From contig OX393565.1 in NCBI GenBank assembly GCA_947652115.1, positions 11,979,429 to 12,043,428 of the forward strand: a DNA stretch of 64,000 bases, written 5' to 3'. Origin of the DNA: Blastomussa wellsi (lineage: Eukaryota; Cnidaria; Anthozoa; Scleractinia; Plerogyridae). The translations under genes were made by a program, and so were the position numbers. A model generated the notes under the pieces. That model did no database searches. It saw only the letters and a list, made by a program, of their open reading frames with translations, and was not told where the DNA came from. Shown here piece by piece: positions 1 through 64,000 of this stretch (position 1 is the stretch's first letter; each line of letters starts with the position of its first letter).

Positions 1-277
1 CTGCAAATGCATAGAAAAAGTGGCAAGATTTTTAAGCCAATCACTGAGCATAGTGAACCAAACCAAGGCAATTCACTAGTTACTTCCCACATTCAATTGC
101 TAGTTCATGTTCATTGTTGTAAAATTAGCATGTTTGAAACATGCAAGATCGTTGATACAGCCAAGTAAATTTCTTAGATACTGGTGGGTCAATCAAATGA
201 AATACTTCACAAGCTGTCAGTGTCTTTTTCTTGCTTACATTCTGGCAAATTTTTGAATTTTTTTTGAGAGGGTTTTG

Positions 278-848
278 TTAACCCATTGACTCCTATACTG
301 GTCTATACTGCCCGTAACCAGCCGTGGCAGACGTTGTCCTTTGTTCCGCTTGTGATGTCATCAGCTTTGACCAAAATAGGAATCCTTTTTCCCTAGTTTA
401 GCAGGAGGAAAGAGCTTTCCAATGATGACACTGATTGGGTTAATGGATCTTGAAATGTGCACGAAAAATTTCCCTCACTTAACCATGACTTCTCCGTGTT
501 AAGTATTTCCTGTCTCATTGATGCTATTTTGGCAATTCTTGAACCGAAAGGAAGCCCAGAAAAAGGCCAACCAATGTATTAAAAAGATACAAAAGAAGGA
601 GAAAGGAGACGGGGAAAAAAAATAATGATAAAGGAAACAAAAAGCCTAACCTTTTGATTTGTGCGAATGCCCGAGCTAAAATGTCGTTAAATGCAATTCT
701 AGTTAAAAACGTGGCATGTCTTTATTTTGCAACTGCATTATGAAGAGATTTGGAGCAGATTTAGCCTACAACTGACTACAAAATGTTCAAAATGTCTGAA
801 AAACGGTTTTTTTTTTGCAAAAATCTCTGGCAGGAGTCAATGGGTAAA
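278..848. mobile_element. piggyBac-type MITE (non-autonomous)
   Basis: The left end reads TTAA-CCCATTGACTCCT (278-294). The right end reads AGGAGTCAATGGG followed by TAAA (832-848), so the termini are inverted repeats of about 13 bp that start with CCC and end with GGG. The left flank is TTAA and the right flank is one base away from it. CCC/GGG termini with TTAA flanks are the hallmark of the piggyBac superfamily. There is no transposase frame inside, hence a MITE. The left 180 bp is homologous, in reverse orientation, to 17100-17318 of the tandem unit, whose end keeps an intact GGGTTAA. Family assignment is inference from termini only. Confidence 0.55.
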
Positions 849-1710
849 CATAATCGCTTCTGCATGCATTGCGTGAAGTTTATTTCAATTCTGTGCACTT
901 TTTATCCATCAAAGCTTTCAATTATTTATCAACTACCTTTTTACAAGTTTAAATAAATGTTTACAATTATGTTCGTTTTGGCTGTTTATTATCACTTTTA
1001 TTGTTATTGTGGATGGTTGCATGTTGTAACAAACAGTAATAAGAGAAAGATAAAACATCTCTAAATATTTTCACAAAAAAGTTAAAAGTTGGACTCTTAA
1101 GGCGTGTCCTATTTTCTCCCATATAAATGGTCCTAATGTTCCGAGGTAAATCTTTAGAAACTCTTCACTATTCAAGGCAAATTTAATGTGTACAACATTT
1201 CGGCCTTTGGCCTTCTTAAGGCAGGGAGCAAGAAGTAATACAATAAACAAGTTGAAAAATTAAAAGACCACTGTGAGAAAGTACAATGCCACTTGCATTT
1301 ATGCGAATGCAGTGCTAGTGACAAATAGGATAATGCAAACTAAGGTTACGTAAAAAAAGAAAGGATAAAGCAATACTAGGTTGTGTAAATGAGGTTGTGT
1401 AAACAGTAAAACTTATTTATTACAGAAAATAAACTGAAAATAATGCAGTGAAATATATCTACAGAATAAGAAATGAGATGACATGCGAGGAAATAATTAT
1501 ATATTTATACTTAAGTTAAGATCTGGTTTGCCCTCTGACTAATTTGTTGTTTCATTAATATACATATCTGTGTCATAAAACATAAAAAGAAACCAAACTT
1601 TTTCTTGCAGTTTTTGTGCTTTAATTTATAACGTGGCACATGCCTTGCTACAAGATTGCCCTTTGGACAGCTTTCAATTTTATACATATGACTGTTGTTC
1701 CTCTGGCAAG
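849..1710. other. no recognised gene
   Basis: AT-rich non-coding DNA. A short palindromic stretch (GGCCTTTGGCC and CTTCTTAAGG, about 1200-1222) is visible. I see no open frame with coding character, no tRNA and no mobile-element ends. Confidence 0.5.
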
Positions 1711-1975
1711 GAGGCGAGCGTGGCCTAGTGGTCAGAGACTGGACTGGACTTGTAATCCGGTGGTCCAGGGTTCGAGTCCTCCTCCCTGCCACTAAAACAG
1801 ATTTGTCTTCGGTGGTCCCGAGTTCAACTCCTCCACGCTTTGTAAATAACCAACTGGTCTGTCTCCTGCCAGGTGGGATTTTTAACAACTTTCTGTTTCA
1901 TTTACAATATTTGTTTACGTATTTACAGTGTCCCCAATTAGCACAGTAGTGCTAACTACATTGACACTTAATAAA

Positions 1976-2035
<60 letters not shown>

Positions 2036-2070
2036 TGTTATTTAATTATTATTATTATTATTATTATTAT
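1711..2070 (+). mobile_element. tRNA-derived SINE with (TTA)n tail
   Basis: The head is tRNA-like, with a Pol III A box TGGCCTAGTGG at 1721-1731 and a B box GGTTCGAGTCC at 1769-1779. The anticodon-loop-like CTTGTAA would read as Thr(TGT). A non-tRNA body of about 190 bp follows and ends in CACTTAATAAAGTTATT, then a long (TTA)n run from about 1975 to 2070. Head, body and simple-repeat tail are the classic SINE architecture. The short open frames over it on both strands are by-products. It is probably mobilised by a LINE partner, but no matching LINE 3' end is visible here. Confidence 0.75.
1976..2070. repeat. (TTA)n microsatellite
   Basis: About 95 bp of TTA/ATT trinucleotide repeat, interrupted once near 2031-2044 (TATATTGTTATTTAATT). 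It is the tail of the SINE. Confidence 0.9.
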
Positions 2071-3987
2071 TGAAACTGTTCTGAATATAAGTGGCCCTTT
2101 TTATTAGTCAGCTACTTGCCAGTTGGCATGGAGTTATGTACCAATCAATCATCTGATAGCAACCTTTATTTCTTAAGGTCTGCTTTGCACACTTAAACAG
2201 TAGTTGGGACACTTTTTAAGCGACCTTGTAACAATACCAAATATTGTTTTATTACTCTTCTAAACAAAAAGGTTTTCAAATTCTAATTTTATTCATCTCT
2301 TAATCTCGATCTCCCAAAGCAAATTTGTTGACAAACATATGTGTCCTGATCTCGGTGTGTGGGACAGTCAATTCTCAATATTGCTTGGCAAGAGGGGAAC
2401 TTGTAGTCAATTATTCTAGAAATGTGTTGTGTCCCAACACTTTTGTCCAGCATTGGAATTTGGGTCATTTTGTGTTGGAGATGGAATATTTTCCTAATTA
2501 TTGGAATATATATATATTTTGTCAATTAAGTTGAATCAAACGTGATGCTACTTTATTAACTTGATTAAATAAACTGTACATATCTAGGAGGAAACCTTAC
2601 CCATCATCATTTTAAAAGGAAATAACTGTTGGTGTACAAAACACATGTTGTTACATTAAGTGTAGTGTGTTAGTGAATAAATACAGCTTGAAAAACAAGC
2701 ATTCAATAGTGGAAGTAACAGAGAAAACTCAAAACACATATGCCAAGTAAAGACTTGGCATCAATTTATATTTATACATGATAAAGTTTTATTTAAGGCA
2801 TAGCTCCAATACAGTAAACACGTAAATGTTTATTTCAGTAGTATAACTATTCTTTAGTTTTGACTTTGACTTATCAATTATCTCTACCAAACATTAACAG
2901 TGCAGGGAAATAATTCATAAAATAGGTGTTAGCCTTATTTATACCATGCCCATCAGGCATTTAATTTATTTAAGGCAATATTTGAGGGATTTTGTTAAAC
3001 CTCTTTTAGGCCCCTAGTAGTCTTGCTCCTTGATCTATGTATTAGTTGTCTTCACACTGCCTCACTCAGAATGATAGACTGACTGATTTAAATTTCCCTA
3101 TAATTATTTTGGACAACAAAGAGGCCCCGTGTTATGCCTAACTAAATAACTTTGAGGGAAGATTTATGGGGACTATAATGGAGACAAATTATATGTAGAA
3201 AGATGAAAGGTATTAATTATAATAGTTGTATGTAGTATTTTGATGATGTTCAAATGTAAAATAAATATATTATGAAATGCTTTACGATGTCGGTATTAAT
3301 ATTTCGCATTTATTGCCCCTCAGGGTTTCGGTCCAGACGATAAGGTGTGCTTGAACCGTTAAATGCTCTGCCACCTTTCTTGGCACTTTTTCCCTTTTCA
3401 AATTTTTAGGTATTATTGTTTTTAAAATATTGATATTTATGTTGTAGGTCGTTTTATCCCTTAAAACAAAGCAGCTACCATCTTTGTTAAGGTGTTTGCA
3501 GAAAAAAACAACAACAAAGTATCATGTTACAACATTTGCACGAAAAACAAACGTATTGAGGGGTGTTACTAAACAGAGTAATGGGTAACTGAGTAACCAG
3601 AAACCGAGTAACGGGAAAAAATTCGACAATTAAAACTACTATTATCAAAGAGCTCTGTGAGCCACGACTGAATCTTTTTTAAACAAAATTTTCTCCTTAA
3701 TTTCTCGGCATACAGACGTATAACCAGTAAAAACATAGGAACGCAATGCGTGCGAGAGTTATTTTTTTCAGTTTTGATATGGACGTATTGGGTCTTTTTT
3801 TTGGTCAGCAAAACTAGCCCGATAAAAAAGAACGCTCAATGACCAATTTAGTGTTGGGCCTTTTGCTGACGGCGTGTGCATTTTAAGTAAATGAGCGCAA
3901 CGCAAAATACGATTGACTAGCGAATTCATTCACGACGAAACTTTCCTGTCGACCATGAATAATATATCTAAAAACTGTAGTAATCAG
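2071..3987. other. no recognised gene
   Basis: AT-rich, apparently single-copy DNA. The only local structure I see is a degenerate direct repeat of GAGTAAC/GGTAAC at about 3574-3614. Short frames at 2289-2534 and 3569-3811 have no recognisable family, codon structure or splice context. Confidence 0.5.
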
Positions 3988-4081
3988 AAATTGTTTGATA
4001 AAAATGGAATGACATCCGCAGTAAAGTGATTAATTAACAATCACTTTACTGCGCATGTCATTCCATTTTTATCAAACAATT
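3988..4081. repeat. near-perfect hairpin (foldback MITE)
   Basis: The left arm (3988-4032) begins AAATTGTTTGATAAAAATGG. The right arm (4037-4081) is its reverse complement with few mismatches, and the spacer is 4 bp or less. A 45-bp stem with almost no loop is far beyond chance and is typical of a minimal foldback transposable element. It is not coding. Confidence 0.85.
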
Positions 4082-4084
4082 TTA

Positions 4085-4153
4085 CAATCTCGTCCCCAGA
4101 GCCCGCTTTTCTTTTGGTCAGCACCACGAAAAACGGGCTCTGGGACGAGATTG
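4085..4153. repeat. second hairpin element, CTCGTCCCCAGAGCC type
   Basis: Left arm CAATCTCGTCCCCAGAGCCC (4085-4104), right arm GGGCTCTGGGACGAGATTG (4135-4153), about 30 nt loop. It lies 3 bp from the preceding hairpin. The same TCCCCAGAGCCGC core recurs in the tandem unit at about 14481-14495, and inverted at about 14896-14913. From memory, this motif is abundant in stony corals. Confidence 0.8.
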
Positions 4154-5992
4154 ACAATTTGACTGTTTTCTTGATGCAACCCCAAACCTGATTGGATTGA
4201 TGTACGTCACTAACTTGAGTGTGACGCCTAAAAGTCTAATTTGATTACTTTGCGGTTACACTTGCCGCCACAAAGTCTGCAGCAATATTTGAGGGATTCC
4301 ATACTACAAACCTTTAGAAAATATCAATGCTTTTAAACTCTCTTCTTTAACCCTACTCATTACTACACGGCATTACAATGTTGTGAAGACATACCCACCT
4401 ACCGCTTGTTGTGACTAAATGCCAATTCTAATTACAGCTGTTACCGATCACCGAAAAAATGATCATGCGTAACGCGCAAATTTCATGAAACGAGTCGACA
4501 TTCAGGTAATTCGTTGTCGACACAGTCGTGTTGTATAGCTGCAATGAGAAAGATAGATACTTTCATTCTTCGAATGCACCACTTCGAAAATATTTGGTTT
4601 CCATAAGTATTTGGCGTGATGCTTTGGCGAGAGCAGTCGCTTTTTAGCGGCTGGCTTTTTGTTTTGTCACAATATTACGCTCTAGCTTGAAAGAAATTTT
4701 GTATTTATTCATATTTGCTTGCTCTGTGGAATTCGAGTTACTGCCTATTGCTTAAATGTTTAGACGCTGTTTTTAAATACTCATCAAATCATGGAAATAG
4801 TTCACAAAAGGTTAGAATATTGTCGTCTTGTTGTTGTGTTTGGCGACAAAAGAGCAAATCGAAACTGGCGCATGCAATCATTCAAGACATGGATGATCGA
4901 CTTCAAGCAAAACTTAATTTTCAAACAAGAAAAAAATCGTTGGAGGGCGCGTGTGATCGGTAACCGCTGTAACAAAGCTATTTCTACCTGAAAATGAAAA
5001 ACTCGGAGAATCAAAGGACAGTGCAGAATGCAACACCAAACGTGATTCTTGACAGCGGTAACACGATACTTTTGTTTATTTGTAATATGATACTTTTGTC
5101 TTTCTTCGAAATGTTGAAACATGATACTTTGTTTCTGCATCGCTGATTTTCAACATAAAGCGTCATATTTTGTGATTTATTAAACACGCATCAAAGTATT
5201 TTACCGAAAGACAATAAACGGATCAAATGGAAAAAATATATCTTTCCAAAGGGTTTTTAAAACGTAGTACAGTTAGTACATTGTTCTCTGGTTGTTACGA
5301 AATTTGTGCCGAAAATCCTGGTGAAATATTTTGCGTATTTAATTACGAACGGTTCGTGAAATATTTACCAGAGCTGGTACGTCTGCAATGAAAGCTGTTT
5401 CTCCAGAATTACGGTACCCTGCGTTCTTGAGTATGTGGCCCCTCTACCTTCAAATTCTTAAATGCCGTATGACATCTACTATGTCCTGAAGCAAAGTCTC
5501 TGATCATGTCTGATCTCTCAGCTCTATTGATTTCAAACAACTCATCTCCGAGAAATAGGAAGCTGCGTAACCAAAATTAAAGCTATCGTTACTTCAGTCA
5601 GAAATATTTTAAAATTCAACATGGCTCTTTTTCACAACTAACCGCAATAAAAAAACAATCCCTGAACCCAAAGCCGCCAAAACAGACTGCTCGCAGCATG
5701 TAAATTTCACATCGTCGTACCTTCTTCACCACCATGAAAATTTCCGAACAGTTTTCCGCTTAAAACCCACACACAACGTTGTACACTAGAGCTACGTAAA
5801 CACCGAGTGCTGGAAATAGAGACATCATGCCAACACCGCCCAATAAGGCCAAGTTTATATGAAAATAAAGATGGCCGTCCCTTGAATCCGAAACAAAATA
5901 TTGATACAAAATTAAACGATACATACAAGCGGCAATTTCATTGGTTATTGATCGATAGTATCCTAATTCTGATTGGTGTGAAATACATCGCT
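4154..5992. other. no recognised gene
   Basis: No family can be recognised. On the minus strand near 5700-5735 a short ATG frame (MVVKK) runs into a donor-like AAG|GTACGA, and near 5760-5870 one frame reads as a hydrophobic peptide. Either could be an exon edge, but neither can be supported without transcript data. Confidence 0.4.
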
Positions 5993-6028
5993 CGTCCACC
6001 TATCCGTCCATCCACCCATCCATCCACT
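5993..6028. repeat. (TCCA)n-like microsatellite
   Basis: An imperfect run of TCCA/TCCG/ACCC units. Confidence 0.7.
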
Positions 6029-6365
6029 GAATAGGCACGCCGACTAAGAGTTTTTTTTTTTTTTTTTTTTGAAAAAAAATAACAAATCATTTGGTAAGAA
6101 AATCAAGCCACTTCCAGATCATCCTCGGAGATCCAAGAGCGAAAGTTTACAAGAAGTCACAAGAGTGCCCTTGGGCTGCTACACTTAAACGACCAGTTCC
6201 ACGACCCATCGATTCGAATGCTTGCCTCTGATTGACCACAAAAATTCCGCCCCTGGGTATCGGAGAATGCTTCCAGGTCAACAAACTTCTGATCGAACCT
6301 CACCTAAGCTCAGCGGTTTATTGGGTATCCGTCATAACGTTATAGAAATTATTTATCCGCGAATA

Positions 6366-6930
6366 ATGCACCAGTCATGTGAAACCCCCGCACCCCCCGC
6401 ACCTCCCCCCCCCCCATTGGAGGATACCTGGGGCATTCACTTTTACTGTCAGTGAAATGTAGTGAAAGCCCCGCCTGGCGGGGAAAAAATTCAGAGTGAA
6501 CTCCCCCGCCCTCTGGAGCTTTCACAGGATTTTTTCATAGCACTGAAGTCAAGGTTACTTATATCCCTTCCTCTTCGTTTTCTTTCTTTTTTGTTTTGCA
6601 GTCAATTGAAAAAATAGAATAAACTCACTTTTATCAATACTGCACCAGAAGCAGACAATTTTTTAGGCAAACATACCTTCTTCATCAGTTGTTCAGTCAT
6701 GTTTTGTGTGAACATGCAACCTGAACCCAGTTTTTTAAAAGAGGTCGCAAACCACGAGCGAATTCCCTACCAAACCCCCACCCCCAGCTCTCGCGTTGTA
6801 TAACGAAGCCATGAAAAAAGGTGCATCCGCCAACTACTGGGAAACCTAAATCGAGTGAAAACGAGGTGAAAACCCCCGGTATCCCCCAATGGGGGGGGGA
6901 GGGTGCGGGGGTTTGACATGACTGGTGCAT
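6366..6930. mobile_element. MITE with about 60-bp terminal inverted repeats
   Basis: The left end is ATGCACCAGTCATGTGAAAC and continues into CCCCCGCACCC and a C-run. The right end (6870-6930) is its reverse complement with a G-run and finishes GACTGGTGCAT. About 565 bp with no transposase frame. A related end, ATGCACCAGTCAATGTAAAC, occurs in every tandem unit (15403-15425 in unit 1), so it is a dispersed family. No clear target duplication could be read. Frames on the minus strand at 6697-6949 are by-products of the low-complexity ends. Confidence 0.7.
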
Positions 6931-6959
6931 AATCAGATAATGTGTACACGCCAGGTTTG

Positions 6960-7060
6960 TACTTTGGAACGTTTCTCGACTTGAGATCGGAAGGTCGGAG
7001 GTTCTACTCTCGGTGGGATAGTATTATAACAATTTTATTCTTTTTTTTTTCTTGTAGAAA
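6960..7060 (+). other. possible SINE fragment (B-box only)
   Basis: GGTCGGAGGTTCTACTCTCG (6992-7011) resembles a diverged Pol III B box with flanking T-arm pairing, followed by an AT-rich tail. No A box is seen. Weak. Confidence 0.25.
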
Positions 7061-7184
7061 AAATTTAAGAGTGAAAGTAATGGATTTTTTTAAATAAGTA
7101 TAAAGTTATACAATAGGAAACAGACGGATTCCACTGAAATGTATGATAATGGTATAAATTTGAGAAATTTGAAAGAATTCTTGC

Positions 7185-8048
7185 ATGGAAAAAGCTTTCA
7201 ATTTTTTTGTAAGCATGAAACCACCTAAAACTACCCTGAGACTTGGGTGTTGGAATGTACGAACACTGTATCAAATAGGACAAACTGCTCATGTCACCAG
7301 GGAATTCAGGAACTACAATCTGGACATACTTGGTCTAAGTGAAGTTCGTTGGACTGGCTTTGGAGAACCGAAAACAGCAACGGGTGAGAGCATCTTGTAC
7401 TCGGGAGCAGAAGAGGTGCATCATAGAGGAGTAGGACTCATTCTGAAGAAGGAAGTAAGAAGAACGCTGCTGAAGTGGAACCCTGTCAACGAGAGAATCA
7501 TGAGCGCACGCTTCAACTCGCGCTTTGCAAAACTCGCTGTCATCCAAATGTATGCGCCTACCAATGATGCCGAGGAAGAATCTAAGGAAGAATTCTATGA
7601 ACTGCTGCAACGGGAGGTAGAAATAACACCCAGACATGATGTACTGATTATGATGGGAGACCTGAACGCCAAAATTGGAGGGGACAATGAAGGATGGGAG
7701 AAGGTGATGGGACAACATGGACTTGGATCAATGAACGAGAACGGAGAGAGGTTGGCGACTTTCTGTGGCAACAATGACTTGGTGATTGGAGGCTCCTTAT
7801 TCAAGCATAGAGACATTCATAAGATCACATGGACCTCCCCAAATGTAAGAGATCAGAATCAAATCGACCATATCATCATCAATGGTAGGTACAGAGGTTC
7901 GCTGATGGATACCCGAACAATGAGAGGGGCTGATGCCAACTCGGACCATCACATGGTGGTGGGAAAGGTTAGGCTAAAGCTATGCAGCACAAAGAGGAAG
8001 AGCAAGGAAAGCATCACCTTCGACACCACGAAACTTCGAGATCCCTGA
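7185..8048 (+). pseudogene. LINE APE-like endonuclease domain
   Basis: This 287-codon frame carries the AP-endonuclease fold motifs that nick target DNA in target-primed reverse transcription. Visible motifs are GCWNVRTL (Asn24), LSEVRW (catalytic Glu53), MYAPTND, MGDLNAKIGG (Asp/Asn pair near residue 160), TWTSP, IDHIIING and the terminal SDHHMVV (His pair near residue 251). All key positions look intact. The first ten residues are unlike the family, and Met11 (7215) is the more natural start. The frame ends at 8048 only because a CCC at 8043-8045 carries one extra base; the next frame resumes the expected sequence at once. Confidence 0.85.
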
Positions 8049-8499
8049 TGTTAAAGAGGTATTTCGCCTGGAAGTAAGCAACCGATTCCAGGTGTTGGCA
8101 GCAGATGACGTAGAAGATATTGAGGAGAGGTGGGGGCAATTCAAGAAGGTCTACGACGAAAGTGCAAGGAAGGTGCTGGGTGAGAAGAGGAGAGTGAAGA
8201 ATGATTGGATCAGTGGAGAGACCTACAGGAAGATTGAAGAGCGACGACGATTAAAGGAGAAGATAGGAAGTACATGGTCTGCCCGCCTAAAGGAAAGAGC
8301 AACTACTGCTTATGCAGTGAAGGATGAAGAGGTGAAGGCCAGCGCCCGTGCAGACAAGGGGAGAAGGCTTAACAACTTAGCAGAAGAAGCTGAAATAGCA
8401 GCCAGAAACAACTGCAGCGGTGACCTGTACCAGCTTACTAGAAAGATAGCTGGACAAGGAAGGAACATGACTACCATCAAAGATGTAAGCGACTTGTAA
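8047..8499 (+). pseudogene. LINE linker between endonuclease and RT
   Basis: Continuation of the retrotransposon polyprotein in the +1 frame. It is charged and helix-rich, with the pattern ERWGQFKKVYDESARKVLG and later AARNNCSGDLYQLTRKIAG, as is usual for the segment connecting endonuclease and RT in this LINE type. It ends at 8499 through a second frame change around 8491-8495, apparently a one-base loss. No catalytic motif of its own. Confidence 0.75.
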
Positions 8500-9419
8500 A
8501 TGAAGATGAAGTCTTAGAGCGGTGGAGGGAGCACTTTGAAGGAGTTTTGAATGTACCACGGCCTGATATACCACTGCCAGAAATGGGCCGACCACCTGAA
8601 GCCATCACAAGCATAGACACTGGAGACATATCAGTTGCTGAGATCAGGAGAGCTATCTATCGTTTGAAGAATGGCAAGAGTCCGGGAATGGATGTCATCA
8701 GTGCTGAGATGCTCAAGTGCTCTGAGAATGATGCTGTGAAACAACTCCACTTACTTTTCAACTCCATCTGGAAGGAACAACGTGTACCAGAAGACTGGAA
8801 GAAGTCACTCATAGTGAAAGTGCCGAAGAAAGGGGATCTTACTCAGTGTGAAAACTATCGCGGCATATCCTTACTCTCCGTACCAAGTAAAATCTTGTGC
8901 AGGATCCTCATTGACATAGTAAAGAGGGGTGTGGACGAAATGATTATACAGGAGCAGGCAGGATTTCGTTCTGGAAGGGGAACCTCTGAGCAGATCTTTG
9001 CTTTGCAGAACATCCTAGAGCAGTGCCAGGAATGGCAAGCACCCCTGTACATTAACTTTGTTGACTTTTCGAAGGCGTTTGATTGTATCATCAGAGAGCG
9101 ACTTTGGGACATTATGGGGCAGTATGGCATACCTGACATCTTTATCAGGACTTTCAAGGCACTTTATCATCAGAGCTCAAGCTGTGTTATAGAAGGCGGA
9201 AGGTACTCCAGCTGGTTTGAAGTGAAGAGTGGTGTGCGACAAGGGTGTGTGATGTCTGGCTTCATCTTTGTCCTGATCATGGACTGGGTCATGCGGCACA
9301 CAAACAATAGAAGACGCGGCTTGAGATGGAAGTTTACATTGGTTCTAGAAGACCTTGACTATGCTGATGATATCTCTCAAGCAGATTTGGTGATCTACAG
9401 GATAAGACTGACAGACTAG
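8496..9419 (+). pseudogene. LINE reverse transcriptase domain
   Basis: RT fingers and palm with recognisable blocks: NGKSPGMDVISAEML, AGFRSGRGTSEQIFALQ, motif A NFVDFSKAFD (first catalytic Asp), motif B GVRQGCVMSGF and motif C LDYADD (catalytic Asp pair). The upstream part, from GTAAATGAA at 8496, reads in frame with the RT and contains ERWREHFEGVLN, a common pre-RT motif, so the domain starts before the first methionine at 8547. Just after YADDI the frame is lost through a deletion around 9378-9391, giving a spurious stop at 9417-9419. Confidence 0.9.
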
Positions 9420-10144
9420 TAGACATCGCTGGTATTGTGGGACTCAAGATCAACCCACACAAAACAAAGACGCTTAGAATGAACCACAAATGCACAGACA
9501 ACATCAAGGTAGAAGGAGAGGGTGTAGAAGACGTGAAATCCTTTGTATACCTAGGGTCGGTGCTAGACAAACATGGAGGCACAGAGGCAGACATCAAGAG
9601 GCGACTAGTAGTAGCCAGAAATGCATTTACCAGACTACAGAGCATCTGGAGGTCACAGAGATTCAGCAACAAGACCAAGCTGCATATCCTGAACTCCAAT
9701 GTGCTGTCTGTGTTACTGTATGGGGCCGCTATGTGGAGAATAACGACAGCTGATCTCAACAAACTTGATGTATTCCACCGCACATGCCTAAGAAGAGTAT
9801 TAAGGACATTTTGGCCCCACCATATGAGCAACGAAGAGCTGTATGAAGCATCAGGGAGCATGCCAGTGTCAACCCTCATAAAAGTGAGAAGGTGGAGTTG
9901 GATAGGCCACATCTTGAGGAAAAGTCCTAACAACATCTCAAGGACTGCACTAACGTGGGCACCCGAAGGTAAGAGGAAGCGAGGCCGACCGAGGGAAACG
10001 TGGAGACGAACTGTGGAGAAAGAAAGGAATAAGCTTGGATGGCAGTCATGGGAGGCTGCTGTCGCCTCGGCGGCAGACCGGGATGGGTGGCGCAATATTC
10101 TCGCCGGCCTCAAGAGTCCACGTGGGCCCGAAGAGGATAAATAA
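9392..10144 (+). pseudogene. LINE C-terminal region after RT
   Basis: From 9392 the +2 frame continues DLQDKTDRLVDIAGIVGLK, the thumb-proximal block expected after YADD. It is followed by FVYLGSVLD, RLQSIWRSQRFS, LLYGAAMWRI and the C-terminal block RGRPRETWRRTVEKE. These are typical of the C-terminus of this LINE group. No further frame break to the stop at 10142-10144. The methionine at 9437 is incidental. Function of the tail in the family is poorly defined (nucleic-acid binding is likely). Confidence 0.8.
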
Positions 10145-10222
10145 AATAATATAATAATGAAACCACAACAACATCAACACTAGCAATACTTTTCTTCAAT
10201 CCCGGTTTACTATAACATTAAA

Positions 10223-10246
10223 GATCGATCGATTGTCGATCGATCG
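10223..10246. repeat. GATC-rich palindrome between LINE and PLE
   Basis: GATCGATCGATT-GTC-GATCGATC is nearly self-complementary and sits in the 120-bp spacer between the LINE tail and the PLE 3' end. Function unknown. Confidence 0.5.
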
Positions 10247-10324
10247 CGCCTACACTTAATTATATAATTTGGTTTTATCAACTGGGTTGATAATGTGAAT
10301 TGGCCACCGTAAAGAGATTAAAGA

Positions 10325-10358
10325 GCTGACGTTTCGAGCGTTAGCCCTTCGTCGGAGC
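10325..10358 (-). ncRNA. hammerhead-ribozyme-like motif of the PLE, decayed
   Basis: Minus strand: a GCU/AGC stem I, then CCGACGA in place of the core CUGANGA, then stem II GGGC-UAAC-GCUC. GAAAC and GUC follow, with a minimal two-pair stem III. PLE terminal repeats are known to carry such minimal type I hammerheads. Everything in the core fits except position U4, which is C, so this copy is predicted inactive. Identification is by motif and pairing only. Confidence 0.55.
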
Positions 10359-10453
10359 GAATCAAGGAATTGTTAGTCGTGTGTTGTTTATATACAGAAA
10401 GATGGAGCTTCGCTGTTGGTTGGTGCCTGGGAACGTGAAAACAACGGAATCAA

Positions 10454-10992
10454 TTAGTTGAATGAAAAGCGTTCGTTAAATTTTTGTTCTAGAGTTTTGC
10501 GACTTTCCTTGTTTCTTTGGTGAAAGGAAAGGCCGCAGACTGCCATATGCTGCTTAGAATGATTTGGGAGATTGAAGTGTCTCGCGACCGGTTTCGATGC
10601 ATTTTTGTCGTCTTTCTCTACGTCCCGAAGGTGTTCTCGGAATCGGTCGCCTAGTCGTCTCCCTGTTTCGCCGATGTATAACTGTTTGCAAAGAGTGCAA
10701 GTTATGCAGTAGATGACATTGGCTGAGGTACAGGTGAAATGATCAGTGTTCTTGATAGATCGCTTGGGTCCCGATATTTTGTCGACGTTGTGAATGAAAG
10801 GGCATGTTTTGCATCATGCGTGTGCGCATTTAAAAGTTCCGGGTTGATCACTTGTTTGGAATGCACTTCTGACTAAAAAGTTACCTATGTTTTTGTCGCG
10901 TTTGAATAGAAGTAAAGGAGGTTGCGAAAAGATTCTACCAGTGTCGGGATCATTCTGAAGCAATTTAAAGTTTTTGAGAATGATGGATTTTA
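10454..10992 (-). pseudogene. PLE connector and GIY-YIG endonuclease
   Basis: In PLEs this C-terminal nuclease makes the nick for target-primed integration. Minus-strand translation shows, in order, LKNFKLLQNDP, LLLFKRDKNIGNFLVRSAF, a Cys-rich CKTCPFIHN block, then VIYCITC and LYIGETGRRLGDRFREHLR (the GIY and YIG blocks with the conserved Arg helix) and KPVARHFNLPNHS. It ends LEQKFNERFSFN and stop (10454-10456). One in-frame stop (TGA, 10814-10816) lies just before CKTCPF, at a position where Arg is usual. This half is outside the tandem array and occurs once in the window. Confidence 0.85.
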
Positions 10993-11363
10993 GTAACTAA
11001 TGTGCGAGCCTGCGAGCCGGAGCCTCGAGCCACGAGCCGCGACCCTCTTTTTGCGAGCCTCCGTTTTAGCCATAATTTTAGCTTTTTGTTGAAATTTAGA
11101 TGTAAATTTACCGACAAGCGATCATGTCAAGGAAAAGAAAGTGATCTGCCTACAACAATTGCACCTTGCAATTTCGCTCATAGATCGCGTGACAAGATAC
11201 TTCATAAGGTGAGCTCTTGTTTTAGCTTCTTGTGTAACCATTCTGCAGGGGTTACTTAATTAATTTCACTGACTTATTGTTGGGAAACGAAGAAGAAAAA
11301 GAAAAAAGCAAATAATCGCCGCATTCAACGGGGCTTAAGTTCGTCGATCATAATGGAACTGGT

Positions 11364-11548
11364 GCTTCCTTGTGGTATCGGTTTCAGACGAGACAAAACA
11401 CTAAGAGACTAAGAGGCAAGTAAATTAGGAAATGAAAGCTAGTCTAGAAAAGAATAAAGTGCCAAATTAAACGAAGATCCATGAAAACCATGCTGTTTTC
11501 TGTTTGCATGAACTCGGCCCTTTGTCACTGAAGATACCACAAGGAAGC
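11364..11548. repeat. 16-bp perfect inverted repeat ending at the 5S-like sequence
   Basis: GCTTCCTTGTGGTATC at 11364-11379 is the exact reverse complement of GATACCACAAGGAAGC at 11533-11548. The right copy is the 5' part of the 5S-like sequence, so a short inverted piece of the same sequence lies about 150 bp upstream. Confidence 0.75.
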
Positions 11549-11648
11549 AAAGGTTCACGTCCGATCACTGAAGTTAAGCCCTGTTGGGCAGGGTTAGTAT
11601 TGGGATGGGTAGCAGACAGGAATCTTAAAACCCTGTTGTTGGCTCTTT
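11524..11648 (+). pseudogene. 5S rRNA-like sequence
   Basis: Diverged but nearly full-length 5S similarity. GTCCGATCACTGAAGTTAAG (11560-11579) is the conserved loop and A-box region. GGGCAGGGTTAGTATTGGGATGGG follows, which matches the 3' domain through the position of the C box but with a changed GATGGGTAGCAG. It ends in TGTTGTTGGCTC and a T-run terminator (11645-11650). The 5' part is the most diverged. Substitutions and lost pairings make a functional 5S unlikely. It could be a 5S pseudogene or the head of a 5S-derived (SINE3-type) element; no SINE body follows. Confidence 0.75.
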
Positions 11649-12600
11649 TTCCTTTTTGTCGTCGTAATTTTCAGTGAATATATCAGTACAGTGAAATTTG
11701 AAGTCCTTCCTTTGTCCTTAAGGCTTCTTAATTTACACTTTTTTTGTGTAATCTTCCCAAACCCCGCAATCAAATTAACAATCGTCCAGTTTTGTTGTCA
11801 TTTCTTGTTTCTTCTTCGACATTTTGTTGGGCAATAATAATTTAATACAGGGAAAGGATATTATAAAGGATATCAGAAAAGGCGAAAAAAAAGTATTGAC
11901 TCGAACTTGACTTGTGACTCGAACTTGACTCGTGTTATGAGGAAACTCGCTCTTCATAAACTATTAAAATAGGACGGAAGACCGAATGAATATACAGAAT
12001 GACAAATGAACAAATGTCACCAACATAGGAGCCGCAGGCCTGCCAACCCGATTTTTTCTATAAAGTACTTTTCACGTTACCGGTACTTATTTTGCCGGTA
12101 GGAAAAATAGGGGGTCCATGGACCCAGTCCATAGAGGGGGTCCATGTTTTGTCCTCTCCCAATCAATACAGCTATTTGTATTTCACAGCAACCGCTTCGG
12201 CGACTAAAAATGGAAACAGAGCTTTCTTCCGCTCTTCCGTTCGATGTTATATCTTAAAATTGATATTTGGTTAATAACAAAAGATTTTTTCTGTTACTTA
12301 ATTTTATAGAAAGAGTTTTGTAGAAACGAACTCCTTACACCATCGCGACTGTGTTTACACATGCGCATGCTTGTCGATCAACAGACAGATAAAAAAAATC
12401 TCGGAGGCCAAAAGATTTCGGTCCTTCATTTTCTGTTCGTGTTGTAAAGCACCGAGATAGACATAAACGGCCATTGGGTTCCTTTGTTTGGATTTTTTGG
12501 CTGAAAACTTTCGAGGCTCCCAAAAGAGGCTCGCGGCTCGCAAAAAAGGGCTCGGGCTCGCAGGCTCGCAGAATAGCTTCCCCCAGTAAGAGTGATTTTA

Positions 12601-13110
12601 CTGCGTGGTTGTGAGGGTGAAATGTGAGGGTGAATGAAATTCCATCGTTGTTTTCTCTCTGTGACGTTTGTAGTGCTGACTGTCGATCAATTTGTTTGGC
12701 GCGGTGATTGCCCGCTTGAACAACAGAAGCAGGATAGCCGCGTCCGTAGGAGTCGTCACTACAAAGACAGCGAAGTCAAAGAAACTGAGAATAAGGAATG
12801 GAATTCTTGACATGTGATGGATGTGAGGACGAATACAACAAATAACTATGAGAATCTGTGGGTTTGTAGTGCACACTGGTGCATAAACCGTTGTCTTCGA
12901 TAGAAACTTTTATATCCAGGAATGCTAAGGAAGTATCGGAAATTTCCCAGGCATATTCAAGGGCAGGATGAAACGAATTAACAGCGGTTATAAATTGATT
13001 GAGATCCTCTCTGGTAGAAGAGGTAGCGCCGATACAGTCGTCAATGTAGCGACGATAGAGTTCAGGTCTTGGGCCGTTGTATTGATCGAAAAATTTGTGT
13101 TCAATGTAGC
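12601..13110 (-). pseudogene. PLE reverse transcriptase fragment (unit 1)
   Basis: The 5' half of the split Penelope-like element. Minus-strand translation gives GYIEHKFFDQYNG, then RRYIDDC (the RT motif C, catalytic Asp pair), ATSSTREDLNQF, WEISDTSLAFLDIKVS, VHYKPTDSHSYLL and SSSHPSHVKNSIPYSQFL. A stop follows where Arg is expected (near 12776), then a small deletion/frame change, and the thumb region resumes as GYPASVVQAG and FTLTFHPHNHAVKS up to the insertion boundary. Upstream (>13110) similarity ends abruptly in an inverted minisatellite monomer; the N-terminal 38 residues of the apparent 148-codon frame are satellite. RT motifs before YIDD are missing, so it is dead. Confidence 0.85.
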
Positions 13111-13166
13111 CCACACTTCTTACTACATATATGTATACATTCTGTCCACAGCCCACAGGTCCTCGG
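13111..13166 (-). repeat. single inverted minisatellite monomer at the PLE breakpoint
   Basis: CCCACACTTCTTACTACATA and the following GTCCACAGCCCACAGGTCCTC are the reverse complement of one minisatellite monomer of 13839-14240. It abuts the truncated RT exactly, so the PLE 5' truncation and this piece arose in one rearrangement. It is present in every unit at the same relative place. Confidence 0.8.
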
Positions 13167-13838
13167 GTCAACTTCCCATTACATACACATATGCACTCAA
13201 AGATGTCGGCTGAAGTTGTCAATTGAGTATTTTGCTCTTTATTTTACAAGCGATGGCATTATATGTTTACGCAGACGTAAATATTGTATTTACGCTTAAG
13301 AGCCCTGTTTGTTAATGGAACCTGTGAGCGGGTATTGTCGAACGGGATTTATTTATTTAATCTAAGTGCAGTGAAAAAAAGTGGAAAGGGGGAAAATGTA
13401 GTAAACTTATTATATGCCCTTTAAGTACATTTATTTTAGGATAAAAAGAAAATTAGAGAGGAAAAAGTAGACGTATAGTAAATAGATATATAATTATGGA
13501 CTCAATACTGAGCAAAATGAAACATAGCATCCTAAAATAGTTGGACAAAATTTTCTTATATTTATTCTAAAAGATTCTGCATTTAAGTGTTGCAGGGACG
13601 CACTTCGGGTAGCATAATTTTTTGCTCAGATACTAAAGATAGATTAAGATTTGACGGCTTTATCAATTAGATGATCATAAAATAGTAGACACATATATAA
13701 TTTACAAATATCAGGCAACTTAATGAGGCCAAGGTTTACATAATGGCGAGTAATATGATTATACAAGTTGACAATACAGAAGTTCTTTGTGGATATGGAT
13801 AAATTCCAATGCCCAACCTGGCTCATGGTCGACAAAGG
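13167..13838. other. no recognised gene (unit 1; repeated in all units)
   Basis: AT-rich spacer between the inverted monomer and the minisatellite. It has a short imperfect palindrome around 13270-13295 (GCAGACGTAAATATTGTATTTACGCTTAAG). No coding frame. Confidence 0.5.
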
Positions 13839-14240
13839 ACAGAATGTACATATGTAGTAGCAAGAAGTATGGACCTGAGAACATGTGGGCTTTGGACAGA
13901 ATGTACATATGACCCATATGTATGTAGCACGAAGTGTGGACCTGAGGACCTGTGGGCTTTGGACAGAATGTACATATGACCCATATGTATGTAGCACGAA
14001 GTGTGGACCTGAGGACCTGTGGGCTGTGGACAGAATGTATACATATATGTAGTAAGAAGTGTGGACCTGAGGACCTGTGGGCTGTTGACAGAATGTATAC
14101 ATATATGTAGTAAGAAGTGTGGACCATGTGGACCTGTGGACCTGTGGGGTGTGGACAGAATGTATACTGACATATATGTAGTAAGAAGTGTGGACCTGTG
14201 GGTTGTGGACAGAATGTATACATATGTGTAGTAAGAAGTG
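13839..14240 (+). repeat. minisatellite, about 7 monomers of 54-68 bp (unit 1)
   Basis: Each monomer starts ACAGAATGTA(TA)CATAT, continues GTAGTAAGAAGTGTGGACCT and ends with CCTGTGGGCTGTGG. Length varies through an internal CATATGACCCATATGTATG block and extra GGACCTGTGGACC. Four overlapping reading frames are open across it on both strands only because the repeat is stop-poor. Copies in other units: 21295-21696, 28537-28938, 35779-36180, 43020-43421, 50262-50663 and 57504-57912, the last with 7 extra bases. Confidence 0.9.
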
Positions 14241-14480
14241 CATGTGGATGCGTGGAACCGTATTTGCATGAAGTGTTAGTTTACGTACTGTGTCTGTAAT
14301 TTATGCCTTGGAAAAATGATTTACGCTAATTATGTAGTTACACGGAATTAATTTATTTCTAGCGTGATGACGTGTACTGTGCTCCGGTACCTACAGAAAC
14401 AACTCAAACTTCCCGCGTGCTCCATAACTCGATAGTGCACGCTATAAAGCATGAACCAATTGTAAAGCAAAGACCATTCT

Positions 14481-14916
14481 CCTCCCCAGAGCCGCTTGTC
14501 CCTCTTTGCCGGCTGGGCCTGTGCACGAGGAACAAGTGGCTCTGGGGACACACGATTTGATTCGCTGAAATCAAACAAAGGGAATCCAATCAGATCAGCC
14601 GTTTTAATCCTGCTAACGATAAAGGATTTTAAAACGGCTGATGTGATTGGACTCCCTTTGTTTGAATTCAGCGAATCAAATCGTTTGTCCCCTGAGCCAC
14701 TTGTTTCTCGTGCACAGGCCCAGCCAGCTAAGAGGGACAATTAAACTGCTACACCGTGCTGACGAGTTCCAATAAGAACGAAACAGCTGTCCACGGTTGC
14801 AGCCTTGCTTTATCGATTTCTGTCGGGTTGTTGTCTCGCAAAGTCAATTTTTTCACGTAGTGTCAGCCTTGCAGTAATGTTTGTGTAAGAGGGATAAGCG
14901 GCTCTGGGGACGAGAA
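14481..14916. repeat. outer inverted repeat around the foldback MITE (unit 1)
   Basis: CCTCCCCAGAGCCGCTTGTC (14481-14500) is matched in reverse complement by AAGAGGGATAAGCGGCTCTG and GGGAC (14887-14911). The foldback element thus lies inside, or is nested with, a larger element of the CCCCAGAGCC type also seen at 4085-4153. Confidence 0.6.
14496..14740. mobile_element. 245-bp foldback MITE (unit 1)
   Basis: Two arms of about 115 bp are inverted repeats around a loop of about 13 nt near 14610-14622. The left arm starts TTGTCCCTCTTTGCCGGCTG; the right arm ends CAGCCAGCTAAGAGGGACAA. Both strands therefore translate to nearly the same short peptide (MSL-AGWACAR...), which is an artefact of symmetry. 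Copies at 21952-22196, 29194-29438, 36436-36680, 43677-43921, 50919-51163 and 58168-58412. Confidence 0.9.
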
Positions 14917-14984
14917 TCAGCAAAGACTAGACCCAACCTCGTTCCCAGGGTCTCTCATCTTCCCAAGTCTCCCACTGATTTTGG

Positions 14985-15016
14985 CCAATTTGGCGCGAGT
15001 GTTACGAAAATGGCGG
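14985..15016 (+). promoter_or_regulatory. CCAAT, E2F-like and YY1-like cluster (unit 1)
   Basis: CCAAT at 14985-14989, TTTGGCGCG (E2F consensus TTTSSCGC) at 14989-14997 and AAAATGGCGG (YY1-like) at 15007-15016. They lie within 32 bp and 70-100 bp upstream of a candidate start codon (15084). Such clusters mark TATA-less housekeeping promoters in animals. It recurs in every unit (plus 7456 for unit 2, then the unit period). Function is inference. Confidence 0.35.
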
Positions 15017-15083
15017 AGGAGAGAAACTGAGCTGGTTGGAATAACTTCGTTTTGATCGTTACGCGATAAGTTGCAGCTTAATT

Positions 15084-15214
15084 ATGGCCAGCCCTTGGTC
15101 AAGACAGCCATTTAAAGGAAAGGTAACCCCCAAGAACCGTGATTCCAGTCCCTTTATCCTGCGTCAGTCTTTAAACTATTCTTTAGCTTTTGGAGACTCA
15201 GCCGCAAGCACAAG
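15084..15214 (+). CDS. candidate first coding exon (unit 1), product unknown
   Basis: An ATG at 15084, downstream of the promoter-like cluster, opens a 44-codon frame beginning MASPWSRQPFKGK. It runs to a good donor, ACAAG|GTAAAG, at 15214/15215; the frame would end TAA within the donor. A short upstream ATG (15010) encodes only MAEERN. No family is recognised and no second exon can be assigned. On the minus strand, 15267-15386 is also open with a perfect donor, so the direction of any gene here is uncertain. Repeated in all seven units. Confidence 0.25.
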
Positions 15215-15266
15215 GTAAAGCTTGAAATAACTGATAGGCATAATTAGAGAATTAAACGAGACTTAC

Positions 15267-15386
15267 CTGTAAGTTGAAATTTGATCGAGATTCTTCTGAG
15301 TTACATAATGCTGTGAGATTAGAACTGGCAGTTTGCCTCTTGTGTCTTTCTTTTGACCCACGTGAAAGGCCTTTGATGCCGAACTA
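15267..15386 (-). CDS. candidate internal exon on the opposite strand (unit 1)
   Basis: Minus strand: a weak acceptor (ATACTGTTAG), then an open frame reading SASKAFHVGQKKDTRGKLP and on to NLDQISTY. It ends at a consensus donor ACAG|GTAAGT (15267/15266). The phase-2 end would join a frame with a stop at about 15188, but the implied intron would be only 36 nt. Product not recognised. A MITE end starts about 15 bp upstream (15403). Confidence 0.25.
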
Positions 15387-15402
15387 ACAGTATCTTGTGC
15401 AT

Positions 15403-15545
15403 AATGCACCAGTCAATGTAAACCCCCGTATCCCCAGGCCGGGACATAACGGGGCATTTGACAAGAGCTCGCTGCTAAAGTTATAAAATGCCCCGCACTC
15501 CGAGGCCAGTTTTTTCTTCTAATCCCCTGCTCTTGTTGAAAAAAA
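15403..15545. mobile_element. MITE fragment, ATGCACCAGTCA family (unit 1)
   Basis: ATGCACCAGTCAATGTAAAC and the following CCCCC match the ends of the element at 6366-6930. An internal inverted pair GGGGCATTT/AAATGCCCC (15459-15495) is present. The opposite end is not found, so it is solo or truncated. Confidence 0.55.
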
Positions 15546-15550
15546 AGGAA

Positions 15551-16385
15551 AGACACAGGCTAGCCTGTGTAGCCGGCGGGATTTGAGGGTGCGAGCTACT
15601 CAGCATTCGCGGGCGAAGCCCACGAGGTCAAGCGGCGAAGCCACGCGAGTGGAAATTTCCCGCCTGCCTCATTGCCTATGGGTTTTGCTAGCCGTCCACT
15701 TTTATCGCCTTCAGTGATCTAATTAAATAAGCCAATCAGAGAGCGAGGTGTAATGTGTTTATTGACAGGTTTGTGTAGAGCGAACAAACCTCAAAACCAC
15801 AAACTAATTACTAATCCTATGTTGGTGACATAAATTCGGTCTTCCAACCCTTTTTTGCTTTCTATTTATTTGTGATAGCGCTATTTGAAGGCATTTTAAA
15901 GTTGAGCACAATGTCAAGAGGTCATAGGACTTCGCAGGTTTGCACGGTTTCCCACGGGTTCCTGACAGTTTCCTATAGCTGTTAGTAGAATTTGACACCT
16001 TAGTAATTTGCATATGTTTTGTTGGTGCAGTTTGTTTTGGCTCATTACTACTTTCACGATATGTTTAGCTCTCAAAATGTTAGTTCTGGAAGGACCAGAG
16101 CTGAAATTTTCCGTGAAGTTCATGACAACTTGCATTGAATATTTGCGGTAACGCACCCCCCATTAAATTAACATTTGATTGGCATTTCACCACTATCAGC
16201 TAATCCAAAATTCGCATTCACTGGGTGAACGCATAATTCCAAGAAACCCATCCATTAGATCAGGTGGGATTTTAACTCAACTCCTCACCAATCTCTCCAT
16301 GGCTTTGCCGCTCCAATGACGGCCTCCCCAAAACAAATTCACTTCACCGCGAATCCTGCCAGCTACACAGGCTAGACACAGGCTA
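15551..16385. mobile_element. about 810-bp DNA transposon with 12-bp flanking direct repeats (unit 1)
   Basis: Inverted ends are GCCTGTGTAGCCGGCGGGAT at 15563-15582 and its diverged reverse complement ATCCTGCCAGCTACACAGGC at 16353-16372. Both sides are flanked by AGACACAGGCTA (15551-15562 and 16374-16385), a candidate target duplication of about 11-12 bp. That is longer than the 8 or 9 bp of hAT or Mutator, though part of it resembles the terminus itself. No transposase frame. Repeated in all units (unit 2: 23007-23841). Confidence 0.6.
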
Positions 16386-17099
16386 ACGTAAATAGTTTAA
16401 ACTTTATTTGTCAAAAAACCTGTGCCACCGCATACAATATTTTTCAAGTGTCATAAAATATTTGTGGTGTCTTTGTCTACTGTTAACACAAATGTAAATT
16501 ATAAAATTTCAAAGAAATATTAAATCGTACATGTTAGTTCAAGAGGGTCAAGTGTTCAGAGTGTTACTAAATGTAGATTCAAAATGTAGATCAAAATTTG
16601 AATTAGATTTATTTATGCAACACACACTTACACAAAATATGACTAAATTTGTTTTCTTCCATTGACTCATCAATATTTTTGACACAAAACCCTGCAGACC
16701 ATTCTAAATTTATGAGCGCCAATTGTTTCAAATCAGGGTAGCTGCTCTCTCAAGTGTCCGGTCAGTTCATTCCACCACAGGGGAGAAGCGCAGGCTCCGG
16801 TTCCCAAACAGCGGCAAGTAATTGAGCCTAGGTAGTCTTGCACATGCTTTATGTCGGAAACAAAGTCGGTGTCCCCTACATTTTTTTTTTTACATTTCTG
16901 ACATAAGTAACTCATTATGGTAACCTGACCATAGTAAAAAATCGATCGGGGAGAATTTTTTCGCGCGAACATCCTTAAAGAACATATTTAACTTTTCTGT
17001 TTCACCGCCTTGTTTCCAGGTAGTCATGACAATACCAGTGTCCTGTAGGCTCTCTTGCAATTCCAACGCAAGAAAAATAGAACCATTGAACTGGACAAT
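16386..17099. other. no recognised gene (unit 1)
   Basis: AT-rich. One minus-strand frame (16733-16972, 79 codons) has a CQKCKKK and a CRCLGTGACA cysteine cluster and ends LREQLP, but I recognise no family. It may be a transposon remnant. Confidence 0.4.
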
Positions 17100-17318
17100 A
17101 CATTAATTTATCTGTCTTCAGGCGGAAATTTCTAAGCGTTTTCATGTATATTTAAAGCGCCATTAGCCCAATCAATATCATCCGGGTATCATTAGAAAGC
17201 TCTTTCCCTCCTGCAGAACTGAGGTAAATGAGATTCCTATTTTGGTCAAAGCTGATGATGTCAGAAGTGGAACAAAGGTCAAGGTCTATCATTGCCGGTT
17301 TAGGAGTCAATGGGTTAA
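17100..17318 (-). mobile_element. piggyBac-type MITE end (unit 1)
   Basis: Reverse-orientation homologue of 278-460: the end AGGAGTCAATGGGTTAA (17302-17318) and the internal TTTGGTCAAAGCTGATGATG and CTTTCCCTCCTGCAGAA blocks correspond. Here the TTAA target site is intact. The other end is not identified. Confidence 0.5.
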
Positions 17319-17833
17319 AAAGAACAAAAATAGCTAGAAATAAAGTTTAAAATCCGAACAGAACTATGCTTTACTAAATATGTTTTTTACCAGTTCACTT
17401 CGTTTAAAATCCTTTGGTCAACAAAAGACGTAGACCGCGTAGCTTCGCTCGCATGCTTGCTTTCCTCATTGCTTGCTCTTGCTTGCTTTCCTCCCATCTA
17501 GGCCCTGGCGGATTGTGCTAGCATAATTTTTGGCATAATTGGATAAAAAAAGCATAGTTTTTTAAACGAGCACTGCCACGGCATAATTTGCCAATTTTTA
17601 GCACTTTTTGGGGCATGAATTCATAAAATTTAGTAAAGATGGTGTATTTTGTACAGAAATAAATTCAATTTAGGTAGTATGTTCTTTTTGATTCTGGCAG
17701 TATATACAATAGACTTGCTCCAAGTCGCTCGTTTGGGTGCGCTGGAGTCCGAATTAAAATGGCGAGTGAGACCGCTAGATATGGAGGGCGCACGCTGGCT
17801 TGAATATCAAAATGGTGGCCCGGAACAAACGAC

Positions 17834-17861
17834 TTTTCTCACCTGTAGCGCGGTGAGAAAA
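17834..17861. other. perfect 10-bp hairpin next to a CRE site (unit 1)
   Basis: TTTTCTCACC - 8 nt - GGTGAGAAAA, followed at once by a full palindromic CRE (TGACGTCA, 17865-17872). Repeated in each unit. Confidence 0.6.
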
Positions 17862-17864
17862 ATG

Positions 17865-17872
17865 TGACGTCA
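17865..17872. promoter_or_regulatory. CRE-type CREB/ATF palindrome TGACGTCA (unit 1)
   Basis: An exact 8-bp consensus. It may be a regulatory site or simply part of a mobile-element sequence. Confidence 0.35.
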
Positions 17873-18466
17873 CGGGTGGATTTTACCACTGGTGACACTT
17901 TATTTGGCTGTCAATCAAAATAGTGCAAGCGAATGGAAGCGCATGCTCTGTTGGCAAAATTTGCGAGGTTAGTGCGCTCTGCTCGCGTGATGCTGGTACT
18001 TTTCTGTTTGTTTGCTAGTCTTTTAGCAGATTTGTCCAGATAAAAGCAAACAAGATTGTCCACAATTAATTATTAGTCTTGTTAGACGAGCTAGTTAGTT
18101 ATGGGGTTGAAAGAATTGGTTTCATCAAAGCTTTGAAGAAAATCTAAACAATCGCTACTCGCAATCTCAACACACACCATGGCGCGCTCCAAACTGCACA
18201 CGGCACACGACAATGATGCCAATAAGAAAAAAGAAACCAATTTGGTCCCAATGAAATGATGCCATTTCGCGGCAAAAATCGTCAGCCAGAAGCGATTTCC
18301 TGCAAGTGACACAAGTCGCTCGTTTTGAGCCATTTGTGCATTCCGTTGTCTTTTCGCATGCGATTTCAAAACGATCTTCTTCAAATGACTCTACCGTGTC
18401 TACTGATACAAAGAAAAAACAAGGGTCTTGGGGCAAGTCTATATATACAAGTGTGAGCAATACATT

Positions 18467-18997
18467 TCATCCCCGGCAGATCCCCGCCTGTCCCCCGGTA
18501 CTCTGCGTTAGGTGGTGCCTGTCGTAGCCACGCAGGTTGTGAAACACCTGGTATTCGTAGTTTTTGTGGTGGCTGATTTTGTCCCTTTCTTGCATTTTCA
18601 TTCTTGGCCCCACGAACCCCCATTGCTTGAGCANNNNNNNNNNNNNNNNNNNNNNNNNNNNNNNNNNNNNNNNNNNNNNNNNNNNNNNNNNNNNNNNNNN
18701 NNNNNNNNNNNNNNNNNNNNNNNNNNNNNNNNNNNNNNNNNNNNNNNNNNNNNNNNNNNNNNNNNNNNNNNNNNNNNNNNNNNNNNNNNNNNNNNNNNNN
18801 NNNNNNNNNNNNNNNNNNNNNNNNNNNNNNNNNCCATTGCTTGAGCACCTCGTAATAGACAAGCTTTGGCTGCAATATTGGCCTGTATTGTGGTCGCTTG
18901 AGTCTAAAAAGTCATCCTGCACCAAACTTTTGTTGTGCCCATGGCATTCTGTTGCGGCTTTGTGCTTTTGCCAGTCTTCTGCCGTCCTCTTCCAGCT
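18467..18997 (-). pseudogene. decayed family-B DNA polymerase fragment (unit 1, spans gap)
   Basis: Minus-strand reading shows, in one frame, TAEDWQKHKAATECH, NKSLVQDDFLD and DHNTGQYC, the Cys/His-rich block that precedes the exonuclease region in protein-primed (Polinton/Maverick- or plasmid-type) PolB. In a second frame YYEVLKQWGF and then VFHNLRGYD follow; HNLRGYD fits Exo II (Nx2-3YD). A frame change lies between the blocks and a stop follows within 25 codons, so only a broken remnant exists. Polymerase motifs A-C are not seen. In unit 1 it is interrupted by the 200-N gap. Confidence 0.55.
18634..18833. other. assembly gap, 200 N
   Basis: Exactly 200 N. The 14 bases CCATTGCTTGAGCA stand immediately before and again immediately after the gap, but occur once at this place in units 2-7. 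Gap plus repeat (214 bp) accounts for the excess length of unit 1, apart from a 1-bp indel. Confidence 0.97.
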
Positions 18998-19009
18998 TTA
19001 CAGTACACC

Positions 19010-19230
19010 TTTGGAGGGTAGTAAGATTTGATTCAATCTACTTTCTTAAGAAACCGGGATAAGCTCCAGCCTGATGGGCCATTAGGCCCGAATGCAGACT
19101 TTTTACTTTCTTAACCGACACTTCAACAGTGTTTAATTTATCAAGTATAACTTGTAGTTTTTGAGTGACGGTATCCATCATCTCCAGCACTTGAATTATT
19201 TTGTCCTGATCTCAATCTGTGGGTCAAGTG
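19010..19230. other. no recognised gene (unit 1)
   Basis: Contains a GGGCC-ATTA-GGCCC hairpin (19076-19089) within a stretch that may be the end of a dispersed repeat. No coding frame. Confidence 0.4.
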
Positions 19231-19369
19231 CCATATACCAAGTCAATAGCAAGTCCTGAAGTATGTCACAAAGAACACAACAATGGGGCCTAGCCCTTAA
19301 ACAATAGCACTATAGACTTCACATAATAGAACGACGCAATAGTGCCTATTGTATTGACTTGGTATATGG
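19231..19369. mobile_element. 139-bp MITE with perfect 18-bp inverted ends (unit 1)
   Basis: CCATATACCAAGTCAATA (19231-19248) and TATTGACTTGGTATATGG (19352-19369) are exact reverse complements. No coding capacity. Copies lie at 26473-26611 and at the corresponding places of later units. Confidence 0.8.
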
Positions 19370-19685
19370 AGCGTCACCCCAAAATTGACTTTTCATTTTT
19401 TTGGTTCACTGGCTTCTCTATTGAAGCTGATTCCTTCGTTTAGATAAAAATTGACTATTGTTTTAGCCATAGGCCCTTGGAGAAATGACTAAAGAGTTCC
19501 AAATATTATGGGCGGGTTCGAACACACGTCTTCACGCCACTGTGACCTCGCCCCAAAGACGCATGGATATGCTTAAAGAAAAAGTATGCAGACTTGTGGC
19601 TGCAGTGTTGAATTGAGCTAACCATTGCTAGCCTGAGTGGGACTTGTTGTATCATAATAACACCCCCATTAGCTATCTCTAAGCA
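19370..19685. other. no recognised gene; unit end
   Basis: Contains one B-box-like GGGTTCGAACACACG (19515-19529) without an A box. Ends at the unit junction. Confidence 0.4.
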
Positions 19686-20056
19686 GCTCTTCCGTTCGAT
19701 GTTATATCTTAAAATTGATATTTGGTTAATAACAAAAGATTTTTTCTGTTACTTAATTTTATAGAAAGAGTTTTGTAGAAACGAACTCCTTACACCATCG
19801 CGACTTTGTTTACACATGCGCATGTTTGTCGATCAACAGACAGATAAAAAAAAATCTCGGAGGCCAAAAGATTTCGGTCCTTCATTTTCTGTTCGTGTTG
19901 TAAAGCACCGAGATAGACATAAACGGCCATTGGGTTCCTTTGTTTGGATTTTTTGGCTGAAAACTTTCGAGGCTCCCAAAAGAGGCTCGCGGCTCGCAAA
20001 AAAGGGCTCGGGCTCGCAGGCTCGCAGAATAGCTTCCCCCAGTAAGAGTGATTTTA

Positions 20057-20566
20057 CTGCGTGGTTGTGAGGGTGAAATGTGAGGGTGAATGAAATTCCA
20101 TCGTTGTTTTCTCTCTGTGACGTTTGTAGTGCTGACTGTCGATCAATTTGTTTGGCGCGGCGATTGCCCGCTTGAACAACAGAAGCAGGATAGCCGCGTC
20201 CGTAGGAGTCGTCACTACAAAGACAGCGAAGTCAAAGAAACTGAGAATAAGGAATGGAATTCTTGACATGTGATGGATGTGAGGACGAATACAACAAATA
20301 ACTATGAGAATCTGTGGGTTTGTAGTGCACACTGGTGCATAAACCGTTGTCTTCGATAGAAACTTTTATATCCAGGAATGCTAAGGAAGTATCGGAAATT
20401 TCCCAGGCATATTCAAGGGCAGGATGAAACGAATTAACAGCGTTTATAAATTGATTGAGATCCTCTCTGGTAGAAGAGGTAGCGCCGATACAGTCGTCAA
20501 TGTAGCGACGATAGAGTTCAGGTCTTGGGCCGTTGTATTGATCGAAAAATTTGTGTTCAATGTAGC
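20057..20566 (-). pseudogene. PLE reverse transcriptase fragment (unit 2)
   Basis: Same fragment and same lesions as in unit 1. Ser/Asn-level differences only (INAVNSF where unit 1 has ITAVNSF). Confidence 0.85.
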
Positions 20567-23500
20567 CCACACTTCTTACTACATATATGTATACATTCTG
20601 TCCACAGCCCACAGGTCCTCGGGTCAACTTCCCATTACATACACATATGCACTCAAAGATGTCGGCTGAAGTTGTCAATTGAGTATTTTGCTCTTTATTT
20701 TACAAGCGATGGCATTATATGTTTACGCAGACGTAAATATTGTATTTACGCTTAAGAGCCCTGTTTGTTAATGGAACCTGTGAGCGGGTATTGTCGAACG
20801 GGATTTATTTATTTAATCTAAGTGCAGTGAAAAAAAGTGGAAAGGGGGAAAATGTAGTAAACTTATTATATGCCCTTTAAGTACATTTATTTTAGGATAA
20901 AAAGAAAATTAGAGAGGAAAAAGTAGACGTATAGTAAATAGATATATAATTATGGACTCAATACTGAGCAAAATGAAACATAGCATCCTAAAATAGTTGG
21001 ACAAAATTTTCTTATATTTATTCTAAAAGATTCTGCATTTAAGTGTTGCAGGGACGCACTTCGGGTAGCATAATTTTTTGCTCAGATACTAAAGATAGAT
21101 TAAGATTTGACGGCTTTATCAATTAGATGATCATAAAATAGTAGACACATATATAATTTACAAATATCAGGCAACTTAATGAGGCCAAGGTTTACATAAT
21201 GGCGAGTAATATGATTATACAAGTTGACAATACAGAAGTTCTTTGTGGATATGGATAAATTCCAATGCCCAACCTGGCTCATGGTCGACAAAGGACAGAA
21301 TGTACATATGTAGTAGCAAGAAGTATGGACCTGAGAACATGTGGGCTTTGGACAGAATGTACATATGACCCATATGTATGTAGCACGAAGTGTGGACCTG
21401 AGGACCTGTGGGCTTTGGACAGAATGTACATATGACCCATATGTATGTAGCACGAAGTGTGGACCTGAGGACCTGTGGGCTGTGGACAGAATGTATACAT
21501 ATATGTAGTAAGAAGTGTGGACCTGAGGACCTGTGGGCTGTTGACAGAATGTATACATATATGTAGTAAGAAGTGTGGACCATGTGGACCTGTGGACCTG
21601 TGGGGTGTGGACAGAATGTATACTGACATATATGTAGTAAGAAGTGTGGACCTGTGGGTTGTGGACAGAATGTATACATATGTGTAGTAAGAAGTGCATG
21701 TGGATGCGTGGAACCGTATTTGCATGAAGTGTTAGTTTACGTACTGTGTCTGTAATTTATGCCTTGGAAAAATGATTTACGCTAATTATGTAGTTACACG
21801 GAATTAATTTATTTCTAGCGTGATGACGTGTACTGTGCTCCGGTACCTACAGAAACAACTCAAACTTCCCGCGTGCTCCATAACTCGATAGTGCACGCTA
21901 TAAAGCATGAACCAATTGTAAAGCAAAGACCATTCTCCTCCCCAGAGCCGCTTGTCCCTCTTTGCCGGCTGGGCCTGTGCACGAGGAACAAGTGGCTCTG
22001 GGGACACACGATTTGATTCGCTGAAATCAAACAAAGGGAATCCAATCAGATCAGCCGTTTTAATCCTGCTAACGATAAAGGATTTTAAAACGGCTGATGT
22101 GATTGGACTCCCTTTGTTTGAATTCAGCGAATCAAATCGTTTGTCCCCTGAGCCACTTGTTTCTCGTGCACAGGCCCAGCCAGCTAAGAGGGACAATTAA
22201 ACTGCTACACCGTGCTGACGAGTTCCAATAAGAACGAAACAGCTGTCCACGGTTGCAGCCTTGCTTTATCGATTTCTGTCGGGTTGTTGTCTCGCAAAGT
22301 CAATTTTTTCACGTAGTGTCAGCCTTGCAGTAATGTTTGTGTAAGAGGGATAAGCGGCTCTGGGGACGAGAATCAGCAAAGACTAGACCCAACCTCGTTC
22401 CCAGGGTCTCTCATCTTCCCAAGTCTCCCACTGATTTTGGCCAATTTGGCGCGAGTGTTACGAAAATGGCGGAGGAGAGAAACTGAGCTGGTTGGAATAA
22501 CTTCGTTTTGATCGTTACGCGATAAGTTGCAGCTTAATTATGGCCAGCCCTTGGTCAAGACAGCCATTTAAAGGAAAGGTAACCCCCAAGAACCGTGATT
22601 CCAGTCCCTTTATCCTGCGTCAGTCTTTAAACTATTCTTTAGCTTTTGGAGACTCAGCCGCAAGCACAAGGTAAAGCTTGAAATAACTGATAGGCATAAT
22701 TAGAGAATTAAACGAGACTTACCTGTAAGTTGAAATTTGATCGAGATTCTTCTGAGTTACATAATGCTGTGAGATTAGAACTGGCAGTTTGCCTCTTGTG
22801 TCTTTCTTTTGACCCACGTGAAAGGCCTTTGATGCCGAACTAACAGTATCTTGTGCATAATGCACCAGTCAATGTAAACCCCCGTATCCCCAGGCCGGGA
22901 CATAACGGGGCATTTGACAAGAGCTCGCTGCTAAAGTTATAAAATGCCCCGCACTCCGAGGCCAGTTTTTTCTTCTAATCCCCTGCTCTTGTTGAAAAAA
23001 AAGGAAAGACACAGGCTAGCCTGTGTAGCCGGCGGGATTTGAGGGTGCGAGCTACTCAGCATTCGCGGGCGAAGCCCACGAGGTCAAGCGGCGAAGCCAC
23101 GCGAGTGGAAATTTCCCGCCTGCCTCATTGCCTATGGGTTTTGCTAGCCGTCCACTTTTATCGCCTTCAGTGATCTAATTAAATAAGCCAATCAGAGAGC
23201 GAGGTGTAATGTGTTTATTGACAGGTTTGTGTAGAGCGAACAAACCTCAAAACCACAAACTAATTACTAATCCTATGTTGGTGACATAAATTCGGTCTTC
23301 CAACCCTTTTTTGCTTTCTATTTATTTGTGATAGCGCTATTTGAAGGCGTTTTAAAGTTGAGCACAATGTCAAGAGGTCATAGGACTTCGCAGGTTTGCA
23401 CGGTTTCCCACGGGTTCCTGACAGTTTCCTATAGCTGTTAGTAGAATTTGACACCTTAGTAATTTGCATATGTTTTGTTGGTGCAGTTTGTTTTGGCTCA

Positions 23501-25922
23501 TTACTACTTTCACGATATGTTTAGCTCTCAAAATGTTAGTTCTGGAAGGACCAGAGCTGAAATTTTCCGTGAAGTTCATGACAACTTGCATTGAATATTT
23601 GCGGTAACGCACCCCCCATTAAATTAACATTTGATTGGCATTTCACCACTATCAGCTAATCCAAAATTCGCATTCACTGGGTGAACGCATAATTCCAAGA
23701 AACCCATCCATTAGATCAGGTGGGATTTTAACTCAACTCCTCACCAATCTCTCCATGGCTTTGCCGCTCCAATGACGGCCTCCCCAAAACAAATTCACTT
23801 CACCGCGAATCCTGCCAGCTACACAGGCTAGACACAGGCTAACGTAAATAGTTTAAACTTTATTTGTCAAAAAACCTGTGCCACCGCATACAATATTTTT
23901 CAAGTGTCATAAAATATTTGTGGTGTCTTTGTCTACTGTTAACACAAATGTAAATTATAAAATTTCAAAGAAATATTAAATCGTACATGTTAGTTCAAGA
24001 GGGTCAAGTGTTCAGAGTGTTACTAAATGTAGATTCAAAATGTAGATCAAAATTTGAATTAGATTTATTTATGCAACACACACTTACACAAAATATGACT
24101 AAATTTGTTTTCTTCCATTGACTCATCAATATTTTTGACACAAAACCCTGCAGACCATTCTAAATTTATGAGCGCCAATTGTTTCAAATCAGGGTAGCTG
24201 CTCTCTCAAGTGTCCGGTCAGTTCATTCCACCACAGGGGAGAAGCGCAGGCTCCGGTTCCCAAACAGCGGCAAGTAATTGAGCCTAGGTAGTCTTGCACA
24301 TGCTTTATGTCGGAAACAAAGTCGGTGTCCCCTACATTTTTTTTTTTACATTTCTGACATAAGTAACTCATTATGGTAACCTGACCATAGTAAAAAATCG
24401 ATCGGGGAGAATTTTTTCGCGCGAACATCCTTAAAGAACATATTTAACTTTTCTGTTTCACCGCCTTGTTTCCAGGTAGTCATGACAATACCAGTGTCCT
24501 GTAGGCTCTCTTGCAATTCCAACGCAAGAAAAATAGAACCATTGAACTGGACAATACATTAATTTATCTGTCTTCAGGCGGAAATTTCTAAGCGTTTTCA
24601 TGTATATTTAAAGCGCCATTAGCCCAATCAATATCATCCGGGTATCATTAGAAAGCTCTTTCCCTCCTGCAGAACTGAGGTAAATGAGATTCCTATTTTG
24701 GTCAAAGCTGATGATGTCAGAAGTGGAACAAAGGTCAAGGTCTATCATTGCCGGTTTAGGAGTCAATGGGTTAAAAAGAACAAAAATAGCTAGAAATAAA
24801 GTTTAAAATCCGAACAGAACTATGCTTTACTAAATATGTTTTTTACCAGTTCACTTCGTTTAAAATCCTTTGGTCAACAAAAGACGTAGACCGCGTAGCT
24901 TCGCTCGCATGCTTGCTTTCCTCATTGCTTGCTCTTGCTTGCTTTCCTCCCATCTAGGCCCTGGCGGATTGTGCTAGCATAATTTTTGGCATAATTGGAT
25001 AAAAAAAGCATAGTTTTTTAAACGAGCACTGCCACGGCATAATTTGCCAATTTTTAGCACTTTTTGGGGCATGAATTCATAAAATTTAGTAAAGATGGTG
25101 TATTTTGTACAGAAATAAATTCAATTTAGGTAGTATGTTCTTTTTGATTCTGGCAGTATATACAATAGACTTGCTCCAAGTCGCTCGTTTGGGTGCGCTG
25201 GAGTCCGAATTAAAATGGCGAGTGAGACCGCTAGATATGGAGGGCGCACGCTGGCTTGAATATCAAAATGGTGGCCCGGAACAAACGACTTTTCTCACCT
25301 GTAGCGCGGTGAGAAAAATGTGACGTCACGGGTGGATTTTACCACTGGTGACACTTTATTTGGCTGTCAATCAAAATAGTGCAAGCGAATGGAAGCGCAT
25401 GCTCTGTTGGCAAAATTTGCGAGGTTAGTGCGCTCTGCTCGCGTGATGCTGGTACTTTTCTGTTTGTTTGCTAGTCTTTTAGCAGATTTGTCCAGATAAA
25501 AGCAAACAAGATTGTCCACAATTAATTATTAGTCTTGTTAGACGAGCTAGTTAGTTATGGGGTTGAAAGAATTGGTTTCATCAAAGCTTTGAAGAAAATC
25601 TAAACAATCGCTACTCGCAATCTCAACACACACCATGGCGCGCTCCAAACTGCACACGGCACACGACAATGATGCCAATAAGAAAAAAGAAACCAATTTG
25701 GTCCCAATGAAATGATGCCATTTCGCGGCAAAAATCGTCAGCCAGAAGCGATTTCCTGCAAGTGACACAAGTCGCTCGTTTTGAGCCATTTGTGCATTCC
25801 GTTGTCTTTTCGCATGCGATTTCAAAACGATCTTCTTCAAATGACTCTACCGTGTCTACTGATACAAAGAAAAAACAAGGGTCTTGGGGCAAGTCTATAT
25901 ATACAAGTGTGAGCAATACATT

Positions 25923-26239
25923 TCATCCCCGGCAGATCCCCGCCTGTCCCCCGGTACTCTGCGTTAGGTGGTGCCTGTCGTAGCCACGCAGGTTGTGAAA
26001 CACCTGGTATTCGTAGTTTTTGTGGTGGCTGATTTTGTCCCTTTCTTGCATTTTCATTCTTGGCCCCACGAACCCCCATTGCTTGAGCACCTCGTAATAG
26101 ACAAGCTTTGGCTGCAATATTGGCCTGTATTGTGGTCGCTTGAGTCTAAAAAGTCATCCTGCACCAAACTTTTGTTGTGCCCATGGCATTCTGTTGCGGC
26201 TTTGTGCTTTTGCCAGTCTTCTGCCGTCCTCTTCCAGCT
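25923..26239 (-). pseudogene. decayed family-B DNA polymerase fragment (unit 2)
   Basis: Uninterrupted copy; the Exo II-like HNLRGYD is encoded at about 25975-25998. Other copies: 33165-33481, 40407-40723, 47648-47964, 54890-55206 and 62139-62455. Confidence 0.55.
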
Positions 26240-26927
26240 TTACAGTACACCTTTGGAGGGTAGTAAGATTTGATTCAATCTACTTTCTTAAGAAACCGGG
26301 ATAAGCTCCAGCCTGATGGGCCATTAGGCCCGAATGCAGACTTTTTACTTTCTTAACCGACACTTCAACAGTGTTTAATTTATCAAGTATAACTTGTAGT
26401 TTTTGAGTGACGGTATCCATCATCTCCAGCACTTGAATTATTTTGTCCTGATCTCAATCTGTGGGTCAAGTGCCATATACCAAGTCAATAGCAAGTCCTG
26501 AAGTATGTCACAAAGAACACAACAATGGGGCCTAGCCCTTAAACAATAGCACTATAGACTTCACATAATAGAACGACGCAATAGTGCCTATTGTATTGAC
26601 TTGGTATATGGAGCGTCACCCCAAAATTGACTTTTCATTTTTTTGGTTCACTGGCTTCTCTATTGAAGCTGATTCCTTCGTTTAGATAAAAATTGACTAT
26701 TGTTTTAGCCATAGGCCCTTGGAGAAATGACTAAAGAGTTCCAAATATTATGGGCGGGTTCGAACACACGTCTTCACGCCACTGTGACCTCGCCCCAAAG
26801 ACGCATGGATATGCTTAAAGAAAAAGTATGCAGACTTGTGGCTGCAGTGTTGAATTGAGCTAACCATTGCTAGCCTGAGTGGGACTTGTTGTATCATAAT
26901 AACACCCCCATTAGCTATCTCTAAGCA

Positions 26928-29900
26928 GCTCTTCCGTTCGATGTTATATCTTAAAATTGATATTTGGTTAATAACAAAAGATTTTTTCTGTTACTTAATT
27001 TTATAGAAAGAGTTTTGTAGAAACGAACTCCTTACACCATCGCGACTTTGTTTACACATGCGCATGTTTGTCGATCAACAGACAGATAAAAAAAAATCTC
27101 GGAGGCCAAAAGATTTCGGTCCTTCATTTTCTGTTCGTGTTGTAAAGCACCGAGATAGACATAAACGGCCATTGGGTTCCTTTGTTTGGATTTTTTGGCT
27201 GAAAACTTTCGAGGCTCCCAAAAGAGGCTCGCGGCTCGCAAAAAAGGGCTCGGGCTCGCAGGCTCGCAGAATAGCTTCCCCCAGTAAGAGTGATTTTACT
27301 GCGTGGTTGTGAGGGTGAAATGTGAGGGTGAATGAAATTCCATCGTTGTTTTCTCTCTGTGACGTTTGTAGTGCTGACTGTCGATCAATTTGTTTGGCGC
27401 GGTGATTGCCCGCTTGAACAACAGAAGCAGGATAGCCGCGTCCGTAGGAGTCGTCACTACAAAGACAGCGAAGTCAAAGAAACTGAGAATAAGGAATGGA
27501 ATTCTTGACATGTGATGGATGTGAGGACGAATACAACAAATAACTATGAGAATCTGTGGGTTTGTAGTGCACACTGGTGCATAAACCGTTGTCTTCGATA
27601 GAAACTTTTATATCCAGGAATGCTAAGGAAGTATCGGAAATTTCCCAGGCATATTCAAGGGCAGGATGAAACGAATTAACAGCGTTTATAAATTGATTGA
27701 GATCCTCTCTGGTAGAAGAGGTAGCGCCGATACAGTCGTCAATGTAGCGACGATAGAGTTCAGGTCTTGGGCCGTTGTATTGATCGAAAAATTTGTGTTC
27801 AATGTAGCCCACACTTCTTACTACATATATGTATACATTCTGTCCACAGCCCACAGGTCCTCGGGTCAACTTCCCATTACATACACATATGCACTCAAAG
27901 ATGTCGGCTGAAGTTGTCAATTGAGTATTTTGCTCTTTATTTTACAAGCGATGGCATTATATGTTTACGCAGACGTAAATATTGTATTTACGCTTAAGAG
28001 CCCTGTTTGTTAATGGAACCTGTGAGCGGGTATTGTCGAACGGGATTTATTTATTTAATCTAAGTGCAGTGAAAAAAAGTGGAAAGGGGGAAAATGTAGT
28101 AAACTTATTATATGCCCTTTAAGTACATTTATTTTAGGATAAAAAGAAAATTAGAGAGGAAAAAGTAGACGTATAGTAAATAGATATATAATTATGGACT
28201 CAATACTGAGCAAAATGAAACATAGCATCCTAAAATAGTTGGACAAAATTTTCTTATATTTATTCTAAAAGATTCTGCATTTAAGTGTTGCAGGGACGCA
28301 CTTCGGGTAGCATAATTTTTTGCTCAGATACTAAAGATAGATTAAGATTTGACGGCTTTATCAATTAGATGATCATAAAATAGTAGACACATATATAATT
28401 TACAAATATCAGGCAACTTAATGAGGCCAAGGTTTACATAATGGCGAGTAATATGATTATACAAGTTGACAATACAGAAGTTCTTTGTGGATATGGATAA
28501 ATTCCAATGCCCAACCTGGCTCATGGTCGACAAAGGACAGAATGTACATATGTAGTAGCAAGAAGTATGGACCTGAGAACATGTGGGCTTTGGACAGAAT
28601 GTACATATGACCCATATGTATGTAGCACGAAGTGTGGACCTGACGACCTGTGGGCTTTGGACAGAATGTACATATGACCCATATGTATGTAGCACGAAGT
28701 GTGGACCTGAGGACCTGTGGGCTGTGGACAGAATGTATACATATATGTAGTAAGAAGTGTGGACCTGAGGACCTGTGGGCTGTTGACAGAATGTATACAT
28801 ATATGTAGTAAGAAGTGTGGACCATGTGGACCTGTGGACCTGTGGGGTGTGGACAGAATGTATACTGACATATATGTAGTAAGAAGTGTGGACCTGTGGG
28901 TTGTGGACAGAATGTATACATATGTGTAGTAAGAAGTGCATGTGGATGCGTGGAACCGTATTTGCATGAAGTGTTAGTTTACGTACTGTGTCTGTAATTT
29001 ATGCCTTGGAAAAATGATTTACGCTAATTATGTAGTTACACGGAATTAATTTATTTCTAGCGTGATGACGTGTACTGTGCTCCGGTACCTACAGAAACAA
29101 CTCAAACTTCCCGCGTGCTCCATAACTCGATAGTGCACGCTATAAAGCATGAACCAATTGTAAAGCAAAGACCATTCTCCTCCCCAGAGCCGCTTGTCCC
29201 TCTTTGCCGGCTGGGCCTGTGCACGAGGAACAAGTGGCTCTGGGGACACACGATTTGATTCGCTGAAATCAAACAAAGGGAATCCAATCAGATCAGCCGT
29301 TTTAATCCTGCTAACGATAAAGGATTTTAAAACGGCTGATGTGATTGGACTCCCTTTGTTTGAATTCAGCGAATCAAATCGTTTGTCCCCTGAGCCACTT
29401 GTTTCTCGTGCACAGGCCCAGCCAGCTAAGAGGGACAATTAAACTGCTACACCGTGCTGACGAGTTCCAATAAGAACGAAACAGCTGTCCACGGTTGCAG
29501 CCTTGCTTTATCGATTTCTGTCGGGTTGTTGTCTCGCAAAGTCAATTTTTTCACGTAGTGTCAGCCTTGCAGTAATGTTTGTGTAAGAGGGATAAGCGGC
29601 TCTGGGGACGAGAATCAGCAAAGACTAGACCCAACCTCGTTCCCAGGGTCTCTCATCTTCCCAAGTCTCCCACTGATTTTGGCCAATTTGGCGCGAGTGT
29701 TACGAAAATGGCGGAGGAGAGAAACTGAGCTGGTTGGAATAACTTCGTTTTGATCGTTACGCGATAAGTTGCAGCTTAATTATGGCCAGCCCTTGGTCAA
29801 GACAGCCATTTAAAGGAAAGGTAACCCCCAAGAACCGTGATTCCAGTCCCTTTATCCTGCGTCAGTCTTTAAACTATTCTTTAGCTTTTGGAGACTCAGC

Positions 29901-32900
29901 CGCAAGCACAAGGTAAAGCTTGAAATAACTGATAGGCATAATTAGAGAATTAAACGAGACTTACCTGTAAGTTGAAATTTGATCGAGATTCTTCTGAGTT
30001 ACATAATGCTGTGAGATTAGAACTGGCAGTTTGCCTCTTGTGTCTTTCTTTTGACCCACGTGAAAGGCCTTTGATGCCGAACTAACAGTATCTTGTGCAT
30101 AATGCACCAGTCAATGTAAACCCCCGTATCCCCAGGCCGGGACATAACGGGGCATTTGACAAGAGCTCGCTGCTAAAGTTATAAAATGCCCCGCACTCCG
30201 AGGCCAGTTTTTTCTTCTAATCCCCTGCTCTTGTTGAAAAAAAAGGAAAGACACAGGCTAGCCTGTGTAGCCGGCGGGATTTGAGGGTGCGAGCTACTCA
30301 GCATTCGCGGGCGAAGCCCACGAGGTCAAGCGGCGAAGCCACGCGAGTGGAAATTTCCCGCCTGCCTCATTGCCTATGGGTTTTGCTAGCCGTCCACTTT
30401 TATCGCCTTCAGTGATCTAATTAAATAAGCCAATCAGAGAGCGAGGTGTAATGTGTTTATTGACAGGTTTGTGTAGAGCGAACAAACCTCAAAACCACAA
30501 ACTAATTACTAATCCTATGTTGGTGACATAAATTCGGTCTTCCAACCCTTTTTTGCTTTCTATTTATTTGTGATAGCGCTATTTGAAGGCGTTTTAAAGT
30601 TGAGCACAATGTCAAGAGGTCATAGGACTTCGCAGGTTTGCACGGTTTCCCACGGGTTCCTGACAGTTTCCTATAGCTGTTAGTAGAATTTGACACCTTA
30701 GTAATTTGCATATGTTTTGTTGGTGCAGTTTGTTTTGGCTCATTACTACTTTCACGATATGTTTAGCTCTCAAAATGTTAGTTCTGGAAGGACCAGAGCT
30801 GAAATTTTCCGTGAAGTTCATGACAACTTGCATTGAATATTTGCGGTAACGCACCCCCCATTAAATTAACATTTGATTGGCATTTCACCACTATCAGCTA
30901 ATCCAAAATTCGCATTCACTGGGTGAACGCATAATTCCAAGAAACCCATCCATTAGATCAGGTGGGATTTTAACTCAACTCCTCACCAATCTCTCCATGG
31001 CTTTGCCGCTCCAATGACGGCCTCCCCAAAACAAATTCACTTCACCGCGAATCCTGCCAGCTACACAGGCTAGACACAGGCTAACGTAAATAGTTTAAAC
31101 TTTATTTGTCAAAAAACCTGTGCCACCGCATACAATATTTTTCAAGTGTCATAAAATATTTGTGGTGTCTTTGTCTACTGTTAACACAAATGTAAATTAT
31201 AAAATTTCAAAGAAATATTAAATCGTACATGTTAGTTCAAGAGGGTCAAGTGTTCAGAGTGTTACTAAATGTAGATTCAAAATGTAGATCAAAATTTGAA
31301 TTAGATTTATTTATGCAACACACACTTACACAAAATATGACTAAATTTGTTTTCTTCCATTGACTCATCAATATTTTTGACACAAAACCCTGCAGACCAT
31401 TCTAAATTTATGAGCGCCAATTGTTTCAAATCAGGGTAGCTGCTCTCTCAAGTGTCCGGTCAGTTCATTCCACCACAGGGGAGAAGCGCAGGCTCCGGTT
31501 CCCAAACAGCGGCAAGTAATTGAGCCTAGGTAGTCTTGCACATGCTTTATGTCGGAAACAAAGTCGGTGTCCCCTACATTTTTTTTTTTACATTTCTGAC
31601 ATAAGTAACTCATTATGGTAACCTGACCATAGTAAAAAATCGATCGGGGAGAATTTTTTCGCGCGAACATCCTTAAAGAACATATTTAACTTTTCTGTTT
31701 CACCGCCTTGTTTCCAGGTAGTCATGACAATACCAGTGTCCTGTAGGCTCTCTTGCAATTCCAACGCAAGAAAAATAGAACCATTGAACTGGACAATACA
31801 TTAATTTATCTGTCTTCAGGCGGAAATTTCTAAGCGTTTTCATGTATATTTAAAGCGCCATTAGCCCAATCAATATCATCCGGGTATCATTAGAAAGCTC
31901 TTTCCCTCCTGCAGAACTGAGGTAAATGAGATTCCTATTTTGGTCAAAGCTGATGATGTCAGAAGTGGAACAAAGGTCAAGGTCTATCATTGCCGGTTTA
32001 GGAGTCAATGGGTTAAAAAGAACAAAAATAGCTAGAAATAAAGTTTAAAATCCGAACAGAACTATGCTTTACTAAATATGTTTTTTACCAGTTCACTTCG
32101 TTTAAAATCCTTTGGTCAACAAAAGACGTAGACCGCGTAGCTTCGCTCGCATGCTTGCTTTCCTCATTGCTTGCTCTTGCTTGCTTTCCTCCCATCTAGG
32201 CCCTGGCGGATTGTGCTAGCATAATTTTTGGCATAATTGGATAAAAAAAGCATAGTTTTTTAAACGAGCACTGCCACGGCATAATTTGCCAATTTTTAGC
32301 ACTTTTTGGGGCATGAATTCATAAAATTTAGTAAAGATGGTGTATTTTGTACAGAAATAAATTCAATTTAGGTAGTATGTTCTTTTTGATTCTGGCAGTA
32401 TATACAATAGACTTGCTCCAAGTCGCTCGTTTGGGTGCGCTGGAGTCCGAATTAAAATGGCGAGTGAGACCGCTAGATATGGAGGGCGCACGCTGGCTTG
32501 AATATCAAAATGGTGGCCCGGAACAAACGACTTTTCTCACCTGTAGCGCGGTGAGAAAAATGTGACGTCACGGGTGGATTTTACCACTGGTGACACTTTA
32601 TTTGGCTGTCAATCAAAATAGTGCAAGCGAATGGAAGCGCATGCTCTGTTGGCAAAATTTGCGAGGTTAGTGCGCTCTGCTCGCGTGATGCTGGTACTTT
32701 TCTGTTTGTTTGCTAGTCTTTTAGCAGATTTGTCCAGATAAAAGCAAACAAGATTGTCCACAATTAATTATTAGTCTTGTTAGACGAGCTAGTTAGTTAT
32801 GGGGTTGAAAGAATTGGTTTCATCAAAGCTTTGAAGAAAATCTAAACAATCGCTACTCGCAATCTCAACACACACCATGGCGCGCTCCAAACTGCACACG

Positions 32901-34169
32901 GCACACGACAATGATGCCAATAAGAAAAAAGAAACCAATTTGGTCCCAATGAAATGATGCCATTTCGCGGCAAAAATCGTCAGCCAGAAGCGATTTCCTG
33001 CAAGTGACACAAGTCGCTCGTTTTGAGCCATTTGTGCATTCCGTTGTCTTTTCGCATGCGATTTCAAAACGATCTTCTTCAAATGACTCTACCGTGTCTA
33101 CTGATACAAAGAAAAAACAAGGGTCTTGGGGCAAGTCTATATATACAAGTGTGAGCAATACATTTCATCCCCGGCAGATCCCCGCCTGTCCCCCGGTACT
33201 CTGCGTTAGGTGGTGCCTGTCGTAGCCACGCAGGTTGTGAAACACCTGGTATTCGTAGTTTTTGTGGTGGCTGATTTTGTCCCTTTCTTGCATTTTCATT
33301 CTTGGCCCCACGAACCCCCATTGCTTGAGCACCTCGTAATAGACAAGCTTTGGCTGCAATATTGGCCTGTATTGTGGTCGCTTGAGTCTAAAAAGTCATC
33401 CTGCACCAAACTTTTGTTGTGCCCATGGCATTCTGTTGCGGCTTTGTGCTTTTGCCAGTCTTCTGCCGTCCTCTTCCAGCTTTACAGTACACCTTTGGAG
33501 GGTAGTAAGATTTGATTCAATCTACTTTCTTAAGAAACCGGGATAAGCTCCAGCCTGATGGGCCATTAGGCCCGAATGCAGACTTTTTACTTTCTTAACC
33601 GACACTTCAACAGTGTTTAATTTATCAAGTATAACTTGTAGTTTTTGAGTGACGGTATCCATCATCTCCAGCACTTGAATTATTTTGTCCTGATCTCAAT
33701 CTGTGGGTCAAGTGCCATATACCAAGTCAATAGCAAGTCCTGAAGTATGTCACAAAGAACACAACAATGGGGCCTAGCCCTTAAACAATAGCACTATAGA
33801 CTTCACATAATAGAACGACGCAATAGTGCCTATTGTATTGACTTGGTATATGGAGCGTCACCCCAAAATTGACTTTTCATTTTTTTGGTTCACTGGCTTC
33901 TCTATTGAAGCTGATTCCTTCGTTTAGATAAAAATTGACTATTGTTTTAGCCATAGGCCCTTGGAGAAATGACTAAAGAGTTCCAAATATTATGGGCGGG
34001 TTCGAACACACGTCTTCACGCCACTGTGACCTCGCCCCAAAGACGCATGGATATGCTTAAAGAAAAAGTATGCAGACTTGTGGCTGCAGTGTTGAATTGA
34101 GCTAACCATTGCTAGCCTGAGTGGGACTTGTTGTATCATAATAACACCCCCATTAGCTATCTCTAAGCA
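26928..34169. repeat. tandem unit 3
   Basis: 7,242 bp. Carries CTGACGACCTG (C at 28644) in the minisatellite, shared only with unit 7. Confidence 0.95.
27299..27808 (-). pseudogene. PLE reverse transcriptase fragment (unit 3)
   Basis: Identical in the RT core to unit 2 as far as I can read. Confidence 0.85.
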
Positions 34170-37100
34170 GCTCTTCCGTTCGATGTTATATCTTAAAATT
34201 GATATTTGGTTAATAACAAAAGATTTTTTCTGTTACTTAATTTTATAGAAAGAGTTTTGTAGAAACGAACTCCTTACACCATCGCGACTTTGTTTACACA
34301 TGCGCATGTTTGTCGATCAACAGACAGATAAAAAAAAATCTCGGAGGCCAAAAGATTTCGGTCCTTCATTTTCTGTTCGTGTTGTAAAGCACCGAGATAG
34401 ACATAAACGGCCATTGGGTTCCTTTGTTTGGATTTTTTGGCTGAAAACTTTCGAGGCTCCCAAAAGAGGCTCGCGGCTCGCAAAAAAGGGCTCGGGCTCG
34501 CAGGCTCGCAGAATAGCTTCCCCCAGTAAGAGTGATTTTACTGCGTGGTTGTGAGGGTGAAATGTGAGGGTGAATGAAATTCCATCGTTGTTTTCTCTCT
34601 GTGACGTTTGTAGTGCTGACTGTCGATCAATTTGTTTGGCGCGGTGATTGCCCGCTTGAACAACAGAAGCAGGATAGCCGCGTCCGTAGGAGTCGTCACT
34701 ACAAAGACAGCGAAGTCAAAGAAACTGAGAATAAGGAATGGAATTCTTGACATGTGATGGATGTGAGGACGAATACAACAAATAACTATGAGAATCTGTG
34801 GGTTTGTAGTGCACACTGGTGCATAAACCGTTGTCTTCGATAGAAACTTTTATATCCAGGAATGCTAAGGAAGTACCGGAAATTTCCCAGGCATATTCAA
34901 GGGCAGGATGAAACGAATTAACAGCGTTTATAAATTGATTGAGATCCTCTCTGGTAGAAGAGGTAGCGCCGATACAGTCGTCAATGTAGCGACGATAGAG
35001 TTCAGGTCTTGGGCCGTTGTATTGATCGAAAAATTTGTGTTCAATGTAGCCCACACTTCTTACTACATATATGTATACATTCTGTCCACAGCCCACAGGT
35101 CCTCGGGTCAACTTCCCATTACATACACATATGCACTCAAAGATGTCGGCTGAAGTTGTCAATTGAGTATTTTGCTCTTTATTTTACAAGCGATGGCATT
35201 ATATGTTTACGCAGACGTAAATATTGTATTTACGCTTAAGAGCCCTGTTTGTTAATGGAACCTGTGAGCGGGTATTGTCGAACGGGATTTATTTATTTAA
35301 TCTAAGTGCAGTGAAAAAAAGTGGAAAGGGGGAAAATGTAGTAAACTTATTATATGCCCTTTAAGTACATTTATTTTAGGATAAAAAGAAAATTAGAGAG
35401 GAAAAAGTAGACGTATAGTAAATAGATATATAATTATGGACTCAATACTGAGCAAAATGAAACATAGCATCCTAAAATAGTTGGACAAAATTTTCTTATA
35501 TTTATTCTAAAAGATTCTGCATTTAAGTGTTGCAGGGACGCACTTCGGGTAGCATAATTTTTTGCTCAGATACTAAAGATAGATTAAGATTTGACGGCTT
35601 TATCAATTAGATGATCATAAAATAGTAGACACATATATAATTTACAAATATCAGGCAACTTAATGAGGCCAAGGTTTACATAATGGCGAGTAATATGATT
35701 ATACAAGTTGACAATACAGAAGTTCTTTGTGGATATGGATAAATTCCAATGCCCAACCTGGCTCATGGTCGACAAAGGACAGAATGTACATATGTAGTAG
35801 CAAGAAGTATGGACCTGAGAACATGTGGGCTTTGGACAGAATGTACATATGACCCATATGTATGTAGCACGAAGTGTGGACCTGAGGACCTGTGGGCTTT
35901 GGACAGAATGTACATATGACCCATATGTATGTAGCACGAAGTGTGGACCTGAGGACCTGTGGGCTGTGGACAGAATGTATACATATATGTAGTAAGAAGT
36001 GTGGACCTGAGGACCTGTGGGCTGTTGACAGAATGTATACATATATGTAGTAAGAAGTGTGGACCATGTGGACCTGTGGACCTGTGGGGTGTGGACAGAA
36101 TGTATACTGACATATATGTAGTAAGAAGTGTGGACCTGTGGGTTGTGGACAGAATGTATACATATGTGTAGTAAGAAGTGCATGTGGATGCGTGGAACCG
36201 TATTTGCATGAAGTGTTAGTTTACGTACTGTGTCTGTAATTTATGCCTTGGAAAAATGATTTACGCTAATTATGTAGTTACACGGAATTAATTTATTTCT
36301 AGCGTGATGACGTGTACTGTGCTCCGGTACCTACAGAAACAACTCAAACTTCCCGCGTGCTCCATAACTCGATAGTGCACGCTATAAAGCATGAACCAAT
36401 TGTAAAGCAAAGACCATTCTCCTCCCCAGAGCCGCTTGTCCCTCTTTGCCGGCTGGGCCTGTGCACGAGGAACAAGTGGCTCTGGGGACACACGATTTGA
36501 TTCGCTGAAATCAAACAAAGGGAATCCAATCAGATCAGCCGTTTTAATCCTGCTAACGATAAAGGATTTTAAAACGGCTGATGTGATTGGACTCCCTTTG
36601 TTTGAATTCAGCGAATCAAATCGTTTGTCCCCTGAGCCACTTGTTTCTCGTGCACAGGCCCAGCCAGCTAAGAGGGACAATTAAACTGCTACACCGTGCT
36701 GACGAGTTCCAATAAGAACGAAACAGCTGTCCACGGTTGCAGCCTTGCTTTATCGATTTCTGTCGGGTTGTTGTCTCGCAAAGTCAATTTTTTCACGTAG
36801 TGTCAGCCTTGCAGTAATGTTTGTGTAAGAGGGATAAGCGGCTCTGGGGACGAGAATCAGCAAAGACTAGACCCAACCTCGTTCCCAGGGTCTCTCATCT
36901 TCCCAAGTCTCCCACTGATTTTGGCCAATTTGGCGCGAGTGTTACGAAAATGGCGGAGGAGAGAAACTGAGCTGGTTGGAATAACTTCGTTTTGATCGTT
37001 ACGCGATAAGTTGCAGCTTAATTATGGCCAGCCCTTGGTCAAGACAGCCATTTAAAGGAAAGGTAACCCCCAAGAACCGTGATTCCAGTCCCTTTATCCT

Positions 37101-40100
37101 GCGTCAGTCTTTAAACTATTCTTTAGCTTTTGGAGACTCAGCCGCAAGCACAAGGTAAAGCTTGAAATAACTGATAGGCATAATTAGAGAATTAAACGAG
37201 ACTTACCTGTAAGTTGAAATTTGATCGAGATTCTTCTGAGTTACATAATGCTGTGAGATTAGAACTGGCAGTTTGCCTCTTGTGTCTTTCTTTTGACCCA
37301 CGTGAAAGGCCTTTGATGCCGAACTAACAGTATCTTGTGCATAATGCACCAGTCAATGTAAACCCCCGTATCCCCAGGCCGGGACATAACGGGGCATTTG
37401 ACAAGAGCTCGCTGCTAAAGTTATAAAATGCCCCGCACTCCGAGGCCAGTTTTTTCTTCTAATCCCCTGCTCTTGTTGAAAAAAAAGGAAAGACACAGGC
37501 TAGCCTGTGTAGCCGGCGGGATTTGAGGGTGCGAGCTACTCAGCATTCGCGGGCGAAGCCCACGAGGTCAAGCGGCGAAGCCACGCGAGTGGAAATTTCC
37601 CGCCTGCCTCATTGCCTATGGGTTTTGCTAGCCGTCCACTTTTATCGCCTTCAGTGATCTAATTAAATAAGCCAATCAGAGAGCGAGGTGTAATGTGTTT
37701 ATTGACAGGTTTGTGTAGAGCGAACAAACCTCAAAACCACAAACTAATTACTAATCCTATGTTGGTGACATAAATTCGGTCTTCCAACCCTTTTTTGCTT
37801 TCTATTTATTTGTGATAGCGCTATTTGAAGGCGTTTTAAAGTTGAGCACAATGTCAAGAGGTCATAGGACTTCGCAGGTTTGCACGGTTTCCCACGGGTT
37901 CCTGACAGTTTCCTATAGCTGTTAGTAGAATTTGACACCTTAGTAATTTGCATATGTTTTGTTGGTGCAGTTTGTTTTGGCTCATTACTACTTTCACGAT
38001 ATGTTTAGCTCTCAAAATGTTAGTTCTGGAAGGACCAGAGCTGAAATTTTCCGTGAAGTTCATGACAACTTGCATTGAATATTTGCGGTAACGCACCCCC
38101 CATTAAATTAACATTTGATTGGCATTTCACCACTATCAGCTAATCCAAAATTCGCATTCACTGGGTGAACGCATAATTCCAAGAAACCCATCCATTAGAT
38201 CAGGTGGGATTTTAACTCAACTCCTCACCAATCTCTCCATGGCTTTGCCGCTCCAATGACGGCCTCCCCAAAACAAATTCACTTCACCGCGAATCCTGCC
38301 AGCTACACAGGCTAGACACAGGCTAACGTAAATAGTTTAAACTTTATTTGTCAAAAAACCTGTGCCACCGCATACAATATTTTTCAAGTGTCATAAAATA
38401 TTTGTGGTGTCTTTGTCTACTGTTAACACAAATGTAAATTATAAAATTTCAAAGAAATATTAAATCGTACATGTTAGTTCAAGAGGGTCAAGTGTTCAGA
38501 GTGTTACTAAATGTAGATTCAAAATGTAGATCAAAATTTGAATTAGATTTATTTATGCAACACACACTTACACAAAATATGACTAAATTTGTTTTCTTCC
38601 ATTGACTCATCAATATTTTTGACACAAAACCCTGCAGACCATTCTAAATTTATGAGCGCCAATTGTTTCAAATCAGGGTAGCTGCTCTCTCAAGTGTCCG
38701 GTCAGTTCATTCCACCACAGGGGAGAAGCGCAGGCTCCGGTTCCCAAACAGCGGCAAGTAATTGAGCCTAGGTAGTCTTGCACATGCTTTATGTCGGAAA
38801 CAAAGTCGGTGTCCCCTACATTTTTTTTTTTACATTTCTGACATAAGTAACTCATTATGGTAACCTGACCATAGTAAAAAATCGATCGGGGAGAATTTTT
38901 TCGCGCGAACATCCTTAAAGAACATATTTAACTTTTCTGTTTCACCGCCTTGTTTCCAGGTAGTCATGACAATACCAGTGTCCTGTAGGCTCTCTTGCAA
39001 TTCCAACGCAAGAAAAATAGAACCATTGAACTGGACAATACATTAATTTATCTGTCTTCAGGCGGAAATTTCTAAGCGTTTTCATGTATATTTAAAGCGC
39101 CATTAGCCCAATCAATATCATCCGGGTATCATTAGAAAGCTCTTTCCCTCCTGCAGAACTGAGGTAAATGAGATTCCTATTTTGGTCAAAGCTGATGATG
39201 TCAGAAGTGGAACAAAGGTCAAGGTCTATCATTGCCGGTTTAGGAGTCAATGGGTTAAAAAGAACAAAAATAGCTAGAAATAAAGTTTAAAATCCGAACA
39301 GAACTATGCTTTACTAAATATGTTTTTTACCAGTTCACTTCGTTTAAAATCCTTTGGTCAACAAAAGACGTAGACCGCGTAGCTTCGCTCGCATGCTTGC
39401 TTTCCTCATTGCTTGCTCTTGCTTGCTTTCCTCCCATCTAGGCCCTGGCGGATTGTGCTAGCATAATTTTTGGCATAATTGGATAAAAAAAGCATAGTTT
39501 TTTAAACGAGCACTGCCACGGCATAATTTGCCAATTTTTAGCACTTTTTGGGGCATGAATTCATAAAATTTAGTAAAGATGGTGTATTTTGTACAGAAAT
39601 AAATTCAATTTAGGTAGTATGTTCTTTTTGATTCTGGCAGTATATACAATAGACTTGCTCCAAGTCGCTCGTTTGGGTGCGCTGGAGTCCGAATTAAAAT
39701 GGCGAGTGAGACCGCTAGATATGGAGGGCGCACGCTGGCTTGAATATCAAAATGGTGGCCCGGAACAAACGACTTTTCTCACCTGTAGCGCGGTGAGAAA
39801 AATGTGACGTCACGGGTGGATTTTACCACTGGTGACACTTTATTTGGCTGTCAATCAAAATAGTGCAAGCGAATGGAAGCGCATGCTCTGTTGGCAAAAT
39901 TTGCGAGGTTAGTGCGCTCTGCTCGCGTGATGCTGGTACTTTTCTGTTTGTTTGCTAGTCTTTTAGCAGATTTGTCCAGATAAAAGCAAACAAGATTGTC
40001 CACAATTAATTATTAGTCTTGTTAGACGAGCTAGTTAGTTATGGGGTTGAAAGAATTGGTTTCATCAAAGCTTTGAAGAAAATCTAAACAATCGCTACTC

Positions 40101-41411
40101 GCAATCTCAACACACACCATGGCGCGCTCCAAACTGCACACGGCACACGACAATGATGCCAATAAGAAAAAAGAAACCAATTTGGTCCCAATGAAATGAT
40201 GCCATTTCGCGGCAAAAATCGTCAGCCAGAAGCGATTTCCTGCAAGTGACACAAGTCGCTCGTTTTGAGCCATTTGTGCATTCCGTTGTCTTTTCGCATG
40301 CGATTTCAAAACGATCTTCTTCAAATGACTCTACCGTGTCTACTGATACAAAGAAAAAACAAGGGTCTTGGGGCAAGTCTATATATACAAGTGTGAGCAA
40401 TACATTTCATCCCCGGCAGATCCCCGCCTGTCCCCCGGTACTCTGCGTTAGGTGGTGCCTGTCGTAGCCACGCAGGTTGTGAAACACCTGGTATTCGTAG
40501 TTTTTGTGGTGGCTGATTTTGTCCCTTTCTTGCATTTTCATTCTTGGCCCCACGAACCCCCATTGCTTGAGCACCTCGTAATAGACAAGCTTTGGCTGCA
40601 ATATTGGCCTGTATTGTGGTCGCTTGAGTCTAAAAAGTCATCCTGCACCAAACTTTTGTTGTGCCCATGGCATTCTGTTGCGGCTTTGTGCTTTTGCCAG
40701 TCTTCTGCCGTCCTCTTCCAGCTTTACAGTACACCTTTGGAGGGTAGTAAGATTTGATTCAATCTACTTTCTTAAGAAACCGGGATAAGCTCCAGCCTGA
40801 TGGGCCATTAGGCCCGAATGCAGACTTTTTACTTTCTTAACCGACACTTCAACAGTGTTTAATTTATCAAGTATAACTTGTAGTTTTTGAGTGACGGTAT
40901 CCATCATCTCCAGCACTTGAATTATTTTGTCCTGATCTCAATCTGTGGGTCAAGTGCCATATACCAAGTCAATAGCAAGTCCTGAAGTATGTCACAAAGA
41001 ACACAACAATGGGGCCTAGCCCTTAAACAATAGCACTATAGACTTCACATAATAGAACGACGCAATAGTGCCTATTGTATTGACTTGGTATATGGAGCGT
41101 CACCCCAAAATTGACTTTTCATTTTTTTGGTTCACTGGCTTCTCTATTGAAGCTGATTCCTTCGTTTAGATAAAAATTGACTATTGTTTTAGCCATAGGC
41201 CCTTGGAGAAATGACTAAAGAGTTCCAAATATTATGGGCGGGTTCGAACACACGTCTTCACGCCACTGTGACCTCGCCCCAAAGACGCATGGATATGCTT
41301 AAAGAAAAAGTATGCAGACTTGTGGCTGCAGTGTTGAATTGAGCTAACCATTGCTAGCCTGAGTGGGACTTGTTGTATCATAATAACACCCCCATTAGCT
41401 ATCTCTAAGCA
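34170..41411. repeat. tandem unit 4
   Basis: 7,242 bp. Carries AAGTACCGG (C at 34876) in the PLE RT fragment, changing Asp to Gly; shared only with unit 6. Confidence 0.95.
34541..35050 (-). pseudogene. PLE reverse transcriptase fragment (unit 4)
   Basis: Carries WEISGTS in place of WEISDTS, shared with unit 6. Confidence 0.85.
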
Positions 41412-44400
41412 GCTCTTCCGTTCGATGTTATATCTTAAAATTGATATTTGGTTAATAACAAAAGATTTTTTCTGTTACTTAATTTTATAGAAAGAGTTTT
41501 GTAGAAACGAACTCCTTACACCATCGCGACTTTGTTTACACATGCGCATGCTTGTCGATCAACAGACAGATAAAAAAAATCTCGGAGGCCAAAAGATTTC
41601 GGTCCTTCATTTTCTGTTCGTGTTGTAAAGCACCGAGATAGACATAAACGGCCATTGGGTTCCTTTGTTTGGATTTTTTGGCTGAAAACTTTCGAGGCTC
41701 CCAAAAGAGGCTCGCGGCTCGCAAAAAAGGGCTCGGGCTCGCAGGCTCGCAGAATAGCTTCCCCCAGTAAGAGTGATTTTACTGCGTGGTTGTGAGGGTG
41801 AAATGTGAGGGTGAATGAAATTCCATCGTTGTTTTCTCTCTGTGACGTTTGTAGTGCTGACTGTCGATCAATTTGTTTGGCGCGGTGATTGCCCGCTTGA
41901 ACAACAGAAGCAGGATAGCCGCGTCCGTAGGAGTCGTCACTACAAAGACAGCGAAGTCAAAGAAACTGAGAATAAGGAATGGAATTCTTGACATGTGATG
42001 GATGTGAGGACGAATACAACAAATAACTATGAGAATCTGTGGGTTTGTAGTGCACACTGGTGCATAAACCGTTGTCTTCGATAGAAACTTTTATATCCAG
42101 GAATGCTAAGGAAGTATCGGAAATTTCCCAGGCATATTCAAGGGCAGGATGAAACGAATTAACAGCGTTTATAAATTGATTGAGATCCTCTCTGGTAGAA
42201 GAGGTAGCGCCGATACAGTCGTCAATGTAGCGACGATAGAGTTCAGGTCTTGGGCCGTTGTATTGATCGAAAAATTTGTGTTCAATGTAGCCCACACTTC
42301 TTACTACATATATGTATACATTCTGTCCACAGCCCACAGGTCCTCGGGTCAACTTCCCATTACATACACATATGCACTCAAAGATGTCGGCTGAAGTTGT
42401 CAATTGAGTATTTTGCTCTTTATTTTACAAGCGATGGCATTATATGTTTACGCAGACGTAAATATTGTATTTACGCTTAAGAGCCCTGTTTGTTAATGGA
42501 ACCTGTGAGCGGGTATTGTCGAACGGGATTTATTTATTTAATCTAAGTGCAGTGAAAAAAAGTGGAAAGGGGGAAAATGTAGTAAACTTATTATATGCCC
42601 TTTAAGTACATTTATTTTAGGATAAAAAGAAAATTAGAGAGGAAAAAGTAGACGTATAGTAAATAGATATATAATTATGGACTCAATACTGAGCAAAATG
42701 AAACATAGCATCCTAAAATAGTTGGACAAAATTTTCTTATATTTATTCTAAAAGATTCTGCATTTAAGTGTTGCAGGGACGCACTTCGGGTAGCATAATT
42801 TTTTGCTCAGATACTAAAGATAGATTAAGATTTGACGGCTTTATCAATTAGATGATCATAAAATAGTAGACACATATATAATTTACAAATATCAGGCAAC
42901 TTAATGAGGCCAAGGTTTACATAATGGCGAGTAATATGATTATACAAGTTGACAATACAGAAGTTCTTTGTGGATATGGATAAATTCCAATGCCCAACCT
43001 GGCTCATGGTCGACAAAGGACAGAATGTACATATGTAGTAGCAAGAAGTATGGACCTGAGAACATGTGGGCTTTGGACAGAATGTACATATGACCCATAT
43101 GTATGTAGCACGAAGTGTGGACCTGAGGACCTGTGGGCTTTGGACAGAATGTACATATGACCCATATGTATGTAGCACGAAGTGTGGACCTGAGGACCTG
43201 TGGGCTGTGGACAGAATGTATACATATATGTAGTAAGAAGTGTGGACCTGAGGACCTGTGGGCTGTTGACAGAATGTATACATATATGTAGTAAGAAGTG
43301 TGGACCATGTGGACCTGTGGACCTGTGGGGTGTGGACAGAATGTATACTGACATATATGTAGTAAGAAGTGTGGACCTGTGGGTTGTGGACAGAATGTAT
43401 ACATATGTGTAGTAAGAAGTGCATGTGGATGCGTGGAACCGTATTTGCATGAAGTGTTAGTTTACGTACTGTGTCTGTAATTTATGCCTTGGAAAAATGA
43501 TTTACGCTAATTATGTAGTTACACGGAATTAATTTATTTCTAGCGTGATGACGTGTACTGTGCTCCGGTACCTACAGAAACAACTCAAACTTCCCGCGTG
43601 CTCCATAACTCGATAGTGCACGCTATAAAGCATGAACCAATTGTAAAGCAAAGACCATTCTCCTCCCCAGAGCCGCTTGTCCCTCTTTGCCGGCTGGGCC
43701 TGTGGACGAGGAACAAGTGGCTCTGGGGACACACGATTTGATTCGCTGAAATCAAACAAAGGGAATCCAATCAGATCAGCCGTTTTAATCCTGCTAACGA
43801 TAAAGGATTTTAAAACGGCTGATGTGATTGGACTCCCTTTGTTTGAATTCAGCGAATCAAATCGTTTGTCCCCTGAGCCACTTGTTTCTCGTGCACAGGC
43901 CCAGCCAGCTAAGAGGGACAATTAAACTGCTACACCGTGCTGACGAGTTCCAATAAGAACGAAACAGCTGTCCACGGTTGCAGCCTTGCTTTATCGATTT
44001 CTGTCGGGTTGTTGTCTCGCAAAGTCAATTTTTTCACGTAGTGTCAGCCTTGCAGTAATGTTTGTGTAAGAGGGATAAGCGGCTCTGGGGACGAGAATCA
44101 GCAAAGACTAGACCCAACCTCGTTCCCAGGGTCTCTCATCTTCCCAAGTCTCCCACTGATTTTGGCCAATTTGGCGCGAGTGTTACGAAAATGGCGGAGG
44201 AGAGAAACTGAGCTGGTTGGAATAACTTCGTTTTGATCGTTACGCGATAAGTTGCAGCTTAATTATGGCCAGCCCTTGGTCAAGACAGCCATTTAAAGGA
44301 AAGGTAACCCCCAAGAACCGTGATTCCAGTCCCTTTATCCTGCGTCAGTCTTTAAACTATTCTTTAGCTTTTGGAGACTCAGCCGCAAGCACAAGGTAAA

Positions 44401-47400
44401 GCTTGAAATAACTGATAGGCATAATTAGAGAATTAAACGAGACTTACCTGTAAGTTGAAATTTGATCGAGATTCTTCTGAGTTACATAATGCTGTGAGAT
44501 TAGAACTGGCAGTTTGCCTCTTGTGTCTTTCTTTTGACCCACGTGAAAGGCCTTTGATGCCGAACTAACAGTATCTTGTGCATAATGCACCAGTCAATGT
44601 AAACCCCCGTATCCCCAGGCCGGGACATAACGGGGCATTTGACAAGAGCTCGCTGCTAAAGTTATAAAATGCCCCGCACTCCGAGGCCAGTTTTTTCTTC
44701 TAATCCCCTGCTCTTGTTGAAAAAAAAGGAAAGACACAGGCTAGCCTGTGTAGCCGGCGGGATTTGAGGGTGCGAGCTACTCAGCATTCGCGGGCGAAGC
44801 CCACGAGGTCAAGCGGCGAAGCCACGCGAGTGGAAATTTCCCGCCTGCCTCATTGCCTATGGGTTTTGCTAGCCGTCCACTTTTATCGCCTTCAGTGATC
44901 TAATTAAATAAGCCAATCAGAGAGCGAGGTGTAATGTGTTTATTGACAGGTTTGTGTAGAGCGAACAAACCTCAAAACCACAAACTAATTACTAATCCTA
45001 TGTTGGTGACATAAATTCGGTCTTCCAACCCTTTTTTGCTTTCTATTTATTTGTGATAGCGCTATTTGAAGGCGTTTTAAAGTTGAGCACAATGTCAAGA
45101 GGTCATAGGACTTCGCAGGTTTGCACGGTTTCCCACGGGTTCCTGACAGTTTCCTATAGCTGTTAGTAGAATTTGACACCTTAGTAATTTGCATATGTTT
45201 TGTTGGTGCAGTTTGTTTTGGCTCATTACTACTTTCACGATATGTTTAGCTCTCAAAATGTTAGTTCTGGAAGGACCAGAGCTGAAATTTTCCGTGAAGT
45301 TCATGACAACTTGCATTGAATATTTGCGGTAACGCACCCCCCATTAAATTAACATTTGATTGGCATTTCACCACTATCAGCTAATCCAAAATTCGCATTC
45401 ACTGGGTGAACGCATAATTCCAAGAAACCCATCCATTAGATCAGGTGGGATTTTAACTCAACTCCTCACCAATCTCTCCATGGCTTTGCCGCTCCAATGA
45501 CGGCCTCCCCAAAACAAATTCACTTCACCGCGAATCCTGCCAGCTACACAGGCTAGACACAGGCTAACGTAAATAGTTTAAACTTTATTTGTCAAAAAAC
45601 CTGTGCCACCGCATACAATATTTTTCAAGTGTCATAAAATATTTGTGGTGTCTTTGTCTACTGTTAACACAAATGTAAATTATAAAATTTCAAAGAAATA
45701 TTAAATCGTACATGTTAGTTCAAGAGGGTCAAGTGTTCAGAGTGTTACTAAATGTAGATTCAAAATGTAGATCAAAATTTGAATTAGATTTATTTATGCA
45801 ACACACACTTACACAAAATATGACTAAATTTGTTTTCTTCCATTGACTCATCAATATTTTTGACACAAAACCCTGCAGACCATTCTAAATTTATGAGCGC
45901 CAATTGTTTCAAATCAGGGTAGCTGCTCTCTCAAGTGTCCGGTCAGTTCATTCCACCACAGGGGAGAAGCGCAGGCTCCGGTTCCCAAACAGCGGCAAGT
46001 AATTGAGCCTAGGTAGTCTTGCACATGCTTTATGTCGGAAACAAAGTCGGTGTCCCCTACATTTTTTTTTTTACATTTCTGACATAAGTAACTCATTATG
46101 GTAACCTGACCATAGTAAAAAATCGATCGGGGAGAATTTTTTCGCGCGAACATCCTTAAAGAACATATTTAACTTTTCTGTTTCACCGCCTTGTTTCCAG
46201 GTAGTCATGACAATACCAGTGTCCTGTAGGCTCTCTTGCAATTCCAACGCAAGAAAAATAGAACCATTGAACTGGACAATACATTAATTTATCTGTCTTC
46301 AGGCGGAAATTTCTAAGCGTTTTCATGTATATTTAAAGCGCCATTAGCCCAATCAATATCATCCGGGTATCATTAGAAAGCTCTTTCCCTCCTGCAGAAC
46401 TGAGGTAAATGAGATTCCTATTTTGGTCAAAGCTGATGATGTCAGAAGTGGAACAAAGGTCAAGGTCTATCATTGCCGGTTTAGGAGTCAATGGGTTAAA
46501 AAGAACAAAAATAGCTAGAAATAAAGTTTAAAATCCGAACAGAACTATGCTTTACTAAATATGTTTTTTACCAGTTCACTTCGTTTAAAATCCTTTGGTC
46601 AACAAAAGACGTAGACCGCGTAGCTTCGCTCGCATGCTTGCTTTCCTCATTGCTTGCTCTTGCTTGCTTTCCTCCCATCTAGGCCCTGGCGGATTGTGCT
46701 AGCATAATTTTTGGCATAATTGGATAAAAAAAGCATAGTTTTTTAAACGAGCACTGCCACGGCATAATTTGCCAATTTTTAGCACTTTTTGGGGCATGAA
46801 TTCATAAAATTTAGTAAAGATGGTGTATTTTGTACAGAAATAAATTCAATTTAGGTAGTATGTTCTTTTTGATTCTGGCAGTATATACAATAGACTTGCT
46901 CCAAGTCGCTCGTTTGGGTGCGCTGGAGTCCGAATTAAAATGGCGAGTGAGACCGCTAGATATGGAGGGCGCACGCTGGCTTGAATATCAAAATGGTGGC
47001 CCGGAACAAACGACTTTTCTCACCTGTAGCGCGGTGAGAAAAATGTGACGTCACGGGTGGATTTTACCACTGGTGACACTTTATTTGGCTGTCAATCAAA
47101 ATAGTGCAAGCGAATGGAAGCGCATGCTCTGTTGGCAAAATTTGCGAGGTTAGTGCGCTCTGCTCGCGTGATGCTGGTACTTTTCTGTTTGTTTGCTAGT
47201 CTTTTAGCAGATTTGTCCAGATAAAAGCAAACAAGATTGTCCACAATTAATTATTAGTCTTGTTAGACGAGCTAGTTAGTTATGGGGTTGAAAGAATTGG
47301 TTTCATCAAAGCTTTGAAGAAAATCTAAACAATCGCTACTCGCAATCTCAACACACACCATGGCGCGCTCCAAACTGCACACGGCACACGACAATGATGC

Positions 47401-48652
47401 CAATAAGAAAAAAGAAACCAATTTGGTCCCAATGAAATGATGCCATTTCGCGGCAAAAATCGTCAGCCAGAAGCGATTTCCTGCAAGTGACACAAGTCGC
47501 TCGTTTTGAGCCATTTGTGCATTCCGTTGTCTTTTCGCATGCGATTTCAAAACGATCTTCTTCAAATGACTCTACCGTGTCTACTGATACAAAGAAAAAA
47601 CAAGGGTCTTGGGGCAAGTCTATATATACAAGTGTGAGCAATACATTTCATCCCCGGCAGATCCCCGCCTGTCCCCCGGTACTCTGCGTTAGGTGGTGCC
47701 TGTCGTAGCCACGCAGGTTGTGAAACACCTGGTATTCGTAGTTTTTGTGGTGGCTGATTTTGTCCCTTTCTTGCATTTTCATTCTTGGCCCCACGAACCC
47801 CCATTGCTTGAGCACCTCGTAATAGACAAGCTTTGGCTGCAATATTGGCCTGTATTGTGGTCGCTTGAGTCTAAAAAGTCATCCTGCACCAAACTTTTGT
47901 TGTGCCCATGGCATTCTGTTGCGGCTTTGTGCTTTTGCCAGTCTTCTGCCGTCCTCTTCCAGCTTTACAGTACACCTTTGGAGGGTAGTAAGATTTGATT
48001 CAATCTACTTTCTTAAGAAACCGGGATAAGCTCCAGCCTGATGGGCCATTAGGCCCGAATGCAGACTTTTTACTTTCTTAACCGACACTTCAACAGTGTT
48101 TAATTTATCAAGTATAACTTGTAGTTTTTGAGTGACGGTATCCATCATCTCCAGCACTTGAATTATTTTGTCCTGATCTCAATCTGTGGGTCAAGTGCCA
48201 TATACCAAGTCAATAGCAAGTCCTGAAGTATGTCACAAAGAACACAACAATGGGGCCTAGCCCTTAAACAATAGCACTATAGACTTCACATAATAGAACG
48301 ACGCAATAGTGCCTATTGTATTGACTTGGTATATGGAGCGTCACCCCAAAATTGACTTTTCATTTTTTTGGTTCACTGGCTTCTCTATTGAAGCTGATTC
48401 CTTCGTTTAGATAAAAATTGACTATTGTTTTAGCCATAGGCCCTTGGAGAAATGACTAAAGAGTTCCAAATATTATGGGCGGGTTCGAACACACGTCTTC
48501 ACGCCACTGTGACCTCGCCCCAAAGACGCATGGATATGCTTAAAGAAAAAGTATGCAGACTTGTGGCTGCAGTGTTGAATTGAGCTAACCATTGCTAGCC
48601 TGAGTGGGACTTGTTGTATCATAATAACACCCCCATTAGCTATCTCTAAGCA
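41412..48652. repeat. tandem unit 5
   Basis: 7,241 bp. Shares the short A-run and CATGCTTGTC (near 41550) with unit 1. Private variant CTGTGGACGAGG (near 43704) in the foldback element. Confidence 0.95.
41782..42291 (-). pseudogene. PLE reverse transcriptase fragment (unit 5)
   Basis: Same core as unit 2. Confidence 0.85.
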
Positions 48653-51600
48653 GCTCTTCCGTTCGATGTTATATCTTAAAATTGATATTTGGTTAATAAC
48701 AAAAGATTTTTTCTGTTACTTAATTTTATAGAAAGAGTTTTGTAGAAACGAACTCCTTACACCATCGCGACTTTGTTTACACATGCGCATGTTTGTCGAT
48801 CAACAGACAGATAAAAAAAAATCTCGGAGGCCAAAAGATTTCGGTCCTTCATTTTCTGTTCGTGTTGTAAAGCACCGAGATAGACATAAACGGCCATTGG
48901 GTTCCTTTGTTTGGATTTTTTGGCTGAAAACTTTCGAGGCTCCCAAAAGAGGCTCGCGGCTCGCAAAAAAGGGCTCGGGCTCGCAGGCTCGCAGAATAGC
49001 TTCCCCCAGTAAGAGTGATTTTACTGCGTGGTTGTGAGGGTGAAATGTGAGGGTGAATGAAATTCCATCGTTGTTTTCTCTCTGTGACGTTTGTAGTGCT
49101 GACTGTCGATCAATTTGTTTGGCGCGGTGATTGCCCGCTTGAACAACAGAAGCAGGATAGCCGCGTCCGTAGGAGTCGTCACTACAAAGACAGCGAAGTC
49201 AAAGAAACTGAGAATAAGGAATGGAATTCTTGACATGTGATGGATGTGAGGACGAATACAACAAATAACTATGAGAATCTGTGGGTTTGTAGTGCACACT
49301 GGTGCATAAACCGTTGTCTTCGATAGAAACTTTTATATCCAGGAATGCTAAGGAAGTACCGGAAATTTCCCAGGCATATTCAAGGGCAGGATGAAACGAA
49401 TTAACAGCGTTTATAAATTGATTGAGATCCTCTCTGGTAGAAGAGGTAGCGCCGATACAGTCGTCAATGTAGCGACGATAGAGTTCAGGTCTTGGGCCGT
49501 TGTATTGATCGAAAAATTTGTGTTCAATGTAGCCCACACTTCTTACTACATATATGTATACATTCTGTCCACAGCCCACAGGTCCTCGGGTCAACTTCCC
49601 ATTACATACACATATGCACTCAAAGATGTCGGCTGAAGTTGTCAATTGAGTATTTTGCTCTTTATTTTACAAGCGATGGCATTATATGTTTACGCAGACG
49701 TAAATATTGTATTTACGCTTAAGAGCCCTGTTTGTTAATGGAACCTGTGAGCGGGTATTGTCGAACGGGATTTATTTATTTAATCTAAGTGCAGTGAAAA
49801 AAAGTGGAAAGGGGGAAAATGTAGTAAACTTATTATATGCCCTTTAAGTACATTTATTTTAGGATAAAAAGAAAATTAGAGAGGAAAAAGTAGACGTATA
49901 GTAAATAGATATATAATTATGGACTCAATACTGAGCAAAATGAAACATAGCATCCTAAAATAGTTGGACAAAATTTTCTTATATTTATTCTAAAAGATTC
50001 TGCATTTAAGTGTTGCAGGGACGCACTTCGGGTAGCATAATTTTTTGCTCAGATACTAAAGATAGATTAAGATTTGACGGCTTTATCAATTAGATGATCA
50101 TAAAATAGTAGACACATATATAATTTACAAATATCAGGCAACTTAATGAGGCCAAGGTTTACATAATGGCGAGTAATATGATTATACAAGTTGACAATAC
50201 AGAAGTTCTTTGTGGATATGGATAAATTCCAATGCCCAACCTGGCTCATGGTCGACAAAGGACAGAATGTACATATGTAGTAGCAAGAAGTATGGACCTG
50301 AGAACATGTGGGCTTTGGACAGAATGTACATATGACCCATATGTATGTAGCACGAAGTGTGGACCTGAGGACCTGTGGGCTTTGGACAGAATGTACATAT
50401 GACCCATATGTATGTAGCACGAAGTGTGGACCTGAGGACCTGTGGGCTGTGGACAGAATGTATACATATATGTAGTAAGAAGTGTGGACCTGAGGACCTG
50501 TGGGCTGTTGACAGAATGTATACATATATGTAGTAAGAAGTGTGGACCATGTGGACCTGTGGACCTGTGGGGTGTGGACAGAATGTATACTGACATATAT
50601 GTAGTAAGAAGTGTGGACCTGTGGGTTGTGGACAGAATGTATACATATGTGTAGTAAGAAGTGCATGTGGATGCGTGGAACCGTATTTGCATGAAGTGTT
50701 AGTTTACGTACTGTGTCTGTAATTTATGCCTTGGAAAAATGATTTACGCTAATTATGTAGTTACACGGAATTAATTTATTTCTAGCGTGATGACGTGTAC
50801 TGTGCTCCGGTACCTACAGAAACAACTCAAACTTCCCGCGTGCTCCATAACTCGATAGTGCACGCTATAAAGCATGAACCAATTGTAAAGCAAAGACCAT
50901 TCTCCTCCCCAGAGCCGCTTGTCCCTCTTTGCCGGCTGGGCCTGTGCACGAGGAACAAGTGGCTCTGGGGACACACGATTTGATTCGCTGAAATCAAACA
51001 AAGGGAATCCAATCAGATCAGCCGTTTTAATCCTGCTAACGATAAAGGATTTTAAAACGGCTGATGTGATTGGACTCCCTTTGTTTGAATTCAGCGAATC
51101 AAATCGTTTGTCCCCTGAGCCACTTGTTTCTCGTGCACAGGCCCAGCCAGCTAAGAGGGACAATTAAACTGCTACACCGTGCTGACGAGTTCCAATAAGA
51201 ACGAAACAGCTGTCCACGGTTGCAGCCTTGCTTTATCGATTTCTGTCGGGTTGTTGTCTCGCAAAGTCAATTTTTTCACGTAGTGTCAGCCTTGCAGTAA
51301 TGTTTGTGTAAGAGGGATAAGCGGCTCTGGGGACGAGAATCAGCAAAGACTAGACCCAACCTCGTTCCCAGGGTCTCTCATCTTCCCAAGTCTCCCACTG
51401 ATTTTGGCCAATTTGGCGCGAGTGTTACGAAAATGGCGGAGGAGAGAAACTGAGCTGGTTGGAATAACTTCGTTTTGATCGTTACGCGATAAGTTGCAGC
51501 TTAATTATGGCCAGCCCTTGGTCAAGACAGCCATTTAAAGGAAAGGTAACCCCCAAGAACCGTGATTCCAGTCCCTTTATCCTGCGTCAGTCTTTAAACT

Positions 51601-54600
51601 ATTCTTTAGCTTTTGGAGACTCAGCCGCAAGCACAAGGTAAAGCTTGAAATAACTGATAGGCATAATTAGAGAATTAAACGAGACTTACCTGTAAGTTGA
51701 AATTTGATCGAGATTCTTCTGAGTTACATAATGCTGTGAGATTAGAACTGGCAGTTTGCCTCTTGTGTCTTTCTTTTGACCCACGTGAAAGGCCTTTGAT
51801 GCCGAACTAACAGTATCTTGTGCATAATGCACCAGTCAATGTAAACCCCCGTATCCCCAGGCCGGGACATAACGGGGCATTTGACAAGAGCTCGCTGCTA
51901 AAGTTATAAAATGCCCCGCACTCCGAGGCCAGTTTTTTCTTCTAATCCCCTGCTCTTGTTGAAAAAAAAGGAAAGACACAGGCTAGCCTGTGTAGCCGGC
52001 GGGATTTGAGGGTGCGAGCTACTCAGCATTCGCGGGCGAAGCCCACGAGGTCAAGCGGCGAAGCCACGCGAGTGGAAATTTCCCGCCTGCCTCATTGCCT
52101 ATGGGTTTTGCTAGCCGTCCACTTTTATCGCCTTCAGTGATCTAATTAAATAAGCCAATCAGAGAGCGAGGTGTAATGTGTTTATTGACAGGTTTGTGTA
52201 GAGCGAACAAACCTCAAAACCACAAACTAATTACTAATCCTATGTTGGTGACATAAATTCGGTCTTCCAACCCTTTTTTGCTTTCTATTTATTTGTGATA
52301 GCGCTATTTGAAGGCGTTTTAAAGTTGAGCACAATGTCAAGAGGTCATAGGACTTCGCAGGTTTGCACGGTTTCCCACGGGTTCCTGACAGTTTCCTATA
52401 GCTGTTAGTAGAATTTGACACCTTAGTAATTTGCATATGTTTTGTTGGTGCAGTTTGTTTTGGCTCATTACTACTTTCACGATATGTTTAGCTCTCAAAA
52501 TGTTAGTTCTGGAAGGACCAGAGCTGAAATTTTCCGTGAAGTTCATGACAACTTGCATTGAATATTTGCGGTAACGCACCCCCCATTAAATTAACATTTG
52601 ATTGGCATTTCACCACTATCAGCTAATCCAAAATTCGCATTCACTGGGTGAACGCATAATTCCAAGAAACCCATCCATTAGATCAGGTGGGATTTTAACT
52701 CAACTCCTCACCAATCTCTCCATGGCTTTGCCGCTCCGATGACGGCCTCCCCAAAACAAATTCACTTCACCGCGAATCCTGCCAGCTACACAGGCTAGAC
52801 ACAGGCTAACGTAAATAGTTTAAACTTTATTTGTCAAAAAACCTGTGCCACCGCATACAATATTTTTCAAGTGTCATAAAATATTTGTGGTGTCTTTGTC
52901 TACTGTTAACACAAATGTAAATTATAAAATTTCAAAGAAATATTAAATCGTACACGTTAGTTCAAGAGGGTCAAGTGTTCAGAGTGTTACTAAATGTAGA
53001 TTCAAAATGTAGATCAAAATTTGAATTAGATTTATTTATGCAACACACACTTACACAAAATATGACTAAATTTGTTTTCTTCCATTGACTCATCAATATT
53101 TTTGACACAAAACCCTGCAGACCATTCTAAATTTATGAGCGCCAATTGTTTCAAATCAGGGTAGCTGCTCTCTCAAGTGTCCGGTCAGTTCATTCCACCA
53201 CAGGGGAGAAGCGCAGGCTCCGGTTCCCAAACAGCGGCAAGTAATTGAGCCTAGGTAGTCTTGCACATGCTTTATGTCGGAAACAAAGTCGGTGTCCCCT
53301 ACATTTTTTTTTTTACATTTCTGACATAAGTAACTCATTATGGTAACCTGACCATAGTAAAAAATCGATCGGGGAGAATTTTTTCGCGCGAACATCCTTA
53401 AAGAACATATTTAACTTTTCTGTTTCACCGCCTTGTTTCCAGGTAGTCATGACAATACCAGTGTCCTGTAGGCTCTCTTGCAATTCCAACGCAAGAAAAA
53501 TAGAACCATTGAACTGGACAATACATTAATTTATCTGTCTTCAGGCGGAAATTTCTAAGCGTTTTCATGTATATTTAAAGCGCCATTAGCCCAATCAATA
53601 TCATCCGGGTATCATTAGAAAGCTCTTTCCCTCCTGCAGAACTGAGGTAAATGAGATTCCTATTTTGGTCAAAGCTGATGATGTCAGAAGTGGAACAAAG
53701 GTCAAGGTCTATCATTGCCGGTTTAGGAGTCAATGGGTTAAAAAGAACAAAAATAGCTAGAAATAAAGTTTAAAATCCGAACAGAACTATGCTTTACTAA
53801 ATATGTTTTTTACCAGTTCACTTCGTTTAAAATCCTTTGGTCAACAAAAGACGTAGACCGCGTAGCTTCGCTCGCATGCTTGCTTTCCTCATTGCTTGCT
53901 CTTGCTTGCTTTCCTCCCATCTAGGCCCTGGCGGATTGTGCTAGCATAATTTTTGGCATAATTGGATAAAAAAAGCATAGTTTTTTAAACGAGCACTGCC
54001 ACGGCATAATTTGCCAATTTTTAGCACTTTTTGGGGCATGAATTCATAAAATTTAGTAAAGATGGTGTATTTTGTACAGAAATAAATTCAATTTAGGTAG
54101 TATGTTCTTTTTGATTCTGGCAGTATATACAATAGACTTGCTCCAAGTCGCTCGTTTGGGTGCGCTGGAGTCCGAATTAAAATGGCGAGTGAGACCGCTA
54201 GATATGGAGGGCGCACGCTGGCTTGAATATCAAAATGGTGGCCCGGAACAAACGACTTTTCTCACCTGTAGCGCGGTGAGAAAAATGTGACGTCACGGGT
54301 GGATTTTACCACTGGTGACACTTTATTTGGCTGTCAATCAAAATAGTGCAAGCGAATGGAAGCGCATGCTCTGTTGGCAAAATTTGCGAGGTTAGTGCGC
54401 TCTGCTCGCGTGATGCTGGTACTTTTCTGTTTGTTTGCTAGTCTTTTAGCAGATTTGTCCAGATAAAAGCAAACAAGATTGTCCACAATTAATTATTAGT
54501 CTTGTTAGACGAGCTAGTTAGTTATGGGGTTGAAAGAATTGGTTTCATCAAAGCTTTGAAGAAAATCTAAACAATCGCTACTCGCAATCTCAACACACAC

Positions 54601-55894
54601 CATGGCGCGCTCCAAACTGCACACGGCACACGACAATGATGCCAATAAGAAAAAAGAAACCAATTTGGTCCCAATGAAATGATGCCATTTCGCGGCAAAA
54701 ATCGTCAGCCAGAAGCGATTTCCTGCAAGTGACACAAGTCGCTCGTTTTGAGCCATTTGTGCATTCCGTTGTCTTTTCGCATGCGATTTCAAAACGATCT
54801 TCTTCAAATGACTCTACCGTGTCTACTGATACAAAGAAAAAACAAGGGTCTTGGGGCAAGTCTATATATACAAGTGTGAGCAATACATTTCATCCCCGGC
54901 AGATCCCCGCCTGTCCCCCGGTACTCTGCGTTAGGTGGTGCCTGTCGTAGCCACGCAGGTTGTGAAACACCTGGTATTCGTAGTTTTTGTGGTGGCTGAT
55001 TTTGTCCCTTTCTTGCATTTTCATTCTTGGCCCCACGAACCCCCATTGCTTGAGCACCTCGTAATAGACAAGCTTTGGCTGCAATATTGGCCTGTATTGT
55101 GGTCGCTTGAGTCTAAAAAGTCATCCTGCACCAAACTTTTGTTGTGCCCATGGCATTCTGTTGCGGCTTTGTGCTTTTGCCAGTCTTCTGCCGTCCTCTT
55201 CCAGCTTTACAGTACACCTTTGGAGGGTAGTAAGATTTGATTCAATCTACTTTCTTAAGAAACCGGGATAAGCTCCAGCCTGATGGGCCATTAGGCCCGA
55301 ATGCAGACTTTTTACTTTCTTAACCGACACTTCAACAGTGTTTAATTTATCAAGTATAACTTGTAGTTTTTGAGTGACGGTATCCATCATCTCCAGCACT
55401 TGAATTATTTTGTCCTGATCTCAATCTGTGGGTCAAGTGCCATATACCAAGTCAATAGCAAGTCCTGAAGTATGTCACAAAGAACACAACAATGGGGCCT
55501 AGCCCTTAAACAATAGCACTACAGACTTCACATAATAGAACGACGCAATAGTGCCTATTGTATTGACTTGGTATATGGAGCGTCACCCCAAAATTGACTT
55601 TTCATTTTTTTGGTTCACTGGCTTCTCTATTGAAGCTGATTCCTTCGTTTAGATAAAAATTGACTATTGTTTTAGCCATAGGCCCTTGGAGAAATGACTA
55701 AAGAGTTCCAAATATTATGGGCGGGTTCGAACACACGTCTTCACGCCACTGTGACCTCGCCCCAAAGACGCATGGATATGCTTAAAGAAAAAGTATGCAG
55801 ACTTGTGGCTGCAGTGTTGAATTGAGCTAACCATTGCTAGCCTGAGTGGGACTTGTTGTATCATAATAACACCCCCATTAGCTATCTCTAAGCA
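48653..55894. repeat. tandem unit 6
   Basis: 7,242 bp. Shares C at 49359 with unit 4. Private variants GCTCCGATGAC (near 52738), TACACGTTAG (near 52954) and ACTACAGAC (near 55521). Confidence 0.95.
49024..49533 (-). pseudogene. PLE reverse transcriptase fragment (unit 6)
   Basis: Carries the WEISGTS variant shared with unit 4. Confidence 0.85.
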
Positions 55895-58800
55895 GCTCTT
55901 CCGTTCGATGTTATATCTTAAAATTGATATTTGGTTAATAACAAAAGATTTTTTCTGTTACTTAATTTTATAGAAAGAGTTTTGTAGAAACGAACTCCTT
56001 ACACCATCGCGACTTTGTTTACACATGCGCATGTTTGTCGATCAACAGACAGATAAAAAAAAATCTCGGAGGCCAAAAGATTTCGGTCCTTCATTTTCTG
56101 TTCGTGTTGTAAAGCACCGAGATAGACATAAACGGCCATTGGGTTCCTTTGTTTGGATTTTTTGGCTGAAAACTTTCGAGGCTCCCAAAAGAGGCTCGCG
56201 GCTCGCAAAAAAGGGCTCGGGCTCGCAGGCTCGCAGAATAGCTTCCCCCAGTAAGAGTGATTTTACTGCGTGGTTGTGAGGGTGAAATGTGAGGGTGAAT
56301 GAAATTCCATCGTTGTTTTCTCTCTGTGACGTTTGTAGTGCTGACTGTCGATCAATTTGTTTGGCGCGGTGATTGCCCGCTTGAACAACAGAAGCAGGAT
56401 AGCCGCGTCCGTAGGAGTCGTCACTACAAAGACAGCGAAGTCAAAGAAACTGAGAATAAGGAATGGAATTCTTGACATGTGATGGATGTGAGGACGAATA
56501 CAACAAATAACTATGAGAATCTGTGGGTTTGTAGTGCACACTGGTGCATAAACCGTTGTCTTCGATAGAAACTTTTATATCCAGGAATGCTAAGGAAGTA
56601 TCGGAAATTTCCCAGGCATATTCAAGGGCAGGATGAAACGAATTAACAGCGTTTATAAATTGATTGAGATCCTCTCTGGTAGAAGAGGTAGCGCCGATAC
56701 AGTCGTCAATGTAGCGACGATAGAGTTCAGGTCTTGGGCCGTTGTATTGATCGAAAAATTTGTGTTCAATGTAGCCCACACTTCTTACTACATATATGTA
56801 TACATTCTGTCCACAGCCCACAGGTCCTCGGGTCAACTTCCCATTACATACACATATGCACTCAAAGATGTCGGCTGAAGTTGTCAATTGAGTATTTTGC
56901 TCTTTATTTTACAAGCGATGGCATTATATGTTTACGCAGACGTAAATATTGTATTTACGCTTAAGAGCCCTGTTTGTTAATGGAACCTGTGAGCGGGTAT
57001 TGTCGAACGGGATTTATTTATTTAATCTAAGTGCAGTGAAAAAAAGTGGAAAGGGGGAAAATGTAGTAAACTTATTATATGCCCTTTAAGTACATTTATT
57101 TTAGGATAAAAAGAAAATTAGAGAGGAAAAAGTAGACGTATAGTAAATAGATATATAATTATGGACTCAATACTGAGCAAAATGAAACATAGCATCCTAA
57201 AATAGTTGGACAAAATTTTCTTATATTTATTCTAAAAGATTCTGCATTTAAGTGTTGCAGGGACGCACTTCGGGTAGCATAATTTTTTGCTCAGATACTA
57301 AAGATAGATTAAGATTTGACGGCTTTATCAATTAGATGATCATAAAATAGTAGACACATATATAATTTACAAATATCAGGCAACTTAATGAGGCCAAGGT
57401 TTACATAATGGCGAGTAATATGATTATACAAGTTGACAATACAGAAGTTCTTTGTGGATATGGATAAATTCCAATGCCCAACCTGGCTCATGGTCGACAA
57501 AGGACAGAATGTACATATGTAGTAGCAAGAAGTATGGACCTGAGAACATGTGGGCTTTGGACAGAATGTACATATGACCCATATCATCCGTGTATGTAGC
57601 ACGAAGTGTGGACCTGACGACCTGTGGGCTTTGGACAGAATGTACATATGACCCATATGTATGTAGCACGAAGTGTGGACCTGAGGACCTGTGGGCTGTG
57701 GACAGAATGTATACATATATGTAGTAAGAAGTGTGGACCTGAGGACCTGTGGGCTGTTGACAGAATGTATACATATATGTAGTAAGAAGTGTGGACCATG
57801 TGGACCTGTGGACCTGTGGGGTGTGGACAGAATGTATACTGACATATATGTAGTAAGAAGTGTGGACCTGTGGGTTGTGGACAGAATGTATACATATGTG
57901 TAGTAAGAAGTGCATGTGGATGCGTGGAACCGTATTTGCATGAAGTGTTAGTTTACGTACTGTGTCTGTAATTTATGCCTTGGAAAAATGATTTACGCTA
58001 ATTATGTAGTTACACGGAATTAATTTATTTCTAGCGTGATGACGTGTACTGTGCTCCGGTACCTACAGAAACAACTCAAACTTCCCGCGTGCTCCATAAC
58101 TCGATAGTGCACGCTATAAAGCATGAACCAATTGTAAAGCAAAGACCATTCTCCTCCCCAGAGCCGCTTGTCCCTCTTTGCCGGCTGGGCCTGTGCACGA
58201 GGAACAAGTGGCTCTGGGGACACACGATTTGATTCGCTGAAATCAAACAAAGGGAATCCAATCAGATCAGCCGTTTTAATCCTGCTAACGATAAAGGATT
58301 TTAAAACGGCTGATGTGATTGGACTCCCTTTGTTTGAATTCAGCGAATCAAATCGTTTGTCCCCTGAGCCACTTGTTTCTCGTGCACAGGCCCAGCCAGC
58401 TAAGAGGGACAATTAAACTGCTACACCGTGCTGACGAGTTCCAATAAGAACGAAACAGCTGTCCACGGTTGCAGCCTTGCTTTATCGATTTCTGTCGGGT
58501 TGTTGTCTCGCAAAGTCAATTTTTTCACGTAGTGTCAGCCTTGCAGTAATGTTTGTGTAAGAGGGATAAGCGGCTCTGGGGACGAGAATCAGCAAAGACT
58601 AGACCCAACCTCGTTCCCAGGGTCTCTCATCTTCCCAAGTCTCCCACTGATTTTGGCCAATTTGGCGCGAGTGTTACGAAAATGGCGGAGGAGAGAAACT
58701 GAGCTGGTTGGAATAACTTCGTTTTGATCGTTACGCGATAAGTTGCAGCTTAATTATGGCCAGCCCTTGGTCAAGACAGCCATTTAAAGGAAAGGTAACC

Positions 58801-61800
58801 CCCAAGAACCGTGATTCCAGTCCCTTTATCCTGCGTCAGTCTTTAAACTATTCTTTAGCTTTTGGAGACTCAGCCGCAAGCACAAGGTAAAGCTTGAAAT
58901 AACTGATAGGCATAATTAGAGAATTAAACGAGACTTACCTGTAAGTTGAAATTTGATCGAGATTCTTCTGAGTTACATAATGCTGTGAGATTAGAACTGG
59001 CAGTTTGCCTCTTGTGTCTTTCTTTTGACCCACGTGAAAGGCCTTTGATGCCGAACTAACAGTATCTTGTGCATAATGCACCAGTCAATGTAAACCCCCG
59101 TATCCCCAGGCCGGGACATAACGGGGCATTTGACAAGAGCTCGCTGCTAAAGTTATAAAATGCCCCGCACTCCGAGGCCAGTTTTTTCTTCTAATCCCCT
59201 GCTCTTGTTGAAAAAAAAGGAAAGACACAGGCTAGCCTGTGTAGCCGGCGGGATTTGAGGGTGCGAGCTACTCAGCATTCGCGGGCGAAGCCCACGAGGT
59301 CAAGCGGCGAAGCCACGCGAGTGGAAATTTCCCGCCTGCCTCATTGCCTATGGGTTTTGCTAGCCGTCCACTTTTATCGCCTTCAGTGATCTAATTAAAT
59401 AAGCCAATCAGAGAGCGAGGTGTAATGTGTTTATTGACAGGTTTGTGTAGAGCGAACAAACCTCAAAACCACAAACTAATTACTAATCCTATGTTGGTGA
59501 CATAAATTCGGTCTTCCAACCCTTTTTTGCTTTCTATTTATTTGTGATAGCGCTATTTGAAGGCGTTTTAAAGTTGAGCACAATGTCAAGAGGTCATAGG
59601 ACTTCGCAGGTTTGCACGGTTTCCCACGGGTTCCTGACAGTTTCCTATAGCTGTTAGTAGAATTTGACACCTTAGTAATTTGCATATGTTTTGTTGGTGC
59701 AGTTTGTTTTGGCTCATTACTACTTTCACGATATGTTTAGCTCTCAAAATGTTAGTTCTGGAAGGACCAGAGCTGAAATTTTCCGTGAAGTTCATGACAA
59801 CTTGCATTGAATATTTGCGGTAACGCACCCCCCATTAAATTAACATTTGATTGGCATTTCACCACTATCAGCTAATCCAAAATTCGCATTCACTGGGTGA
59901 ACGCATAATTCCAAGAAACCCATCCATTAGATCAGGTGGGATTTTAACTCAACTCCTCACCAATCTCTCCATGGCTTTGCCGCTCCAATGACGGCCTCCC
60001 CAAAACAAATTCACTTCACCGCGAATCCTGCCAGCTACACAGGCTAGACACAGGCTAACGTAAATAGTTTAAACTTTATTTGTCAAAAAACCTGTGCCAC
60101 CGCATACAATATTTTTCAAGTGTCATAAAATATTTGTGGTGTCTTTGTCTACTGTTAACACAAATGTAAATTATAAAATTTCAAAGAAATATTAAATCGT
60201 ACATGTTAGTTCAAGAGGGTCAAGTGTTCAGAGTGTTACTAAATGTAGATTCAAAATGTAGATCAAAATTTGAATTAGATTTATTTATGCAACACACACT
60301 TACACAAAATATGACTAAATTTGTTTTCTTCCATTGACTCATCAATATTTTTGACACAAAACCCTGCAGACCATTCTAAATTTATGAGCGCCAATTGTTT
60401 CAAATCAGGGTAGCTGCTCTCTCAAGTGTCCGGTCAGTTCATTCCACCACAGGGGAGAAGCGCAGGCTCCGGTTCCCAAACAGCGGCAAGTAATTGAGCC
60501 TAGGTAGTCTTGCACATGCTTTATGTCGGAAACAAAGTCGGTGTCCCCTACATTTTTTTTTTTACATTTCTGACATAAGTAACTCATTATGGTAACCTGA
60601 CCATAGTAAAAAATCGATCGGGGAGAATTTTTTCGCGCGAACATCCTTAAAGAACATATTTAACTTTTCTGTTTCACCGCCTTGTTTCCAGGTAGTCATG
60701 ACAATACCAGTGTCCTGTAGGCTCTCTTGCAATTCCAACGCAAGAAAAATAGAACCATTGAACTGGACAATACATTAATTTATCTGTCTTCAGGCGGAAA
60801 TTTCTAAGCGTTTTCATGTATATTTAAAGCGCCATTAGCCCAATCAATATCATCCGGGTATCATTAGAAAGCTCTTTCCCTCCTGCAGAACTGAGGTAAA
60901 TGAGATTCCTATTTTGGTCAAAGCTGATGATGTCAGAAGTGGAACAAAGGTCAAGGTCTATCATTGCCGGTTTAGGAGTCAATGGGTTAAAAAGAACAAA
61001 AATAGCTAGAAATAAAGTTTAAAATCCGAACAGAACTATGCTTTACTAAATATGTTTTTTACCAGTTCACTTCGTTTAAAATCCTTTGGTCAACAAAAGA
61101 CGTAGACCGCGTAGCTTCGCTCGCATGCTTGCTTTCCTCATTGCTTGCTCTTGCTTGCTTTCCTCCCATCTAGGCCCTGGCGGATTGTGCTAGCATAATT
61201 TTTGGCATAATTGGATAAAAAAAGCATAGTTTTTTAAACGAGCACTGCCACGGCATAATTTGCCAATTTTTAGCACTTTTTGGGGCATGAATTCATAAAA
61301 TTTAGTAAAGATGGTGTATTTTGTACAGAAATAAATTCAATTTAGGTAGTATGTTCTTTTTGATTCTGGCAGTATATACAATAGACTTGCTCCAAGTCGC
61401 TCGTTTGGGTGCGCTGGAGTCCGAATTAAAATGGCGAGTGAGACCGCTAGATATGGAGGGCGCACGCTGGCTTGAATATCAAAATGGTGGCCCGGAACAA
61501 ACGACTTTTCTCACCTGTAGCGCGGTGAGAAAAATGTGACGTCACGGGTGGATTTTACCACTGGTGACACTTTATTTGGCTGTCAATCAAAATAGTGCAA
61601 GCGAATGGAAGCGCATGCTCTGTTGGCAAAATTTGCGAGGTTAGTGCGCTCTGCTCGCGTGATGCTGGTACTTTTCTGTTTGTTTGCTAGTCTTTTAGCA
61701 GATTTGTCCAGATAAAAGCAAACAAGATTGTCCACAATTAATTATTAGTCTTGTTAGACGAGCTAGTTAGTTATGGGGTCGAAAGAATTGGTTTCATCAA

Positions 61801-63144
61801 AGCTTTGAAGAAAATCTAAACAATCGCTACTCGCAATCTCAACACACACCATGGCGCGCTCCAAACTGCACACGGCACACGACAATGATGCCAATAAGAA
61901 AAAAGAAACCAATTTGGTCCCAATGAAATGATGCCATTTCGCGGCAAAAATCGTCAGCCAGAAGCGATTTCCTGCAAGTGACACAAGTCGCTCGTTTTGA
62001 GCCATTTGTGCATTCCGTTGTCTTTTCGCATGCGATTTCAAAACGATCTTCTTCAAATGACTCTACCGTGTCTACTGATACAAAGAAAAAACAAGGGTCT
62101 TGGGGCAAGTCTATATATACAAGTGTGAGCAATACATTTCATCCCCGGCAGATCCCCGCCTGTCCCCCGGTACTCTGCGTTAGGTGGTGCCTGTCGTAGC
62201 CACGCAGGTTGTGAAACACCTGGTATTCGTAGTTTTTGTGGTGGCTGATTTTGTCCCTTTCTTGCATTTTCATTCTTGGCCCCACGAACCCCCATTGCTT
62301 GAGCACCTCGTAATAGACAAGCTTTGGCTGCAATATTGGCCTGTATTGTGGTCGCTTGAGTCTAAAAAGTCATCCTGCACCAAACTTTTGTTGTGCCCAT
62401 GGCATTCTGTTGCGGCTTTGTGCTTTTGCCAGTCTTCTGCCGTCCTCTTCCAGCTTTACAGTACACCTTTGGAGGGTAGTAAGATTTGATTCAATCTACT
62501 TTCTTAAGAAACCGGGATAAGCTCCAGCCTGATGGGCCATTAGGCCCGAATGCAGACTTTTTACTTTCTTAACCGACACTTCAACAGTGTTTAATTTATC
62601 AAGTATAACTTGTAGTTTTTGAGTGACGGTATCCATCATCTCCAGCACTTGAATTATTTTGTCCTGATCTCAATCTGTGGGTCAAGTGCCATATACCAAG
62701 TCAATAGCAAGTCCTGAAGTATGTCACAAAGAACACAACAATGGGGCCTAGCCCTTAAACAATAGCACTATAGACTTCACATAATAGAACGACGCAATAG
62801 TGCCTATTGTATTGACTTGGTATATGGAGCGTCACCCCAAAATTGACTTTTCATTTTTTTGGTTCACTGGCTTCTCTATTGAAGCTGATTCCTTCGTTTA
62901 GATAAAAATTGACTATTGTTTTAGCCATAGGCCCTTGGAGAAATGACTAAAGAGTTCCAAATATTATGGGCGGGTTCGAACACACGTCTTCACGCCACTG
63001 TGACCTCGCCCCAAAGACGCATGGATATGCTTAAAGAAAAAGTATGCAGACTTGTGGCTGCAGTGTTGAATTGAGCTAACCATTGCTAGCCTGAGTGGGA
63101 CTTGTTGTATCATAATAACACCCCCATTAGCTATCTCTAAGCAG
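55895..63144. repeat. tandem unit 7 (right edge)
   Basis: 7,249 bp. Has a private 7-bp insertion CATCCGT at about 57585-57591 in the minisatellite, shares C at 57618 with unit 3, and has a private GGGGTCGAAAG near 61780. It ends at CTAAGCAG, then unique sequence TGGGGAATG. Confidence 0.95.
56266..56775 (-). pseudogene. PLE reverse transcriptase fragment (unit 7)
   Basis: Same core as unit 2; last copy before the array ends. Confidence 0.85.
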
Positions 63145-63562
63145 TGGGGAATGTAGTATTGGGCTATTGGGACAGCTCTATGCCTATGGCATGCCGGGAC
63201 TCAATCCTGGTTACCATTTCTCCAGTTTATCATAATGGCAGCAATTGTCAGAAGCTTTTCAGTTACGGTAATTAAATTTATTGTTAAAAATCATGTTTCT
63301 TATAATTCTACTTTAGTGTTATTTTTTGTGACGAACCAAATTACCCTTAAAACGTAGGAAACCTGAAACTAATTGTTTACCAAGGAGGAAAAACACCAAA
63401 GAAGTGATACTAAACCAAAAAGGAACAAGGATGGTTCCTATATTTGGAAAAATATAGGCTAAATTTTTCAAAATGCTTGAACTGTCACACAGCTCCTTTA
63501 AAGAGTGATAAATTGAGAAGATTTTTGTTTGGTCCACTCACTGTTTTATTATCCTATTTCAG
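63145..63562. other. single-copy DNA right of the array
   Basis: Starts TGGGGAATGTAGTATTGGGC directly after the last unit. AT-rich and intron-like. A pyrimidine-rich TTATTATCCTATTTCAG acceptor ends it. Confidence 0.5.
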
Positions 63563-63681
63563 AAGTCAGCAAAGAGTTCCATTAACTTCACATGTATTGG
63601 AGGAAACTGACAAGCATCGTGTGGAGACCTTCGGTCTTCCTTTGCCAATTCTAATAAGTGAGACGCTTACCAATCAAGAGG
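63563..63681 (+). CDS. candidate internal coding exon of an unrecognised host gene
   Basis: Acceptor CCTATTTCAG|AAG and consensus donor GAGG|GTAAGT bound 119 nt in which only one of three frames is open. It reads SQQRVPLTSHVLEETDKHRV and then ETFGLPLPILISETLTNQE. The other two frames contain stops. Apart from the flanking LINE and PLE this is the best coding signal in the window and the only host-like one. Product not recognised. The array would lie upstream of, or in an intron of, this gene. The longer frame 63444-63710 is this exon plus intron. Confidence 0.5.
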
Positions 63682-64000
63682 GTAAGTTTCAGGTGTTTTC
63701 AGGTCTTTAAAGCAATGAAGAAGTGAAAGAAAAGCTCAACCTAGGTCTTGTTTTTCAGGTGGTCACTGATAATCTTAATATTATATGATTTAGTAGGTTT
63801 AAGAGGGTGGTTAATTAATTTTGCAATTTGTCTGAGAAATTTCGGCAGAATTTAAATTGTGAGAAGAAGGGAGTTAACTGATAGGGGTATAGAATGGACC
63901 CTGTAAAAAATAATATAACTCTCGACAAATTTCAAGCTGGTCTCAAAATCTCTGCGTCACAAATTAGAGTCTCGGAATCTCTGGCTTCCAAAAATAAAGC
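63682..64000. other. probable intron, no feature seen
   Basis: AT-rich, starting with a strong donor GTAAGTTT. No further exon could be identified before the window ends. Confidence 0.4.

Follow-up and report, generated by a model that had tools for sequence, protein, structure and literature searches.

Here we describe a tandem array at positions 12232-63144 of the window, the 64,000-bp stretch of Blastomussa wellsi contig OX393565.1 that we analysed. Seven units lie head to tail on the plus strand: unit 1 (12232-19686), unit 2 (19687-26928, 7242 bp, used as the reference), unit 3 (26929-34170), unit 4 (34171-41412), unit 5 (41413-48653, 7241 bp), unit 6 (48654-55895) and unit 7 (55896-63144, 7249 bp, with one 7-bp insertion). 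Seven is the count in the assembly, in which one of the units is interrupted by a gap.

Array structure and variation among the units

The junction between units, CTAAGCAG directly followed by CTCTTCCG, was found six times and is identical each time. Units 3-7 are 99.86-99.97% identical to unit 2 over their length, and unit 1 matches it at 99.91% and 100% as two pieces flanking the gap; near-identity of this order is beyond chance. Unit starts are 7242 bp apart in four of six cases, 7241 bp apart once and 7455 bp apart once, the last because unit 1 holds 200 Ns. Fourteen variant events separate the seven units (12 SNP sites, a 1-bp indel within a run of A and the 7-bp insertion), with a pairwise mean of 4.76 events over 7.24 kb, or 6.6e-4 per bp. 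The six identical junctions and these variants bear out the seven-copy, ~7.24-kb head-to-tail array proposed by the first-pass annotation, along with its "handful of differences per unit" (a mean of 4.8 per pair). Its end at 63144 also stands, while its start moves from 12231 to 12232, and its uniform 7242-bp interval holds for the four spacings given above and fails for the 7241-bp one and for gap-bearing unit 1. The very recent amplification or homogenisation that it suggested fits the variant counts.

Each unit carries a different set of variants, adjacent units differ by 2-7 events, and unit 1 has three private SNPs (alignment columns 120, 757 and 3670). Variants are also common to the non-neighbouring units 1 and 5, 4 and 6, and 3 and 7, which is the pattern expected from exchange between units. 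Six of the 14 variants fall in the first 760 bp of the unit (binomial 0.0019, for a region picked after looking). The lags between units that share variants gave no signal, as two equal lags arise among three random pairs in 52% of draws, and a four-unit higher-order period was rejected on this ground.

The gap consists of 200 Ns at 18634-18833, inside unit 1, with the same 14 bases, CCATTGCTTGAGCA, on either side. Neither this gap nor the hammerhead ribozyme found in each unit (see below) appears in the first-pass annotation. Because the gap lies inside the array, the true copy number may differ from seven, and the left flank is joined to units 2-7 only across the gap. The gap also bears on whether the array is an assembly artefact, with fewer real units or with two haplotype arrays strung together. 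The two contig ends break off at the same phase of the unit and overlap by 14 bp, and by a simple ratio random ends would lie this close ~0.4% of the time; moreover, units 1 and 5 and units 3 and 7, four units apart, share variants as chained haplotypes would. However, such equal lags are those found in about half of random draws, and the different variant set in each unit, with neighbours 2-7 events apart, is not the product of graph looping. Units four apart (1 and 5, 2 and 6, 3 and 7) differ by 4, 5 and 2 events, whereas outbred alleles would usually be expected to differ more. We therefore regard an artefact as unlikely: the assembly error that the first-pass annotation had allowed for is weakened by the unit-specific variants and persists as an option for the copy number.

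A patchwork of dispersed repeats with no gene recognised

Genome searches with five pieces, together making up the whole unit except 3602-4145 and each considered through its best 40 candidates, indicate that the unit consists for the most part of dispersed repeats in a mosaic. Full-length matches of the five pieces lie only inside the seven array units among the matches listed, once in two halves in unit 1 because of the gap. None of the listed matches falls on contigs C3, C6, C7, C11, C13, C14, C17, C18 or C21, and from the absence of these nine contig numbers the genome searched seems to be partial; with this and the 40-candidate limit, further copies may lie elsewhere. Near the start of the unit, on the minus strand, lies a reverse transcriptase (RT) fragment of a Penelope-like element (20050-20570; unit 364-884) with at least 33 other places at 82-92% identity. 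The fragment itself has no match in Pfam, PDB or NCBIfam; one copy of the repeat elsewhere (L008) has a single 406-aa frame that, read by eye, runs from this RT stretch to a GIY-YIG-like end.

The remaining pieces are on the plus strand. Dispersed repeat pieces at 20819-21215 (unit 1133-1529), a region where one longer relative spans unit 1001-1607 at 82%, are followed by a repeat with a degenerate 54-67-bp minisatellite (21293-21859; unit 1607-2173), for which related stretches occur at C5:10776310-10780123, C19:3623158-3625738 and C8:17722577-17788807. A foldback MITE (21932-22373; unit 2246-2687), split by the insert that carries the hammerhead, recurs in at least 32 other places at 90-99%. 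Further along lie a MITE-like stretch with imperfect inverted ends (23016-23831; unit 3330-4145), the first part of which (unit 3328-3601) has a dispersed relative at C9:19269236 (95%), and a ~200-bp dispersed repeat (24577-24775; unit 4891-5089), which accounts for 31 of the 35 outside matches listed in its search, at 87-93%. The unit also contains a dispersed, MITE-like repeat of ~730 bp whose inverted ends are imperfect (25165-25897; unit 5479-6211; at least 40 outside matches, mostly at 75-88%) and a 177-bp stretch with 37-bp inverted ends (26454-26630; unit 6768-6944). One of the unit's repeats recurs on C23 at ~2.03-kb spacing, in five places among the matches listed, so that this locus is seemingly not the only one where transposon-bearing DNA has grown in tandem.

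An array of rRNA, tRNA or recognisable coding genes was rejected on the basis of Rfam, ARAGORN and Pfam scans. At gathering scores, Rfam found one hammerhead per unit and nothing else within the array, where ARAGORN found no tRNA. No Pfam match below E 0.007 came from the 34 open reading frames scanned, out of 35 of at least 60 aa in the unit; matches to Defensin_beta (E 0.0074), Zn_ribbon_ZPR1 (E 0.0076) and DUF1361 (E 0.028) look like chance, the latter two falling below their Pfam cut-offs. Weak Rfam matches were likewise set aside, namely mir-5365, Ms_IGR-5 and MIR4240, the last of which (63.6 bits against a gathering score of 200) is the palindrome of the MITE. A 5S-like match lies at 11524, outside the array. 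Of the first-pass view of the unit as a patchwork of dead mobile elements, not rDNA, with a promoter-like core, the patchwork is borne out by the dispersed copies elsewhere in the genome and the exclusion of rDNA by an array without rRNA or tRNA genes. The promoter-like core, given without a position, was not confirmed: at the candidate AAAATGGCGG (unit 2777) the CpG observed/expected ratio is 0.76-0.88, like the 0.78 of the whole unit. CpG is higher in other windows, and a promoter may thus lie elsewhere in the unit.

The highest of these values, 1.55 at unit 1-250, could be taken as a sign that transcribed units make a regulatory RNA, for example from a piRNA source locus of transposon debris. 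piRNA loci consist of clustered remnants of old transposons, a make-up that the present block resembles, and ~17 kb to the left there is a gene encoding CHHC zinc fingers of the U11-48K type, which the piRNA factor GTSF1 also has. The proximity of such a gene says nothing about function, however, and the high-CpG window has a GC content of only 35%; we consider a functional array of this kind very improbable.

A hammerhead ribozyme in every unit

A type I hammerhead ribozyme lies at 22209-22253 on the plus strand and scores 39.4 bits in all seven units (gathering score 34). It sits within a 145-bp insert in the MITE (22197-22341, plus strand) flanked by a 12-bp repeat, TAAGAGGGAYAA, whose copies at 22185-22196 and 22342-22353 are alike at 11 of 12 positions. 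Three other aligned MITE copies are without an insert at that place; on C15, 78 bp of the insert adjoin a MITE, and the insert is therefore not unique. Helix III is minimal, so that a single motif is less certain to cleave, and in the predicted lowest-energy fold it is paired with the core.

If the plus strand were transcribed through the array, the hammerheads could cleave the transcript into monomers of 7.24 kb, which might then be closed into circles. We rate this as a long shot; if true, the locus would naturally produce giant circular RNAs out of transposon debris and, if transcribed and cleaved, would be the longest-period hammerhead satellite known to us. A hammerhead in every unit yields one easily tested RNA-processing prediction. 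The presence of one type I hammerhead per unit, on the same strand in 7/7, might also suggest that the array was driven by its ribozyme, by way of RNA circles that were reverse-transcribed, as has been proposed for retrozymes. We find this exceedingly unlikely. Although the hammerhead core is present in all units, the 7242-bp period stands against a few hundred bp in retrozyme satellites (150-450 bp in known animal repeats, in the part of PMC7229834 consulted), and the unit boundaries fall away from the ribozyme. Its position in an insert with its own flanking repeat, inside a MITE, indicates that it was probably present before amplification.

A probable locus-specific megasatellite and its closest parallels

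The array has kilobase head-to-tail units of high identity, no recognised gene and an interspersed pattern of transposable elements, and is in these respects a megasatellite. We consider it likely that it is a locus-specific megasatellite (macrosatellite), in which transposon-laden DNA, with no gene recognised in it, was tandemly duplicated, multiplied and homogenised. At the duplication junction there is 1 bp of identity where the left flank and the unit end, and 0 bp where the unit and the right flank begin; the left flank has no match in the 856 bp of right-flank sequence that the window contains. The first step would have been a tandem duplication at nearly blunt breakpoints, via end-joining or replication-template switching, followed by growth and homogenisation through unequal exchange or gene conversion between units. 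The 1-bp microhomology fits end-joining or template switching with later unequal exchange; it is also compatible with other origins, for example a circle that re-inserted. The array probably has no function of its own. It is young enough for one to read where the duplication broke and how single variants spread from unit to unit, and, if reads confirm the copy number, it would provide a clean natural case of array growth without selection for a gene.

Topic searches, made without locus or organism name, found no paper describing this locus by title or abstract. The closest parallels, as excerpted from PMC2588610, are the human gene-less megasatellites, whose kilobase units (examples of 5.4 kb and ~6 kb) consist of fragments of several transposon classes arranged head to tail without a gene, as here, and several of whose arrays have assembly gaps within or beside them; the organism and the repeats differ, and the present array was found at one locus in the part of the genome searched. 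Our results suggest that megasatellites of this gene-less, transposon-mosaic kind arise in this genome as well as in human, where they have been described. The Gor1 12-kb array at human 8q21.2, with ~6 copies around an internal gap in the assembly and ~50-150 units by pulsed-field gels, likewise has a gap inside, but carries a gene in each unit where none is recognised in ours (same excerpts of PMC2588610). The macrosatellites TAF11-Like, SST1, PRR20 and ZAV are also large-unit tandem arrays, with polymorphism and expression shown in the consulted part of PMC3018141, whereas the present array is known from the sequence of one assembly. Finally, animal type I hammerhead retrozymes, as the consulted part of PMC7229834 presents them, resemble our insert in the type I hammerhead, its shortness and a flanking repeat of more than 4 bp, but here a single 145-bp copy rides in a 7.24-kb unit rather than forming a tandem of itself.

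The array and its internal gap

The repeat forms a head-to-tail array of seven near-identical units (window 12232-63144; units 1 to 7 in window order), as the first-pass annotation had correctly observed, with the junction CTAAGCAG|CTCTTCCG present at all six boundaries. Compared with unit 2, the 7242-bp reference for unit positions (window 19687-26928), units 3-7 are 99.86-99.97% identical across their length and unit 1 matches in two pieces at 99.91% and 100%. Self-comparison at an offset of 7242 gives ∼1.0 or 1.0 over window ∼19000-34200 and 42000-50200; the rest of the array is out of register owing to a gap, a deletion of one base or the final unit. Unit spacing is 7242 bp in four of six cases, 7241 bp once and 7455 bp once; the longest of these is that of unit 1, which is interrupted by exactly 200 Ns (window 18634-18833), a common gap size in scaffolding and a feature absent from the first-pass annotation. 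Both sides of this gap carry the same 14 bases, CCATTGCTTGAGCA, and two contigs therefore meet within the array in the same phase. By a simple ratio, contig ends placed at random in a unit of 7242 bp would come this close in phase ∼0.4% of the time, which suggests either that a continuous stretch was broken at the gap or that the assembly may lack one or more complete units. Seven is the count in the assembly, with the gap inside unit 1, and the real copy number may differ. No Ns occur in the fetched flanks, ∼20 kb to the left and ∼30 kb to the right of the array.

With the pieces of unit 1 joined across the gap, alignment of the seven units revealed 12 SNPs and two length variants: 1 bp within an A run, and 7 bp inserted in unit 7. 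Pairs of units are separated by 2 to 9 events (mean 4.76, or 6.6e-4 per bp), and the variant set is distinct in all seven. Some variants are common to non-neighbouring units, namely one SNP and the A-run deletion in units 1 and 5, and one SNP each in units 4 and 6 and in units 3 and 7; since two or more equal lags among three random pairs arise in 52% of draws, we do not claim a higher-order period. The first 760 bp of the unit, its first tenth, hold six of the 14 variants (binomial 0.0019, for a region chosen after looking). Left flank and unit end in the same base at the duplication junction, with otherwise no shared bases; the left flank (before window 12232) and the right flank (856 bp after 63144) have no mutual match within the window, and a 100-bp repeat common to left flank and unit lies in opposite orientation, distant from the breakpoints. 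The 1-bp junction and unmatched flanks fit a first duplication that would have arisen by end-joining or template switching, and the spread of variants among units is consistent with later growth by unequal exchange between them. For two coral genomes, PMC12314368 proposes non-allelic homologous recombination for tandem growth, with transposons carried along.

Repeats composing the unit

Five query pieces, covering the whole unit except 3602-4145, were compared with contigs of the same genome, and because the best 40 candidates were scored per query the repeat counts are lower bounds. Among the matches listed, every full-length match to the pieces falls within the seven units, one piece being matched in unit 1 as two halves. 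Matches lie on 14 contig numbers only, and 12 of these together amount to ∼332 Mb out of 368 Mb listed; the search therefore seems to cover part of the genome's large contigs.

Unit 364-884 recurs in at least 33 other places at 82-92% identity. The copy at L008, a locus fetched from the same genome, lies within a 406-aa frame that, read by eye, extends from an RT motif to an end resembling GIY-YIG, the layout of Penelope-like elements. The unit's own fragment had no match in Pfam, PDB or NCBIfam; a left-flank frame (window 10457-10813) with a Pfam GIY-YIG domain (E 5.6e-06) resembles the end of the L008 frame. Dispersed relatives (72-99% identity) exist for unit 1133-1529 and for unit 1607-2173, which includes a degenerate minisatellite, and a relative on contig C5 spans unit 1001-1607 at 82%. 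The foldback MITE (unit 2246-2687, window 21932-22373) is present at 32 of the 33 next-best places listed beyond the array, at 90-99% identity, and relatives in other places are likewise listed for unit 3328-3601, 4312-4697, 4766-4882, 4891-5089 and 5268-6211. Within 25 sampled loci (20 genome-spread and five beside the window; ∼250 kb, ∼19 kb masked), we matched two MITE copies and short pieces (∼40-60 bp) of unit 2175-2231, 3006-3044 and 6605-6665; one of these loci, L009, contains the end of the array itself. A 730-bp MITE-like repeat (unit 5479-6211) has five copies on contig C23 within 12212590-12225347 (at 12212590, 12214623, 12216654, 12218689 and 12224734), spaced ∼2.03 kb apart with one step three times as long. 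Judged from these match positions, C23 probably carries another, independent array with a period of ∼2.03 kb and a different unit.

The hammerhead ribozyme and its insert

All seven units carry one type I hammerhead match on the + strand (39.4 bits against a gathering score of 34), an array feature that we single out as worth testing. When aligned to the family model, the match retains the core and has no mispairs. Helix III is minimal, and the lowest-energy predicted fold has helices I and II, with the helix III strand paired with part of the core (z -1.7; 12 of 200 shuffles fold as well or better). According to PMC7229834, amphibian hammerheads whose helix III is weak are poorly active singly and active as dimers, and by analogy cleavage by the array's hammerhead, with its minimal helix III, is uncertain.

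The hammerhead resides in a 145-bp insert (window 22197-22341) that splits the MITE and is bordered by TAAGAGGGACAA and TAAGAGGGATAA. Three other aligned MITE copies are without it at the corresponding position, and at C15:7610643 another MITE copy adjoins 78 bp of the insert sequence. Given this insertion within the MITE, its absence from three copies and its partial recurrence on C15, the most likely history is that the ribozyme arrived as a small mobile element and that the amplification followed. In animals, repeats of the hammerhead class measure 150-450 bp (PMC7229834). At C15:7610600-7611050 (locus L038) the MITE seems to lie inside a relative of the insert, the reverse of the nesting in the array. 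The fetched loci L008-L013 and L038 contain no hammerhead at or above the gathering score.

Neighbourhood, coding capacity and class

Immediately left of the array, a 5S rRNA-like match (window 11524-11644, 45.6 bits) might represent either a 5S gene or a repeat derived from 5S. Further features on this side are a broken LINE-like element whose endonuclease and RT domains lie in different frames (window 7173-10144), a tRNA-Thr (tgt) at window 1713-1792 and, ∼17 kb from the array, a 538-aa single-frame stretch with U11-48K-like CHHC zinc fingers (L012:3480-5096, Pfam 1.7e-13). A DDE_1 transposase frame (L010:114-1055, Pfam 3e-27) and the long retrotransposon-like frames seen in L011 make the right side look transposon-rich.

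Of the 35 stop-to-stop frames of ≥60 aa overlapping unit 2, 34 were scanned with Pfam and yielded no recognised gene, the best E-values being 0.0074 and 0.0076; the omitted frame duplicates another across the junction. The promoter-like core proposed in the first-pass annotation was likewise not found. CpG observed/expected is 0.78 in the unit, 0.77 in the left flank and 0.41 in the 856-bp right flank; it is 0.76-0.88 near the AAAATGGCGG word at unit 2777 and rises to 1.55 (unit 1-250) and 1.40 (unit 1001-1250), both AT-rich windows, so that the unit may still hold a promoter.

The array is a young transposon-mosaic megasatellite, ordinary in kind, whose copy number of seven is provisional, given the gap in unit 1. 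In humans, assembly gaps lie within or adjoining several large arrays, and gene-less arrays with transposon patterns form a recognised class, according to PMC2588610.
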